A model generated the notes under the pieces. It saw only the letters and a list, made by a program, of their open reading frames with translations, was not told the DNA's origin and searched no databases. From the NCBI GenBank assembly GCA_947561395.2, contig OX387185.1:35816213-35880212 (forward strand): a stretch of 64,000 bases of DNA. The letters are read 5' to 3'. Below, piece by piece: positions 1 through 64,000 of this stretch. The position numbers and the translations under genes are program-made. Position 1 is the stretch's first letter. Each line of letters begins with the position of its first letter. This DNA is from Buxus sempervirens (lineage: Eukaryota > Streptophyta > Magnoliopsida > Buxales > Buxaceae).

Positions 1-1212
1 AACTGGACAGCACCTATACCCTTACTTTGGACGCTCATAACTTCATCATCCGGATGAATTTTGGACCGAATCTAGAACCATGGGAAAGGTGAGGCTGTCT
101 AGTTTATTTCCACCAAATTTCATTAATTTCTATCAAACGGATTTTTGACACCTCTCTGTCGAAGTTGATTGGTCAGTTCAGGTTTCAATACAGAACTTGT
201 CACTTTGACGGAGCGCCATATGTTCGTTTTAAGTCCGATTAGAATGATTTTTGTTTTTTGGCACTCGTTTATGAGTCTATTTTCAAATCCAATTGGTTTC
301 ATAATTTTTTGACTCGATTTGAATTATTGGTAACCGATTTACTCGGAACTGTTCAACAGTACTTTTCTTGGTAAATTGGTGATCTTCGGGGCCTGTTCGG
401 GAGACCACCCAAGGCACATCCGAAGGAATTTTTGTATGAGGCTAGTTTCTTTGGAAAGATGGCCATACAGACTTCAATCACACCAAATTTCGTGGGTTTT
501 TATGGAGTGGATTGTTTTAGGTGATTTTCCAAAGTTGCCTACTTGCTACTTTTGATTTTCTCCGGCAGCAACTTTACAAGGAGCATAACTCCTACGTTTT
601 TACCCGGAATTGCTTGAAATTTTGCATGAGACTATTATTTACCATAATCTTTCAAATGGATTTGGTTTGATTTGATTTAAAATTGAATTTGAATGATTTC
701 AAGACAAATGGTATTACTTTTACAAAATTTCCCGGATTGCCTCAACTTGGTTTTGTACATTCTTTTGCTTGGATTTTTATCCTTTTATGACATTTTAGAA
801 ATGATATTGACATAAGAGAAGATCTAAAATCCATTTGGATCTTCATGTGAATATATCATACACTTGTTCCTTTTTCAAGGCTTTTCATGATTTTTTAGCA
901 AGCTTCCTATTTTCTTTTAGCATGAACAAACACTTGGCAACCACCTTGTGTGGGTGAATGGGGGTGCCTAACACCTTCCCCCGTTCATAATCTAATCCCC
1001 TTACCCATCTCTGGATTTGATTTTCAAGTAGGGTTATTTTTACCCTAGAATTTTCCTTTTAGCACTTTTTTGCTATTTTTGCTTATTTTTAATTCTTTTG
1101 GTGTCCATTCACACCCAAAATCTGAATGGTGGCGACTCTCCCAATTCTTACATTGAGCCCCGTGTGTTGACAGAGGGATGATCATTCCGGTGATTTTTTC
1201 CCGTGTCTCACA
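1..1212 (+). repeat. 5' LTR of element A (3' portion only)
   Basis: Matches about 41905-43117, the end of A's 3' LTR, with scattered substitutions, and ends GTCTCACA immediately before the PBS. The TATA box and dyad cassette of this LTR copy lie upstream of the window. Small open frames here have no family resemblance and are not genes. Confidence 0.92.
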
Positions 1213-1214
1213 AC

Positions 1215-1233
1215 TGGCGACTCTGCTGGGGAC
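1215..1233 (+). other. Primer-binding site of element A
   Basis: TGGCGACTCTGCTGGGGAC begins two bases after the LTR end. TGG at this spot pairs with a tRNA CCA end. The same 19 bases follow the LTRs at 43117 and, in reverse orientation, at 27682; a matching 18 bases lie at 60371-60388. From memory, Ogre/Tat elements use a tRNA-Arg type primer; the tRNA identity was not checked. Confidence 0.85.
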
Positions 1234-3103
1234 CTGTGGATTTAAGCCATGTTTTGTGTTTGTTCATACTTTATTCTTATTTGTGAAGGCTTGCTGTTTT
1301 GAAACTTTATGTGAACTTGCTTGAAATATCTAGCATGTTATTTTGTATGGTTAGAAGATTCATGAAGATATGGCATGTGTGAGGTGCGTAATTGTGCCTA
1401 GAAATTCGTTTAGGGAAAGCCTATCCCATAACATGATTTTTGTGTGCTTGATGATAACATGGCTAAATTTGGGGATTTAATGTCATATTTGGATGATGGA
1501 AATTAACCGCATGAATTCAGTAAATTTGGTAGGGATTTTTGGGGGTTTTCAAGCATGTTGTCCTCAATTAACACTTCTTGCATCCTATTTTAGTCGCTGA
1601 ATTTTTTTGGGCTTTAATGAGGCATGTCGAGCATAAAAAACCCATGAGCAAAAAATTCTGGAAATTCAGTGGGCATGTTGTTAGGTGCTGTTTTTTAGGC
1701 TTGAAATCGGGCATAAAACAATGTAACTTAAGCCCAAAAAATGAAGAAAAAATCTGGAAATTTCAGTGTATATGTTAGGGGTTTTCAAGCATCTTTCAAC
1801 CATCAAAACCTTTTTTTTATATCATGTCAAGTAGTGTTGAATTTTTAGGCTTAAATTTGGGTAGAAATGGTACACTTTGAGCATGAAAAAAGAGCATGAA
1901 ATCTGAGATTTAGGGAATGCTTTTGGGTTTCAAGCATGCTTCCATGGTTTAATTGTTGTTTGCACAAATAACATGTTTTTATACTACTTTTGGGCATGTA
2001 ATATTTTTGTGCATATTTGGTTGCTTTGGCTCTTGCTTGCTTGTATTTAGCTTCACTATTTTGTCATATGTACCTTGGCTTGAAATTGAATGCATGGCTA
2101 CGAAAAAGAGTGGCAAGGGGCTGGGACGTTGTGAATGTTACCTCAATGTTAAATTGCACTTTAGCACTTTAAACTATTTGCACAGCCTACCCATTACCTA
2201 TAGGAAGTTGAACCATGAATGTGTGTAGCTTGGCGCACCGAAGTCGTGACTTCGGAAAGCGAAAGTGAAAACATTTACCTTAGAATTTGGGTCAATGATG
2301 TGATGACAATGGGATCTGTGATTCGATTCCAGGCATCACTAGACTTGAGTTCTAAGTTGCCAATTAAGCCAAAACCCAAAAACCATACGCTTGAAGGTGG
2401 AGAAACACGTTTTCAGCTAAAAGCACACAATTGTGTTTGGGGAATTGGGTGTAAATGTGGGAAGGCCGTTTGCATGTTTTACAGGCCAAGGTACAATGTG
2501 AATACCATATTGAATGAAGGTAATACAAGGTGGCAAGGTAAAGCCATGTTCTTTTCATGAATTTGTGGAATTTTGCAAGTATGATGTCCAAGCCCAATTT
2601 AGGGCAAGTTTTGAAGGTTAAGTTAAGGTGAACATCAAGTGGGAATGAAAAAAACCTAATCTGGTGAAAAAATGAGTCAAAAATGGCCATTTCGGTATTA
2701 ACCGGCAACTCAGGCTGATTAAGAGTACTTTTCTTCATATCCGGTATATATTGCCGGATACAAAGGCTTATGCGTGTATCCGGTCATTGTTGCCGGATAC
2801 AATAAGACATATGCTTATCCGGTACTTAATGCCGGATACATGCAGAAAATGCATAAATGGGTTTTTTCAGCCCGAATTTTCAGAATAAAAAGCCTAAACA
2901 CTGTGGATAATCCTTAGGCACCCCAAAGAGAACATAAAAATGTTTCAAAAAAAATAATAATAAATATTCTTTTAGGATTTAACCTAAAGCAAGCTAAGGT
3001 GTCATATTTTTTTTATATCAATTCAATTCAAACATGTGTCAATCAAGCTTTGGAACTTGAAAACTGAGAAAATTCAGCAAATTTCAAAAACAAAAAACAA
3101 AAA
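1234..3103 (+). other. Untranslated leader of element A
   Basis: About 1.9 kb between the PBS and the tandem array. It is AT-rich and nearly identical to 43139-44602 and, in reverse orientation, similar to 25870-27660. Open frames up to 124 codons occur, but they are not preserved as proteins between copies. The only structured part I see is the dyad cassette at 2699-2838. No upstream ORF1 of the kind described in Ogre elements is recognisable. Confidence 0.7.
2699..2838. promoter_or_regulatory. Four-dyad cassette in leader of A (39-bp period)
   Basis: Four 23-bp inverted repeats start at 2699, 2738, 2777 and 2816, exactly 39 bp apart. Units 2-4 read TATCCGG-N9-CCGGATA with perfect 7-bp arms. 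Unit 1 (TAACCGG...CTGATTA) is degenerate here, but its counterpart in B (26276) is perfect. The 16-bp sequences between dyads are not conserved while their length is. I infer a protein-binding array. Confidence 0.85.
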
Positions 3104-3622
3104 ACCCTTGGTTGGTTATTTTTATCAATCAAGTTAAAAAATTTTAGGACATTTGGAAGCCTCAGAATATTCCAAGAACCTTTGTTTGGTCACGAGAACC
3201 ACTCAAAGTCAAAATTTTTAGGACATTTGGAAGCCTCAGAATATTCAAAAAAACCTTTGTTTGGTCACGAGAACCACTCAAAGTCAAAAATTTTTAGGAC
3301 ATTTGGAAGCCTCAGAATATTCCAAGAACCTTTGTTTGGTCACGAGAACCACTCAAAGTCAAAATTTTTAGGACATTTGGAAGCCTCAGAATATTCCAAG
3401 AGCCTTTGTTTGGTCATGAGAACCACTCAAAGTCAAAATTTTTAGGACATTTGGAAGCCTCAGAATATTCCAAAAAACCTTTGTTTGGTCACAAGAACCA
3501 CTCAAAGTCAAAAAATTTAGGACATTTGGAAGCCTCAGAATATTCCAAGAAACCTTTGTTTGGTTATTTCTACCAATCAAAACCAAAAATTTGGGGGACA
3601 CTTGGAAGCCCCAAAATATTCC
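3104..3622 (+). repeat. Tandem array of about 75-bp units upstream of gag (A)
   Basis: About seven units of 74-76 bp, each containing ACATTTGGAAGCCTCAGAAT and CCTTTGTTTGGTCA. The first and last units resemble the unit of element B (with TTGGTTATTT and ATCAATCAA), whereas the central ones share a derived variant. This indicates local expansion after A and B separated. Open frames across it simply reflect a period divisible by three and are not genes. Confidence 0.9.
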
Positions 3623-3811
3623 AAGCAAAAAATTAAAAAAAAAACAAAAAAAAAACCAAAAAATCTGGACTGGTGTTCACCTGACCTACTTGTCTACATT
3701 TATAGGGGTGTGTTTCAAATTAAATGGAAGCTGACTTGTGCCTTTGTTTTTCTTCCCCAGGTACACTTATTTGCAATCATTGCTCCCGTGACCAGATCCA
3801 AAGCCAGAGCC

Positions 3812-6800
3812 ATAAACACTGAAGAGAACCAAGCCCAAGCCACCGTACCCGCTCAAGACTTTGCTCAGCTGCAGGAGCAAGTGGCTGGTCTGGCCAAGAT
3901 GCTGGGGGACTTACTGGCGGCTCAGGCCCAGGCCCAAAACCAAGCATCTACCTCCCATCAAGCACCACTACCTCTGGCCTACATTCCACCTCCGGCTCAA
4001 CCCATGCCTGAGCCCATATCTGAACCGGTCCCTAAACCCATTCTGATCAGGGAAAATACAGCAGAATCCGAGAAAGAGCTGGAGAAGGAAAAAGCCAGAG
4101 AAGAGATGGAAAGGAAAATGCTGCTCAGGATAGAAAGGATTCAAGAAGAATTGAAAGAGGTAAAAGGAGGAAACAGCTATGGAGGAACCACCTTTGACGA
4201 TCTGTGCATGTATCCAGATGTATGCCTACAGGCCAAATTCAAGTGCCCGGACTTTGACAAATTTGACGGCACGGGCTGCCCTATGAGCCACTTAAAACTA
4301 TACTGCGGGGCCCTATGCCAATTTGGCCGGGAGGATGGCATACTGATCCAACTCTTCCAGAGGAGTTTGACCGGGTTAGCTCTTAGGTGGTTCGCTACAG
4401 TGGACCATGGAAAGATTAGGAGGTGGAAGGAATTGGATGACGCGTTCCTGGATCAGTACAAGTTTAACTCTGAGATCGTGCCGGACCAGTACGACATGAT
4501 GAGGATGAGCAAGGGGAAAGAGGAGCCGGTACGGCAGTACGCCAACAGGTGGAGAGAGGCCGCCTCCCAGGTCAGGCCACCTATGCAAGAACCGGAGATG
4601 ATCTCCACGTTCATGGGCACACTGGGGCAGCCCTTCTACAACCATTTGGTGGGTCAGATCACCACCAACTTTGCAGCCCTGTTGCAAGTGGCCGACCAGA
4701 TCGAGGAAGGGATCAGGTCAGGAAGGCTGATAGACTACTCTACTCTGACTGGGCAGTCTGATTCCTCTGCCTCCATGGCCCAGAAGAAAGGGGCTAGATT
4801 TAAAAAGACAGGGGCCCGAAAAGAAGGAGAAGTGAATCTGGTCCAGGCTCCTCCAGCCAAGAAGCCGCTCCATGCGAACATCTCTGCACCCCAGCAGGCC
4901 CAACATGCCTAGCACGCTTATCAGACCCCGCACAATGTCAATTTCTCTCCCTCCGTGCCTGCAAACCAGAGGAGGGCCTTTACTAAGGAGGAGCGAGAGG
5001 CCTGGATGGCAGCAAGAAGGAACAGAGTCTTTACTCCCCTTCCTGTGTCTCTTTCCCAGCTGTTACCCACATTGCTGAAAGGGGAGTATTTGACCTTGAA
5101 GGAGCCTAACCCAAATGCCCTTAAGGGTAGAAATTTTTATCCAGCAATCACATGCGATTATCACATGGGTGCACCGGGGCACTCTACTGACACTTGCTGG
5201 ATGCTGAAGCATGCGGTCCAGGACCTGTTGGACCAGAAGGCTTTGGTCTTTAACACTGCTGCACCCGCCCCGTCGGGGAATGATATTGGGCAGAACCCTC
5301 TGCCTTACCACAATGGGGTAGGCCCATCCAACTCTATCACAGCCATATCCACCACAAGAAGGGCCTTTGACCCATCTCAGCTCATAGCTCCCGTAGGGAC
5401 CACGGTCTAGGTCCGATTTTTCCAAGAGAAGGAAGAGGAGGAGATCAACATGGTCTCCCAGAAAAATAATCCTGCTGCTGAGGACATAAGCTCCTCTTTA
5501 AACCGGGTCTCTTCACTCATGGCCCAGATGAATACTGCAAGGCCTCCATTGGTCTTCAATTGCAGTCCACCCATTTGCTCACCATCCAAGCCATCAAAGG
5601 CTTCACTGGTCATCAACCTTGACCCCACCACTGCTTCCATTACTTCTTCTGTCCCCACAAAATCCAAGCTCCAACCCTTAGTTGTAAATGTTCAGCCAGC
5701 CCAGACTATCCCTGAACCGGCCCATACATCCCGGTCCAAACTCCAGCCGTTGGTGGTCAACAACCCTAAATTAGCCTATTCTGAGGCCGCTGTACCATGG
5801 AATTACAGCGAGGGAATCACGGCTACGGTTCCAGTGGTTAGGAACCAGAACCAGGAGGAGGTGAACCTCATGACGAGGTCGGGGAGATGTGCAGGGGGTG
5901 AGGAGAAAGAAAAGGAGACAGAAGCAGAAAAAGAAAAAAAAGAAAATGAAGAAAAAACAAAACAGAAAGGAAAGACAAAAATAGGAGAAGACACCCCCCA
6001 GGGTGCAGAAAATGAGGCAGCAGACCTCATTAAAATAATAAAAAAAAGTGAATTCAATCTTGTGGATCAGCTGAACAAGGTCCCGGCCCAGATTTCAATA
6101 CTGGGCCTTTTGCTGAATTCTGAAAAGCACAAGGATGTATTGTTAAGGGTGCTACAGAGTGCACACGTATCCCAGACAATCGATCCAGACCAGCTTGGCA
6201 AAATGGTTGGTCAAATCTTGTCACATAATGTGATAAGTTTCTCTGAATGTGAGATCAGCCCAGGTGGGTGTTATCATGTGGACCCTTTGCACATCACAGT
6301 GCTTTGTAAGGGCTGCATGATCGCACGGGTACTAATTGACAACGGGTCGGCGTTAAACGTTTGCCCGTTAATCACTTTTACGAAGCTTGGTCTGGACCAG
6401 TCAAGGATCAAGCAGAATCGGAGAATAGTGAGGGCTTTTAATTGCTCCAAGACCCACTCTCTAGGGGAGATTGAACTGGCGGTCACAATTGGGCCGAATA
6501 TCTTCAACGTCACATTTGAGGTGATGGATATACCCGCAGCCTTCAATCTGCTCCTAGGAAGGCCGTGGATACACTCGGCTAGGGCAATACAATCCACGCT
6601 CCACCAAAGGGTGAAATATGTAAGAGGGCAAAGGGTGATAACAGTCCTAGCCGAAAACTTGGTGCCTCCCATTGTGTCGCCTGATGTACCCTTAATAAAT
6701 GTGGACTTAACTGTTGACAAGATTGCGTTTCACTCATTTTAGTTCGAGACAGTCAATTACATACCTGGGGGGTGTGAGAAAGAAAAAAGAAAGGGGACCA

Positions 6801-7059
6801 CTGCAGAGAAAATGATAAAGAAAGTGATGGAGAAATACCACTTTCACCCGGGGAAAGGCCTGGGAATCAATTTGCAGGGGATGGTGGAGCCAATCACGGC
6901 TAAGAAACTGATCCCTAAAGTAGGGTTGGGCTTCAAGCCCAGAGGATGGAGGAGGATGAAGCATGAAGAAGGAGAGGAAAGAAGCAAAGGGAAATTCCCT
7001 CATTTAAGGGAAAGTTTTCCAAAACCCTCTTACATCATCCAATTGTCTCCTCCTATGGA
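3812..7059 (+). pseudogene. gag-pro: gag-pro of element A, decayed and cut by element B
   Basis: Encodes the Gag polyprotein and aspartic protease of A. The Gag domain is visible around 4200-4720, followed by a CHHC knuckle (C-X2-H-X5-H-X4-C) near 5150-5200. The protease active site D-N-G-S is near 6340, the LLLGRPW motif near 6550, and a G-patch-like segment (PGKGLG) near 6850. The start codon that is ATG in B and E is ATA at 3812. In-frame TAG stops lie at 4910, 5408 and 6740; the latter two align with Gln codons in the sister copies. A CCCCAG acceptor-like site lies at about 3755-3760, so gag may follow a leader intron. Element B interrupts the frame right after a conserved Asp-Gln; coding resumes at 29963. 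Confidence 0.9.
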
Positions 7060-7064
7060 CCAGT
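7060..7064. other. Target site duplication of element B, left copy
   Basis: CCAGT directly precedes the TGTGAGACA end of B and recurs at 29958-29962. Removing B with one copy restores the open frame of A across the junction, which confirms the insertion. Confidence 0.93.
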
Positions 7065-8944
7065 TGTGAGACATGGGGAAAAATCACCGGAATGATCATC
7101 CCTCCGTCAACACACGGGCTCAACGCAAAAACGGGAGAGTCGCCACCATTCATGATTTTGGGGTGAGAATGGACACCAAAGAGTTCAAAATAAGCAAAAA
7201 GTGAAAAAAGAAGCATTCTAGGATAAAAATAATCCTACTTGAAAATCAAATCCAGAGATGGGTAAGGGGATTAGATTATGAACGGGGAAAGGTGTTAGGC
7301 ACCCCCATTCATCCACACGAAGTGGTTGCCAAGTGTATGTTCATGCTAAAAAGAAAATAAGAAGCTTGCTAAAAATCATGAAAAAGCCTTGAAAAAGGAA
7401 CAAGTGTATGATATATTCACATGGAGATCCAAATGGATTTTAGATCTCCTCTTATGTCAATATCACTTCTGGAACATTAAAGAGGTGGAAATCAAAGCAC
7501 AAGTTGATCAAAACCAAGTTAAATCAAATCCGGGAATTTTGGTAAAAAGTAAGGTCCTTTGTCTTGAAATCATTCAAATCCAATTTCAAATTGATTCAAA
7601 CCAACTCTATTTGAAAGATTATGATAAATAAGGAACTCATGCAAAATCTCAAGTTAATCCGATAAAAATCCTAGGAGTTATGCTTCTTTGAAGTTGCTGC
7701 TGGGGATTTTTAAAAGTGGTAAGTGGGCAACTTTGGAAAATTGTCTAGAAAAATCCACTACATAAAAGCCCACGAAATTTGGTGTGATTGAAGTTTGTAT
7801 GGCCATCTTTCCATAGAAACTAGCCTCATACAAAAATCCCTTCGGATGTGCCTTGGGTGGTCTCCCGAACAGGCCCCGAAGATCACAGATTTACCCAGAA
7901 AAGTACAAATGAACAGTTCTGAGTAAATCGGCTACCAATAATTCAAATGGAATCCAAAAATTATGAAACCAACAGGATTTGAAAATAGACTCATAAAGGA
8001 GTACTCAGAAACAAAAATCACTCGAATCGGACTTAAAACGAACACATGGCGGTCCGTCGAAGTGACAAGTTCTGTACTTGAACCTGAACTGTCCACTTAA
8101 CTTCGACAGAGAGGTGTCAAAAATCCACTGGATAGAAATTTGTGAAATTTGGTGGACATGAACTAGACAGCCTCACCTTTCCCATGGTTCTGGAATCACC
8201 CCAAAATTCATCCGGATGATGAAGTTACGGACGTCCGAAGTAAGGGTACAGGTGCTGTCAAGTTAAGCCACTTTTGAAGAAAACCAAATCCGAAAATTGA
8301 CAAAAAGTGTGTGATTCGTGTGAGATGAATCCAAAACCTTTGAAAAGCATTTTAAAATACTCCAGAATTTGATTGAGGTCATTTATTTGAGATTTATCAC
8401 AATAAATGCAATAAACCCCAAATATGAGCCTATTCACCAAAAAGGTGTAATATGTGTGCAAAAGTGAAAAACCAAGCAAGATCCATACACATGCATATAG
8501 ATTCAACAAAATAGGTTCTAGCATAGCCTAGGGTTCCGTTCCATTATCGTTTCCCTCTGTTCTCTTTAAGATAATCAAGGGTACTTTGAATATGGAACGG
8601 TTTACAATCAATCAAAAAGGCCTTATGCTACATAGGTTCTAGCACTAGGGTCAATCCCCAGTCTCGTTTCTCCTAGATCCGCCTTCACGTTTTACGGTTA
8701 GGGGAGTCTTGAGATACTTTGAGCCGGGGAAGGATTTCCACACATACAAACAAGGCTTTACACTACAGAAAGGTAGAAGAAGAGATCTAGATCTAGGAAT
8801 GTAAAGACAGAAAATAAAAAGAAAAGTTGAGGCTTACCTGAGTTCTGGAGGCGATTCCACAGCGGTTTTCTTCTTCTCTTGGAGTTCTTCTTTACGAGAA
8901 TTCAAAACAAGAGTTGAGTGTCATTTGCTCAAGGAGGAGGCTCC

Positions 8945-8952
8945 TATTTATA
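8945..8952 (-). promoter_or_regulatory. LTR promoter TATA box (B, 3' LTR)
   Basis: TATAAATA on the minus strand inside GCCTATAAATAGG. It is identical in context to the boxes at 29562, 41186 and 51344, and lies 157 bp downstream of the dyad cassette in element orientation. Confidence 0.75.
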
Positions 8953-9109
8953 GGCAAGGGCTAAGGTCATTGGTAGACACAACTTAATGTCTAGAACCCC
9001 TCCAACCTTAACCCTAAGGTCATTTCCGCGATTTCCCCTCATTTAATGAGGGACATGATGGTAAAAGTGAAAAGCTCTCGGAAAACCCTAATTTTGAGCA
9101 AACTTAAGG

Positions 9110-9249
9110 TATCCGGTATATCAGACCGGATAACAAAGGGCCTTAAGGTATCCGGTACATGGTACCGGATACACTAAGGCTCACATGTATCTGGTATGAG
9201 TATCCAGATACGGGAAGGAGTACTTGTATCCGGATTGAGTATCCGGATA
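9110..9249. promoter_or_regulatory. Four-dyad cassette in 3' LTR of B
   Basis: 23-bp dyads start at 9110, 9149, 9188 and 9227, exactly 39 bp apart. Three have arms TATCCGG/CCGGATA. The third reads TATCTGG/CCAGATA, changed symmetrically in both arms relative to the right LTR, where the left arm is intact. Confidence 0.88.
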
Positions 9250-9340
9250 CAGGTAAAAGTTTATTTTCTTCAAATTCTGTGCTGGCTTTCCAGGAGATAA
9301 TGATTTTTGATGATTGTTTGTGCAATTTGGGGTGTCTACA

Positions 9341-9355
9341 ACTGCCCCTCTTTGC
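9341..9355 (-). other. Polypurine tract of element B
   Basis: On the minus strand GCAAAGAGGGGCAGT abuts the TGTAGACACC start of the 3' LTR. The equivalent tracts in A (40760-40774) and F (50918-50932) are nearly identical, as expected of the plus-strand primer. Confidence 0.8.
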
Positions 9356-9933
9356 GGGAGCTGCGAAGCAGTGAGCTGCAAAGAGTAGACAAGCCCAAAT
9401 TGCATTCCCTTGAGCATGATTTGCTCGGTTTAATTCAATTTCTGTAGAAAACAATTTTTGAGTGGAGATTTGCCAAAAAGCCCTCACTTTAAGGGGGGCA
9501 TCTCTCCAAGAGTTCTTAAATTCCACTGAGCCCTTTGTGGCTGTGAAGTGGATTTTAAGCCCAAAAATAGGATTTTTTTGAAAAACTGATTTTTTATCAA
9601 ACCAAGTTGAAAATTGAGTGGATATCATCCTTTTGACCAGGCACATTTCCCAAGGTTGTCCTAAATTCCACAGAGCTCTCGTGGCTGTGAGGTGGATTTC
9701 AAGACAAAAATAGGAATTTTAGAAAATAGAAATTGTAGCACAATTTTGCTCTTTCCTTTTCCTTCTCTTTTTTTTCTTTTCTTCTTTTTTTTTCTTTCTT
9801 TTTTCTTTTCTCTTTTTTTTTCTTTTTTTTTCTTTTTTCTTTTCTTCTTTTTTTTCTCTATTTTTCCCTATTTTTTTCTCTATTTTTCTGTTTTTTTCTA
9901 TTTTTTTATATTTTTTTTTCTTTTTTTCTTTGG
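9356..9933 (-). other. 3' untranslated zone of B, with duplicated motif and pyrimidine tract
   Basis: Two copies of a roughly 50-bp block containing a CACGAGAGCTCAGTGG-like core (near 9520 and 9680; variants here) are followed at about 9740-9930 by an almost pure T/C tract on the plus strand. The same order occurs in F (50375-50770). In A the pyrimidine tract is fused to an intron of the antisense gene. Open frames here are low-complexity and not genes. Confidence 0.7.
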
Positions 9934-10023
9934 TATCCGGTAAATATATCCGGATAATCAAGGGTCTGCGGGTATCCGGCCTGAGTATCCGGATCCCGCA
10001 GGTTTACTTAAGTCGCGCGCGAC
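9934..10023 (+). promoter_or_regulatory. Promoter of antisense gene 1 (B): two dyads and GTCGCGCGCGAC palindrome
   Basis: Two 23-bp dyads start at 9934 and 9973 (39 bp apart) and are followed by a perfect 12-bp palindrome GTCGCGCGCGAC at 10012-10023. Element F keeps the same order on its minus strand (dyads at 50353 and 50314, palindrome at 50287-50298), although its dyad arms differ. I infer the gene 1 promoter, with transcription starting soon after the palindrome. Confidence 0.65.
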
Positions 10024-11212
10024 CGCGACTTTTCATTTCTTTCCTTCTTGCTCCGATTACTCAGGCCGGTCATCTCCTTCTTCTTCTTCACCCGACGGCT
10101 CTTCATCATTCTCCGGCGACCTCCGGCAACTCCGGTGCTCCCTATTGCTGCCGGCGACCCAACCTGGTTGCGCGACCAAGCCCTAGCTCGCCATTTTCAG
10201 GTTTTGCTCGATTCTGCTCGACAGTTTAAGCTCCGGCGATTCTCCGGCTTGATTTCTGGTGGTTCCTTTCGAGTTCCAGCAATCCATCCGATCCCTTTCA
10301 CTTGCAACCAGGTTTTTCTTGATCCTTAATCAGACAATGAATTTACTTTGGCATTTTTCAATCGACATTGCCATATTTCATATAATTTTAGCACCGAATT
10401 GCCACTTTCTCAATTTATTCTGCAAATTGGACTTGGTTGATTACTTCTCCATGCAAGTATGATCACTTGAAATTTCCAGAATATTTCTTTGCAATTGAAT
10501 CCTTGTATGAACTATTTTCGGCCTAGTTCTTTTCTGCTGGAATTTTTCAGACTTAAGGCCTTGTGCTTTGCTGTGATCATGCTTTCTTTTGTTCTTTGGT
10601 GGTATCCTTGAATTAATGCCATCTCAGAATTTTGGTCTATCGGCTGCTGATATGAACTGATGATGTCCTGCTGTTTGTATGCCAATGTTAGAACAAACTT
10701 TGCTTTCCTAATTCAGTTTTGTCATAATTCCTTAGAACTGTCTTGTTAGTGATATATTTTTTACTGTTCCTGGGCCAATTCCCAACCGGATGGTTCACGG
10801 TATGATTTTGCTTTTCCAGACTTGATGCCACATCTGTTCTTCTGGTCTTGCTCCTTCTTGATGCCTGTACTGACTGCCAATGGATTACAAGCTTTTGCTC
10901 ACTTTCCACTTTGCTATGAATTTTTCTTAATTAACTGTCCAATCTGGATTTCTGCAATTCTACTTGCTTTTGATGCCTTGACCTTCCCGCTCCTCATATC
11001 CTGGAACCATAGCATACAGGAAATGTTAAGTATTGTAGGAATCTTTTAGAAAATGTTTCAAGATTAGAAACAGAAATATTCCTTACTTCAAAACTTTAGA
11101 GGTAACTTAGGTGAGGTAAAATTCCCATAATTTCGAAAAATAATCATGTAAAACTAGATATGCACCATAAGCAAAGCCAACTTTGAAATTTATAAAACAC
11201 TTCCCTGTGTAG
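10024..11212 (+). other. 5' UTR and leader intron of antisense gene 1 (B)
   Basis: The CT-rich first 290 bases resemble the minus strand of F at 50286-50000, including TCCGGCGA-type repeats. A likely donor follows CAACCAG at 10311 and an acceptor TGTGTAG directly precedes the ATG at 11213, giving a candidate 901-bp intron. Frames such as 10048-10329 are not conserved as protein in F. Confidence 0.5.
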
Positions 11213-13885
11213 ATGGCTAGGAGTCGTTCCCGAGTTAGAGAGGAGGCTGACCCAGCTGATCAGCCCTCCTCTTCGCGGGCTCGTACGGAGGCGAGTTCCA
11301 GTGCTACCTTGTCTGAGCCATTGGATGTCTCCAGGGAGAGCTCTGCTGAGGTAGGCTTTCAAAAAAAATTTTTTCATTCTTTCTTCATTCTCCTTTTACA
11401 TCAATCTTCACACCTTTCTCTTTGAAATTTAGCCCGTGGTTGCACTGGCTCGGGGTCGAGGCAGAGGCAGAGGCAGAGTTCAGGATCAGGCCCCTGAGGG
11501 CGAGAGAGGCCGTGGTAGAGGCCGAGGCAAAGCCAGAGATATGGCTCCGGAGGGGGTTGCTGTTGCTCTGGCAGGGGTCTCTGAGGAGTTGAGGGCTTCT
11601 GTTCAGGATACAGAGCTTCTCCATGGCTTGGATAGCCACCCCTCCATGTGCATCAGGGCGGATGTGCCGCTTCCGTACCATTCTTCCCATCTGCGGGGTA
11701 GTTGGGGGAGATTTAGTGAGTTAGCTCAGTCATTGTCTTCGGCACTCAGGCGGGAGTTTGGGAGATGTCATCTGGATCACTTCCTCAGCATTCCATCATT
11801 CAGAGCCGACCGTCCACTCATCTTTGCCATGATGGAGAGATACTTCCCAGACACACAGTCGTTCCACCTGCCGGACGTGGAGCTGGGGATCCGCCCCTCC
11901 GATTTTGTGATGATTACTGGCATTCCTCTGACGGGGCGGACCATCGTCTTGGAGCGGCCTTCTGCAGAGGATATGGGACTTCTCCTGGGATATCAGGCCC
12001 TGCCACCTACTGCTTGGGATGGGCGGAGCGGCCGGCTCTCCATTAGCTGGCTGCGGGAGAGTCTGGCTCGACATTTTGAGGGGAGGCACGAGACTGTCTC
12101 TGTGGAGGATGCAGCCTTTGCGCTGATCTTCCGACATGTATTCCTACTGATGTTGGGGAGCTGCTTCTTCCCGGAGGATACGACTGGTGTCAGTCCGCTC
12201 TTTTTGGACGCCTTGAGAGATTTCCATCAGACCCGCCAGCTAGCATGGGGTCGGCTTATCTATGGGACCATCTTGGCCGGGCTGTGCCGAGCGGTTCGAG
12301 GCTTAGCTTCTCCGAGAGGTGATGGAGTCAGCAGCCGGTTTTTCTGCATGATTCTACAGGTATTGCATTCATCTGTCTGGTTTAATTACTTAGGCTTTAT
12401 CTTTTCTTGGCTGATTTTTCTTTTGCTAGGTGTTCATGTACACCTATATGACCTTCTTCCGCCCCTCCCCTGTTCCTGAGGTCGCAGATTTTCCAGTGGC
12501 TTTGCGATGGTCGGCCCAGGTCCGGGATGCTGATAGGAGTCAGCCTCGTACTGCCCGGGTGCACTTAGACCGTGCCCGCCGATCTGATGTAAGCCTTATT
12601 TTTTTCTTTTCTTTCCTTTCCTGTATCTTGACTGTACCTGACAGTTTCCCTTTTTTGCAGCTCCTTCTGTCCCGATTTGATGACGTGGATGTTGGGGTGG
12701 CTCGTGAGATGGCGGTACAGGACGCCTTCGATAGAGATCGACGACGTCAGCCCTACCAGTGCTTCCTCGGGAGGCTTGGTAGGGTGATGTACTTAGGAGA
12801 GCGCCTGTACTTCCAGCATACCAGCGCACTTCGCATCCCCGTCCCTCCTCCTCCTGTGGGTCCCGACACACTCCTTCCCGGCTTCGACGTGGATCAGTTT
12901 GATCATTTTCTGGATGCAGAGGGGCTCACAGTAGCCGGAGATTACGACGAGTGGTTCCAGAGGGTGTCTATTGGATGCTTGATGGATCGACCCACTCGTG
13001 CCGGGGTGACTGAGATCGGCGGGATCCGTATCCGGATCCATGAGGACACCGTAAGTCTTATACTCTTTATATTTTCATCCTTTTTTTTTTTCCTTATGCA
13101 TTTCTGTCCCTTCTTCTGTTCTTGTTGGCAGGTACACGAGCTGAATACCATCCGGGACCGGTTTGAGAGTCAGCGGGCTGCGATCGATGATATGATCGCG
13201 GAGCACGATGCGGTCGTGGCCCAGCGGGATGCCCGGATCAGGGAGCTGGAGGCCTTAGTTGCTGAGCTCCAGTCTAGACAGGTATCTGGCCTTCTCATAT
13301 GTTCATTTCTTTCATTATTTTCCTGTTTCTGCTATTCTGATATGCTTGTTTGACTTGTGCAGGGCCCGGTCCATGATCAGGATGCCTTCTTTGAGCATGA
13401 TTTCCTGATTCCTGACCCATCTCCTGCTCGGGCCTCTGATCCCGAGGATGCCCCAGCGGCTGGTCTTGACGAGCCGGATCCTCCTGCTCCTTCTGCAGAT
13501 ATTCCTGGTATGATCTTCTTTTAATTCTACTCTTTTATTCTTCCTTATATCTGAGTCTTCTGATTTTTCTCTTTTCTGTGGACTTAGCTACTTCTGATCC
13601 TGGCCCTCTGCTGCTGATGCTGGGCCTTCTGGAGCTGCGGGAGCAGAGGATGCTTTGGATGAGGGCCCAGTTGGGCCGGTTGCTGCTGAGCCCGAGGCTT
13701 CTTCCCCAGATTCTGCTCCTGCTCCTCCCCCAGATCTCGAGGATTATTGCTTGGAGTATCAGCTTCAGCAGGTGGTAGGTCGGCATCCTCACCATGCAGC
13801 CGAGCGGATCCTTGCATACTCTAGAGGCCGAGCACTTTGGGGGAGAGGCCGTAGAGGTGGACGCGGCCGAGGACGCGGGGGATGA
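11213..13885 (+). CDS. Plant mobile domain (PMD) protein, antisense gene 1 of element B, one frameshift
   Basis: Seven exons with GT-AG introns of 70-82 bp: 11213-11350, 11433-12359, 12430-12588, 12661-13050, 13132-13281, 13363-13507, 13588-13885, about 735 residues. Start: ATG directly after a splice acceptor. The N-terminus is Ser/Arg-rich, followed by GRGRGRG repeats. A PMD-like domain covers roughly residues 70-440 (FHLPDVELGI, ITGIPLTGR, RLIYGTILAGLCRA). A heptad-rich coiled coil fills exon 5, exon 6 is acidic, and the C-terminus ends in RG repeats. One base is missing in exon 7 near 13607 relative to A, shifting the frame; otherwise it is intact. PMD proteins are known in plants as MAIN/MAIL-type nuclear factors and as genes carried by transposons. 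Function within the element is unknown; a nuclear nucleic-acid-binding role is inferred from the RG tails. Confidence 0.85.
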
Positions 13886-14109
13886 TCCTGCATAGGAGTA
13901 GATTAGGATTTTTTCATTTTCATGTATTTATATCATCATCCCTGTACAAAACTTCCAGATATATATGAAAAAAAACTTTTTATTCATTCTATCATGTCTT
14001 GCACATCTTTTGCTCTCAATTTTATGCAATTATGACATGTAAGCAGGTAAAACAGGTAAAAAATTCGGATTTTTTCATCCTTAGCTTTTTTTTTTGCATT
14101 TTTTCTCGG
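13886..14109 (+). other. 3' flank of antisense gene 1 and spacer to gene 2 promoter (B)
   Basis: AT-rich, with a TGTACAAAA motif near 13945 like the one after gene 2, probably the polyadenylation region. No canonical AATAAA and no gene is visible. Confidence 0.5.
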
Positions 14110-14268
14110 TATCTGGTCTGACATACCGGATACATTGATTGGTCTTTGTATCCGGTCTGACATACCGGATATTCATGGAATCCTCTGTATCCGGTATACT
14201 TATCCGGATATTACTAAAGCCTTTGTATCCGGTCTGAGTTACCGGATATGTTAAAAGATGCTATAAAT
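14110..14268 (+). promoter_or_regulatory. Promoter of antisense gene 2 (B): four dyads and TATA box
   Basis: Dyads start at 14110, 14149, 14188 and 14226 (periods 39, 39, 38), followed by TATAAAT at 14262-14268. The gene starts at 14379. A's copy has the same arrangement in reverse (36847-36985, TATA at 36827-36833). The spacer of the dyad nearest the gene (TCTGAGTTA) equals A's, so the cassette moved with its promoter. Confidence 0.8.
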
Positions 14269-14378
14269 GCAACCTGCCTCGGGATTTGAGCATTTTTTAC
14301 GAGTTTTTGAGTTTAGAAACCCCCTTTTTCGCCTTTTTCCTCCTCTTCTTGAGTTCTAGCTTGCTCCCATCACATCCA

Positions 14379-16115
14379 ATGGAATCCGGATCATCTTCTG
14401 CCCCATTACTAACTGTCCACACTGCCTCCCCTGCAAAACAACCTTTTAGATCAAAACCCCCAAATCTCACTAGGTACAACCCTGTGGATTCCTTTTACAC
14501 AAGGTGGGTTAACTCTATGACCCTAGATGAGGAGAGGAGATGGGGTACTACCAACCTAGGCCATACCCTGCTCATTCCCAAGGTTTCCTTCAGGTGGGAG
14601 ATTATAGAGGCCATGATTGGTCATTGGGTTCCTGATCTCAACTTGTTCCGTTTTGGGAACCATGAGATGACCCCAACCATTGAGGAGGTGGAAACCATCC
14701 TGGGCCTGAGGTTTGATGAGAAGGTGGTGAATCCACCTCTTAGGCCCAGTTACAAGAAGGAAGCTTCTACTTTTTTGGGCATAGGGAAGAAGGACTTGGG
14801 GGATTCTGACACCCTTTTGACCCTATCTAAGGCTTTTTTGACTGAGAAGCTTTTGAGGGGAGAAGATAAGGAGGCCCGATTCCATGCGTTGACCCTGATA
14901 GTGGTCAACCAGTTGCTTTTCCCACGGGAGGATGACGAGGTGGACTTGGCCTTGATTTCCGTGATATGCCAGGTTAGGGAGCGGGAGAGGTTGGCCCCTA
15001 TGATTTTAGCTGGAATATATCAAGCTTTGACTGATTGCTACAACAGGAAGTCGAAACGCTTCTTAGCATGTGCCCAGATCCTGCAGGTAAAAAAGTTTTT
15101 TTTTTTTTTGTTTTTTTTTCTTTTTTCTTTTTTTCTTGCTTTTTGGCTTTCTTTCTGCCTTTTTTGCTTCTTTTTTTTTTCTTTTTCTTTTTTTTTTTTA
15201 TATACAGTGTGCTGACATATCTCTCCTCCTTTGCAGCTTTGGCTACTTGATCATTTGAGCCAGATTGAAGAGATCAATCGACACTTCTTCCCGAGTCTGA
15301 AAGTCCCTCTCTTGATGAGCAACAGGGGGTGCCCCGATATTCCAGGGGGCAAACAGGGCTGGTTCACTTTCTTGGGCTCGCTTCAGGATGACCAGGTGAG
15401 ATGGCCTGGTACTTATCAGCCTAATGCGGAGACAGTGATTAGCTTCCGAGACCGCAACTTTCTGATTCTGGCTGGCCTGAGGCATGCAGTGCTTTATCTT
15501 CCTCTGCGGGTCCTTCGTCAGTACCGTGCGACCCAGGGGATTATCATCCCATGTGGATATGAGGATCGTCTTGGGCCCCTTTCTATGAAGCTAAATGCCT
15601 GGTTGATGAAGGAGTGGTCCTATGTCCGCTTTATGCATGGTCCAGTCTTCTCAGAAGCCCATGTGAAGGATTATCTTTTCTGGATCAAGGAGCAGATACA
15701 GACTCAGGCCCCAATACCCGAAGATCCTCCTGTAGTCTTGGCTCCCATCTATGAGGACATTCTAGAGTCTGAGCGGGCTTCTCATAAGCGGCTTCAGCAA
15801 ATATGGGTACGGGAGGCCCAGGAGCTCAGGATACAGGGCGCTTATCTGGAGAGGCAGCTTGAGGAGCAGATCTCACGCCGTATTGCCGTGGAAGAGAAGC
15901 TGGAGGAGCAGAGGCAGGCTCGTTGCTTTGAGGTCCGTATGATCCGGCAGAAGTACCAGGATACTTTGGCCAGCCTTAGAAGTATGCGGATTAAGCAAGC
16001 CCTTTCAGATGAGGTCATTTCCTTCCTAAGTGATCCCGCTGCAGAGGGGGCTTCAGGAGTCATTGCAGCTCAGGCAGCTCGGATTCGGGGGCTTGAGGAG
16101 CGGCTAGGAGATTAG
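14379..16115 (+). CDS. DUF7745-type protein, antisense gene 2 of element B, intact
   Basis: Two exons, 14379-15086 and 15237-16115, joined across a T-rich GT-AG intron, give 528 residues with no lesion. The start is the first in-frame ATG, conserved in A at 36717. Residues about 30-390 resemble the plant DUF7745 family (LFRFGNHEMTPTIEEVETIL, RFLACAQIL, RHAVLYLPLRVLRQYRATQG). Residues about 400-510 are Arg/Glu/Gln-rich and form a coiled coil. AATAAA lies at 16193-16198. The family is common in plant genomes near retrotransposons and has no known activity. Intactness beside slightly damaged neighbours suggests the gene was functional at insertion. The identification is from memory of conserved motifs. 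Confidence 0.82.
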
Positions 16116-17047
16116 CTTTATTTCCTGCACATTTTTCATACCTTTGTACAAAATTGAATTCCAATAGTGGAAATACAAAGAATTTAATTCAAAATAAAGT
16201 TTTTATATTATTGGCCTCAGAATGCTTAGATGCTTGTAAAAACAAAGGTTTTATGAAAAGTATTTGATTTCTCATCACTGGCCAAAGTATAATTTTTCCT
16301 TTTTTATTTTTTTTGTTTTTTGAAATTTGGTCCATGCACTTAATCACCTATAATTAAAAGAATTAGAACCAGGTTAAATAATGAAAAGGATAGTCCAGAA
16401 AATACTGAGGGATCAGAACCGTCCATCTTAGGACCTTTAGAGTCATTCCCAAATGCCAAAACTGCCCCATATAACTCATGCCGATTTTGCTTGAAGCTCA
16501 GATCCCCATGATCAACTCAACCTCTGATTTTCTTTCATTTTTTCTTATATATATTTTTTCTTTTTTTGACAATGTTGCCCCTAGCGCCAGTTACGGTTTT
16601 CACTAGGGCCGGCTTCTGAATTCCGTCATCACCCATCTTACTCTGATATTTGAATGAACAAGCTAAGATCACCGAGGGCTTAAAAATAGGACGAAATAAA
16701 GGCTAGGCTCAGTTTATGAAAGAAAGGGTATTAAAGGCCCAAAATTTTCAAGTGTGGAAATAGGTCAACCGGATTTACAGTCATGATAAATTTAACCATT
16801 TTTCCCCACATTGCATTTTTTGCATCTTTTTTTCACACTTGGCTTTCATTTGCCATTTCCATTGCTTTTCCTCTCTTTTTCTTTTTCTTTCCTCACTTTT
16901 GCCCCAATTGATTTTGCCCCAATTTGACTGTAAATCCGGTTTGGGTTGATCAAAGAAACGAACCGGCTCAATTTGGCTAGACTAGGGATTTGAATTTTGA
17001 AGGAAATAAAGAAAAATGGCCTCGGATCATTTCCTAGAAATATTCAC
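16116..17047. other. Convergent intergenic region between antisense gene 2 and pol (B)
   Basis: Holds the gene 2 polyadenylation signal and the sequence following the pol stop on the other strand. It aligns with 33993-34961 of A. No reading frame is conserved. Sense and antisense transcripts converge here, so their 3' ends may overlap. Confidence 0.6.
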
Positions 17048-20000
17048 TCAAAGAAAATACCTTTTTACCGCATCAGAGTTAATGGGCTCAGGAAAATCTG
17101 ACCCATCCATTTCTGCTAAGATGAGTGCTCCCCCTGATAGGACTTTCTTGACGACATATGGGCCTTCCCAATTGGGCTTGAACTTACCACGGGGGTCTTC
17201 CAAAAATGGTAGAATTTTCTTTAGCACTAAGTTTCCCTCTTGGAAAGTTCTGGGCCTCACTTTCTTATTGTAAGCCCGGGCCATTCTCTTCTGGTACAAC
17301 TGTCCATGGCAAAGCGCTTTCAACCGCTTTTCTTCTATCAGGTTAAGTTGATCATGTCTCGACTGGATCCATTCGGCTTCTTCTAGTTCTGCTTCCATGA
17401 GCACTCGGAGTGATGGGATCTCTACTTCCACGGGCAAGACTGCTTCCATCCCATAGACTAGGGAGTATGGGGTTGCCCCAGTTGAAGTCCGGATCGAGGT
17501 TCTGTAGGCATGTAGAGCAAGTGGTAGCATTTCATGCCAATCTTTGTAACTCACTACCATCTTCTGAATGATTTTCTTTATATTCTTGTTGGCTGCTTCT
17601 ACTGCCCCATTCATCTTTGGCCTGTACGGAGCTGACTTGTGGTGGGTGATCTGAAACTGCTCACACATTTTCTTCACGTCCTTGTTCTTAATATTTGAAG
17701 CATTGTCTGATACAATGGCACTTGGCAGTCCATAGCGACAAATGATGTTGTGCTTCAAAAATTTGATCACATGGTTGCTGGTGATATTTGCATATGAAGC
17801 TGCTTCCACCCACTTAGTGAAATAATCAATTGCCACCAAAATGAATCTGTGCCCGTTCGATGCCTTAGGGGAGATCATGCCGATGACATCTATGCCCCAC
17901 ATAGAGAAGGGCCAGGGTGATGTCATGTTGTGCAGCTCACCTGGGGGTGCATGCTTATTATCTGCGTAGATTTGGCATTGGTGGCACCTCTTGACATGTA
18001 TATAGCAATCATGTTCCATGGTTGTCCAGTAGTATCCCAGCCTCAGGATCTTCTTAGCCAGCATGTGCCCACTCATATGGGGCCCACAGACTCCTCCATG
18101 TACAGTCTCAATTAGCCTTTCCGATTCAACCTTGGCAACACATCTTAGCAGAATGTCGTTATGTGACCTCTTGTACACATGTCCACCACTTAGCAGAAAT
18201 TGACCAGCCAATCTCTGTATTGTCCTCTTCTCAGTAGCAGTGGCATTTTCTGGCAGACTCCGATTATTCAAGAACTTCTTGATATCCAGAAACCATGGTG
18301 CTTCTTCTTCTGGTGCTCCCTCTAGAACGAGACAGTAAGCCGGTTCATCTCGGACCTCAATTTCCAGTGGTCTGATGTCTACTCCTTTTGGTATGCTGAC
18401 CATTGAAGCCAAGGTGGCTAGAGCGTCTGCAAATTGATTCTTGGCCCTTGGCATATAGTTGAAGGAAATTCGAGTGAAATTTGTGCTTATTTCTTCCAAA
18501 TACTGGTGATAGGGGATCAATTTGTGATCCTTGGTTTTCCACTCACCAGTTGTTTGGAAGATGATAAGACTCGAATCCCCGTATACGTCAAGTTCCTCAA
18601 CTCCTTGATCCATGGCTGCTTGCAATCCAATTATGCATGCCTCATATTCTGCTATGTTATTGGTGCACTGGAATCTCAGCTTTACTGCAATTGGGATATG
18701 TGAACCATCTGGTTTAACCAAGACTGCCCCTATTGCGTTCCCATTCATGTTGGCGGCCCCATCGAAGAACATCTGCCAAGAACTCTCACTGTCCTCATCT
18801 TCAGTGTACAGAATTGCCTCATCTGGAAAGTTGGTCTTCAAGGGTTGATATTCTGGCAAAGGATGTGCAGCCAGGTGATCAGCTATGGCTTGACCTTTGA
18901 TCGCCTTCTGGGTGATGTATGTGAGGTCAAATTCGGACAGTAGCAGTTGCCACTTTGCTGTTCTGCCAGTCAGTGCCGGTTTCTCAAATAAATACTTCAG
19001 CGGGTCCATCCGGGATATCAATAGTGTGGAGTGACTAAGGAAATAATGCCTTAGCCTCTGAGTGGCCCACACTAGAGCACAGCAAGTCTTTTCCAATGGT
19101 GAGTATTTGGCTTCATATTCTGTGAATTTTTTACTCAGATAGTAAATTGCCCTTTCTTTTCTACCAGTCTCATCATGCTGCCCCAAGACACATCCCATCG
19201 ATGTTTCCAACACTGACAAGTACAGGATCAGCGGTCTTCCTGGAGTCGGTGGCACTAGCATAGGTGGGTTCAGCAAATACCTCTTTATTGTGTCAAATTC
19301 CTGCTGGCAGTCCTTATTCCAGACCGTAGGGTTATCTTTCCTCAAAAGTTTGAAAATTGGTTCACAGATAGCAGTGAGCTGTGCTATGAACCGGCTTATG
19401 TATTGAATCCTTCCAAGAAAGCCCCTGACCTCCTTCTCGGTTCTAGGTGCTGGCATTTCAATTATGGCCTTGGCTTTAGCCGGGTCAATTTCAATTCCTC
19501 TTCGGCTCACTATAAACCCCAGTAACTTCCCTGATGTAGCCCCAAAGACGCCCTTAGCCGGGTTAAGCCTTAAGCTGTACTTCCTGAGACGATCAAACAC
19601 TTTCTTCAGGTTGATCAAGTGGTCCTCCTCTTTGCATGATTTGGCAATCATATCGTCCACGTAGACCTCCATCTCCTTATGAATCATGTTATGAAATAGT
19701 GCAGTCATGGCCCGCTGGTATGTTGCCCCAGCGTTCTTAAGCCCAAACGGCATGACTGTATAGTGGAATGTGCCCCAAGGTGTGATAAATGCTGTTTTCT
19801 CTTGATCTTCCTTAGCCATCTTGATCTGATTATATCCTGAGAACCCATCCATGAAGGAAAACAGGCTATGTACAGCAGTATTATCGACCAGAATGTCGAT
19901 GTGTGGAAGCGGAAAATCGTCCTTTGGGCTTGCCCTGTTCAAGTCTCTATAATCCACGCACATTCGGACCTTCCCGTCCTTCTTTGGTACCGGCACTATG

Positions 20001-20632
20001 TTTGTGAGCCACTCAGGGTACGTAGAGACTGCCAAAAACCCGGCTTGAAATTGTTTGACCACTTCGTCCTTGACCTTCAAGGTCCATTCCGGCTTCAATC
20101 TTCTCAGCTTCTGCTTAATCGGCTTAACCCCTGGCAAAATTGGCAACTTGTGCACCACCATGTCAGTGTCCAACCCCGGCATGTCCCGATACGACCAAGC
20201 GAACACATCTTTGTAGTCTGCCAAGAACTGTGACATTTCATTTTTCTGCACAGACAAGCATGACCCGATTTTTACAATTTTTGGGTCATCTTTGGTCCCA
20301 AGGTTTATGGGTATGGTCTCCTCAATATTAGGTTGGACCCCCTTTTCATGACGTTCCAATTGGTATTCAATTTCTTTTGGAACGTCTTCTTCTTCGACCT
20401 CGGTCTCTTCTTCAACCCCCATGAGATCAAAGTCGAGCTCAAGGTCGAAGTCATATTCAACCCGGTCCAATTCGGTCTGATTATATGGCTCATAAGTGGT
20501 TTGGACTTTTTTGAAAAAATTAAATTTTCTAGAAAAAATAGAAAAATCTTTTTGGGCTTTTTGTGGGCCTTCTAAACATAATTCCCCTGAAGACGAAGGC
20601 CCATTAGAACCTTCAGGGAAATGGCATTCCAC
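17048..20632 (-). CDS. pol: RT-RNase H-RNase H-integrase polyprotein of element B
   Basis: Open for 1194 codons. An acidic stretch (residues 55-90) precedes RT at about 175-385 with YVDD at 334-337. The first RNase H (about 470-590) lacks the usual first Asp and is probably inactive. A second, archaeal-type RNase H (about 617-750) keeps D624, E662, D686 and D736; dual RNase H is diagnostic of the Tat lineage. The integrase has zinc ligands H852, H856, C883 and C886 and catalytic D915, D976 and E1012 (DD35E). No chromodomain. The apparent start is not an ATG in A, and the frame is entered from the upstream gag-pro frame by -1 slippage at the A9 run (20641-20649) or by splicing. All catalytic residues of the second RNase H, RT and integrase are intact. 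Confidence 0.95.
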   Translation of the reverse strand: MECHFPEGSNGPSSSGELCLEGPQKAQKDFSIFSRKFNFFKKVQTTYEPYNQTELDRVEYDFDLELDFDLMGVEEETEVEEEDVPKEIEYQLERHEKGVQPNIEETIPINLGTKDDPKIVKIGSCLSVQKNEMSQFLADYKDVFAWSYRDMPGLDTDMVVHKLPILPGVKPIKQKLRRLKPEWTLKVKDEVVKQFQAGFLAVSTYPEWLTNIVPVPKKDGKVRMCVDYRDLNRASPKDDFPLPHIDILVDNTAVHSLFSFMDGFSGYNQIKMAKEDQEKTAFITPWGTFHYTVMPFGLKNAGATYQRAMTALFHNMIHKEMEVYVDDMIAKSCKEEDHLINLKKVFDRLRKYSLRLNPAKGVFGATSGKLLGFIVSRRGIEIDPAKAKAIIEMPAPRTEKEVRGFLGRIQYISRFIAQLTAICEPIFKLLRKDNPTVWNKDCQQEFDTIKRYLLNPPMLVPPTPGRPLILYLSVLETSMGCVLGQHDETGRKERAIYYLSKKFTEYEAKYSPLEKTCCALVWATQRLRHYFLSHSTLLISRMDPLKYLFEKPALTGRTAKWQLLLSEFDLTYITQKAIKGQAIADHLAAHPLPEYQPLKTNFPDEAILYTEDEDSESSWQMFFDGAANMNGNAIGAVLVKPDGSHIPIAVKLRFQCTNNIAEYEACIIGLQAAMDQGVEELDVYGDSSLIIFQTTGEWKTKDHKLIPYHQYLEEISTNFTRISFNYMPRAKNQFADALATLASMVSIPKGVDIRPLEIEVRDEPAYCLVLEGAPEEEAPWFLDIKKFLNNRSLPENATATEKRTIQRLAGQFLLSGGHVYKRSHNDILLRCVAKVESERLIETVHGGVCGPHMSGHMLAKKILRLGYYWTTMEHDCYIHVKRCHQCQIYADNKHAPPGELHNMTSPWPFSMWGIDVIGMISPKASNGHRFILVAIDYFTKWVEAASYANITSNHVIKFLKHNIICRYGLPSAIVSDNASNIKNKDVKKMCEQFQITHHKSAPYRPKMNGAVEAANKNIKKIIQKMVVSYKDWHEMLPLALHAYRTSIRTSTGATPYSLVYGMEAVLPVEVEIPSLRVLMEAELEEAEWIQSRHDQLNLIEEKRLKALCHGQLYQKRMARAYNKKVRPRTFQEGNLVLKKILPFLEDPRGKFKPNWEGPYVVKKVLSGGALILAEMDGSDFPEPINSDAVKRYFL

Positions 20633-20634
20633 TA

Positions 20635-23600
20635 TTGGAGTTTTTTTTTGGAAGCCGCGTCAGTTTGCCGAACTAACGCTGCTTCAAAGGTAAGGGGAGT
20701 TTCCTCCCAATTGTTCAGTACAAAATTTTGGGGAGCAGGGGAAATAGGGAAAGCCTGCTCCTTAAGCCCAGCATCCGATGCCATCATCACCGGGTGGGTA
20801 CTACCCTTTTCTACTACGGGGTCCAATCCAGAAATGACCTTGTCTGGAACCTTTACTGCGGCCCAATCAATGAATGGCAGTTCCATGTCTGCCCCTGTTT
20901 TTTCGCCCTCAGTCATGGCGAAGAATGCACCAACATCTTCAGAAAAGTCCACCTGCTGCTCGGGCTGTGGTCCAGGCCCATCCACTGCTCCCAGTAATGG
21001 AGATGGGTTATAGGGTTGTAGGGCCGAAACAACAGGCTTCTGAAATGGGTTGACATTTCGGTAAGGAGGCTTGGATTGGTCTATGGGAGGAGAAATTTGG
21101 ATTATGTAGGAGGGTTTAGGGAAACTTTCCCTTAAATGAGGGAGTTTTCCTTTGCTTCTGCTCTCCCCTTCTTCGTGCTTCATTCTTCTCCAGCCTCTGG
21201 GCTTGAAGCCCAACCCTACCTTTGGGACCAGTTTCTTAGCCGTGATTGGCTCCACCATCCCCTGCAGATTGATCCCCAGGCCTTTCCCTGGGTGAAAGTG
21301 GTATTTCTCCATCACTTTCTTGACCATCTTTTCTGCAGTGGTCCCCTTTTCCTTCTTTTTCTCACACCCCCCAGGTATGTAATTTACCGCCTCAAATTGG
21401 AATGAGTGGAATGCAATCTTGTCAACAGTCAAGTCCACATTGATTAATGGTACATCAGGTGACACGATGGGCGGCACCAAGTTTTCAGCTAGGACTGTTA
21501 TCACCCTTTGCCCTCTTATGTACTTCACCCTCTGGTGGAGCGTGGATGGTATTGCCCTAGCCGAATGTATCCATGGCCTTCCTAGGAGCAGATTGAAGGC
21601 TGCGGGGTATATCCATCACTTCAAATGTGATGTTAAAGATATTCGGCCCAATTGTGACCGGCAGTTCAATCTCCCCTAGGGAGTGGGTCTTGGAGCTATC
21701 AAAAGCCCTCACTATCCGCCCATTCCGTTTGATCCTTGACTGGTCCAGGCCCAGCTTGGTAAAAGTGATTAACGGGCAAACGTTTAACGCTGACCCGTTG
21801 TCAATTAAAACCCGTGCAACCATGCAGCCCTTACAAAGCACAGTGATGTGCAAAGGGTCCACATGATAACACCCACCTGGGCTGATCTCACCCTCTGAGA
21901 AACTTATCACATTATGTGACAAGATTTGACCAACCATTTTGCCAAGCTGGTCTAGATCGATGGTCTGGGATACATGTGCACTCTGTAGCACCCTTAACAA
22001 TGCATCCCTGTGCTTTTCAGAATTCAGCAAGAGGCCCAGTATTGAAATCTTGGCCGGGACCTTGTTTAGTTGATCCACAAGATTGAATTCACTCTTCTTT
22101 ATTATTTTTATGAGGTCGGCTTCCTCATTTTCTGCACCCTGGGGGGTGTCTTCTCCCACTTTAATTTTTCCTTTTTGTTTTCTTTTTTCTTCATTTTCTT
22201 TTTTTTCTTTCTCCACTTCTGTCTCTTTTTCTTTCTCTTCACCCCCTGCACATCTCCCCGACCTCGTCATGAGGTTCACCTCCTCCTGGTTCTGGTTCCT
22301 GACCATTGGAACCGTAGCCGTGATTCCCTCGCTGTAGTTCCATGGTACAGCGGCCTCTGAATAGGCTAATTTAGGGATGTCAACCACTAGTGGCTGGAGT
22401 TTGGACCAGGATGTATGGGCCGGTTTAGGGATAGTTTGGGCTGGCTGCACATTTACAACCAGGGGTTGAAGTTTGGATTTGGTGGGGACAGAAGAAGTGA
22501 TGGAAGCAGTGGTGGGGTCAAGATTAATGACCAGTGGAGCCTTAGACGGCTTGGATGGGGAATAAGTGGGTGGACTGCAATTGAAGACCAATGGAGGCCT
22601 TGCAGTATTCATCTGGGCCATGAGTGAAGAGACCCGGTTTAGAGAGGAACTTATGTCCTCAGCAGCAAGATTACTATTTTTTTGGGAGACCATGTTGATC
22701 TCCTCTTCTTCCTCTTCTGGGAAAAATCGGACCTGGACTGTAGTCCCCACAGGTGCTATAAGTTGAGATGGGTCAAAGGCCCTTCTCGTGGTGGATATGG
22801 CAGTGATGGAGTTGGATGGGCCTGCCCCATTGTGGTAAGGCAGAGGGTTCTGCCCAATATCATTCCCAGACGGGGCCGGTGCAGCAGTGTTGAACACCAA
22901 GGCCTTCTGGTCCAACAAATCCTGAACTGCATGCTTCAATACCCAGCAGTTATCAGTAGAATGCCCCGGTGCACCCATGTGGAAATCACAGGTGACCGAT
23001 GTGTCAAAATTTCTCCCCCTGGTGGCATTCGGGTTGGGCTCCTTCAGAGTCAAGTATTCACCCTTTAGCAGGGTTGGCAATAGTTGGGAAAGAGATATGG
23101 GTAGAGGGGTGAAAACCCGGTTCTTTCTTGCTGCGAACCAGGCATCCCGCTCCTCCTTAGAAAAAGTCCTCCTTGTGTTAGCTGGCACAGAGGGAGGGAA
23201 GTTGACATTCAACGGGGGCTGGTACGACTGCTGGGCCTGTTGGGGTGCAGAGATGTTGACGAGCAGTGGCTTCTTGGCCGGAGGAGCCTGGACTAGGTTC
23301 ACCTCCCCTTCTTTTCGGGCCCCTGTCTTCTTGAACCCCGTTCCCTTCTTTTGGGCCATGGAGGCCGAGGAATCAGACTGCCCAGTCAGAGTAGAGTAGT
23401 CTATCAGTCTTCCTGACCTGACCCCTTCCTCGATCCGGTCCGCCACTTGTACCAAGGCAGCAAAGTTGGTGGTGATCTGACCCACCAGATGGTTGTAAAA
23501 GGGCTGCCCCAGTGTGCCCATAAATGTGGAGATCATCTCCGGCTCTTGCATAGGTGGCCTGACCTGGGAGGCGGCCTCTCTCCATCTCTTGGCGTACTGC

Positions 23601-24322
23601 CGTACCGGTTCATCTTTCCCCTTGGTCATCCTCATCATGTCGTACCGGTTTGGCACAATCTCCGAGTTGAACTTGTATTGGTCCAGGAAAGCGTCGGCTA
23701 GGTCCTTCCACCTCCTGATCCTTCCATGGTCCACTGTAGCGAACCACCGAAGGGCTGACCCGGTCAGACTCCTCTGGAAGAGCTGGATTAGTATGCCATC
23801 ATCCCGGCCAAACTGGCACAGGGCCCCGCAGTATAGTTTCAGATGACTTAATGGGCAGCCCGTGCCATCAAACTTGTTGAAGTCTGGGCACCTGAATTTA
23901 GCCGGTAGACAGACGTCCGGGTACATGCACAGGTCCTCGAAGGTGGTGCCTGCATGGCTGCCTCCCCCCTTCACTTCCTTCAGCTCTGCCTGGATCCTCT
24001 CTATCCTGAGCAGCATCTTCTTTTCCATCTCATCTCGGGCCTTTTCTTTCTCCAGCTCTTTCTCAGACTCTACTGTATTTTCCCTGATCAGAATGGGCTC
24101 AGGGACTGGTTCAGAAATGGGCTCAGGCATGGGCTGAGCCGGAGGCGGAACATAGGCCTGAGGTGGCGGTGCCTGATGGGAAGTAGATGCCTGGTTCGGG
24201 GCTTGGGCCTGAGCCGCCAGTAGGTCCCCCAGCATCTTGGCCAGACCGGCCACTTGCTCCTGCAGTTGAGTAAAGTCCTGAGCAGGGACGGTAGCTTGGG
24301 CTTGGTTCTCTTCAGTATTCAT
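20635..24322 (-). CDS. gag-pro: gag-pro of element B, single frameshift in protease
   Basis: Start ATG at 24322, conserved in E. Gag: Pro-rich linker (50-80), Glu/Lys coiled coil (82-118), retrotransposon gag core (about 145-305), and a CHHC knuckle C445-H448-H454-C459. A low-complexity linker rich in Glu/Lys follows (690-735), then the protease with D841-N-G-S. A run of four G's on the plus strand (21604-21607) is three in A, a one-base insertion that breaks the protease just before its LLLGRPW motif. The downstream part, including a G-patch-like segment (PGKGLG, LQG), continues in the shifted frame to the stop next to the A9 run. Apart from this single base the gene is open. Confidence 0.93.
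20641..20649 (-). other. A9 run at the gag-pro/pol frame change (candidate -1 slippage site)
   Basis: In the sense direction the sequence reads TCC AAA AAA AAA CTC CAA TAG: the gag-pro frame stops just after the run, and a -1 shift enters pol. E has the same nine A's (54205-54213) followed by a stop; A has ten (30387-30396), which fuses the frames. A AAA AAA is a classic -1 slippery heptamer. Transcriptional slippage or the pro-pol intron known in Ogre elements are alternatives. Confidence 0.55.
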
Positions 24323-24403
24323 TGTTCTGGCTTTGGATCTGGTCACGGGAGCAATGATTGCAAATAAGTGTAAATGTATCTGACATAAGAAAAACCAAGA
24401 CAC

Positions 24404-24589
24404 AAGTCAGCTTCCATTTAACTTGAAACACACCCCTATAAATGTAGATAGATAGGTCAGGTGAACACCAGTCCAAAAATTTTTTGTTTTTGTTTTTTTT
24501 TTTGTTTTTTTTTGTTTTTTTTTTGTTGTTTTGATTTTGTGTTGGAATATTCTAGGGCTTACAAGGGTCCCAAAAAATTTTTTTTATTT
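24404..24589 (-). other. Gag-proximal leader of B
   Basis: Between gag and the tandem array, with a T-rich tract at 24490-24530. A and E show a TTTTTCTT...CAG|GTAC acceptor-like site at this place, which B lacks in perfect form. No gene seen. Confidence 0.4.
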
Positions 24590-25850
24590 GATTGATAAAA
24601 ATAACCAACCAAGGTTTTCATGGAATATTCTAGGGCTTCCAAGTATCCCACAAATGTTTTGATTTGATTGATAAAAATAACCAACCAAAGGTGTCTTGGA
24701 ATATTCTAGGTCTTCCAAGTATCCCACAAATGTTTTGATTTGATTGATAAAAATAACCAACCAAAGGTGTCTTGGAATATTCTAGGTCTTCCAAGTATCC
24801 CACAAATGTTTTGATTTGATTGATAAAAATAACCAACCAAAGGTGTCTTGGAATATTTTAGGTCTTCCAAGTATCCCACAAATGTTTTGATTTGATTGAT
24901 AAAAATAACCAACCAAAGGTGTCTTGGAATATTCTAGGTCTTCCAAGTATCCCACAAATGTTTTGATTTGATTGATAAAAATAACCAACCAAAGGTGTCT
25001 TGGAATATTCTAGGGCTTCCAAGTATCCCACAAATGTTTTGATTTGATTGATAAAAATAACCAACCAAAGGTGTCTTGGAATATTCTAGGTCTTCCAAGT
25101 ATCCCACAAATGTTTTGATTTGATTGATAAAAATAACCAACCAAAGGTGTCTTGGAATATTCTAGGGCTTCCAAGTATCCCACAAATGTTTTGATTTGAT
25201 TGATAAAAATAACCAACCAAAGGTGTCTTGGAATATTTTAGGTCTTCCAAGTATCCCACAAATGTTTTGATTTGATTGATAAAAATAACCAACCAAAGGT
25301 TTTCATGGAATATTCTAGGGCTTCCAAGTGTCCCACTTTTTTTTTGATTTGATTGATAAAAGTAACCAACCAAGGTTTTCATTTTTTTTTTTGATTTGAT
25401 TGATAAAAATAACCAACCAAGGTTTTCATGGAATATTCTAGGGCTTCCAAGTGTCCCACTTTGTTTTGATTTGATTGATAAAAATAACCAACCAAGGTTT
25501 TCATTTGTTTTTTTGATTTGATTGATAAAAATAAACAACCAAGGTTTTCATTTTTTTTTTTGATTTGATTGATAAAAATAACCAACCAAGGTTTTCATGA
25601 AATATTCTAGGGCTTCCAAGTGTCCCACTTTTTTTTGACTTGATTGATAAAAATAACCAACCAAGGTTTTCATTTTTTTTTGATTTGATTGATAAAAAAT
25701 AACCAACCAAGGTTTTCATTTTTTTTTTTTGATTTGATTGATAAAAATAACCAACCAAGGTTTTCATGGAATATTCTAGGGCTTCCAAGTGTCCCACTTT
25801 CTTTTGATTTGATTGATAAAAATAACCAACCAAGGTTTTCATCATTTTTT
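24590..25850 (-). repeat. Tandem array of 76-bp and shorter derived units upstream of gag (B)
   Basis: About nine regular 76-bp units (24620-25310) contain ATTTGATTGATAAAAATAAC and GGAATATTCTAGG, followed to 25850 by irregular short units with T-runs. Because 76 is not a multiple of three, overlapping 68-codon frames appear at each unit; they are artefacts. The unit is homologous to the edge units of A's array. Confidence 0.92.
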
Positions 25851-25869
25851 TTATTTGAAATCTGATGCA

Positions 25870-27660
25870 TTTTAGAAGATTTTCAAGTTCTAAAGCTTGA
25901 TTGACACATGTTTGAGATGAGTTGGTGTCAAAAAATATGACACCTTGGTTTCCTCTTTGATTTTCAAACTTAGGTTAAATCCTGAAAGAATACTTTATTT
26001 TATTCTTTTTGTTTTTTTTTTGTATTCTCTTTTTTGATTTTGTATTTTTGGGAACATTTCTTATGTTCTTTTCGGGGTGCCTAAGGATTATCCACAGTGT
26101 TTTAGGCATTTTATTTTGAAAATTTGGGCTGAAAAGCCAATTTGTGCATTTTTGAATGTATCCGGTATAATATACCGAATAAGAATATGCCTTATTGTAT
26201 CCGGTCGACCTAACCGGATATCCGCATATGTCTTTGTATCCGGAAATATGTACCGGATATGATTAGAGCTGTTATTAACCGGCCTGAGTTGCCGGTTATT
26301 GCCGAAATGGCCCTTTTTGACTCATTTTTTTCACCAGATTTGATTTTTTTCATTCCCAATTGATGTTCACCTTAATTTGACCTTCAAAACTTGCCCCAAA
26401 TTGGGCTTGGACATTATATTTGCAAAATCCCTCAAATTCATGAAAAGAACATGGTTTTACCTTGCCACCTTGTATTACCTTCATTTAATATGGTATTCAC
26501 ATTATACCTTGGCCTGTAAAACATGCAAACGGCCTTCCCACATTTACACCCAATTTCCCCAAACGCAATTGTGTGCTTTTAGCTGAAAACGTGTTTCTCC
26601 ACCTTCAAGCGTATGGTTTTTGGGTTTTGGCTTAATTGGCAACTTAGAACTCAAGTCTAGTGATGCCCGGAATCGAATCACAGATCCCATTGTCATCACA
26701 TCATTGACTCAAATTCTAAGGTAAATGTTTTCACTTTCGCTTTCCGAAGTCACGACCTCGGTGCGCCAAGCTACACACATTCATGGTTCAACTTCCTAAT
26801 AGGTAAAGGGTAGGCTGTGCAAATTGTTTCAAGTGCTCAAGTGCAATTTTAAATTGTGGTAACATTCACAACGTCCCAGCCCCTTGCCACTCTTTTTCGT
26901 AGCCATGCATTCAATTTCAAGCCAAGGTACTAATGACAAAGATAATGAAGCTAAATACAAGCAAGCAAGCACCAAAGTAACCAAATATGCACAAAAAATA
27001 TTACATGCCCAAAAAGTGGTATACAAAACATGTTATTTGTACAAACAACAATTAAATCATGTAAGCATGCTTGAAACCCAAAAGCATTCCTATAATTCCA
27101 GATTTCATGCTCTTTTTCATGCTCAAAGTGTACCATTTACCCCAAATTGAAGCCTAAAATTTTAGCACTTACTTGGCATGATACAAGAAAGGTTTTGATG
27201 GTAAAAACATGCTTGAAAACCCCCCAAATATACACTGAAATTTCCAGAATTTTCATGCTCAAAAGTGCTTCCCTTATACCCCCAAATTAATGCCTAAAAA
27301 TTTAGCAACTACTTGACATGATACAAAAGTGTTTTAATGAGGGAAAACATGCTTGAAAACCATCCTAATGGCTACTGTATTTACAGATTTTTGCTCATTA
27401 TTTTTGTGTTCGAAACATGGCACTAAAACCTCCTAAAACAAGGTACAAAAAAAACAAGTAGACATGCACAACAAAGTAAGGCCCTAAACATGATCCTTAG
27501 CATATCCAAGCATGCACACATGCCTTTATCAATGTAAAATTTAAAAGCATCTCAATCAGATTTAGAATACACCAATATACACCAATAAAGTAAACAAAAT
27601 AGCAAGCATTCAAAAGTGATGAAAAAGCATGAATATACACAAATAGGCTTAAATCCACAA
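25870..27660 (-). other. Untranslated leader of element B
   Basis: Reverse-orientation homologue of 1234-3103. No conserved coding frame. The dyad cassette at 26159-26298 is its only structured part. Confidence 0.7.
26159..26298. promoter_or_regulatory. Four-dyad cassette in leader of B
   Basis: 23-bp dyads start at 26159, 26198, 26237 and 26276, exactly 39 bp apart. The last (TAACCGG...CCGGTTA) is a perfect palindrome although its outer bases differ from the TATCCGG consensus in both arms. It corresponds to unit 1 of A's leader. Confidence 0.88.
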
Positions 27661-27679
27661 GTCCCCAGCAGAGTCGCCA
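27661..27679 (-). other. Primer-binding site of element B
   Basis: Reverse complement TGGCGACTCTGCTGGGGAC, two bases inside the 5' LTR boundary at 27682; identical to A's. Confidence 0.88.
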
Positions 27680-27681
27680 GT

Positions 27682-29957
27682 TGTGAGACATGGGGAAAAA
27701 TCACCGGAATGATCATCCCTCCGTCAACACACGGGCTCAACGCAAAAACGGGAGAGTCGCCACCATTCATGATTTTGGGGTGAGAATGGACACCAAAGAG
27801 TTCAAAATAAGCAAAAAGTGAAAAAAGAAGCATTCTAGGATAAAAATAATCCTACTTGAAAATCAAATCCAGAGATGGGTAAGGGGATTAGATTATGAAC
27901 GGGGGAAGGTGTTAGGCACCCCCATTCATCCACACGAAGTGGTTGCCAAGTGTATGTTCATGCTAAAAAGAAAATAAGAAGCTTGCTAAAAATCATGAAA
28001 AAGCCTTGAAAAAGGAACAAGTGTATGATATATTCACATGGAGATCCAAATGGATTTTAGATCTCCTCTTATGTCAATATCACTTCTGGAACATTAAAGA
28101 GGTGGAAATCAAAGCACAAGTTGATCAAAACCAAGTTAAATCAAATCCGGGAATTTTGGTAAAAAGTAAGGTCCTTTGTCTTGAAATCATTCAAATCCAA
28201 TTTCAAATTGATTCAAACCAACTCTATTTGAAAGATTATGATAAATAAGGAACTCATGCAAAATCTCAAGTTAATCCGATAAAAATCCTAGGAGTTATGC
28301 TTCTTTGAAGTTGCTGCTGGGGATTTTTAAAAGTGGTAAGTGGGCAACTTTGGAAAATTGTCTAGAAATATCCACTACATAAAAGCCCACGAAATTTGGT
28401 GTGATTGAAGTTTGTATGGCCATCTTTCCATAGAAACTAGCCTTATACAAAAATCCCTTCGGATGTGCCTTGGGTGGTCTCCCGAACAGGCCCCGAAGAT
28501 CACAGATTTACCCAGAAAAGTACAAATGAACAGTTTTAAGTAAATCGGCTACCAATAATTCAAATGGAATCCAAAAATTATGAAACCAACTGGATTTGAA
28601 AATAGACTCATAAAGGAGTACTCAGAAACAAAAATCACTCGAATCGGACTTAAAACGAACACATGGCGGTCCGTCGAAGTGACAAGTTCTGTACTTGAAC
28701 CTGAACTGTCCACTTAAATTCGACAGAGAGGTGTCAAAAATCCGCTAGATAGAAATTTGTGAAATTTGGTGGACATGAACTAGACAGCGTCACCTTTCCC
28801 ATGGTTCTGGAATCGCCCCAAAATTCATCCGGATGATGAAGTTACGGACGTCCGAAGTAAGGGTACAGGTGCTGTCAAGTTAAGCCACTTTTGAAGAAAA
28901 CCAAATCCGAAAATTGACAAAAAGTGTGTGATTCGTGTGAGATGAATCCAAAACCTTTGAAAAGCATTTTAAAATACTCCAGAATTTGATTGAGGTCATT
29001 TATTTGAGATTTATCACAATAAATGCAATAAACCCCAAATATGAGCCTATTCACCAAAAAGGTGTAATATGTGTGCAAAAGTGAAAAACCAAGCAAGATC
29101 CATACACATGCATATAGATTCAACAAAATAGGTTCTAGCATAGCCTAGGGTTCCGTTCCATTATCGTTTCCCTCTGTTCTCTTTAAGATAATCAAGGGTA
29201 CTTTGAATATGGAACGGTTTACAATCAATCAAAAAGGCCTTATGCTACATAGGTTCTAGCACTAGGGTCAATCCCCAGTCTCGTTTCTCCTAGATCCGCC
29301 TTCACGTTTTACGGCTAGGGGAGTCTTGAGATACTTTGAGCCGGGGAAGGATTTCCACACATACAAACAAGGCTTTACACTACAGAAAGGTAGAAGAAGA
29401 GATCTAGATCTAGGAATGTAAAGACAGAAAATAAAAAGAAAAGTTGAGGCTTACCTGAGTTCTGGAGGCGATTCCACAGCGGTTTTCTTCTTCTCTTGGA
29501 GTTCTTCTTTGCGAGAATTCAAAACAAGAGTTGAGTGCCATTTGCTCAAGGAGGAGGCTCCTATTTATAGGCAAGGGCTAAGGTCATTGGTAGACACAAC
29601 TTAATGTCTAGAACCCCTCCAACCTTAACCCTAAGGTCATTTCCGCGATTTCCCCTCATTTAATGAGGGACATGATGGTAAAAGTGAAAAGCTCTCGGAA
29701 AACCCTAATTTTGAGCAAACTTAAGGTATCCGGTATATCAGACCGGATAACAAAGGGCCTTAAGGTATCCGGTACATGGTACCGGATACACTAAGGCTCA
29801 CATGTATCCGGTATGAGTATCCGAATACGGGAAGGAGTATTTGTATCCGGATTGAGTATCCGGATACAGGTAAAAGTTTATTTTCTTCAAATTCTGTGCT
29901 GGCTTTCCAGGAGATAATGATTTTTGATGATTGTTTGTGCAATTTGGGGTGTCTACA
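27682..29957 (-). repeat. 5' LTR of element B
   Basis: 2276 bp, about 99% identical to 7065-9340, bounded by TGTGAGACA and TGTCTACA on the plus strand. Contains the dyad cassette at 29727-29866 (starts 29727, 29766, 29805, 29844; period 39), TATA complement at 29562-29569, and the CTTCACGTTTTACGG motif near 29300. Confidence 0.95.
29727..29866. promoter_or_regulatory. Four-dyad cassette in 5' LTR of B
   Basis: Same positions within the LTR as in the left copy. The third unit has a changed right arm (CCGAATA), whereas the left LTR changed both arms to CTGG/CCAG. This is one of the few clustered differences between the two LTRs. Confidence 0.88.
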
Positions 29958-29962
29958 CCAGT
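29958..29962. other. Target site duplication of element B, right copy
   Basis: CCAGT, identical to 7060-7064. Element A coding sequence resumes directly after it. Confidence 0.93.
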
Positions 29963-32900
29963 CAAAACCTCCTTACCACAACATCAACCCATTTCAAAAG
30001 CCTTTTGTTTCGACCTTGCAACCCTATAACCCATCTCCAATACTGGGAGCAGTGGATGGGCCTGGGCCACAACCAGAGCAGCGGACAGACTTCTCTGAAG
30101 TGTGGGGGCTTTCTTCGCCATGACTGAAGGCAAAAAAACTGGTAGTGACAACGAGCTACCATTCATTGACTGGGCCATAGTAAAGATTCCGGATGAGGTT
30201 ATATCTGGACTGGGCCTCGTAGCAGAAAAGGGCAGTATCCACCCGGTGATGATGGCATCGGACGCAGGGCTTGAGGAGCAGGCTTTCCCTATTTCCCCTG
30301 CTCCCCAAAATTTTATGTTAAACAATTGGGAGGAAACTCCCCTTACCTTTAAAGCAGCGTTAGTTCAGCAAACTGACGCGGCTTCCAAAAAAAAAACTCC
30401 AATAGTGGATTGCCATTTCCCTGAAGGTTCTAATGGGCCTTCGTCTTCAGGGGAATTATGTTTAGAAGGCTCACAAAAAACCCAAAAAGATTTTTCTATT
30501 TTTTCTAGAAAATTTAAATTTTTCAAAAAGGTCCAAACCACTTATAAACCATATAATCAAACCGAATTGGACCAAGTTGAATATGACTTCGACTTCGAGC
30601 TCGACTTTGACCTCATGGGGATCGAAGAAGAGATTGAGGTCGAAGGAGAAGACGTTCTAAAAGAAATTGAATACCAATTGGAACGTCATGAAAAGGGGGT
30701 CCAACCTAATATTGAGGAGACCATATCCATAAATCTTGGGACCGAAGAGGACCCAAAAATTGTGAAAATCGGGTCATGCTTGTCTAATCTGCAGCAAAAT
30801 GAAATGTCACGGTTCTTGGCAGATTACAAGGATGTGTTTGCTTGGTCGTATTGTGACATGCCGGGGTTGGACACAGACATGGTGGTGCATAAGTTGCCAA
30901 TTTTGCCAGGGGTTAAGCCAATTAAGCAAAAGCTGAGAAGATTAAAGCCGGAATGGACCTTAAAGGTCAAGGACGAAGTGGTCAAACAATTTCAAGCCGG
31001 ATTTTTGGCAGTCTCTACGTACCCTGAGTGGCTCGCAAACATAGTGCCGGTACCAAAGAAGGACGGGAAAGTCAGAATGTGCGTGGACTATAGAGACTTG
31101 AGCAAGGCAAGCCCAAAGGACGATTTTCCGCTTCCACACATTGACATTCTAGTCGATAATACTGTGGTACATAGCTTATTTTCCTTCATGGATGGTTTCT
31201 CGGGGTACAATCAGATCAAGATGGCTAAGGAGGATCACGAGAAAATAGCATTTATCACACCTTGGGGCACATTCCACTATACAGTCATGTCGTTTGGGCT
31301 TAAAAACGCTGGGGCAACATACCAGCGGACCATGACTGCACTATTCCATGACATGATCCACAAGGAGATGGAGGTCTATGTGGACGATATGAATTCCAAA
31401 TCATGCAAAGAGGAGGACCACTTGATCAATCTGAAGAAAGTGTTTGATCGGCTCAGGAAGTACAGTCTATGGCTTAACCCGGCTAAGTGCGTCTTTGGGG
31501 CTACATCAGGTAAGTTGCTGGGGTTTATAGTGAGCCGAAGAGGAATTGAAATTGACCAGGCTAAAGCCAAGGCCATAATCGAAATGCCAGCACCCAGAAC
31601 CGAGAAGGAGGTCAGGGGCTTTCTTGGAAGAATTCAGTACATAAGCCGGTTCATAGCGCAGCTCACGGCTATCTGTGAACCAATTTTCAAGCTTCTGAGG
31701 AAGGATAACCCGACGGTCTGGAATGAGGATTACCAGTAGGCCTTTGACACAATCAAGGAGTATCTACTTAACCCACCTGTGCTAGTGCCACCAACCCCAG
31801 GAAGACCACTGATCATGTACTTGTCAGTGTTGGAAACATCGATGGGATGCGTGTTGGGGCAGCATGATGAAACGGGTAGAAAAGAAAGGGCCATTTACTA
31901 TCTGAGTAAAAAATTCACGGAATATGAAGCTAAGTATTCATCATTGGAGAAGACTTGCTGTGCTCTAGTGTGGGCAACTCATAGGCTAAGGCATTACTTC
32001 CTTAGTCACTCCACACTATTGAAATCCCGGATGGACCCACTGAAATATTTATTTGAGAAACCGGCACTAACTGGCAGGACGGCAAAGTGGCAGCTGCTAC
32101 TGTCCGAGTTTGACCTCACATACATCACCCAGAAGGTGATCAAGGCTCAAGCCATAGCTGATCACCTAGCTGCACATCCTCTGCCAGAATATCAACCCTT
32201 GAAGACCAACTTTCCCGATGAGGCAATTATGTACACTAAAGAGGAGGAAAGTGAGAGTTCTTGGCAGATGTTCTTTGATGGGGCCGCCAACATGAATGGG
32301 AATGGAATAGGAGCAGTCTTGGTTAAACCAGATGGTTCACACATCCCGATTGCAATAAAGCTGAGATTCCAGTGCACCAATAACATAGCAGAATATGAAG
32401 CATGCATAATTGGATTGCAAGCAGCCATGGACCATGGAGTAGAGGAACTTGACGTATACGGGGATTCGAGTCTTATCATCTTCCAAACAACTGGTGAGTG
32501 CAAAACCAAGGATCACAAATTGATCCCCTATCACCAGTATTTGGAAGAAATAAGCACAAATTTTACTCGAATTTCCTTCAACTATATGCCAAGGGCCAAG
32601 AATCAGTTTGCGGATGCTCTAGCAACATTGGCTTCAATGGTCAGCATACCAGAAGGAGTAGACATCAGACCGCTGGAAATTGAGGTTAGAGATGAACCGG
32701 CTTACTGTCTCGTTCTAGAGGAAGCACCAGAAGAAGAAGCACCGTGGTTTCAAGATATCAAAAATTTCTTGAACAATCGAAGTCTGCCAGAAAATGCCAC
32801 TGCTACTGAAAAAAGGACAATACAGAGATTGGCTGGTAAATTTCTGCTAAGTGGTGGACATGTGTACAAGAGGTCACATAACGACATTCTGCTCAGATGT

Positions 32901-33992
32901 GTTGCCAAAGCTGAATCGGAAAGATTGATTGAAACTGTACATGGAGGAGTTTGTGGGCCCCATATGAATGGGCACATGTTGGCAAAGAAGATCTTGAGAT
33001 TGGGCTACTACTGGTCGACCATGGAACATGATTGCTGTATACATGTCAGGAGCTGCCATCAATTTCAAATCTATGCAGATAATAAGCATGCACCCCCGGG
33101 TGAGTTGCACAACATGACATCACCATGGCCCTTCTCTATGTGGGGCATAGACGTCATTGGTATGATTTCACCTAAGGCATCGAACGGGCACAGATTTATC
33201 CTGGTGGCGATTGATTACTTCACTAAATTGATAGAAGCAGCTTCATATGCGAACATCACAAGCAACCATGTTATTAAATTTTTGAAGCATAATATCATTT
33301 GTCGCTGTGGACTGCCAAGTGCCATAATATCAGACAATGCTTCAAATATTAAGAACAAGGACATGAAGAAGATGTGTGAGCAGTTTCAGATCACCCACCA
33401 TAAGTCAGCTCCGTACAGGCCTAAGATGAATGGGGCAGTGGAAGCAGCAAACAAGAACATAAAGAAAATCATTCAGAAGATGGTAGTGAGCTACAAGGAT
33501 TGGCATGAAATGCTGCCACTGGCTCTACATGCCTACAGAACCTCAATCCGGACTTCAACTGGGGCAACCCCGTATTCCCTAGTCTATGGAATGGAAGCAG
33601 TCTTGCCAGTGGAAGTAGAGATCCCATCACTCAGAGTGCTCATGGAAGCAAAACTGGAAGAAGCCGAATGGATATAGTCAAGACATGATCAACTCAACCT
33701 GATAGAAAAAAAGCGGTTGAAAGCGCTTTGTCATGGACAGTTGTACCAGAAGAGAATGACCCGGGCCTACAATAAGAAAGTGAGGCCCAGAACTTTCCAA
33801 GAAGGAAACCTAGTTCTAAAGAAAATTCTACCATTTTTGGAAGACCCTCGTGGTAAGTTCAAGCCCAATTGGGAAGGGCCGTATGTCGTCAAGAAGGTCC
33901 TGTCAGGGGGTGCACTCATCTTGACAGAAATGGATGGGTCGGATTTTCCTGAGCCAATTAACTCTGATGCAGTAAAAAGGTATTTTCCTTGA
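29963..33992 (+). pseudogene. pol: pro C-terminus and pol of element A, decayed
   Basis: Continues A's polyprotein after B. A one-base deletion near 30100 shifts the frame. The A10 run (30387-30396) fuses gag-pro and pol frames here, unlike B and E. RT keeps YVDD (near 31380), the degenerate and archaeal-type RNase H domains follow, and the integrase keeps D, D and E. The second zinc cysteine of the integrase is Phe (CHQF near 33060). TAG stops at 31737 and 33675 replace CAG codons of B. It is not functional as it stands. Confidence 0.93.
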
Positions 33993-34961
33993 GTGAATAT
34001 TTCTAGGAAATGATCCGAGGCCATTTTTCTTTATTTCCTTCAAAATTTTAATCCCTAGTCTAGCCAAGTTGAGCCGGTTCGTTTCTTTGATAAACCTAAA
34101 CCGGATTTACAGTCAATTGGGGCAAAATCAATTGGGGCAAAAATTAAGGAAAAAAGGAAAAAAGAGAGGAAAAGCAATGAAAAATGGCAAATGAAAGCCA
34201 AATGTGAAAAAAGATGCAAAAAAAATGTAGTCTGGGGAAAAATGGGTAAATTTATCATGACTGTAAGTCCGGTTGACCTATTTCCACACTTGAAAATTTA
34301 TGGGCCTTTAATACCCTCTCTTTCATAAACCGAGCCTAGCCTTTGTTTCGTTCTATTTTTAAGCCCTCGGTGATCTTAGTTTGTTCATTCAAATGTCAGA
34401 GTAAGATTGATGATGACGGAATATAGAAGCCGGCTCTAGTGAAAACCGTAACTAGCGCTAGGGGCAATATTGGCAAGAAAAAAAGAAAAAAAACAAAAAA
34501 ATATAAAGGAAAAATCAGTGGTTGAGTTGATCATGGAAACCCAAGCTTGAAGAAAAATCAGCACAAGTACTAAGACTGAGCAGATTGGGTAATACGGTCA
34601 ATTCTGGAAAAGAGGCATTTGGGGATGACTCTAAAGGTCCTAAGATGGACGGTTCTGATCCCTCATTATTTTCTGGACTACCCTTTTTATTATTTAACCT
34701 GGTCCTAATTCCTTTAATTATAGGTGATTAAGTGCATGGACCGAATTTCAAAAAATAAAAAAATATATAAAAAATAAAAACTATACTTTGGCCAGTGATG
34801 AGAAGTCAAATACTTTTCATAAAACCTTTGTTTTTACAAGCATTTGAGCATTCTGAGGCCAATAATATAAAAATTTTATTTTGAATTGAATACTTTGGCT
34901 TTCCACTATTGGAGTTCAATTTCGTACAAAGGTATGAAAGAAAAATGTGCAGGAAATAAAG
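33993..34961. other. Convergent intergenic region of element A
   Basis: Homologous to 16116-17047 of B in reverse. No conserved frame. It separates the pol stop from the 3' end of antisense gene 2. Confidence 0.6.
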
Positions 34962-36717
34962 CTAATCTCTGTCTCCTAGCCGCTCCTCAAGCTCCCGAAT
35001 CCGAGCTGCTTGAGCTGCGATAACTCCAGAAGCCCCCTTTGCAGCGGGATCACTCAAGAAGGAAATAACCTCATCTGAAAGAGTCTGCCTAATCTGCATG
35101 CTCCTAAGGCTGGCTAAAGCATCCTAGTGCTTCTGCCTCAATGCTCGGACTTCAAGACAGCGGGCCTACCTATGTTCCTCAAGTTGCTTCTCCATAGCCA
35201 GACGGCGAGATACCTGCTCTGCAAGTTGTCTTTCCATATCAAGGCCCCGTATCCTAAGCTCCTGGGCCTCTCGTACCCATATCTGCTGGAGTCGCTTGTG
35301 AGAAGCTTTCTCAGACTCTAAAATATCCTCATAAGTAGGAGCCAAGACTGTAGGAGGGTCTTCAGGTAATGGAGCCTGACTCTGTATCTGCTCCTTGATC
35401 CAGAAGAGATAATCCTTCACATGGGCTTCTGAGAAGACCAGGCCACGCATGAAGCGAACATAGGACAACTCCCTCATCAACCAGGCATTCAGCTTCATGG
35501 TAGCTGGAGAAAGGGGCCCAAGATGATCCTCAAACCCACTTGGGATGATAATCCCCTGGGTCGCTCGGAACTGACGAAGGACCCGCAGAGGAAAATAAAG
35601 CACTGCATGTCTCAGGCCAGCTAGAATCAGAAAGTTGCGGTCTCGGAAGCTAATCACCGTCTCTGCATTGGGTTGATAAGTACCAGGCCATCTCACCTGG
35701 TCATCCTAGAGTGAACCCAAGAAAGTGAACCAACCCTGTTTGCCCCTTGGAATATCGGGACACCCCCGGTTGCTCATCAAAATGGGGACTTTCAAGTTTG
35801 GGAAGAAGTGTCGATTGATTTCCTCAATTTGACTCAGATGATCAAGTAGCCAAAGCTGCAAAGGAAGAGAGATATATCAGCACATTGTAAAAGAAAAAAA
35901 AAAGCAAAAAAGCAAGAAAAAAGCAAAAAGCAAGAAAAAAGCAAAAAGAAAGCAAAAAGAAAAAAAATAAAAATAAAATAATAAAAAAGAAAAAAAAAAA
36001 TTTTTTTACCTGCAGGATCTGGGCACATGCTAGGAAGAGTTTTGACTTCCTATTATAGCAATCAGTCAAGGCCTGATACATCCCAGCCAAAATCATAGGG
36101 GCCAACCTCTCCCGCTCCCTAACCTGGCATATCACTGAAATCAAGGCCAAGTCCACCTCATCATCATCTCGTGGGAAAAGCAGCTGATTGACCACTATCA
36201 GGGTCAGGGCGTTGAACCGGGCTTCCTTGTTCTCCCCCCTCAAAAGCTTCTCAGTCAAAAAAGACTTAGACAACGTCAATAGGGTGTCAAAATCTCCCAA
36301 GTCCTTCTTCCCTATGCCCAGAAAAGTAGAAGCCTCCTTTTTGTAACTGGGCCTAAGAGGTGGATTCACTACCTTCTCAGCAAACCTCAAACCCAAGATG
36401 GTTTCAACCTCCTCAATGGTTGGGGTCATCTCATAGGTCCCAAAACGGAAAAGGTTGAGGTCGGGTACCCAATGACCAATCATGGCCTCTATAATCTCCC
36501 ACTTGAAGGGAACCTTGGGAATGAGCAGGGTGTGGCCTAGATTAGTAGAATCCCATCTCCTCTCCTCATCAAGGGTCATAGAGTTAACCCATCTTGTGTA
36601 AAAGGAATCCACATGGTTGTACCTAGTGAGATTTGGGGGTTTTGATCTAAAAGGTTGTTTTGCAGGGGAGGCAGTGTGGAAAGACAATAATGGGACAGAA
36701 GATGATCCGGATTCCAT
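34962..36717 (-). pseudogene. DUF7745-type antisense gene 2 of element A, three premature stops
   Basis: Two exons, 36717-36010 and 35855-34962, with exon 1 the same 708-base length as in B and the same intron position. Exon 1 is fully open. Exon 2 has TAG at 35706-35708, 35166-35168 and 35124-35126, each at a codon that is CAG in B. The gene ends three codons later than B's relative to the last shared Gly. Upstream lie a TATA box (36827-36833) and the dyad cassette. It was evidently the same gene as 14379-16115 before decay. Confidence 0.88.
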
Positions 36718-36826
36718 TGGAGTTGATGGGAGCAAGCTAGAACTCAAGGGGAGGAAGAAAAAGGCGAAAAAGGGGGTTTCTAAACTCAAAAACTCGTAAA
36801 AATACGCAAATCCCGAGGCTGGTTGC

Positions 36827-36985
36827 ATTTATAGCATCTTTTAATGTATCCGGTAACTCAGACCGGATAAAAAGGTTTTATTCATATCCGATTAAGTATA
36901 CCGGATACAAAGGGGACCATGTGTATCCGGTATGTTATACCGGATGTAAAGAACAATCAATGTATTCGGTCTCATATACCGGATA
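36827..36985 (-). promoter_or_regulatory. Promoter of antisense gene 2 (A): TATA box and four dyads
   Basis: ATTTATA (minus-strand TATAAAT) at 36827-36833. Dyads start at 36847, 36885, 36924 and 36963 (periods 38, 39, 39). Several arms carry one substitution (TATCCGA, CCGGATG, TATTCGG), consistent with A being older than B. Confidence 0.8.
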
Positions 36986-37392
36986 CAAAGAAAAAATGCA
37001 AAAAAAAGAGCAAAGGATGGAAAATCCGAATTTTTTACCTGTTTTACCTGTGTACAAGTCATAATTGCATAAAATTAAAAACAAAAGAAGTGCAAGACAA
37101 GAGAGAATGAATAAAAAGTTTTTTTCATATATAAATGCAAGTCTCTTTGTACAAAGGATGAGGGTATAAATACAGAAAAAAAAATCCTAATCTACTACTC
37201 CTGTGCAGGATCATCCCCGCGTCCTCGGCCGCGTCCACCTCTACGGCCTCTACCTCGAAGCGATCGGCGCCTAGAGTAGGCCAGAATACGCTCGGCTGCA
37301 TGACGAGGAAGCCGACCCACCACTTGCTGGATCTGATACTCCAAGCAATACTCCTCGAGGTCTGGGGGCGGAGCAGGAGTAGAATCTGGAGA

Positions 37393-37397
37393 GGATG
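37393..37397. other. Target site duplication of LTR C, left copy
   Basis: GGATG, repeated at 39769-39773 directly after the LTR. Confidence 0.88.
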
Positions 37398-39768
37398 TGT
37401 AAAACCCCGAATTTTCCTTAAATAATAAATTAAATTAGTAAATAATATTACCGAGAGTTATGATTGATAGAAACATTTTAATATTGTAGGGTGTCATCAA
37501 CTTAGCGGAGATCCAGAGTTAGACGCAGATCTGACCGTCCGATCGTGAGATATCGAGGTATGTATTCTAATTGGGCAAGGTGTATAGAAGAGTTGCATGG
37601 GAGATGCATAGGATTAGGGGGTATATATATGTATAAAGAAATAACCTAATTTTATACGTGTATTCTCGCTCGTATTGAAGCCGCAAGTGACGAACCTGTT
37701 TGAAGGACCAAAGAGAAGAGAAGAAGGAGAAGAAGAAGGAAGGGCTGGGCGTGCGTTCATCGTCTAGAGAGTTTCTCAGTGCTAGAGGTTCGCCATTGTT
37801 CAGAATAGAGAAGGAGAAATCAGCGTATAGAGGTAGGTGACATCGTTTTGGTTTTAAAATTGGATTTACCTCTGTTTAATCGCAAACGCATGTTTCTATG
37901 ATATGTAATGTTGTATTTAGTTAGCTAAGCATGTTATAAATACATTAGAATGAGTTTAGACGAGAAAAATCATGATTTAGAACTGTTTCTGCTCGATTTG
38001 GTAAGACCGCCGACCTCGACTGTAGTCGGCGCTCATCGGCGATCCTAGGCGCTGGTTATAAAATTGAGGACGCCGTGGACCGCGGGACGATGGACCGTTG
38101 GCGCTCGAAATTGAACTACCGCCGACTGGAGACCGCCCGGAGCGATCCTGAGTGATCCCAGGCACTCTAAGCAGAAATTCCAATTTTTCATAATTTCGAA
38201 CCTAATTCAACTCTAAACTATTTTTAGACAATTTTAATGATTAACTAAGGTCTTTTAAGACCAAAATAAACTATCTAATTCCCTGTTTTACAGAAAAACA
38301 AATTAGGGACATATTTAGGACATTAGTTGCCAAGTTTTGAAGGTAAATGAGAAATGTGATTTTGGAAAAGCCTAACTACCATTTGATTATCTAAACACTT
38401 CTAAATGGCATTATAAATTATAAGACATTATAAAGAGAATTCAGAATCCGAATGACTGAATAATGAAGTAAATGTACAGATATAACCATTATATGCCGCT
38501 AGGCACCAACCCTTATAGAATTATGATACTTTAGGGAATTTTGGAGTCTAGTGGGCATAGCTGGTTATGGATCCATAGTCGTAGCTAGATAGCTGAGGGA
38601 TATGTCATTTGGGTTGAGTTACTCCTATATGCGACGCGCTTCCTTTGCAAGTTAGTTTGTCTGGGAAGGTCCTATGTCTGGAGGGACACCCCGGTGAGCC
38701 GCTGGTGATTCCCTGTACATGTGGATAAGCGACCATCTCCATGTATTGATTCTAGTGCTGCTTGCTGGTGGTACATGCCAACTCTGATGGGTACGTGTGC
38801 AATAAGTCGGTGACTACGGCTCTTGTCTAAGCTGCGCTGCATGGGGCTTGAGTATCATTAGTAGCATCGCTCCCAAGTCGCACGGTGGTATAGCAATTGG
38901 TTGAGAATCATCTCAAAAGGTTTATCTAACTTTGTGAGTCCTACAATGACACTGAAAACACAACACTTGATATGATTATTAGTATTATTGTGCACGTGCG
39001 GGATGCATGTGATTGGGATATTGGTTGGATGTGACTGCCTAGTACATCCTGGCAATGTGTGGATTATGCTACTGATTTGGCTATTGAGTTCTTATATTAA
39101 AACTTGCTAAAAATCATTTCTAGAACTGTTTATCAAACTGTTTTGTGTTCATGAACGGTATAAATGATTATGCGAGCCTGATTTATCGATGTTGCTTAAA
39201 CGTGCATGAAATGTTACTTTGCTTATATTAACTGTTTAGTCATGCATGTGTTGCCTACTGAGATATTCGTATCTCACCCTACTTCTATTCCATTTTTTTC
39301 AGCTGATACACGAGAGGGGGATCTCTTAGACTTCCAGGGAGAGATAGCCGAGTATTCGCCGGAGGATTATTATTATCCAGATCTTGTCTGAGGTGGATTG
39401 ATGTTATAGACTTAGCATTTTTGATTGGTTTATTATCATTTATTTGGATTTGATGTATAAGAGAGATAAGAGAGAGATAGTAACCAGTTAATTTTACCAG
39501 ACTTTGATATTACTGACTGATGGTCAAGCTTTATGCTTAGTTGAGGATTTTGATCTACACTTCCGCACATACTTGTTTCCACAACTCTGATAGTTTAATA
39601 AAATGATTGGATTTTGCTTTCTTTGGTCTGGTATGTTATTGATGTTGTAATTGATATGGGCCAGTAACACCTCGGATTTGGTTGTTGAACTAAATTCGGG
39701 TTGTTACAGTAGCGAACCGGGTTCGGGTCGGGTGTCATTTTGCACTGACCTGGGTTCGGGGCGTTACA
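37398..39768. mobile_element. Solo LTR C, 2371 bp, of a different LTR-retrotransposon family
   Basis: Begins TGTAAAACCCCG and ends CGGGGCGTTACA, imperfect inverted termini, flanked by GGATG. No coding region, PBS or PPT inside, so it is a solo LTR left by recombination. It shares internal blocks with 45433-46910 (AGTGGGCATAGC, GAGATATTCGTATCTCA). The family is unassigned; the termini are reminiscent of Del/Tekay-type gypsy LTRs, a weak guess. Confidence 0.82.
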
Positions 39769-39773
39769 GGATG
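39769..39773. other. Target site duplication of LTR C, right copy
   Basis: GGATG, matching 37393-37397. Antisense gene 1 exon 7 continues immediately to the right. Confidence 0.88.
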
Positions 39774-40311
39774 CCTCAGGCTCAGCACGAGCAGGCTCGA
39801 CTGGACCCGCAGATCCAGATGGCCCAGCAGCATCAGAGGAAGGACCAAGAGCAGAAGTATCTGGGTCAATAGGAAAAATCAGAAAATTGAGATATAAAGA
39901 GGAACCAAAGAGGAAAATTAAAAGAGAACATACTAGGAATGTCTGCAGCAGGAACCAGAGGATCCGACTCATCATGACCAGCCGCTGGGGCATCCTCGGG
40001 ATCAGCAGCCCGAGCTGGAGACAGATTAGGAACAGAGAAGTCAGGCTCGTAGGCAGCATCCTGATCATGGACCGAGCCCTGCACAAGTCAAAAAGCCATA
40101 TCAGAATAACAGAAACAGGGAAATAAAACAAATGAAATTATAAGAAGACCAGATACCTGTCTAGCCTGAAGCTCAGCAACTAGGGCCTCCAGCTCCCTGA
40201 TCCGGGCATCCCTCTGGGCCACAACCGCGTCATGCTCAGCGATCATATCATCGATCGCAGCCCGTTGGCTCTCGATCCGATCCCGGATGGTATTCAGCTC
40301 GTGTACCTGCC

Positions 40312-40774
40312 AACAAGAACAGAAGTAGGGTCAGAAATACATAAGGGAAGAAAAAGAGCAAAAATGTGCTACAAATTCCACTATTTTCTCACAAAATCCT
40401 ATTTTTGCCTTAAAATCCACCTCACAGCCACGAGAGCTCAGTGGAATTTAGGACAACTTTGGGAAATGTGTTGGTCAAAAAGGAAGATATCCACTCAATT
40501 TTCAACTTGGTTTGATAAAAAAAAATCAATTTTCAAAAAAAAAATCATATTTTTAGGCTTAAAATCCACTTTATAGCCACGAGAGCTCAGTGGAATTTAA
40601 GAATTCTTGGAGAAATGCCCCCCTTAAAGTTAGGGATTTTTGGCAAATCTTCACCCAAAAATTGTTCTTTACAAAATTGAATTGAATCAAGCAAATCATG
40701 TTTAAGGGAGTGCAATTTGGGCCTGTCTAATCTTTACAGCTCACTGCTTCGCAGCTCCCGCAAAGAGGGGCAGC
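40312..40774 (+). other. 3' untranslated zone and polypurine tract of element A
   Basis: Begins with the remnant of gene 1 intron 4 fused to the A-rich tract. Two blocks with CACGAGAGCTCAGTGG follow, near 40430 and 40580. GCAAAGAGGGGCAGC at 40760-40774 abuts the LTR and is the polypurine tract. Confidence 0.75.
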
Positions 40775-40877
40775 TGTAGACACCCCAAATTGCATTGTCA
40801 AAATGATCAATAATCATCAAAAATCATTATCTCCTTGAAAGCCAGTACAAAAATTGAAGAAAATAAGTTTTTACCTG

Positions 40878-41017
40878 TATCCGGCAACTCAGGCCGGATA
40901 CAAGTACTCCTCTGTGTATCCGGTGGAACATACCGGATACAAGAGAGCTTTAGTGTATCCGGTATTATATACCGGATACCTTAAGGCCCTTGTGTATCCG
41001 GCCTGATATACCGCATA
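40878..41017. promoter_or_regulatory. Four-dyad cassette in 3' LTR of A
   Basis: Dyads start at 40878, 40917, 40956 and 40995, exactly 39 bp apart. The first three have perfect arms; the fourth has one mismatch (CCGCATA). The first spacer, CAACTCAGG, equals that of unit 1 in the A leader. The cassette ends 169 bp before the TATA box, as in F. Confidence 0.88.
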
Positions 41018-41185
41018 CACAAGTTTTGCTCAAAATTAGGGTTTTCCGAGAGCTTTTCACTTTTACCATTATATCCCTCATTAAATGAGGGGAAATCTCG
41101 GAAATAGCCTTAGGGTTAAGGTTGGTGGGCTATAGACATTATGTTGTGTCTACCATTCTCACCAACCCTAACCCTAGCCTTTGCC

Positions 41186-41193
41186 TATAAATA
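41186..41193 (+). promoter_or_regulatory. LTR promoter TATA box (A, 3' LTR)
   Basis: TATAAATA in the shared context GCCTATAAATAGGAGGCTCC. Confidence 0.78.
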
Positions 41194-43119
41194 GGAGGCT
41201 CCTCCTTAAGCAAATGGCCATTAACTCTTGTTTTGAATTCTCGCCAAGAAGAACTCCAAGAGAAGAAGGAAACCACTGCGGAAGTGCTTCCAGAACCCAA
41301 ATAAGCCTCAAACTTTTCTTTTATTTTCTGTCTTTACATTCCTAGATCTAGATCTCTTCTTCTACCTTTCTGCAGAATAAAGCCTTTCTATGTGTGTGAA
41401 AATCCTTCCCCGGCTCAAAGTATCTCGAGACTCCCCCTAGCCGTAAAACGTGAAGGCGGGATCTAGGAGAAACGAGACTGGGGATTGACCCTAGTACTAG
41501 AACCTATGTAGCATAAAGCCTTTTGATTGATTGTAAACCGTTTCATATTCAAAGTACCCTTGATTATCTTGAAGAACCGTGTTTAACGGGGAGAGAGAAC
41601 AAAGGGAAACGATAATGGAACGGAACCCTAGGTTGTTTTAGAACCTTATTTTGATGAATATGTATGCATGCTATGTTGTTCTACTAATTTTGTATGGTTT
41701 TTTACACTTGCACATACATAGCAATATTTTGGCGGGATAGGCTCATATTTTGGGTTTATTGCATTTATTGTGATAAATCTGAAATAAATGGCCTCAATCG
41801 ATTCTGGAATATCTTTGGATGATTTTTAAAGGTTTTGTGTTCATCTTGCACGAATTGCACACACTTTGTCACATTTTTGCATTGGTTTTACTCAAAAAGG
41901 GCCTAACTGGACAGCAACTGTACCCTTACTTTGGACGCTCATAACTTCATCATCCGGATGAATTTTGGAGCGAATCTAGAACCATGGGAAAGGTGAGGCT
42001 GTCTAGTTTATTTCCACCAAATTTTATTAATTTCTATCAAACGGATTTTTGACACCTCTCTGTCGAAGTTGATTGGTCAGTTCAGGTTTCAATACAGAAC
42101 TTGTCACTTCGACAGAGCGCCATATGTTCGTTTTAAGTCCGATTCGAATGATTTTTATTTCTGGGCACTCCTTTATGAGTCTATTTTCAAATCCAATTGG
42201 TCTCATAATTGTTTGACTTCCTTTGAATTATTGGTAACCGATTTACTCAGAACTGTTCATCAGTACTTTTCTGGGTAAATTGGTGATCTTTGGGGCCCAT
42301 TCGGGAGACCACCCAAGGCACATCCGAAGGAATTTTTGTATGAGGCTAGTTTCCTTGGAAAGATGGCCATACAGACTTCAATCACACCAAATTTCGTGGG
42401 TTTTTATGGTGTGGATTGTTTTAGGTGATTTTCCAAAGTTGCCTACTTGCTACTTTTGATTTTCTCCGGCAGCAACTTTACAAGGAGCATAACTCCTACG
42501 TTTTTACCCGGAATTACTTGAAATTTTGCATGAGACTATTATTTACCATAATCTTTCAAATGGATTTGGTTTGATTTGATTTAAAATTGGATTTGAATGA
42601 TTTCAAGACAAATGGTATTACTTTTACCAAATTTCCCGGATTTGCCTCAACTTGGTTTTGTACATTCTTTTGCTTGGATTTTTATCCTTTTATGACATTT
42701 CAGAAATGATATTGACATAAGAGAAGATCTAAAATCCATTTGGATCTTCATGTGAATATATCATTCACTTGTTCCTTTTTCAAGGCTTTTCATGATTTTT
42801 TAGCAAGCTTCCTATTTTCTTTTAGCATGAACAAACACTTGACAACCACCTTGTGTGGGTGAATGGGGGTGCCTAACACCTTCCCCCGTTCATAATCTAA
42901 TCCCCTTACCCATCTCTGGATTTGATTTTCAAGTAGGGTTATTTTTACCCTAGAATTTGCCTTTTAGCACTTTTTTGCTATTTTTGCTTATTTTTAATTC
43001 TTTTGGTGTCCATTCACACCCAAAATCTGAATGGTGGTGACTCTCCCAATTCTTACATTGAGCCCCGTGTGTTGACGGAGGGATGATCATTCCGGTGATT
43101 TTTTCCCGTGTCTCACAAC

Positions 43120-44602
43120 TGGCGACTCTGCTGGGGACCTGTGGATTTAAGCCATGTTTTGTGTTTGTTCATACTTTATTCTTATTTGTGAAGGCTTGCT
43201 GTTTTGAAACTTTATGTGAACTTGCTTGAAATATCTAGCATGTTATTTTGTATGGTTAGAAGATTCATGAAGATATGGCATGTGTGAGGTGCGTAATTGT
43301 GCCTAGAAATTCGTTTAGGGAAAGCCTATCCCATAACATGATTTTTGTGTGCTTGATGATAACATGCCTAAATTTGGGGATTTAATGTCATATTTGGATG
43401 ATGGAAATTAACCGCATGAATTCAGTAAATTTGGTAGGGATTTTTGGGGGTTTTCAAGCATGTTGTCCTCAATTAACACTTATTGCATCCTATTTTAGTC
43501 GCTGAATTTTTTTGGGCTTTAATGAGGCATGTCGAGCATAAAAAACCCATGAGCAAAAAATTCTGGAAATTCAGTGGGCATTGTTGGGATTTTCAAGCAT
43601 GTTTTCCCTAGCTAAAAGGCCTTTTGTACCATGTTGTTAGGTGCTGTTTTTTAGGCTTGAAATCGGGCATAAAACAATGTCACTTAAGCCCAAAAAATGA
43701 AGAAAAAATCTGGAAATTTCAGTGTATATGTTAGGGGTTTTCAAGCATGTTTCAACCATCAAAACCTTTTTTTTATATCATGTCAAGTAGTGTTGAATTT
43801 TTAGGCTTCAATTTGGGTAGAAATGGTACACTTTGAGCTTGAAAAAAGAGCATGAAATCTGAGATTTAGGGAATGCTTTTGGGTTTCAAGCATGCTTCCA
43901 TGGTTTAATTGTTGTTTGCACAAATAACATGTTTTTATACTACTTTTGGGCATGTAATATTTTTGTGCATATTTGGTTGCTTTGGCTCTTGCTTGCTTGT
44001 ATTTAGCTTCATTATTTTGTCATATGTACCTTGGCTTGAAATTGAATGCATGGCTACGAAAAAGAGTGGCAAGGGGCTGGGACGTTGTGAATGTTACCTC
44101 AATGTTAAATTGCACTTGAGCACTTTAAACTATTTGCACAGCCTACCCATTACCTATAGGAAGTTGAACCATGAATGTGTGTAGCTTGGCGCACGGAGGT
44201 CGTGACTTCGGAAAGCGAAAGTGAAAACATTTACCTTAGAATTTGGGTCAATGATGTGATGACAATGGGATCTGTGATTCGATTCCAGGCATCACTAGAC
44301 TTGAGTTCTAAGTTGCCAATTAAGCCAAAACCCAAAAACCATACGCTTGAAGGTGGAGAAACACGTTTTCAGCTAAAAGCACACAATTGCGTTTGGGGAA
44401 TTGGGTGTAAATGTGGGAAGGCCGTTTGCATGTTTTACAGGCCAAGGTACAATGTGAATACCATATTGAATGAAGGTAATACAAGGTGGCAAGGTAAAGC
44501 CATGTTCTTTTCATGAATTTGGGGAATTTTGCAAGTATGATGTCCAAGCCCAATTTAGGGCAAGTTTTGAAGGTTAAGTTAAGGTGAACATCAAGTGGGA
44601 AT
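43120..44602 (+). other. Second PBS and leader copy after A's 3' LTR
   Basis: The PBS at 43120-43138 and about 1.46 kb of leader are nearly identical to 1215-2650, with a small extra block near 43585-43630. At about 44602 the leader jumps into mid-LTR sequence. A second internal region once followed and was lost by deletion. Open frames at 43909-44516 copy those at 1953-2560 and are not genes. Confidence 0.88.
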
Positions 44603-45432
44603 CTTTGGGGCCTGTTCGGGAGACCACCCAAGGCACATCCGAAGGAATTTTTGTATGAGGCTAGTTTCTTTGGAAAGATGGCCATACAGACTTCAATCAC
44701 ACCAAATTTCGTGGGTTTTTATGGAGTGGATATTTTTAGGTGATTTTCCAAAGTTGCCATTTGCTACTTTTGATTTTCTCCAGCAGCAACTTTACAAGGA
44801 GCATAACTCCTACGTTTTTACCCGGAATTGCTTGAAATTTTGCATGAGACTATTATTTACCATAATCTTTCAAATGGATTTGGTTTGATTTGATTTAAAA
44901 TTGGATTTGAATGATTTCAAGACAAATGGTATTACTTTTACCAAATTTCCCGGATTTGCCTCAACTTGGTTTTGTACATTCTTTTGCTTGGATTTTTATC
45001 CTTTTATGACATTTCAGAAATGATATTGACATAAGAGAAGATCTAAAATCCATTTGGATCTTCATGTGAATATATCATTCACTTGTTCCTTTTTCAAGGC
45101 TTTTCATGATTTTTTTAGCAAGCTTCCTATTTTCTTTTAGCATGAACAAACACTTGGCAACCACCTTGTGTGGGTGAATGGGGGTGCCTAACACCTTCCC
45201 CCGTTCATAATCTAATCCCCTTACCCATATCTGGATTTGATTTTCAAGTAGGGTTATTTTTACCCTAGAATTTGCCTTTTAGCACTTTTTTGCTATTTTT
45301 GCTTATTTTTAATTCTTTTGGTGTCCATTCACACCCAAAATCTGAATGGTGGCGACTCTCCCAATTCTTACATTGAGCCCCGTGTGTTGACGGAGGGATG
45401 ATCATTCCGGTGATTTTTTTCCGTGTCTCACA
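44603..45432 (+). repeat. Truncated third LTR of the A complex
   Basis: Matches the A LTR from about 42288 to its GTCTCACA end; the first 1.5 kb of the LTR are missing. Joined to the leader with only two or three bases of shared sequence. Confidence 0.88.
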
Positions 45433-46910
45433 GTAACAGCAAAGTTTGTTTAGTTTCTAGAAATGGCAGAATTTAATATTAATTTGTTTTGGGCCTGAGA
45501 TTATCCTATTCAAGAAATTCAGATCGGATTGAATAAGAAGTTGTGGAGTTAATTACAACGATGAGCCTATAGAGTAATTTTTATAAAATATTTCGCATTT
45601 AAACTAAGTTGGGGGTAAATGCTGGGAATAAAGGGGGATGTTAGGAAGTTTATTTTTGAATTGGAAGGACAATAAGAAAATACTTATAAAACTTATTGTT
45701 AAATTGTATCTATAAATTTCTGATTTTATTAATTTGGACAGAACCTGATTTCTAGCATTTGGTTTATCATGGGTTAGACGTGAATGGTATGATTTTAACA
45801 AAGAATTGCATCGAGATGGTTTTATGTGAATTTTTTCGGAAAAGGATTTTAAACGAAATATGAATGATTGGTTTTCGAATTAGTTTTCCTCCATGTACTT
45901 GGAGAAATGGATTGTGATGCCCATGTACTTGGGTAGGTGTTATACCTCCATGTACTCGGGGATGCCCCATGTACTTGGGATGTTGATGCCTCTGTGTACT
46001 CAGAGATGCCCCGTGTACTCGGGATGATATGATGAGATTGAGACGAGTTGTGTTGCTGGATATCGTGTTTGGTTTGTTATTAGTGTCTAGTGGGCATAGC
46101 ACTATATGGATCCATGGTCAATCTAGATAGTGTATTAGTGTTGGCTTGTCGAGTTAACACCCCGGGCCACATTCGTATTTCCACCATGTGGGATCGGTGA
46201 GGCTCACTTGTGGGATAGAGGGCTGTGGCAACCCATTTCCACTGTGTGGGATCGGCGAGGTCTCCTTGTGTGTGTGCGTGGGTGTGTGAGTATTATGTTT
46301 ACTAGTGACTGGGTTGTTTCATGCCAGCCCATGCGTGGGTGCTCCACTCCGGGCGATGACCGTGTGCAGCTTCGACCTTCGAGTAATGAGGTGGCAAACC
46401 AGCTAAGGGTGGTTATCTCGATTTACAGACACGCTAATCCACGAGTCCTGCTATGATTTGTTGATTTATGATTTGATGTTCAGATTTGATCGGCATGTGG
46501 AATTATTCTAGTGATCTTGTATCTATTGATGTATCATCATGGAATTATTCGGTTTATCTGTGTATTTGTCACTGATGCATATTTTTTACCTAGATCATGT
46601 TTTAGAACTGGAAAAAATGTTTATGAGCATGCATGTGCTACTCATTGAGATATTCGTATCTCATACCATGTTGTTTTGTTTTGTTTTCAGATCTTGGAAA
46701 GGACGATATCGGAGGGTAAAAGCTGGGGTCAAGTGAGTTCAGATTAGAACTTGATATTTTAGTTTGAGTTAGGTTTTAGTTGACTCTGGTTATTTATTTT
46801 ACTGTTCATTCATGTTTTCCTTACTCTGATATTGCGTTCCTGGGTGGAAAAGTAACCTTTCGGTGACGGGTTACGGTATAGGTCACGTAACCCGGATCCG
46901 GGGCGTTACA
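45433..46910. repeat. LTR fragment D, same family as solo LTR C
   Basis: Begins abruptly at the end of the A complex and ends CCGGGGCGTTACA. Shares blocks with LTR C (AGTGGGCATAGC, TGGATCCAT, GAGATATTCGTATCTCA). Probably the right half of the LTR into which A inserted; the left half would lie before base 1. Confidence 0.7.
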
Positions 46911-48051
46911 TGAGACTTATGGAGGATTTATGCCTATTATGAAGGCATTCAGAGGACTCTGAAGGACATATCTTAGGATATTGTCCATATGTCCCCTTGG
47001 ATTAGTTCCAAGATGAGATTCTTAAGAGGAATCGAGCATTTTTTGTTTGAGTGGGAGACTCACATAGCCTGATAGCCGAGCGTGAGCACTTTTTGCCTCG
47101 GCGCAATATGGGTGCGACTTGGGCGAAACACTCAGGTTAGTTGCATACATTGTGACTAGACTAAGGCTCGTACAGTGTTCAGGAGTTGACATACTCACTT
47201 AGGTGAGCTCCACTGTAGCATGTATTCATACTGCATGTGCTTTGACGACCTATGTTTGGAGTGCAAGTGAATGAATCCCTGCTTCCTTGCTGTGTGAGCC
47301 CAAACAGGATTCCTTTCAAAGAACCAACTTGTGCCCTTATGGACCGATGACAATGTCATAAAGCAGAGATTTGAAGATCGCTACTTTAACATTCTCCCAC
47401 TGGCCATAATTGATTCGGCCTAATGGGAAATGTCTAGGAAAGCATTCGGATCAAAGTGGAGTGGCATGTGGCGTTGGGAAGACAATGTGACATCAAATCT
47501 GTGAAATAAAGATGGACTTATGCTCAATCAAAAAAAGAAGGTTGTTTTTATTTATCTGTCTATATATGTGGAATATATAAGGTATTTACATATTCATATC
47601 TTTATGAGCATTATTTCAGTGGGGTTGAGCTTGGATCCTGAGTTTAATACTCAAGAGAGATTAGGAGAGCTCAATCCAATGTGGTCGCATGTGTCTAGGG
47701 CATACGCGAGATTTTTTATTGTATCTCTATACTGGTTAGATGGAACTTGGTATAGTGTCACTCACCCTATAGCACTCTCGTCGATCGCATGATGTATTTC
47801 CTAGTATGACCCAGAAGATCTTCTTGGAACGCTTGTTGAAATCCTTATATTTGGGCAAGTAGGAGATGTTATATTTTATGTGGGTTTCACCCGTGAGTGG
47901 TGCGGGTCCAATGTGTGGTTGACCCAACCCACTATTTAATGCCCAGTATGAGTGGGCCAGGTAGTTAGAGATAGAGATTGAGTGTAGATAATAATTCCAA
48001 ATCTGTGGGACTCTATCTCTTGCTCTCTCTCTATAATTAGCACCCTAGGGC
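46911..48051. other. Unassigned repeat-like DNA, possibly remnant of a copia-type element
   Basis: No recognisable gene. CATTCTCCCACTGGCCATAA near 47390 and a flanking untranslated style recall Ty1/copia LTR junctions, but the assignment is weak. Open frames here (for example 47520-47792) match nothing I know. Confidence 0.3.
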
Positions 48052-48343
48052 TGTGAGACATGGAAAATCAATTTAATGACTTCCTAATCATCACACGGGA
48101 TTAATTAAAACAAGGAGTCACCACCATTCTGTTTAGGTGTGAATGGACACCAAAATATCAAATCAAATAAAAAAGACAAATTAGAGTAAAATGACTCTAT
48201 TTTAAAATACAAAACAAAAAATAACCAGAGATGGGTAAGGGGATTAGGTTATGAACAGGGGAAGGTGTTAGGCACCCCTATTCATCCACACAAGGTGGTT
48301 GCCAGGTATTGTTCATGTTAAAAATAAAGAAGGCTTGCTTAAT
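48052..48343 (-). repeat. Older E-family LTR G, left part
   Basis: Starts TGTGAGACATGG and aligns with the first 290 bases of LTR E (60391 onward). It is interrupted by element E after TTAAT (48339-48343); the remainder continues at 62197. Confidence 0.8.
48339..48343. other. Target site duplication of element E, left copy
   Basis: TTAAT, repeated at 62192-62196. Joining the flanks restores the E-family LTR sequence of G. Confidence 0.82.
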
Positions 48344-48570
48344 TATGAGACATGGAAAAATCAATTCAATGACTTCCTAATCATCACACGGGATTGGTTA
48401 AAAAACACAGAGTCGCAACCATTCTGTTTAGGTGTGAATGGACACCAAAATCATCAAATAAGCACAAAAATGCAAATTTAGGGTAAAAATAACCCTAAAA
48501 AAAACAACCAGAGATGGGTAAGGGGATTAGGTTATGAACAGGGAAAGGTGTTAGGCACCCCTATTCATCC
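48344..48570 (-). repeat. 3' LTR remnant of element E
   Basis: TATGAGACATGG (first TG mutated to TA) and about 225 bases matching 60391-60615; ends abruptly at CTATTCATCC. Confidence 0.8.
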
Positions 48571-49170
48571 CACCCATTTTTTGGAAACTTAAGAAAGATA
48601 AATCCAATAAAAATACTTGGCCACCATGTGGGCCCACCTTAGGGGCCCACAAACCAATCTGGCCCACCTTTTCATGGAAAACACTTAAACTTCAAATCGG
48701 AACCTAAAGTAAAATCAATACACTTAACCAAAACCCAAAGGGCCTCCTAGGATAGACCGAGTCCCACAGGGGTACATGGGCTTGCCTAAGCCCACCAAGG
48801 ACACCATGGGCCTTCCAACGGGGCCCACCCAACCAGACTCAGATTACCTAATTAATCAAGATAAAAGCAATTAAAGGGACCCACACCACTCAGGTGGTCC
48901 CGCCAGACTTAACCAAATTACATATCGGATTAGGAATCGGATGAGACCAAAGTAAGCTGACTCAAACCAGGATAAACCTAAGGGACCCGTCATCCGACGG
49001 GGTGGACCGGGGTGTCTACGGACTTCCCCGGACCGCAACCGAGACCCTACTTAGAATCTCAAAGCCACAGACCAAAAGCCCTAATAGACAAGGTTAGGCA
49101 CCCAGGTGTCCACCTGCACCCCATCAGGCGGTGGCGACTCCGAATTTCCCCGTGCCGCGTTTCCGACGCG
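48571..49170. other. Unassigned segment with a possible fragment of a further Tat-type LTR
   Basis: GTTAGGCACCC near 49090 and GGTGGCGACTCC near 49130 are motifs shared by the 3' ends of the LTRs here, in altered order. No gene seen. Confidence 0.3.
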
Positions 49171-49199
49171 CGCACACAATCCACCATCAATGATTCATC

Positions 49200-50286
49200 A
49201 AAAGCCTTGGCAAAATCGGGAAATCATGCCATGAGCATTCATCACTGGCAATGCAAAAGCTAAGTAAAAAAAAAAACTTGTAATCAGCAATTTTAGTGGG
49301 AAAATATCATTGGCAGGTCAATCTTAAAGAATTGCAGAAAATCGGATCAAGGTTGGGAGGTCCAAGCCAATTATAGAAAAAAATCCAGCATGCAATCAGC
49401 AGTTCAATAAATACCACTGGCAGGCAATCCTAAGTTCTCGGACACTATCAATTCAAGGATATCACAAGCTACTGTTATATAGGCAGTCAGGGTTAAAGAA
49501 TCACAGCTCTGGAATTGGCAGGATAAAATTGAAAGTCAAAGCAAATTTCAGAAAAAATAGAAAAACCACATAGCATTAAGTCTGAAAAATTCTATCATCA
49601 GCGATATTGGAAATGAAAAATCATGCCGTGAGCAATTCAGTTGGGAATTAGCACTGGCAAACAATCCAAACAAGTTGCAGAGATTATCAGAAATACAAAC
49701 TCTAGTTCTTGATGTCCATTGGGAAATCAAACACAGCAAAAAGAAAATTTTCCACTCACCAATGTTGTTTGCTCAGAGAAATGGACTGCTGGTTAACAAA
49801 GACCAAATCCAATCAACAGTAATCCAGGCAGATCATAGCATGATGTGTAGACAAAATCAAAGTAAAGACATGCTTGGACGTGGTAAATTCGGTGTAAGCT
49901 ATGCAAGAAAAAAAAAAAAAGAAAGCATGCTTGATTGTGCCGAATTCTACTTACTGGTTGGGTGGCAAGGAAGAAGTGAGCACCTAATTTGCAAACAAGA
50001 AAGCGGATTGCCGAAGCTGAGATGAATTCCCCGGAGTTTGGGCGAAGGCGAACGGTCGACAGGAAATTCAGGAGGTGAAAATGGCCGAAATAAGGGTTTC
50101 GTCCCAACAGGAATCAAATGTAGTCGCCGGTGTCAACTGGAGTCGCCGGAGCCCATAAGAGTTGCCAGAGAAGGAGGGAACAGCAGTCACTGGAGAAGAA
50201 AGAAATCGAGCGTCACTGTCGAAGAAGGAAAGGCTTGTGTCCGCTCTTAGCAATCGGAGAAGAAGAAAGGAAGGGGAAGAGTCACA
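49200..50286 (-). other. 5' UTR and intron remnant of antisense gene 1 in F
   Basis: Read on the minus strand, 50286-50000 parallels B 10024-10311: CT-rich, CCGGCGA repeats, and a donor-like TTAG|GTGC where B has CCAG|GTTT. The rest looks like intron. No coding exon remains. Confidence 0.5.
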
Positions 50287-50375
50287 GTCGCGCGCGACTT
50301 ATATAACATAGTGTATCCGACAGATCATGTCGGATACAAATGAGACCTTTCATATCCAACCACATACGTCGGATA
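50287..50375 (-). promoter_or_regulatory. Promoter of antisense gene 1 (F): palindrome and two dyads
   Basis: GTCGCGCGCGAC at 50287-50298 and dyads at 50314-50336 and 50353-50375, 39 bp apart as in B. The first dyad has arms TATCCGA/TCGGATA, the F version. Confidence 0.7.
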
Positions 50376-50932
50376 CAAAAGAAAAACAGAAAAAAAGAGA
50401 AAAAACAAAGAAAAAAAGAAGAAAAAGAAAAACAGAAAAAAAAAGAAAAAAAAAGAGAAAAAGCAAAAGAAAAAAAAAGAAACGAGAAAAGAAAAAGAAG
50501 AAAAAAGAAAGAAAAAATGAGAAAAAGAAAAATGTGTGCTACAAAATCGGCTATTTTCACAAAAAACCCTATTTTGGCTTAAAATCCACTTCACAGCCAC
50601 GAGAGCTCAATGGAATTTAGAACAAATTGGGGAAATGTGTTGGTCAAAAGGAAAATATTCATTCAATTTTTAACTTGGTTCGAGAAAAAAATCAATTTTC
50701 AAAAATCTTATTTTGGGCTTAAAATCCGTTTCATAGCCACGAGAGCTCAGTGGAATTTAAGACATCTTGGAGAGATGCCCCCTTAAAGTTAGGGCTTTTT
50801 TGGCAAATCTTCACCCAAAAATTATTTTGCAAAATTGAATTGAACCAAGCAAATCATGGTTAAGGGAGTGCAATTTGGGCTTGTCTAATCTTTGCAGCTC
50901 ATTGCTTTGCAACTCCCGCAAAGAGAGGCAGT
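50376..50932 (+). other. A/G tract, duplicated motif and polypurine tract of F
   Basis: Nearly pure A/G from 50376 to 50530, two CACGAGAGCTC blocks near 50600 and 50740, and GCAAAGAGAGGCAGT at 50918-50932 abutting the LTR. Confidence 0.7.
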
Positions 50933-53400
50933 TGTAGACACCCCAAATTGCACAGTAAAAATGATGAATAATTGGCAAAAATCATTCTTTCCTTTGAAAC
51001 CAGCACAAAATTTGAGAAATAAGCATTTTTTCTTGTATCCGACAACTCAAGTTGGATACAAGCATATCCTTTCATATCCGACAGAAGTTGTCGGATATAA
51101 GCAGGCATTAATGTATCCTATGACATATGTAGGATGCATATATGTGCTCGTGTATCCGACCTGAGATGTCGGATACAAGCTTTTTGCTCAAAATTAGGGT
51201 TTTCCGAGAGTTTTCACTTTTTACCATCATATCCTTCATTAAAGGAGTGGAAATCTCGGAAATAGCCTTAGGATTAAGGTTGGTGGGCTCTAGACATTAT
51301 TTTGTGTCTACCATCATGCCAACCCTAACCCTAGCCTTTGCCTATAAATAGGAGGCTCCTCCTTAAGCAAAGGGCCAATAAGTTGGAGATTGAAGAGCTC
51401 CGAGTGAAGAAGGGAACTGCTGCCGCACTGCTTCCAAAACCCAGGTAAGCCTAAACCCCTCTTTATTTTTCTATCTTACATTCTAGGTTTAGTTCTTTTC
51501 TTCTACCTTTCTGTAGAATAAGGCCTATTCTGTGTGTATGCAAACCCTTCCTCTACTCAAAGTACCTCAAGACTCCCCCTAGCCGTAAAACGTGAAGGCG
51601 GGATCTAGGGGAAACGAGACTGAGGATTGATCCTTAGTGCTAGAACCTTGTTGAATAGCCCTTTGATTCTATGAAAACCGTTTCATATTGAAAGTATCCC
51701 AAGATTATCTCGAAGAACTGTTAAACGGGGAGAGAGAAGTAAGGGAAACGAGAATGGAACGGAACCCTAGGTTGTTTTAGAACCCCATTTGATTGATATG
51801 AATGCATGCTATATGTCGTTATGTTATTGAAGAAATGATTTTTATACATACACACATAGCACTTGCTTTTGTCGAAATCGGCTTATATTTCGGATTTATT
51901 GCATTCATTGTGATAGATCTGGAATAAATAGCCCCAAACAATTCTGGAATATTTCTTAATGGTTTTCAACATGATTTCAAACAAGTATTGAAAACCTCTA
52001 GGTCTAACCTCTCGGTTTCGGGCATTTTTGCTCAATTTTGGGGTTTTTGGCATATTCTTTTCAATCGAAGGAAATGGTGAGCCAAGCTTGTGCCCTATTT
52101 CTTCCTAGAGGTTCTTCAACTTTGTCTAAATGGTTTTGATTCATATTGCACGGATTACACACACCCAAGCACTGTTTTGAATTGATTTTACTTAAAAGTG
52201 GCAAAACGGGACAGCAGCTGTACCCCAACTTCGGACACTCGTAACTTCATCGTCCGGATGAATTTTGGAGTGATTCTAGAGCCATGGGAAAGGTAAGGCT
52301 GTCTAATTTATGCCTACAAAAGTTTCTTAATTTTTATCAAGTGGATTTTTGACACCTCTCAGTCGAAGCTGATAGGTCAATTCAGGCCAGATTGTGGAAC
52401 CCGTCACTTTGGCTGAGCGCCATGTGTTCGTTTTAAGTCCGATTCGAGTGATTCTTGTTTCTGAGTTTTCCTTTGGAAGTCTAATTTCAAATCCAGTTGG
52501 TTTCATAATTTTTTGACTCCATTTGTATCGTGGGTAACAGATTTACTCAGAACTGCTCAACAGAACTTTTCTGGGTTAATCTGTGATCCTCGTGGCATAT
52601 TCGGGAGATCACCCAAGGCACATCCGAATGAATTTTTTTAAGAGGCTAGTTTCATTTGAAATATGGCTCTACATACTTAATTCATACCAAATTTCATGGA
52701 TTTGAATTGAGCCGATTTTTCTAAATGATTTTCCAAACTTGCCCACTTGTCACTTTTAACTATCTCCAGCAGCAGATTTCAAAGGAGAATAACTCCTAGG
52801 GTTTTAACCGGAATTAAATGGAAATTTGCATGAGTCTTATATTTATCATTGTCTTTCAAATGGATTTGGTTTGATTCAATTTAAATTAGATTTGAATGAT
52901 TTCAAGACAAATTGTTCTTGCTTTTACCGAATTTTCCGGATTTGACTCAACTTGGTTTTGTGCAATTTTTGCTTTGATTTCCATCTATTGGTGATATTCC
53001 AGAAGTAATATTGACATATAAGAGGATCTGGAATTCATTTGGATTTCTTATGTGATGGTATCACACATTTGTTTAATCCTTTCTCAAGGAGTTTGATTAT
53101 TTTAGCAAGCTTTCTCATTTTTTTAGCATGAATAACACTTGACAACCACCTTGTGTGGGTGAATGGGGGTGCCTAACACCTTCCTCCATTCATAATCTAA
53201 ACCCCTTACCCATCTCTGGATTTGATTTTCAAGTAGAGTTATTTTTACTCTAGTATTTGCCTTTTAGCTCTTTTTGCTTATTTTGAATCTTTTGGTGTCC
53301 ATTCACACCCCAAAATTGAATGGTGGCAACTCTACTATTTTCGTTGAGCCCGTGTGTTGACGGAGGGGAATCATCTCGGTGATTTTTTCCATGTCTCACA
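50933..53400 (+). repeat. 3' LTR of element F
   Basis: 2468 bp from TGTAGACACC to GTCTCACA. Dyad cassette at 51036-51175, TATAAATA at 51344-51351, CTAGCCGTAAAACGTGAAG near 51579-51597. Overall clearly diverged from the A/B LTRs. Directly followed by the broken RT of E. Confidence 0.9.
51036..51175. promoter_or_regulatory. Four-dyad cassette in LTR of F
   Basis: Dyads start at 51036, 51075, 51114 and 51153, exactly 39 bp apart. Core arms TATCCGAC/GTCGGATA replace the CCGG of A/B; the third unit reads TATCCTA...TAGGATG, also changed in both arms. It ends 169 bp before the TATA box. Confidence 0.88.
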
Positions 53401-54213
53401 GAAACCATCCATGAATGAGAACAGGCTATGTACAGCAGTGTTGTCAACCAAGATGTCGATGTGTGGAAGTAGAAAATCGTCCTTTGGGCTTGCCTTATTC
53501 AAGTCTCTGTAGTTTACACACATTCTGACCTTTCCATCCTTCTTTGGTACTGGCACTATATTTGCAAGCCATTCAAGGTACGTGGAGACTGCCAAGAATC
53601 CCGCTTGGAATTGTTTAACCACTTCATCTTTGACCTTCAATGTCCACTCAGGTTTCAACCTTCTCTGTTTCTGTTTAACTGGCTTAACATCTGGCAGAAT
53701 TGGTAGCATGTGCACAACCATATCAGTGTCTAACCCTAGCATATCCCGATACGACCATGCAAATACATCTGCATAATCAGCCAAGAATCATATCATTTCA
53801 TCACGCTGTACCTCAGATAGGCATACCCCAATCTTCACTATTTTTGGATCATCTTCAGTCCCTAGATTTATTGATATAGTCTCTTCAATATTGGGTTGGA
53901 TCCCCTTTTCATGACGCTCCAATTGATATGTGATTTCTTTTGGAGGGTCGTCTTCTTTGTCCTCGATCTCTTCTTCGACCCCCATTAGGTCAAAGTCGAG
54001 CTCGAGGTCGAAGTCATACTCAACCTGATCCAATTCAGTTTGCTTATAAGGTTCATAAGTGGTTTGGACTTTTTTGAAAAATTTAATTTTTCTAGAAAAA
54101 AGGGAAAAATCTTTTTTTCGTTTTTTGAGAGCCTTCTGAAAAATCTTTTCCTGAACATGAAGGCTCATTAAAACCTTCAAGAAAAGGGCATTCCATTAAT
54201 GGAGTTTTTTTTT
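53401..54213 (-). pseudogene. pol: pol N-terminus and start of RT, element E (truncated)
   Basis: Acidic linker and the first RT motifs (VPVPKKDGKVRMCV, FSFMDGF) are recognisable. The frame stops near 53786 (in-frame TGA) and the gene is cut at 53401 by the LTR of F, before YVDD. The A9 run at 54205-54213 marks the frame change from gag-pro. Confidence 0.88.
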
Positions 54214-57200
54214 GGAAGCCATGTCTGTTTGCCAAACAAACGCAACTTCAAAAGTATAGGGAGTTTCCTCCCAATTGTTCATGATAAAAAAATCTGGAGC
54301 AGGGGTAATAACACAAGCCTGCTCCCCAAGCTCAGGGTCCGCATCCAAAATCACCAATACTGGGTGAGTTGCATTGCCCGCTTCTGCTGTAGGGTTTGAC
54401 CCAAATGGAACTTCTACTGCAGCCCAGTCAATGAAAGGTAGCTCATCTGCTCCTTCTTCTTGATTGCCTTCAGTCATGGCAAAGAAGGCTCCAACGTCCT
54501 CAAAAAAATCTCGCCCCTGTTCTGACCGCGGTCCAGGCTCACCCAATGCTTGTGGAGGTGAAGGTGGAACATATGGTTGCAAGGTTGGGGATTTGGGTTT
54601 TTGGAACGGGTTAATGTTATAATATGGAGGTTTGGATTGATCCTGAGGAGGAGACAACTGAATCATGTGAGAAAGCTTCGGAAAAGTTTCCCTAATGTGA
54701 GGGAATTTCATTTCTTCCAACTGCTTCTATCTTCTCCAATTTCTTGGCTTGGACCCCAATCCTGCTCTAGGGACTAGTTTCTTAACCTTTACTGGTTCTA
54801 TCCTTCCTTGTAGGTTAACTCCCAGACCTTTTCCCGGATGGAAATGGTACTTTCCGAGCACTTTCTTGACCATTTCCTCAGCACAAGTCAACCTCTCTTC
54901 TTTTTCCTGATACCCCCCAGGTTTGAAATTAACAGTTTCAAACTGGAAAGAGTGAATTGTCATCTTGTTAGCAATCATTTCCATGTTTATGTAGGGTACA
55001 TCCAGGGACCACATGGGAGGAACCAAGTTTTCAGCTAGGACAGTAATCACCTTTTGCCCTCTAATATATTTGACTCTTTGGTGGAGGGTAGATGGTATAG
55101 CCCTAGCTGTATGAATCCACAGCCTTCCTAGGAGTAGGTTGAAGGCTGCAGGGATATCCATCACTTCAAATGTGATGTTAAAAATATACGGTCCAATAGT
55201 GACCGGTAGTTCAACCTCCCCTAGGGAGTATGTTTTAGAGCTGTCAAAGGCTCTTATGATTCTTCCATTTTGTTTGATTTTATTTTGCTCCAGACCGAAC
55301 TTAACAAATGTAATTAAGGGGCAGACATTCAGAGCCGACCCATTATCAATTAAAACCCGAACTATCATGCAACCCTTACTAAGCACAGCTATGTGCAAAG
55401 GATCAACATGATGGTACCCTACTGGGCTGATCTCGGTTTCAGAAAAAGTTATGACATTATGGGATAAAATCTGCCCAACCATCTTACCTAGTTGGTCTGG
55501 TTCAATATTTTTAGGCACATGTGCCCCTTGAAGTACTCTTAACAGAGAATCCCTATGTTTTTCAGAATTCAACAATAATCCCAGAATTGAGATCTGGGCA
55601 GGGACTTTGTTCAACTGCTCGACAACATTGAACTCACTCTTTTTGATGATTTTAATGAGGTCAGCAGCCTCACTGTCAATTACCTGGGGGGCATCTTCCT
55701 CCACCTTAGCCTTTCCTTTATTTTTCTCATTCTCGGCTTCTGCCTTTTCTTTCTCGGTCTCCTTTTGTTTTTCTCCCACACCTACACATTTTCCTGACCT
55801 CATCATGAGGTTCACTTCTTTCTTGCTTTCTGCCTCAGCTGCAGGGGATGTGGTGGTTAAGGCTTCGCTGTAGTTCCATAGTACAGCCGATTCAGAGCGA
55901 GAAGGCTTAGGGACATTTATCACTAGTGGGGGAAGTTTGGTCCTGGACGGGGAATTCTAAGTAAGAGGAACATCAACAACCAATGGTGGTTTTGATGGAG
56001 GTGGTGAAGAATGGGTGGATGGATTGCAATTGATAACCAAAGGCGGTTTGCCTATATTTATTTGGGCCATGAGAGATGAGACCCGGTCCAAAGAGGAACT
56101 AATGTTCTCAGCAGCACGATCTTTCCCTTTTGAAATCACGTTTATTCCTTTATCCCTATTTCTTCTGTCAAAATAAACTTTGACCGTTGTCCCTATAGGA
56201 GCAATTAACTGGGATGGGTCAAAGGTTATTTTATCCGAAGAAATGACCCCTATGACATTAGATGGGCCTGCCCCATGATGCTGAGGCAAAGGTTTTTGTC
56301 CAATATTTGTTCTAGGAGGATTGGGAGCCCCTGTATTGAAAGACAGGGTATTCTAATCAAGCAAATCCTGAATGGCGTGTTTCAAGGGCCAACACTTGTC
56401 AGTAGGGTGCCCAGGTGCACCCATGTGGAAATCACAAGTGGTGGAGGGGTCAAAATTTCTCCCCTTGGATGCATTCGGATTTGGCACTCTTAAAGTGATA
56501 TATCCTGCTTGCAACAAAGTGGGCAGCAACTGAGATGGAGACATTGGAATAGGGGTGAAAACCCTATTTCTCCTTGCTGCAAAATAGGCATCACTTTCCT
56601 CCTTAGTAAAAGCCCTCTTTTGGTCTGATGGTGCTGCTGGAACATTAACCCTCATGGGGGCCTAGGTAGATGGAGTGGATGGAGTAGGAAAATGAGCGGG
56701 TATGTTAATTTGTATGGGCTTGTTAGGGCCAGAGGGCGACTGTACCATGTTTACCTCCCCCTCTTTCTTTTTCCCATTCTTTTTCAACCCACTTCCTTTC
56801 TTCAGATCGGGGTTCTGCTGACTGAACATAGCAGAATGGTCAATTATTTTACCTGACCTGATCCCGTCCTCGATTCGGTCGGCCACTTGTACCATAGCCG
56901 CAAAATTAGTGGTGGTCTGACCCACCAGGTGGCTGTAGAATGGTTGACCCAGTGTACTAATGAAAGTGGAGATCATCTATTGCTCCAACATAGGTGGCCT
57001 GACCTGAAAGGCACTCTCCCTCCATCTCTTGGCATACTGCCTTATAGATTCATCCCTTCCCTTACTCATTCTCATTACATCGTACCTATCTGGCACGATC
57101 TCTGAATTAAGCCTGTATTGAGCTAGGAAGGCATCTGCTAGGTCCTTCCATCTTCTGATCTTTCCATGGTCCAAGGTGGCAAATCACCTCAAAGCAGTTC

Positions 57201-57765
57201 CAATTAAGCTCCTTTGAAAGAGCTGAATCAGTATGCCCTCATCCCCACCGAACTGGCATAGGGCACCGCAGTATAACTTCATATGGCTCATGGGGCAACC
57301 AGTGCCATCATATTTGTCCAGGTCTGGGCACTTGAACTTGACTGGCAGGTTAACATTAGGGTATAGGCACAAGTCTTCAAAGTTGGTGCCTCCAAAGTTG
57401 TTCACCCCTTTTACCTCCCTCAGCTCATCTTGGATCATTTCCAGTCGGTGCATGAATTTCCTTTCAACCTCCTCCCTCATTCTCTCCTTTTCTTTTTCTT
57501 TCTCAGACTCAACTGTCTCATCCCTGATCAGTATAGGTTCAGGGGTGGGTTCATAAATGGGTTCAGGCATAGGTTGAACCGGAGGTGGAACGTTGATTTG
57601 GGGTGGAGGTGCTTGGTTGGAAGTGGATGTTTGGTTCTGGGCTTGCATTTATTGAGCCTGAACCGCCAGTAAGTTCTCCAGCATTCGAGCAAGTCCTGCC
57701 ACTTGTTCCTGTAGCAGGGCTACGTCTGGGTTAGGAACATCGGCTTCATTCTCAATGGAATTCAT
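54196..57765 (-). pseudogene. gag-pro: gag-pro of element E, multiple stops
   Basis: Start ATG at 57765. Gag core around 57350-56830, CHHC knuckle near 56440-56395, protease D-N-G-S near 55345 and LLLGR near 55140, then a G-patch-like segment near 54840. Stops at 57649, 57184, 56977, 56662, 56353, 55957 and 54727 break it. That at 56353 is a TAG at a Gln codon of A/B; 57184 is a TGA for Trp. The protease reading frame itself is open in this copy. Confidence 0.9.
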
Positions 57766-57984
57766 GGTTCGAGCTCTTGATCTAGTTATAGGAGCTATGG
57801 TTGCAAGTTTATTGGTACCTGGAAAAATAAAGAAAAATATCAGTACCAATTTAATCTCATTCACATACCTATGAATGCCTATGTGCAGGCTAGGTGAACA
57901 CGAGTTTGAATTTTTTTTCTTCTTTATTTGCTTTTTTTTAAAGAATTGTTGGAATATTCTAGGGCTTCCAACAGGTCCCACAAA

Positions 57985-58885
57985 AAAAGAAAAGGATCTG
58001 AAATTCAAAGGCTTGCAGAGGCCCAGGGATATTTTTGAAAAAAAGTCTGAAATTCAAAGACTTTCAGAGGCCCAAGGATTTTTTTTTTTTTGAAAAAAAT
58101 CTGAAATTCAAAGGCTTTCAGAGGCCCAAAGATTTTCTGAAATTCAAAGGCTTTCAGAGGCCCAATGGTAAAGTCTAAAATTCAAAGGCTTTCAGAGGCC
58201 CAAAGATTTTCTGAAATTCAAAGGCTTTCAGAGGCCCAATGGTAAAGTCTGAAATTCAAAGGCTTTCAGAGGCACAAGGGTTTTTGAAAAAAGTCTGAAA
58301 TTCAAAGGCTTTCAGCGGCCCAATGGTTTTTGAAAAAGGTCTGAAATTCAAAGGCTTTCAGAGGTCCAAGGGTAAAGTCTAAAAGTCAAAGGCTTTCAGA
58401 GGCCCAAATAAAAAATCTGAAATTCAAAGGCTTTAAGAGGCCCAGGGGTATTTTTGAAAAAGGTCTGAAATTCAAAGGCTTTCAGAGGCCCAAGGGTATT
58501 TTTGAAAAAGGTCTAAAATTCAAAGGCTTTCAGAGGCCCAAAGAAAAAGATCTGAAATTCAAAGGCTTTCAGGGGCCCAAGGGTATTTTTGAAAAAGGTC
58601 TTAAATTCAAAGGCTTTCAGAGGCCCAAAGAAAAAGATCTGAAATTCAAAGGCTTTCAGAGGCCCAGAGGAAAAAGATCTGAAATTCAAAGGCTTTTAGG
58701 GGCCCAGGGGTAAAGTCTGAAATTCAAAGGCTTTCAGAGGCCCAAAGAAAAAGATCTGAAATTCAAAGGCTTTCAGAGGCCCAAAAATTTTTGAAAAAAA
58801 GTCTGAAATTCAAAGGCTTTCAGAGGCCCAAAAATTTTTGAAAAAAAGTCTGAAATTTAAAGGCTTTCAGAGGCCCAAAGATTTT
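57985..58885 (-). repeat. Tandem array of about 40-46-bp units upstream of gag (E)
   Basis: About 21 irregular units, each with CTGAAATTCAAAGGCTTTCA and GAGGCCCAA and a variable GAAAAA-type insert. It occupies the place of the 75/76-bp arrays of A and B but is unrelated in sequence. One relic (GGAATATTCTAGGGCTTCC near 57950) of the A/B unit survives at its edge. Confidence 0.92.
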
Positions 58886-59037
58886 TTTTAGATTTTTTTT
58901 GTTTCACATTTTTATTATATATTTTTTTTAATTTTTTTGAAGCATTTTATTCCAACTCATTTCCCTTTATCATCACTTAAAGGTTAAAGGAACAAGATTT
59001 GGTAGGAAAAAACTGTTTAAAAATTATTTTTCCACGA

Positions 59038-59144
59038 AAACCGCATATATAATACGGTCTGGCCTTGCCCGCATTTAAATTGCGAGCAAGACGTGACCGT
59101 ATAGCCAACACGGGCGAGCCCAGCCCGTATAATAAGTGCGGTTT
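59038..59144. promoter_or_regulatory. Four-dyad cassette in leader of E (28-bp period)
   Basis: Dyads with 8-bp arms and 7-bp spacers start at 59038, 59066, 59094 and 59122, exactly 28 bp apart. Arms are variants of GCCCGTA, 5 to 7 of 8 positions paired. Weaker individually than in A/B, but the period is exact and matches the LTR cassette. Confidence 0.7.
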
Positions 59145-60370
59145 ACGGGGCTCTTTTCTGTTTTTCAGTTTTTACATGATTTGATCATTTTGATTGCTCA
59201 TCCAAACATACGGTTCACCCTTGCTAGGCTTCTAAACTGTCCCAAAGTGGACTTTGACCTATTTGCAAAAATACATGTTTAAGAGGGCACATGTTCCCTC
59301 CAAATTAACACCATATTCAACAGTATGGTACCCTTTTGTTGCCTCTTGTATGAACATTGGGTAGGATTGATTCTGACCAGAGTTAAAAACTCTTCCTATG
59401 GGTTACACCAATTTTAGGATACATGCCTATTTGGGACCAATTTTATCCCAAACCGATGGACACCATGACACCCTTATGACATGAAAATAATGTAAAAGTT
59501 AGGGTTACCTTGTTTACCTTCAATATGGCATCCGCATTATGCCTTGGCTTGCGAACCATGCAAACGGCCTTCCCACAATTACAAACCCATATCCCCACGT
59601 AATTGTGTATTTTAGCCAAAAACGTGTATCTCCACCTTCAAGCGTAGAGGCTTTGGGTTTTGGCTTAATGGCAACTTAGCACTCAAGCCTAGTGATGACC
59701 AGAATCAAATCACGGATCCACGTTATCATCACATCATTGGCTCAAAGTTCTAAGGTGAATGTTTTCACTTTCGCTTTCCGAAGTATCAACCTCATTGCGC
59801 CAAGCTACACACATTCGGGTTCAACTTCCTATAGGTTATAGGTAGGCTGTGTAAAATAAAATATGCACAGTGCATATGTAAAATTTGGGTACATTCACAA
59901 CGTTCTAAACCCTTGCCACTCTTTTCGTATCCATGCATATACAAACCAAGGCATAATAGGAAAGCATATTTAAAGTAAACAAGTAAACAAAGCAATCCTA
60001 TAGCACCTAAACATGCTTAACAAAATCACCCCAAACATGCAAACATATGATCATGTTATACAGCCAAAATACATCATGGAGAACATGCTGAAAATCAAAA
60101 CATACTATTATAAAAATATAGCAAGAAATAAGCACGGTCCAGCAAAACGAACCCCCCTACGCATGCATCTAGAAACAATCCTATAAATCATAATTGAATA
60201 TGTTTCTACCCCCATGCTTTTAGGCAATAAATCAGATTTAAAACATACCCATATGCTTAGGAACACAAAATAGCAAACAAAACCATAGAACATATCAAAC
60301 ATGCTAAAAATAGCAAGCAGAACAAAAACACCAAAACATGAACAAAAACTAAAAGGTTGAAATCCACAAA
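59145..60370 (-). other. Untranslated leader of element E
   Basis: AT-rich; blocks near 59550-59850 are shared with the leaders of A and B (for example around the CGAAGT...GCGCCAAGCTACACAC segment). No gene seen. Confidence 0.65.
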
Positions 60371-60388
60371 TCCCCAGCAGAGTCGCCA
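60371..60388 (-). other. Primer-binding site of element E
   Basis: TGGCGACTCTGCTGGGGA on the minus strand, two bases inside the LTR; same primer as A and B. Confidence 0.88.
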
Positions 60389-60390
60389 GT

Positions 60391-62191
60391 TGTGAGACAT
60401 GGAAAAATCAATTCAATGACTTCGTAATCATCACACCAGATTGGTTAAAAAACACAGAGTCGCCACCATTCTGTTTAGGTGTGAATGGACACCAGAATCA
60501 TCAAATAAGCACAAAAAGGCAAATTTAGGGTAAAAATAACCCTAAAAAAAACAACCAGAGATGGGTAAGGGGATTAGGTTATGAACAGGGGAAGGTGTTA
60601 GGCACCCCTATTCATCCACACAAGGTGGTTGCCAGGTATTGTTCATGTTAAAATAAAGAAGGCTTGCTACAAAAATCATAAAAAAACACAAAAAGACAAA
60701 AGTGTATGGTTTTTTCATACAAATAACCTGATTGATTCAGAACTTTCAAACATGATCATACCATTCCTCGGGTTTCATGATTAAAATAAAATTGAGATAA
60801 AATCAAATAAAACCAATCTAAAGTGAAAACTTCAAAATTTTGGCTTCAAGTTAAATTCTAGAAATCTAGAAAAATATGATTTTTATGAAATATTGCAAAA
60901 TTAAACTTGAACAATCCAGGATATAGATATAACCCATATTTCACATTAGATCAAGAAATCAAAACCAAAAATACCCATGTTGATGAAGAACATCAAAAGG
61001 GGAGAACTTAGACTGCAGGGTCTTCTCTAGAAAGTGAAAAACGACTCAAAAACCATCTTATGAAACCCTAGAAGTTACTTTCAGGCTTCTGAATCCAGAT
61101 CTATCATACTGATTATGATGGATCCAGGATCTTAACCTAATATCACAAAAATCACGAAAACAGTGTTGTAGGTGCAAAAGTGTGAAACATCCAAATTTTA
61201 GAAAAAAGTGGGGATCTCATGCTATAAACATCATGGATTCATAGGATTCATTCAAATTCAAAATAAAACCATTAAAACATGATCAGGATATTCAAAGTAG
61301 CCATATCTCACAGATTAGAGTACATGGGGGTCTACCTTACGGATCCACCTGTTCTCTTTTCCCCTAGCTCTCTCTTCACGTTTTACGGCTAGAGAGGATT
61401 CTTGAGGTACTTGGAGATAGGTTTGGTGATACCAATACAATCAAAGACCTTATTCTAGAAAAAAAGAGAAAAACATATATAGGGTTCTATTCTAGGGATC
61501 CACCTGTTCCCCTTTCCCCTAACTCTCTCTTCACGTTTTACGGCTAGAGAGGAATCTTGAAGTACTTGGAGGCAGGTTTAGGAATACAAGTATATGTCAG
61601 GCCTTATTCTACAGCAATGGAGAAGATCCTATTATCTTTAGAATTAAAGACAGAAAATAAAAAGGAAAAGGGACTTACCTGGATTGAGCAAGCATAGCAG
61701 CAGGGATTCCTCTCTTCACTTGAAGCTCCTTAGACTTCAACATTTCATGGCTCTTTTGCTTAAGAATCTCACCTCTATTTATAAGCAAACCCAAGGGTAT
61801 GGCTGGTCCAGAGGGATATACCATGATCCACCAGATTGGATTGAAAATAAGGATAATGCCCATCCATGGCCAACAAGGATAATTCGAACGAATAAAAGAG
61901 ATAATTCGCTCATCTAAAGAGATATTGGAATGAAGATAAGGCTCAGAAATCGAGTAAGGATAAAATTCGCACAAATCTCCTGCGCCTGTAAATGCATTGC
62001 GGGCAGGTGGTGTCCGCATTCTCAATACGAGCACCGCATGCTCGTATAAAAATTTCGGGCGCGACCAGCCCGCAAGTACAATACGGGCACTGCTTAAATG
62101 TTTAAATTTTGTGCATTTTTGAGCTGTTTCAAATCCCAATTAATATTTTCAATTATTTTCTCATTTTGTAATGCAATTTGGGGTGTTTACA
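60391..62191 (-). repeat. 5' LTR of element E
   Basis: 1801 bp, plus-strand ends TGTGAGACATGG and GGTGTTTACA. In element orientation: dyad cassette (61983-62089), TATA complement at 61776-61783, then the CTTCACGTTTTACGGCTAG motif twice (61374-61392 and 61529-61547) within a duplicated block of about 155 bp. Confidence 0.9.
61983..62089. promoter_or_regulatory. Four-dyad cassette in LTR of E (28-bp period)
   Basis: Dyads start at 61983, 62011, 62039 and 62067, exactly 28 bp apart, the same layout as in the E leader. Arms resemble TGCCCGYA and its complement. It lies about 200 bp upstream of the LTR TATA box. Confidence 0.72.
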
Positions 62192-62196
62192 TTAAT
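62192..62196. other. Target site duplication of element E, right copy
   Basis: TTAAT, matching 48339-48343. Confidence 0.82.
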
Positions 62197-63295
62197 AACA
62201 AAAAATCATAAAAGTAACAAAAGTGTATGGCTTTTCATATGAATATCCCGATTAATTCAAAACTTTCAATATGATCACCATTCTAAGGGTTTCATGACTG
62301 AAATAAAATTGAGATAAAATCAAAGAAAACCAATCTAAAGTATAACTTGAAAAACTAGCTTTAAGCTAAACCATTAAAAGGGTAAAAAACCAGATTGAAA
62401 TCTCTTGATTAAAACATTGAAGAGTAAAGCTCTTTAGGGTACAGATATGATCCAAATCTCTCATTAGTGGAGAGATAGAACCCCAATCAACCCATGTTGA
62501 TGAAAAAAATCAAAAGGGAGAGTTTCGACCATAGGATCCTCTCTCCAAGATTAAAACAACTTCAAAATTACATCATGAAACCCTATAGGTTACTTTCAGG
62601 CTTTTGGTTTTAGATCTACCATATGGATCATGGTAGATCCAGAATCCTAGCCAAATATCACCAAAATCAAGAAAACAATGATGTAGGTGCAATATGTGTG
62701 AAAAACCAAAACTGTAGGAAGTAGGAATCTCATGCTATAAACAGCATGGATCCATAGGATTCCTCCAGATTCAGAAGAAAACATTTAAAACATGAACAGA
62801 GTAGTTAAAAGAAATCCATATCACAGATTACAGCATATAGGGGCCTATCCTACAGATCCACCTATTCTCTTTTCCCCTAGCTCTCTCTTCACGTTTTACG
62901 GCTAGAGAGGAGTTTTGAGGTACTTGGAGATAGGTTTGGGAATACAAACACAATCAAGTGGCCTTATTCTAGCAAAAAGAAAGAACATATTATAGGGTCT
63001 ATTCTAAGGATCCATCTGTTCTCTTTTCCCCTAGCTCTCTCTTCACCTTTTACGGCTAGAGAGGAGTCTTGAGGTACTTGGAGGCAGGTTTGGGGATACA
63101 AATATAAACTAGGCCTTATTCTACAGAAATGGAGAAGATTAAACTATTCAAAACAGAAAATAAAAGAGGAAAGAGACTTACTTGGATTGAGAAAGCAGAG
63201 AAGCAGGGGATCCCTTCTTCACTTGGAGCTCTTCAAGCTTCAGATTCTTGGCCCTTTGCTTGAGAAGAGGCCCTCTATTTATAGGCAAACCTAGG
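62197..63295 (-). repeat. Older E-family LTR G, right part
   Basis: Aligns with LTR E from about 60671 to the TATA region (TATA complement at 63276-63283), including both copies of the CTTCACGTTTTACGG block (62887; the second has one substitution). Similarity stops at 63295, before the expected dyad cassette. Confidence 0.78.
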
Positions 63296-64000
63296 TGTAA
63301 GCACCTCATTTTTGCGCTCCAGAAAAGCCAGAAATGCAACGTCCGGCTAAAAAGTCAAACCCTGAGGGGTGAAAAGTTGACCTTTCTTTCCAAATAAAAT
63401 TTGGCCACCTGGCTTTATCTCGATGGATAAAGAATCCCGACACGAGTCCAACACAACTGGGTTTGCAGGAATCGGAGTCCGGATGAAGGTTCTAAGGACG
63501 GTCAAACTTGAAGGAGAGCCGAGAGTTGACCTTTCCTCGATTTCCGTGCTGAATACCTTGATCTATACCATTGGATAAAGAATCTTGACACGGTTCCAAC
63601 GCAACTGGGTTTGCAGGAATCGGAGTCCTAATGAAGGTTCTAAGGGCAGTCAAACTTAAGGGAAGGCCAAAAGTTGACTTTTCCTCGGAATACGTGCTAA
63701 GTGATTAACCCCATGTCATTAAATAGAGGGCTCCGATACGAGTTTAACAGAATTGAGTTTGCACAAATCGGAGTTCGGATAAAGGAGATATGATCTGTCG
63801 AAGTTTCCGAGCAGCAAAGCCGAAAACTGCACACGTGGCGCAGGAACTGCACACGTGGCAGCCAACGCAGCAAAATATCTCAGGGACTAAATCTTAAATA
63901 TAAAAAATTCGTACGGGCGGTCCGTAGATATCCAAAAGGGTTAGATCGGTCAAATCGGTCGAATCGGTCAAGTCGAAGGGCAAATCCGTAATTTTTCGAT
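63296..64000. repeat. Start of a further LTR-like sequence with 149-bp tandem units
   Basis: TGTAAGCACCTC at 63296 could be an LTR start. Three units about 149 bp apart share ACTGGGTTTGCAGGAATCGG or variants (near 63455, 63604 and 63752). Continues past the window; family not recognised. Confidence 0.4.

Follow-up and report, generated by a model that had tools for sequence, protein, structure and literature searches.

Fixed-period ladders of CCG-N11-CGG dyads in the LTRs, leaders and antisense promoters of Ogre-like retrotransposons as candidate operator arrays

Ladder-bearing elements and ladder positions

The 64-kb window analysed here holds an Ogre-like Tat retrotransposon, E2 (7065..29957, minus strand), which has both LTRs and is nested within a second element, E1. 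The E2 LTRs (7065-9340 and 27682-29957) are 2276 bp each with 18 differences between them, and a CCAGT target duplication lies at 7060-7064 and 29958-29962. A PBS, TGGCGACTCTGCTGGGGAC, which we take to fit tRNA-Arg, adjoins the LTR ends. The E2 pol carries RT (224-384), RT_RNaseH (473-577), RVT_3 (632-750) and rve (917-1014) domains, including the extra RNase H between RH and integrase that the accessible text of PMC6317226 describes as common to Ogre and Retand; this order, RT-RH-aRH-INT, is of the Tat type and does not fit a Sirevirus (Ty1/copia) host. PF10536 was found in frames 14238-15215 and 11433-12479 on the plus strand, with E2 gag-pol on the minus strand, and E1 has a plant mobile domain (PMD) frame at 35842-36828 on the minus strand, with its pol on the plus strand. 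Both elements carry an extra PMD ORF antisense to and 3' of pol, as expected of Ogre, and membership of the ladder hosts among Ogre-like Tat retrotransposons holds on the features tested.

Antisense ORF1 of E2 (14379..16115, plus strand, ATG at 14379) consists of two open frames, the first with a PMD/DUF7745 domain; the second had a coiled-coil-like appearance when judged by eye. Its E1 counterpart (35842..36828, minus strand) is also PMD/DUF7745, and antisense ORF2 of E2 (11433..13353, plus strand) has two frames with a PMD in the first. In prokaryote-oriented databases, the first PMD frame had 0 matches among 5,987 candidates, no solved structure was matched, and four frames had no NCBIfam match. 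AlphaFold, run on a single sequence of 239 aa from one PMD exon, gave a model with a mean pLDDT of 34.9, which was discarded.

A pattern scan of the window identified 23-bp dyads, TATCCGR-N9-YCGGATA, as the rungs of eight four-rung ladders (strict TATCCG..CGGATA dyads in the whole window, 23). Twenty-two of the 24 intervals were 39 bp and 2 of 24 were 38 bp, in line with the nearly constant spacing given in an earlier note on this DNA. Both 38-bp intervals (14188-14226 and 36847-36885) lie in the antisense-ORF1 cassette at the identical rung pair and thus probably reflect a single inherited event. A letter-blind scan for at least three dyads with 8-bp arms at one fixed period recovered all eight and, besides them, only a minisatellite at 58.7 kb; five Markov shuffles of the window gave zero ladders in the same scan.

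Four ladders lie in LTRs (U3): in the E2 5' LTR (29727..29866, minus strand), in its sister 3' LTR (9110..9249, minus strand), in an E1-type LTR at 40775-43117 (40878..41017, plus strand), and in element F (51036..51175, plus strand). All have four rungs at 39 bp; those of F start at 51036, 51075, 51114 and 51153 and use other half-site letters (TATCCGAC..GTCGGATA; third rung, TATCCTATG..TGTAGGATG). A conserved TATA box, GCCTATAAATAGGAG, follows 165 bp past the ladder at 41183..41197 (plus strand) and 154-164 bp past the respective ladders at 51340-51354 (plus), 29558-29572 (minus) and 8941-8955 (minus). Two ladders lie in leaders, again with four rungs at 39 bp: that of E1, between LTR and gag (2699..2838, plus strand), has a degenerate first rung at 2699 (TAACCGGCA..GGCTGATTA), and for that of E2 (26159..26298, minus strand) no clear TATA box was found.

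The remaining two stand upstream of antisense ORF1, with intervals of 39, 39 and 38 bp. The E2 ladder (14110..14248, plus strand) ends 11 bp before GCTATAAATGC (14260-14270), and in E1 (36847..36985, minus strand) 11 bp again separate the ladder from GCTATAAATGC (36825-36835, minus); the same order of ladder and TATA box was found at loci L033, L038, L042 and L066. Two-rung ladders that the earlier note lacked precede a second antisense promoter, at 9934/9973 in E2 (9934..9995, plus strand, 39 bp, followed by TTTACTTAAGTCGCGCGCGAC at 10003-10023) and at 50314/50353 in F (50314..50375, minus strand, 39 bp, followed by GTTATATAAGTCGCGCGCGAC at 50287-50307, minus). Each kind of place proposed for the module in Tat elements (LTR, leader and antisense promoter) was found. 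Dyads were present at all eight places listed earlier, although F carries a full four-rung ladder rather than a single dyad, and the count of seven cassettes included 9110 and 29727, which are the two LTRs of one element and were so counted twice.

The claim of exactly four rungs does not hold universally: antisense promoter 2 has two, other families have five or 2+3, and isolated intervals of 41, 64 and 100-110 bp also occur. One 2+3-rung ladder starts at 64004, immediately beyond the window end. A further four-rung ladder of a second dyad type and a 28-bp period, also absent from the earlier note, lies at 59041-59141 within the leader of G, a neighbouring element on the minus strand (feature 59038..59144, strand unassigned), with CCG-N11-CGG at 59041, 59069, 59097 and 59125, the second rung ending in CGA; the letter-blind scan missed it because its arms are too short.

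Genome-wide geometry and a second letter class

Exact TATCCGR-N9-YCGGATA dyads numbered 41,238 in the 676.5-Mb genome (reversed-pattern control, 14), whereas dyads 1 bp wider (N10) numbered 37 (control, 5), so dyad width is kept at ~1100 to 1. The gap between rungs, CGGATA-Nk-TATCCG, was also sharply peaked, with 26,061 cases at k = 16 against 495 at k = 15 and 149 at k = 17 (controls, 5, 40 and 12, respectively), although these genome counts are not independent events because related copies inherit spacing by descent. Within fetched loci L012-L044, of which L025-L044 were picked because dyads were present, 64 of 69 intervals were 39 bp. The earlier view that gap length rather than gap sequence is conserved is borne out by these peaks, and the ladders are neither absent from other copies nor randomly spaced. 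Thirteen blind 10-kb stretches contained TATCCG ladders in 1 case and any CCG-N11-CGG cluster in 4. A single exact dyad in each of seven viral contigs was put down to chance.

A second dyad class, CCCGTA..TACGG with a 28-bp period, occurred 16,407 times at N7 (control, 34); at N8 the forward strand gave 16, with 207 for that N8 pattern's own reversed control. TACGG-N11-CCGTA occurred 16,634 times genome-wide against 922 for its reversed-pattern control. Despite their differing letters, the TATCCG class and the second class share the geometry CCG-N11-CGG. Upstream of seven DUF7745 ORFs of other families, which use CCGTA/CCGCA half-site letters, a scan of CCG-Nk-CGG over k = 3-25 found 26 sites at k = 11 and 0-5 at every other k; in the LTR of another family (L072) the TATA box lies 16 bp past the last CGG. 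The TATCCGR unit was found as described, but what stays constant is wider: CCG-N11-CGG, flanked by letters that differ between families, with main periods of 39 and 28 bp.

In the loci scanned, however, the ladder was not a general promoter element of PMD genes. None of 12 PF10536 loci (out of 117 scored), scanned for TATCCG-type and 8-bp-arm dyads and then rescanned for CCG-N11-CGG, had a ladder within ~2 kb upstream; one (L055) had a lone site. Ten PF24924 loci, hand-picked across classes from 118 scored, had dyads in eight cases, with none within 600 bp in the two of the 498-aa class.

Conservation and symmetry of the rungs

We compared 11 LTR ladders (55 pairs) using both flanks. The second LTRs of elements already included (L034, L039, L043) were left out, as were L027, L028 and L030, whose intervals of 64 or 38 bp break the fixed mask. 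A comparison using the downstream flank alone was abandoned because some LTRs are mosaic around the ladder, so that it overstated gap divergence. In the 15 of 55 pairs with both flanks <12% diverged, all of them among six E2-like copies, differences amounted to 1.8% in the arms (outer 7+7), 4.4 and 5.1% in the flanks, 7.6% in the inner 9 letters and 11.4% in the gaps. L025 and L036 had zero arm difference, with 50% of inner letters and 42% of gap letters different. Arms were not always better kept than flanks: E1 and E2 leaders differed by 5% in arms, 4% in the up-flank and 15% in the down-flank, and the antisense-1 cassettes by 7% in arms, 8% in the down-flank and 23% in the up-flank. Across five window comparisons, three of which share LTR copies and some of which include non-homologous 300-bp flank (E2 5' LTR), there were 0 indels inside the ladder versus 45 events in the flanks; the flank comparison was repeated with the E2 3' LTR copy in place of the 5' LTR.

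Changes within the arms were symmetric. Among 80 distinct rungs, position 7 matched in 73 (54 under random pairing), position 3 in 79 (71) and position 8 in 46 (30). The hardly variable positions 1, 2, 4, 5 and 6 showed no excess, and position 9 fell below random (24 versus 31). Genome-wide, G/A-mixed dyads numbered 4,387, versus ~15,795 expected under independence. Letters also changed in concert by family, with A7 in 12 of 12 F half-sites (LTR plus antisense promoter 2) versus 1 of 52 in E1/E2.

These data make it barely credible that the ladders are an ordinary decayed minisatellite, in which a 39-bp unit repeated four times in tandem was passed on free of selection. Tandem Repeats Finder does call several ladders 38/39-bp repeats, and the gaps retain a weak likeness (35-39% identity versus 26%), but arms were preserved while gaps diverged, width is strictly kept, arm changes are symmetric, and a second letter class has the identical geometry. 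For the earlier proposal that every cassette was copied from a single module, support is weak: between cassette types the gaps are 35% identical, against 26% for shuffled gaps.

As RNA, each of the eight ladders folds much more strongly than its shuffles, whichever strand is taken (z -4.6 to -11.4). That the dyads act as hairpins in genomic RNA (packaging, dimerisation) or as siRNA hairpin precursors, for which the palindromic regions of Sireviruses that, in the accessible literature, attract small RNAs would be a parallel, nonetheless appears very improbable. Loops and gaps are unconserved, whereas the outer arms and the 39-bp register are conserved; by our own reading, the 13 mismatched arm cells are about half G-U and half A-C, without a G-U preference; and ladders lie upstream of the antisense-gene TATA boxes and are therefore presumably outside those mRNAs.

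The dyads are CpG-dense, with an observed/expected ratio of ~1.0-1.7 within ladders versus 0.24-0.65 in flanks, which would suit recognition by host silencing or methylation pathways or a host-imposed mark. Four of the 18 E2 LTR differences fall inside the ladder (P = 0.02), and 3 of 18 are C/T or G/A changes in ladder CCGG sites. A site that served silencing alone should be lost by the elements, yet the arms have diverged less than inner spacers and gaps. We consider this explanation improbable; any such targeting is more likely to result from the sites than to be their function.

Candidate operator arrays and known systems

We favor, at a probability of roughly two in three, the interpretation that the ladders are operator arrays for a DNA-binding protein that is sequence-specific, has two-fold symmetry and is probably a homodimer, and that would co-regulate sense and antisense promoters. 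Geometry, placement, the conservation of arms relative to inner spacers and gaps, the symmetric changes and the concerted letter change of a family are observed; protein binding, dimer state, sign of regulation and co-regulation are what we infer. One rung would be one dimer site, with a core contact at the CCG of each half; the fixed frame CCG-N11-CGG sets the two 14 bp apart between centres, and flanking letters (TAT-CCG-GT, TAT-CCG-AC, C-CCG-TA, AA-CCG-CA) may set family specificity. Since 39 and 28 bp differ by about one helical turn, neighbouring dimers could share the same relative helix face under both periods and possibly bind cooperatively. With arrays in the LTR U3, the leader and immediately upstream of the TATA boxes of one or two antisense PMD genes, a single factor could turn sense genomic RNA and antisense accessory genes on or off together, more likely as an activator or anti-silencing factor than as a repressor. 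The 154-165 bp between the window's LTR ladders and the TATA box counts against operators, as do the lack of a clear TATA box at the E2 leader ladder, the varying rung counts, the single irregular intervals, and the CpG-rich islands and strong RNA hairpins of the half-sites, which other functions would also produce.

The binder would be either a host factor or an element-encoded, family-specific one. Operators read by a host transcription factor, such as a stress or developmental regulator recruited in arrays, are less likely than not. The F half-site contains CCGAC/TGTCGG, presumably the letters of DREB and ARF sites; such a factor requires no element gene, and the F ladder persists though the E2 PMD frames have no match nearby in the window. 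The palindromes of Sireviruses, moreover, matched mainly stress factor sites in the accessible text of PMC2829016. Flanking letters differ, however, between families of one genome, in concert at several places, so a co-evolving family factor is an easier explanation than a single host factor.

For an element-encoded binder of the putative operators, the first and boldest candidate is the antisense PMD/DUF7745 protein. Its dimer would read CCG-N11-CGG with the family flank code, assemble on 39-/28-bp ladders, and activate or keep open both the LTR and its own antisense promoters, protein and sites co-evolving in each family as with VANC. We regard this self-encoded Ogre circuit as rather unlikely; if true, an LTR retrotransposon would have a VANC-like system, and PMD would gain a function. 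The ladders, tens of thousands of rigid-geometry dyads whose flank letters vary by family, offer a directly testable lead to a putative factor controlling very large retrotransposons and their antisense genes, a concrete hypothesis for the function of retrotransposon PMD proteins, and a natural site series for studying regulator/operator co-evolution.

In keeping with the earlier note, we found no description of such ladders in the accessible Ogre/Tat literature. The region separating pol from the 3' LTR is known there to hold long antisense ORFs: TRP28 of Retand, with a proposed regulatory role (PMC11963269), and the PMD, reported in 57% of Ogre elements (PMC6317226). Promoter dyads are undescribed in the available parts of both, whereas here PMD promoters and LTR share one putative operator. 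According to the portions available of PMC5418596, PMC7156037 and PMC9899485, PMD-A1 and PMD-A2 are encoded by Gypsy elements only, anti-silencing use of MULE-captured PMDs is speculated, and a DOWN motif is common to the genes whose expression falls in main/mail1 mutants. That motif (CATGCAGTTT at MORC1) is unlike the ladder dyads, and direct DNA binding by PMD is not demonstrated in these portions.

In VANDAL transposons, the element-encoded VANC binds motif arrays and removes silencing (PMC5735166, accessible text). Like the ladders, these are short family-specific motifs arrayed in non-coding element parts, whose units change jointly, as A7 does in F and CCGTA/CCGCA elsewhere. VANDALs, however, are DNA transposons with same-orientation YAGTATTAY motifs and shown binding, whereas the ladders are dyads at fixed spacing in LTR elements with a putative binder.

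A close conceptual precedent, missing from the earlier note, exists in the RM boxes of Sireviruses (Bousios et al. 2010, PMC2829016). As the accessible text describes them, 12 of 13 palindromic boxes have a CGG-CCG core; each RM spans 10-20 bp, its CGG and CCG are separated by 4-6 bases, and 8-32 copies occur; and the boxes form CpG islands with element-specific letters and putative function. Both systems consist of CpG-rich palindromes with element-specific letters. The Sirevirus boxes cluster in the LTR a little way ahead of the TATA box, with others preceding an extra gene (ENV), and the ladder placement fits this scheme. Unlike in these Ty1/copia elements, CCG here faces CGG across 11 bases in 2-5 rungs of 39- or 28-bp period, the extra genes are antisense, and no fixed copy-to-copy spacing is given for RMs in that text. 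TATCCGG dyads carry the Sirevirus-type CGG-to-CCG signature, with 9 bases in between, but TATCCGA dyads such as those of F lack it. The Ogre ladders may be a solution reached in parallel to the boxes of Sireviruses.

Ladders in nested Ogre-like elements

The window contains Ogre-like Tat elements in a nested arrangement. E2, on the minus strand at 7065-29957, has LTRs of 2276 bp differing at 18 sites and a 5-bp target duplication (CCAGT). Its coding content is gag, a G-patch frame and RT-RH-aRH-INT, plus two regions of antisense ORFs that bear a plant mobile domain (PMD). E2 interrupts E1 (plus strand), leaving E1 gag on its left and E1 pol on its right; F (~50933-53400) is a related LTR, and G is a further element on the minus strand. 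At 40775-43138, an LTR is flanked to the left by the E1 3' internal end and to the right by a primer binding site, after which comes a second leader that ends abruptly ~50 bp short of the leader-ladder position, an arrangement that is perhaps a recombinant tandem.

The earlier note had listed seven ladders of 23-bp dyads, or rungs (2699, 9110, 14110, 26159, 29727, 36847 and 40878), plus one in F (51036), and a dyad was present at each coordinate. The claimed near-constant 39-bp spacing was likewise borne out in the eight four-rung ladders at these places, with 22 of 24 intervals measuring 39 bp and two measuring 38 bp; a representative rung reads TATCCGGTA-N5-TACCGGATA. When the window was scanned irrespective of letters for at least three dyads with 8-bp arms at a constant period, all eight were recovered, along with a minisatellite at 58.7 kb, and the same scan of five shuffled windows returned zero ladders.

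The ladder in U3 occupies LTR positions 92-243 in E1, E2 and F, and the LTR TATA box, GCCTATAAATAGGAG, identical in all three, lies 154-165 bp downstream. Leader ladders are located between the LTR and gag. In antisense promoter 1, whose ORF product is PMD/DUF7745, 11 bp separate the end of the last rung from GCTATAAATGC in both E1 and E2. Antisense promoter 2, absent from the earlier list, has two rungs directly inside the 3' LTR, followed by a TATA-like box, which reads TTATATAAG in F and TTTACTTAAG in E2, and then by TCGCGCGCGAC. On contig C1, dyads among the genome matches listed fall at 3409339, 3413056, 3424970, 3429071 and 3429750, and the four loci fetched around them (L031-L034) match, in turn, the window's LTR, its leader, its antisense promoter 1, and its antisense promoter 2 together with the LTR.

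Genome-wide spacing and conservation of the arms

Across the assembly (676,531,615 bases), TATCCGR-N9-YCGGATA occurred at 41,238 places compared with 14 for the reversed-pattern control and 37 for the TATCCG-type dyad widened by one base, and the gap between rungs peaked at 16 bp (26,061 places, versus 495 at 15 and 149 at 17). Read base by base in loci sampled at round coordinates (L012-L024) or selected because dyads were present (L025-L044), 64 of 69 intervals were 39 bp, four were 38 and one was 64.

We compared 11 LTR ladders (55 pairs) and a subset of 15 pairs, namely every pairing of six E2-like copies, in which both flanks were <12% diverged. Common descent inflates all of the arm, gap and symmetry figures given here. 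In the close pairs, arms differed by 1.8% and the two flanks by 4.4 and 5.1%, compared with 7.6% for inner spacers and 11.4% for gaps; means over all 55 pairs were 8.0% (arms), 35.1% (inner), 35.2% (gaps) and 30.7 and 15.0% (flanks). Pairs involving F had a higher arm difference (11-23%) because the F letters changed as a set. Between E1 and E2, the LTR, leader and antisense-1 ladders differed at 2, 3 and 4 of 56 arm letters and at 11/48, 14/48 and 12/47 gap letters, respectively, with flank differences of 11 and 10%, 4 and 15%, and 23 and 8%; thus, arms are better kept than gaps in all ladders, but not than every flank. Left and right arms changed in concert at positions 3, 7 and 8, and asymmetric G/A dyads were 3.6-fold rarer genome-wide than expected under independence.

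Two LTRs, L025 and L044, are mosaics that share an upstream flank (4% different), with the downstream flank nearest E2-like copies in L025 and nearest E1 (5%) in L044, suggesting recombination close to the ladder. Between the E2 LTRs (29805-29827 versus 9188-9210), one rung contains three differences, each of them a C/T or G/A change at CCGG, a hint that the rung may be methylated.

The same geometry with other letters

Diverged families retain the 39-bp grid. At L045 and L046, each listed as a single exact dyad and bearing little likeness to the window beyond the ladder, there are neighbours at 39 bp, which in L046 show paired letter changes (e.g. GATCC..GGATC, TAGC..GCTA). Among ~600-bp upstream regions of 10 of 118 scored DUF7745 hits, chosen across classes, one (L066) had both a 39-bp ladder and the same TATA, seven had other dyads (CCGTA..TACGG, CCGCA..TGCGG) and two had no dyads. 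Intervals at the seven were mainly 27-28 or 55-56 bp (41 in L063 and L068), four (L064, L065, L067, L069) had TATATAAA downstream of the ladder, and CCG-Nk-CGG gave 26 sites at k=11 compared with 0-5 at every other k from 3 to 25.

CCCGTA-N7-TACGGNC was found at 16,407 forward-strand places genome-wide (control 34; one base wider, 16). In this class, an LTR-like locus (L072) has 28-bp rungs grouped in two and three immediately upstream of TTTTGCCTATAAATAGAGAGG, and the G leader has a ladder at 59041-59141. The window contains 36 CCG-N11-CGG dyads (shuffles 0-3; other spacers from 3 to 25, 0-8, except 19 at spacer 24), and clusters occurred in 4 of 13 blind 10-kb stretches. At period 28, alternating half-sites fall every 14 bp; period 39 is 11 bp longer, about one turn.

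L047 and L048 (64004 onward) have 2+3-rung ladders whose two groups lie at a distance of 103-104 bp from each other, with letters of the TTCGCGCC type in between; in L048, GCCTATAAAAAGCC follows the ladder. Leader minisatellites hold further 23-bp dyads: 21 copies of imperfect TCTGAAA-N9-TTTCAGA in G (57989-58887, spacing 36-54 bp), and TTGGAA..TTCCAA pairs, 15 at width 23 and zero at all other widths from 14 to 40 in the window, located in the 75/76-bp minisatellites of E1 and E2 (3153-3624; 24696-25250) and once in G (57949).

A putative dimeric regulator

Because of their symmetry, fixed width and phase, kept CCG, variable centres and gaps, and place before TATA boxes, the ladders look like arrayed sites for a putative dimeric transcription regulator, for which CCG would provide the conserved contacts. 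In F, flank letters were switched at separate places in 12/12 half-sites, a family-wide change that suggests a protein reading the dyads and co-evolving with its sites. One candidate for this role is the antisense PMD/DUF7745 protein, since its own promoters bear the site in these families; however, no ladder was present in 12 sampled PF10536 loci, two of ten sampled DUF7745 loci lacked one, the predicted fold was unusable, and direct DNA binding by PMD is absent from the available portions of the PMD papers (PMC5418596, PMC7156037, PMC9899485). A host factor as reader fits the data nearly as well.

A search of mainly open-access listings, abstract openings and text passages found no description of a dyad ladder in Ogre/Tat elements. 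Judged from the available parts of the respective papers, the nearest precedent for the ladders is, in structure, the Sirevirus RM boxes (PMC2829016) and, in mechanism, the VANC motif arrays (PMC5735166).
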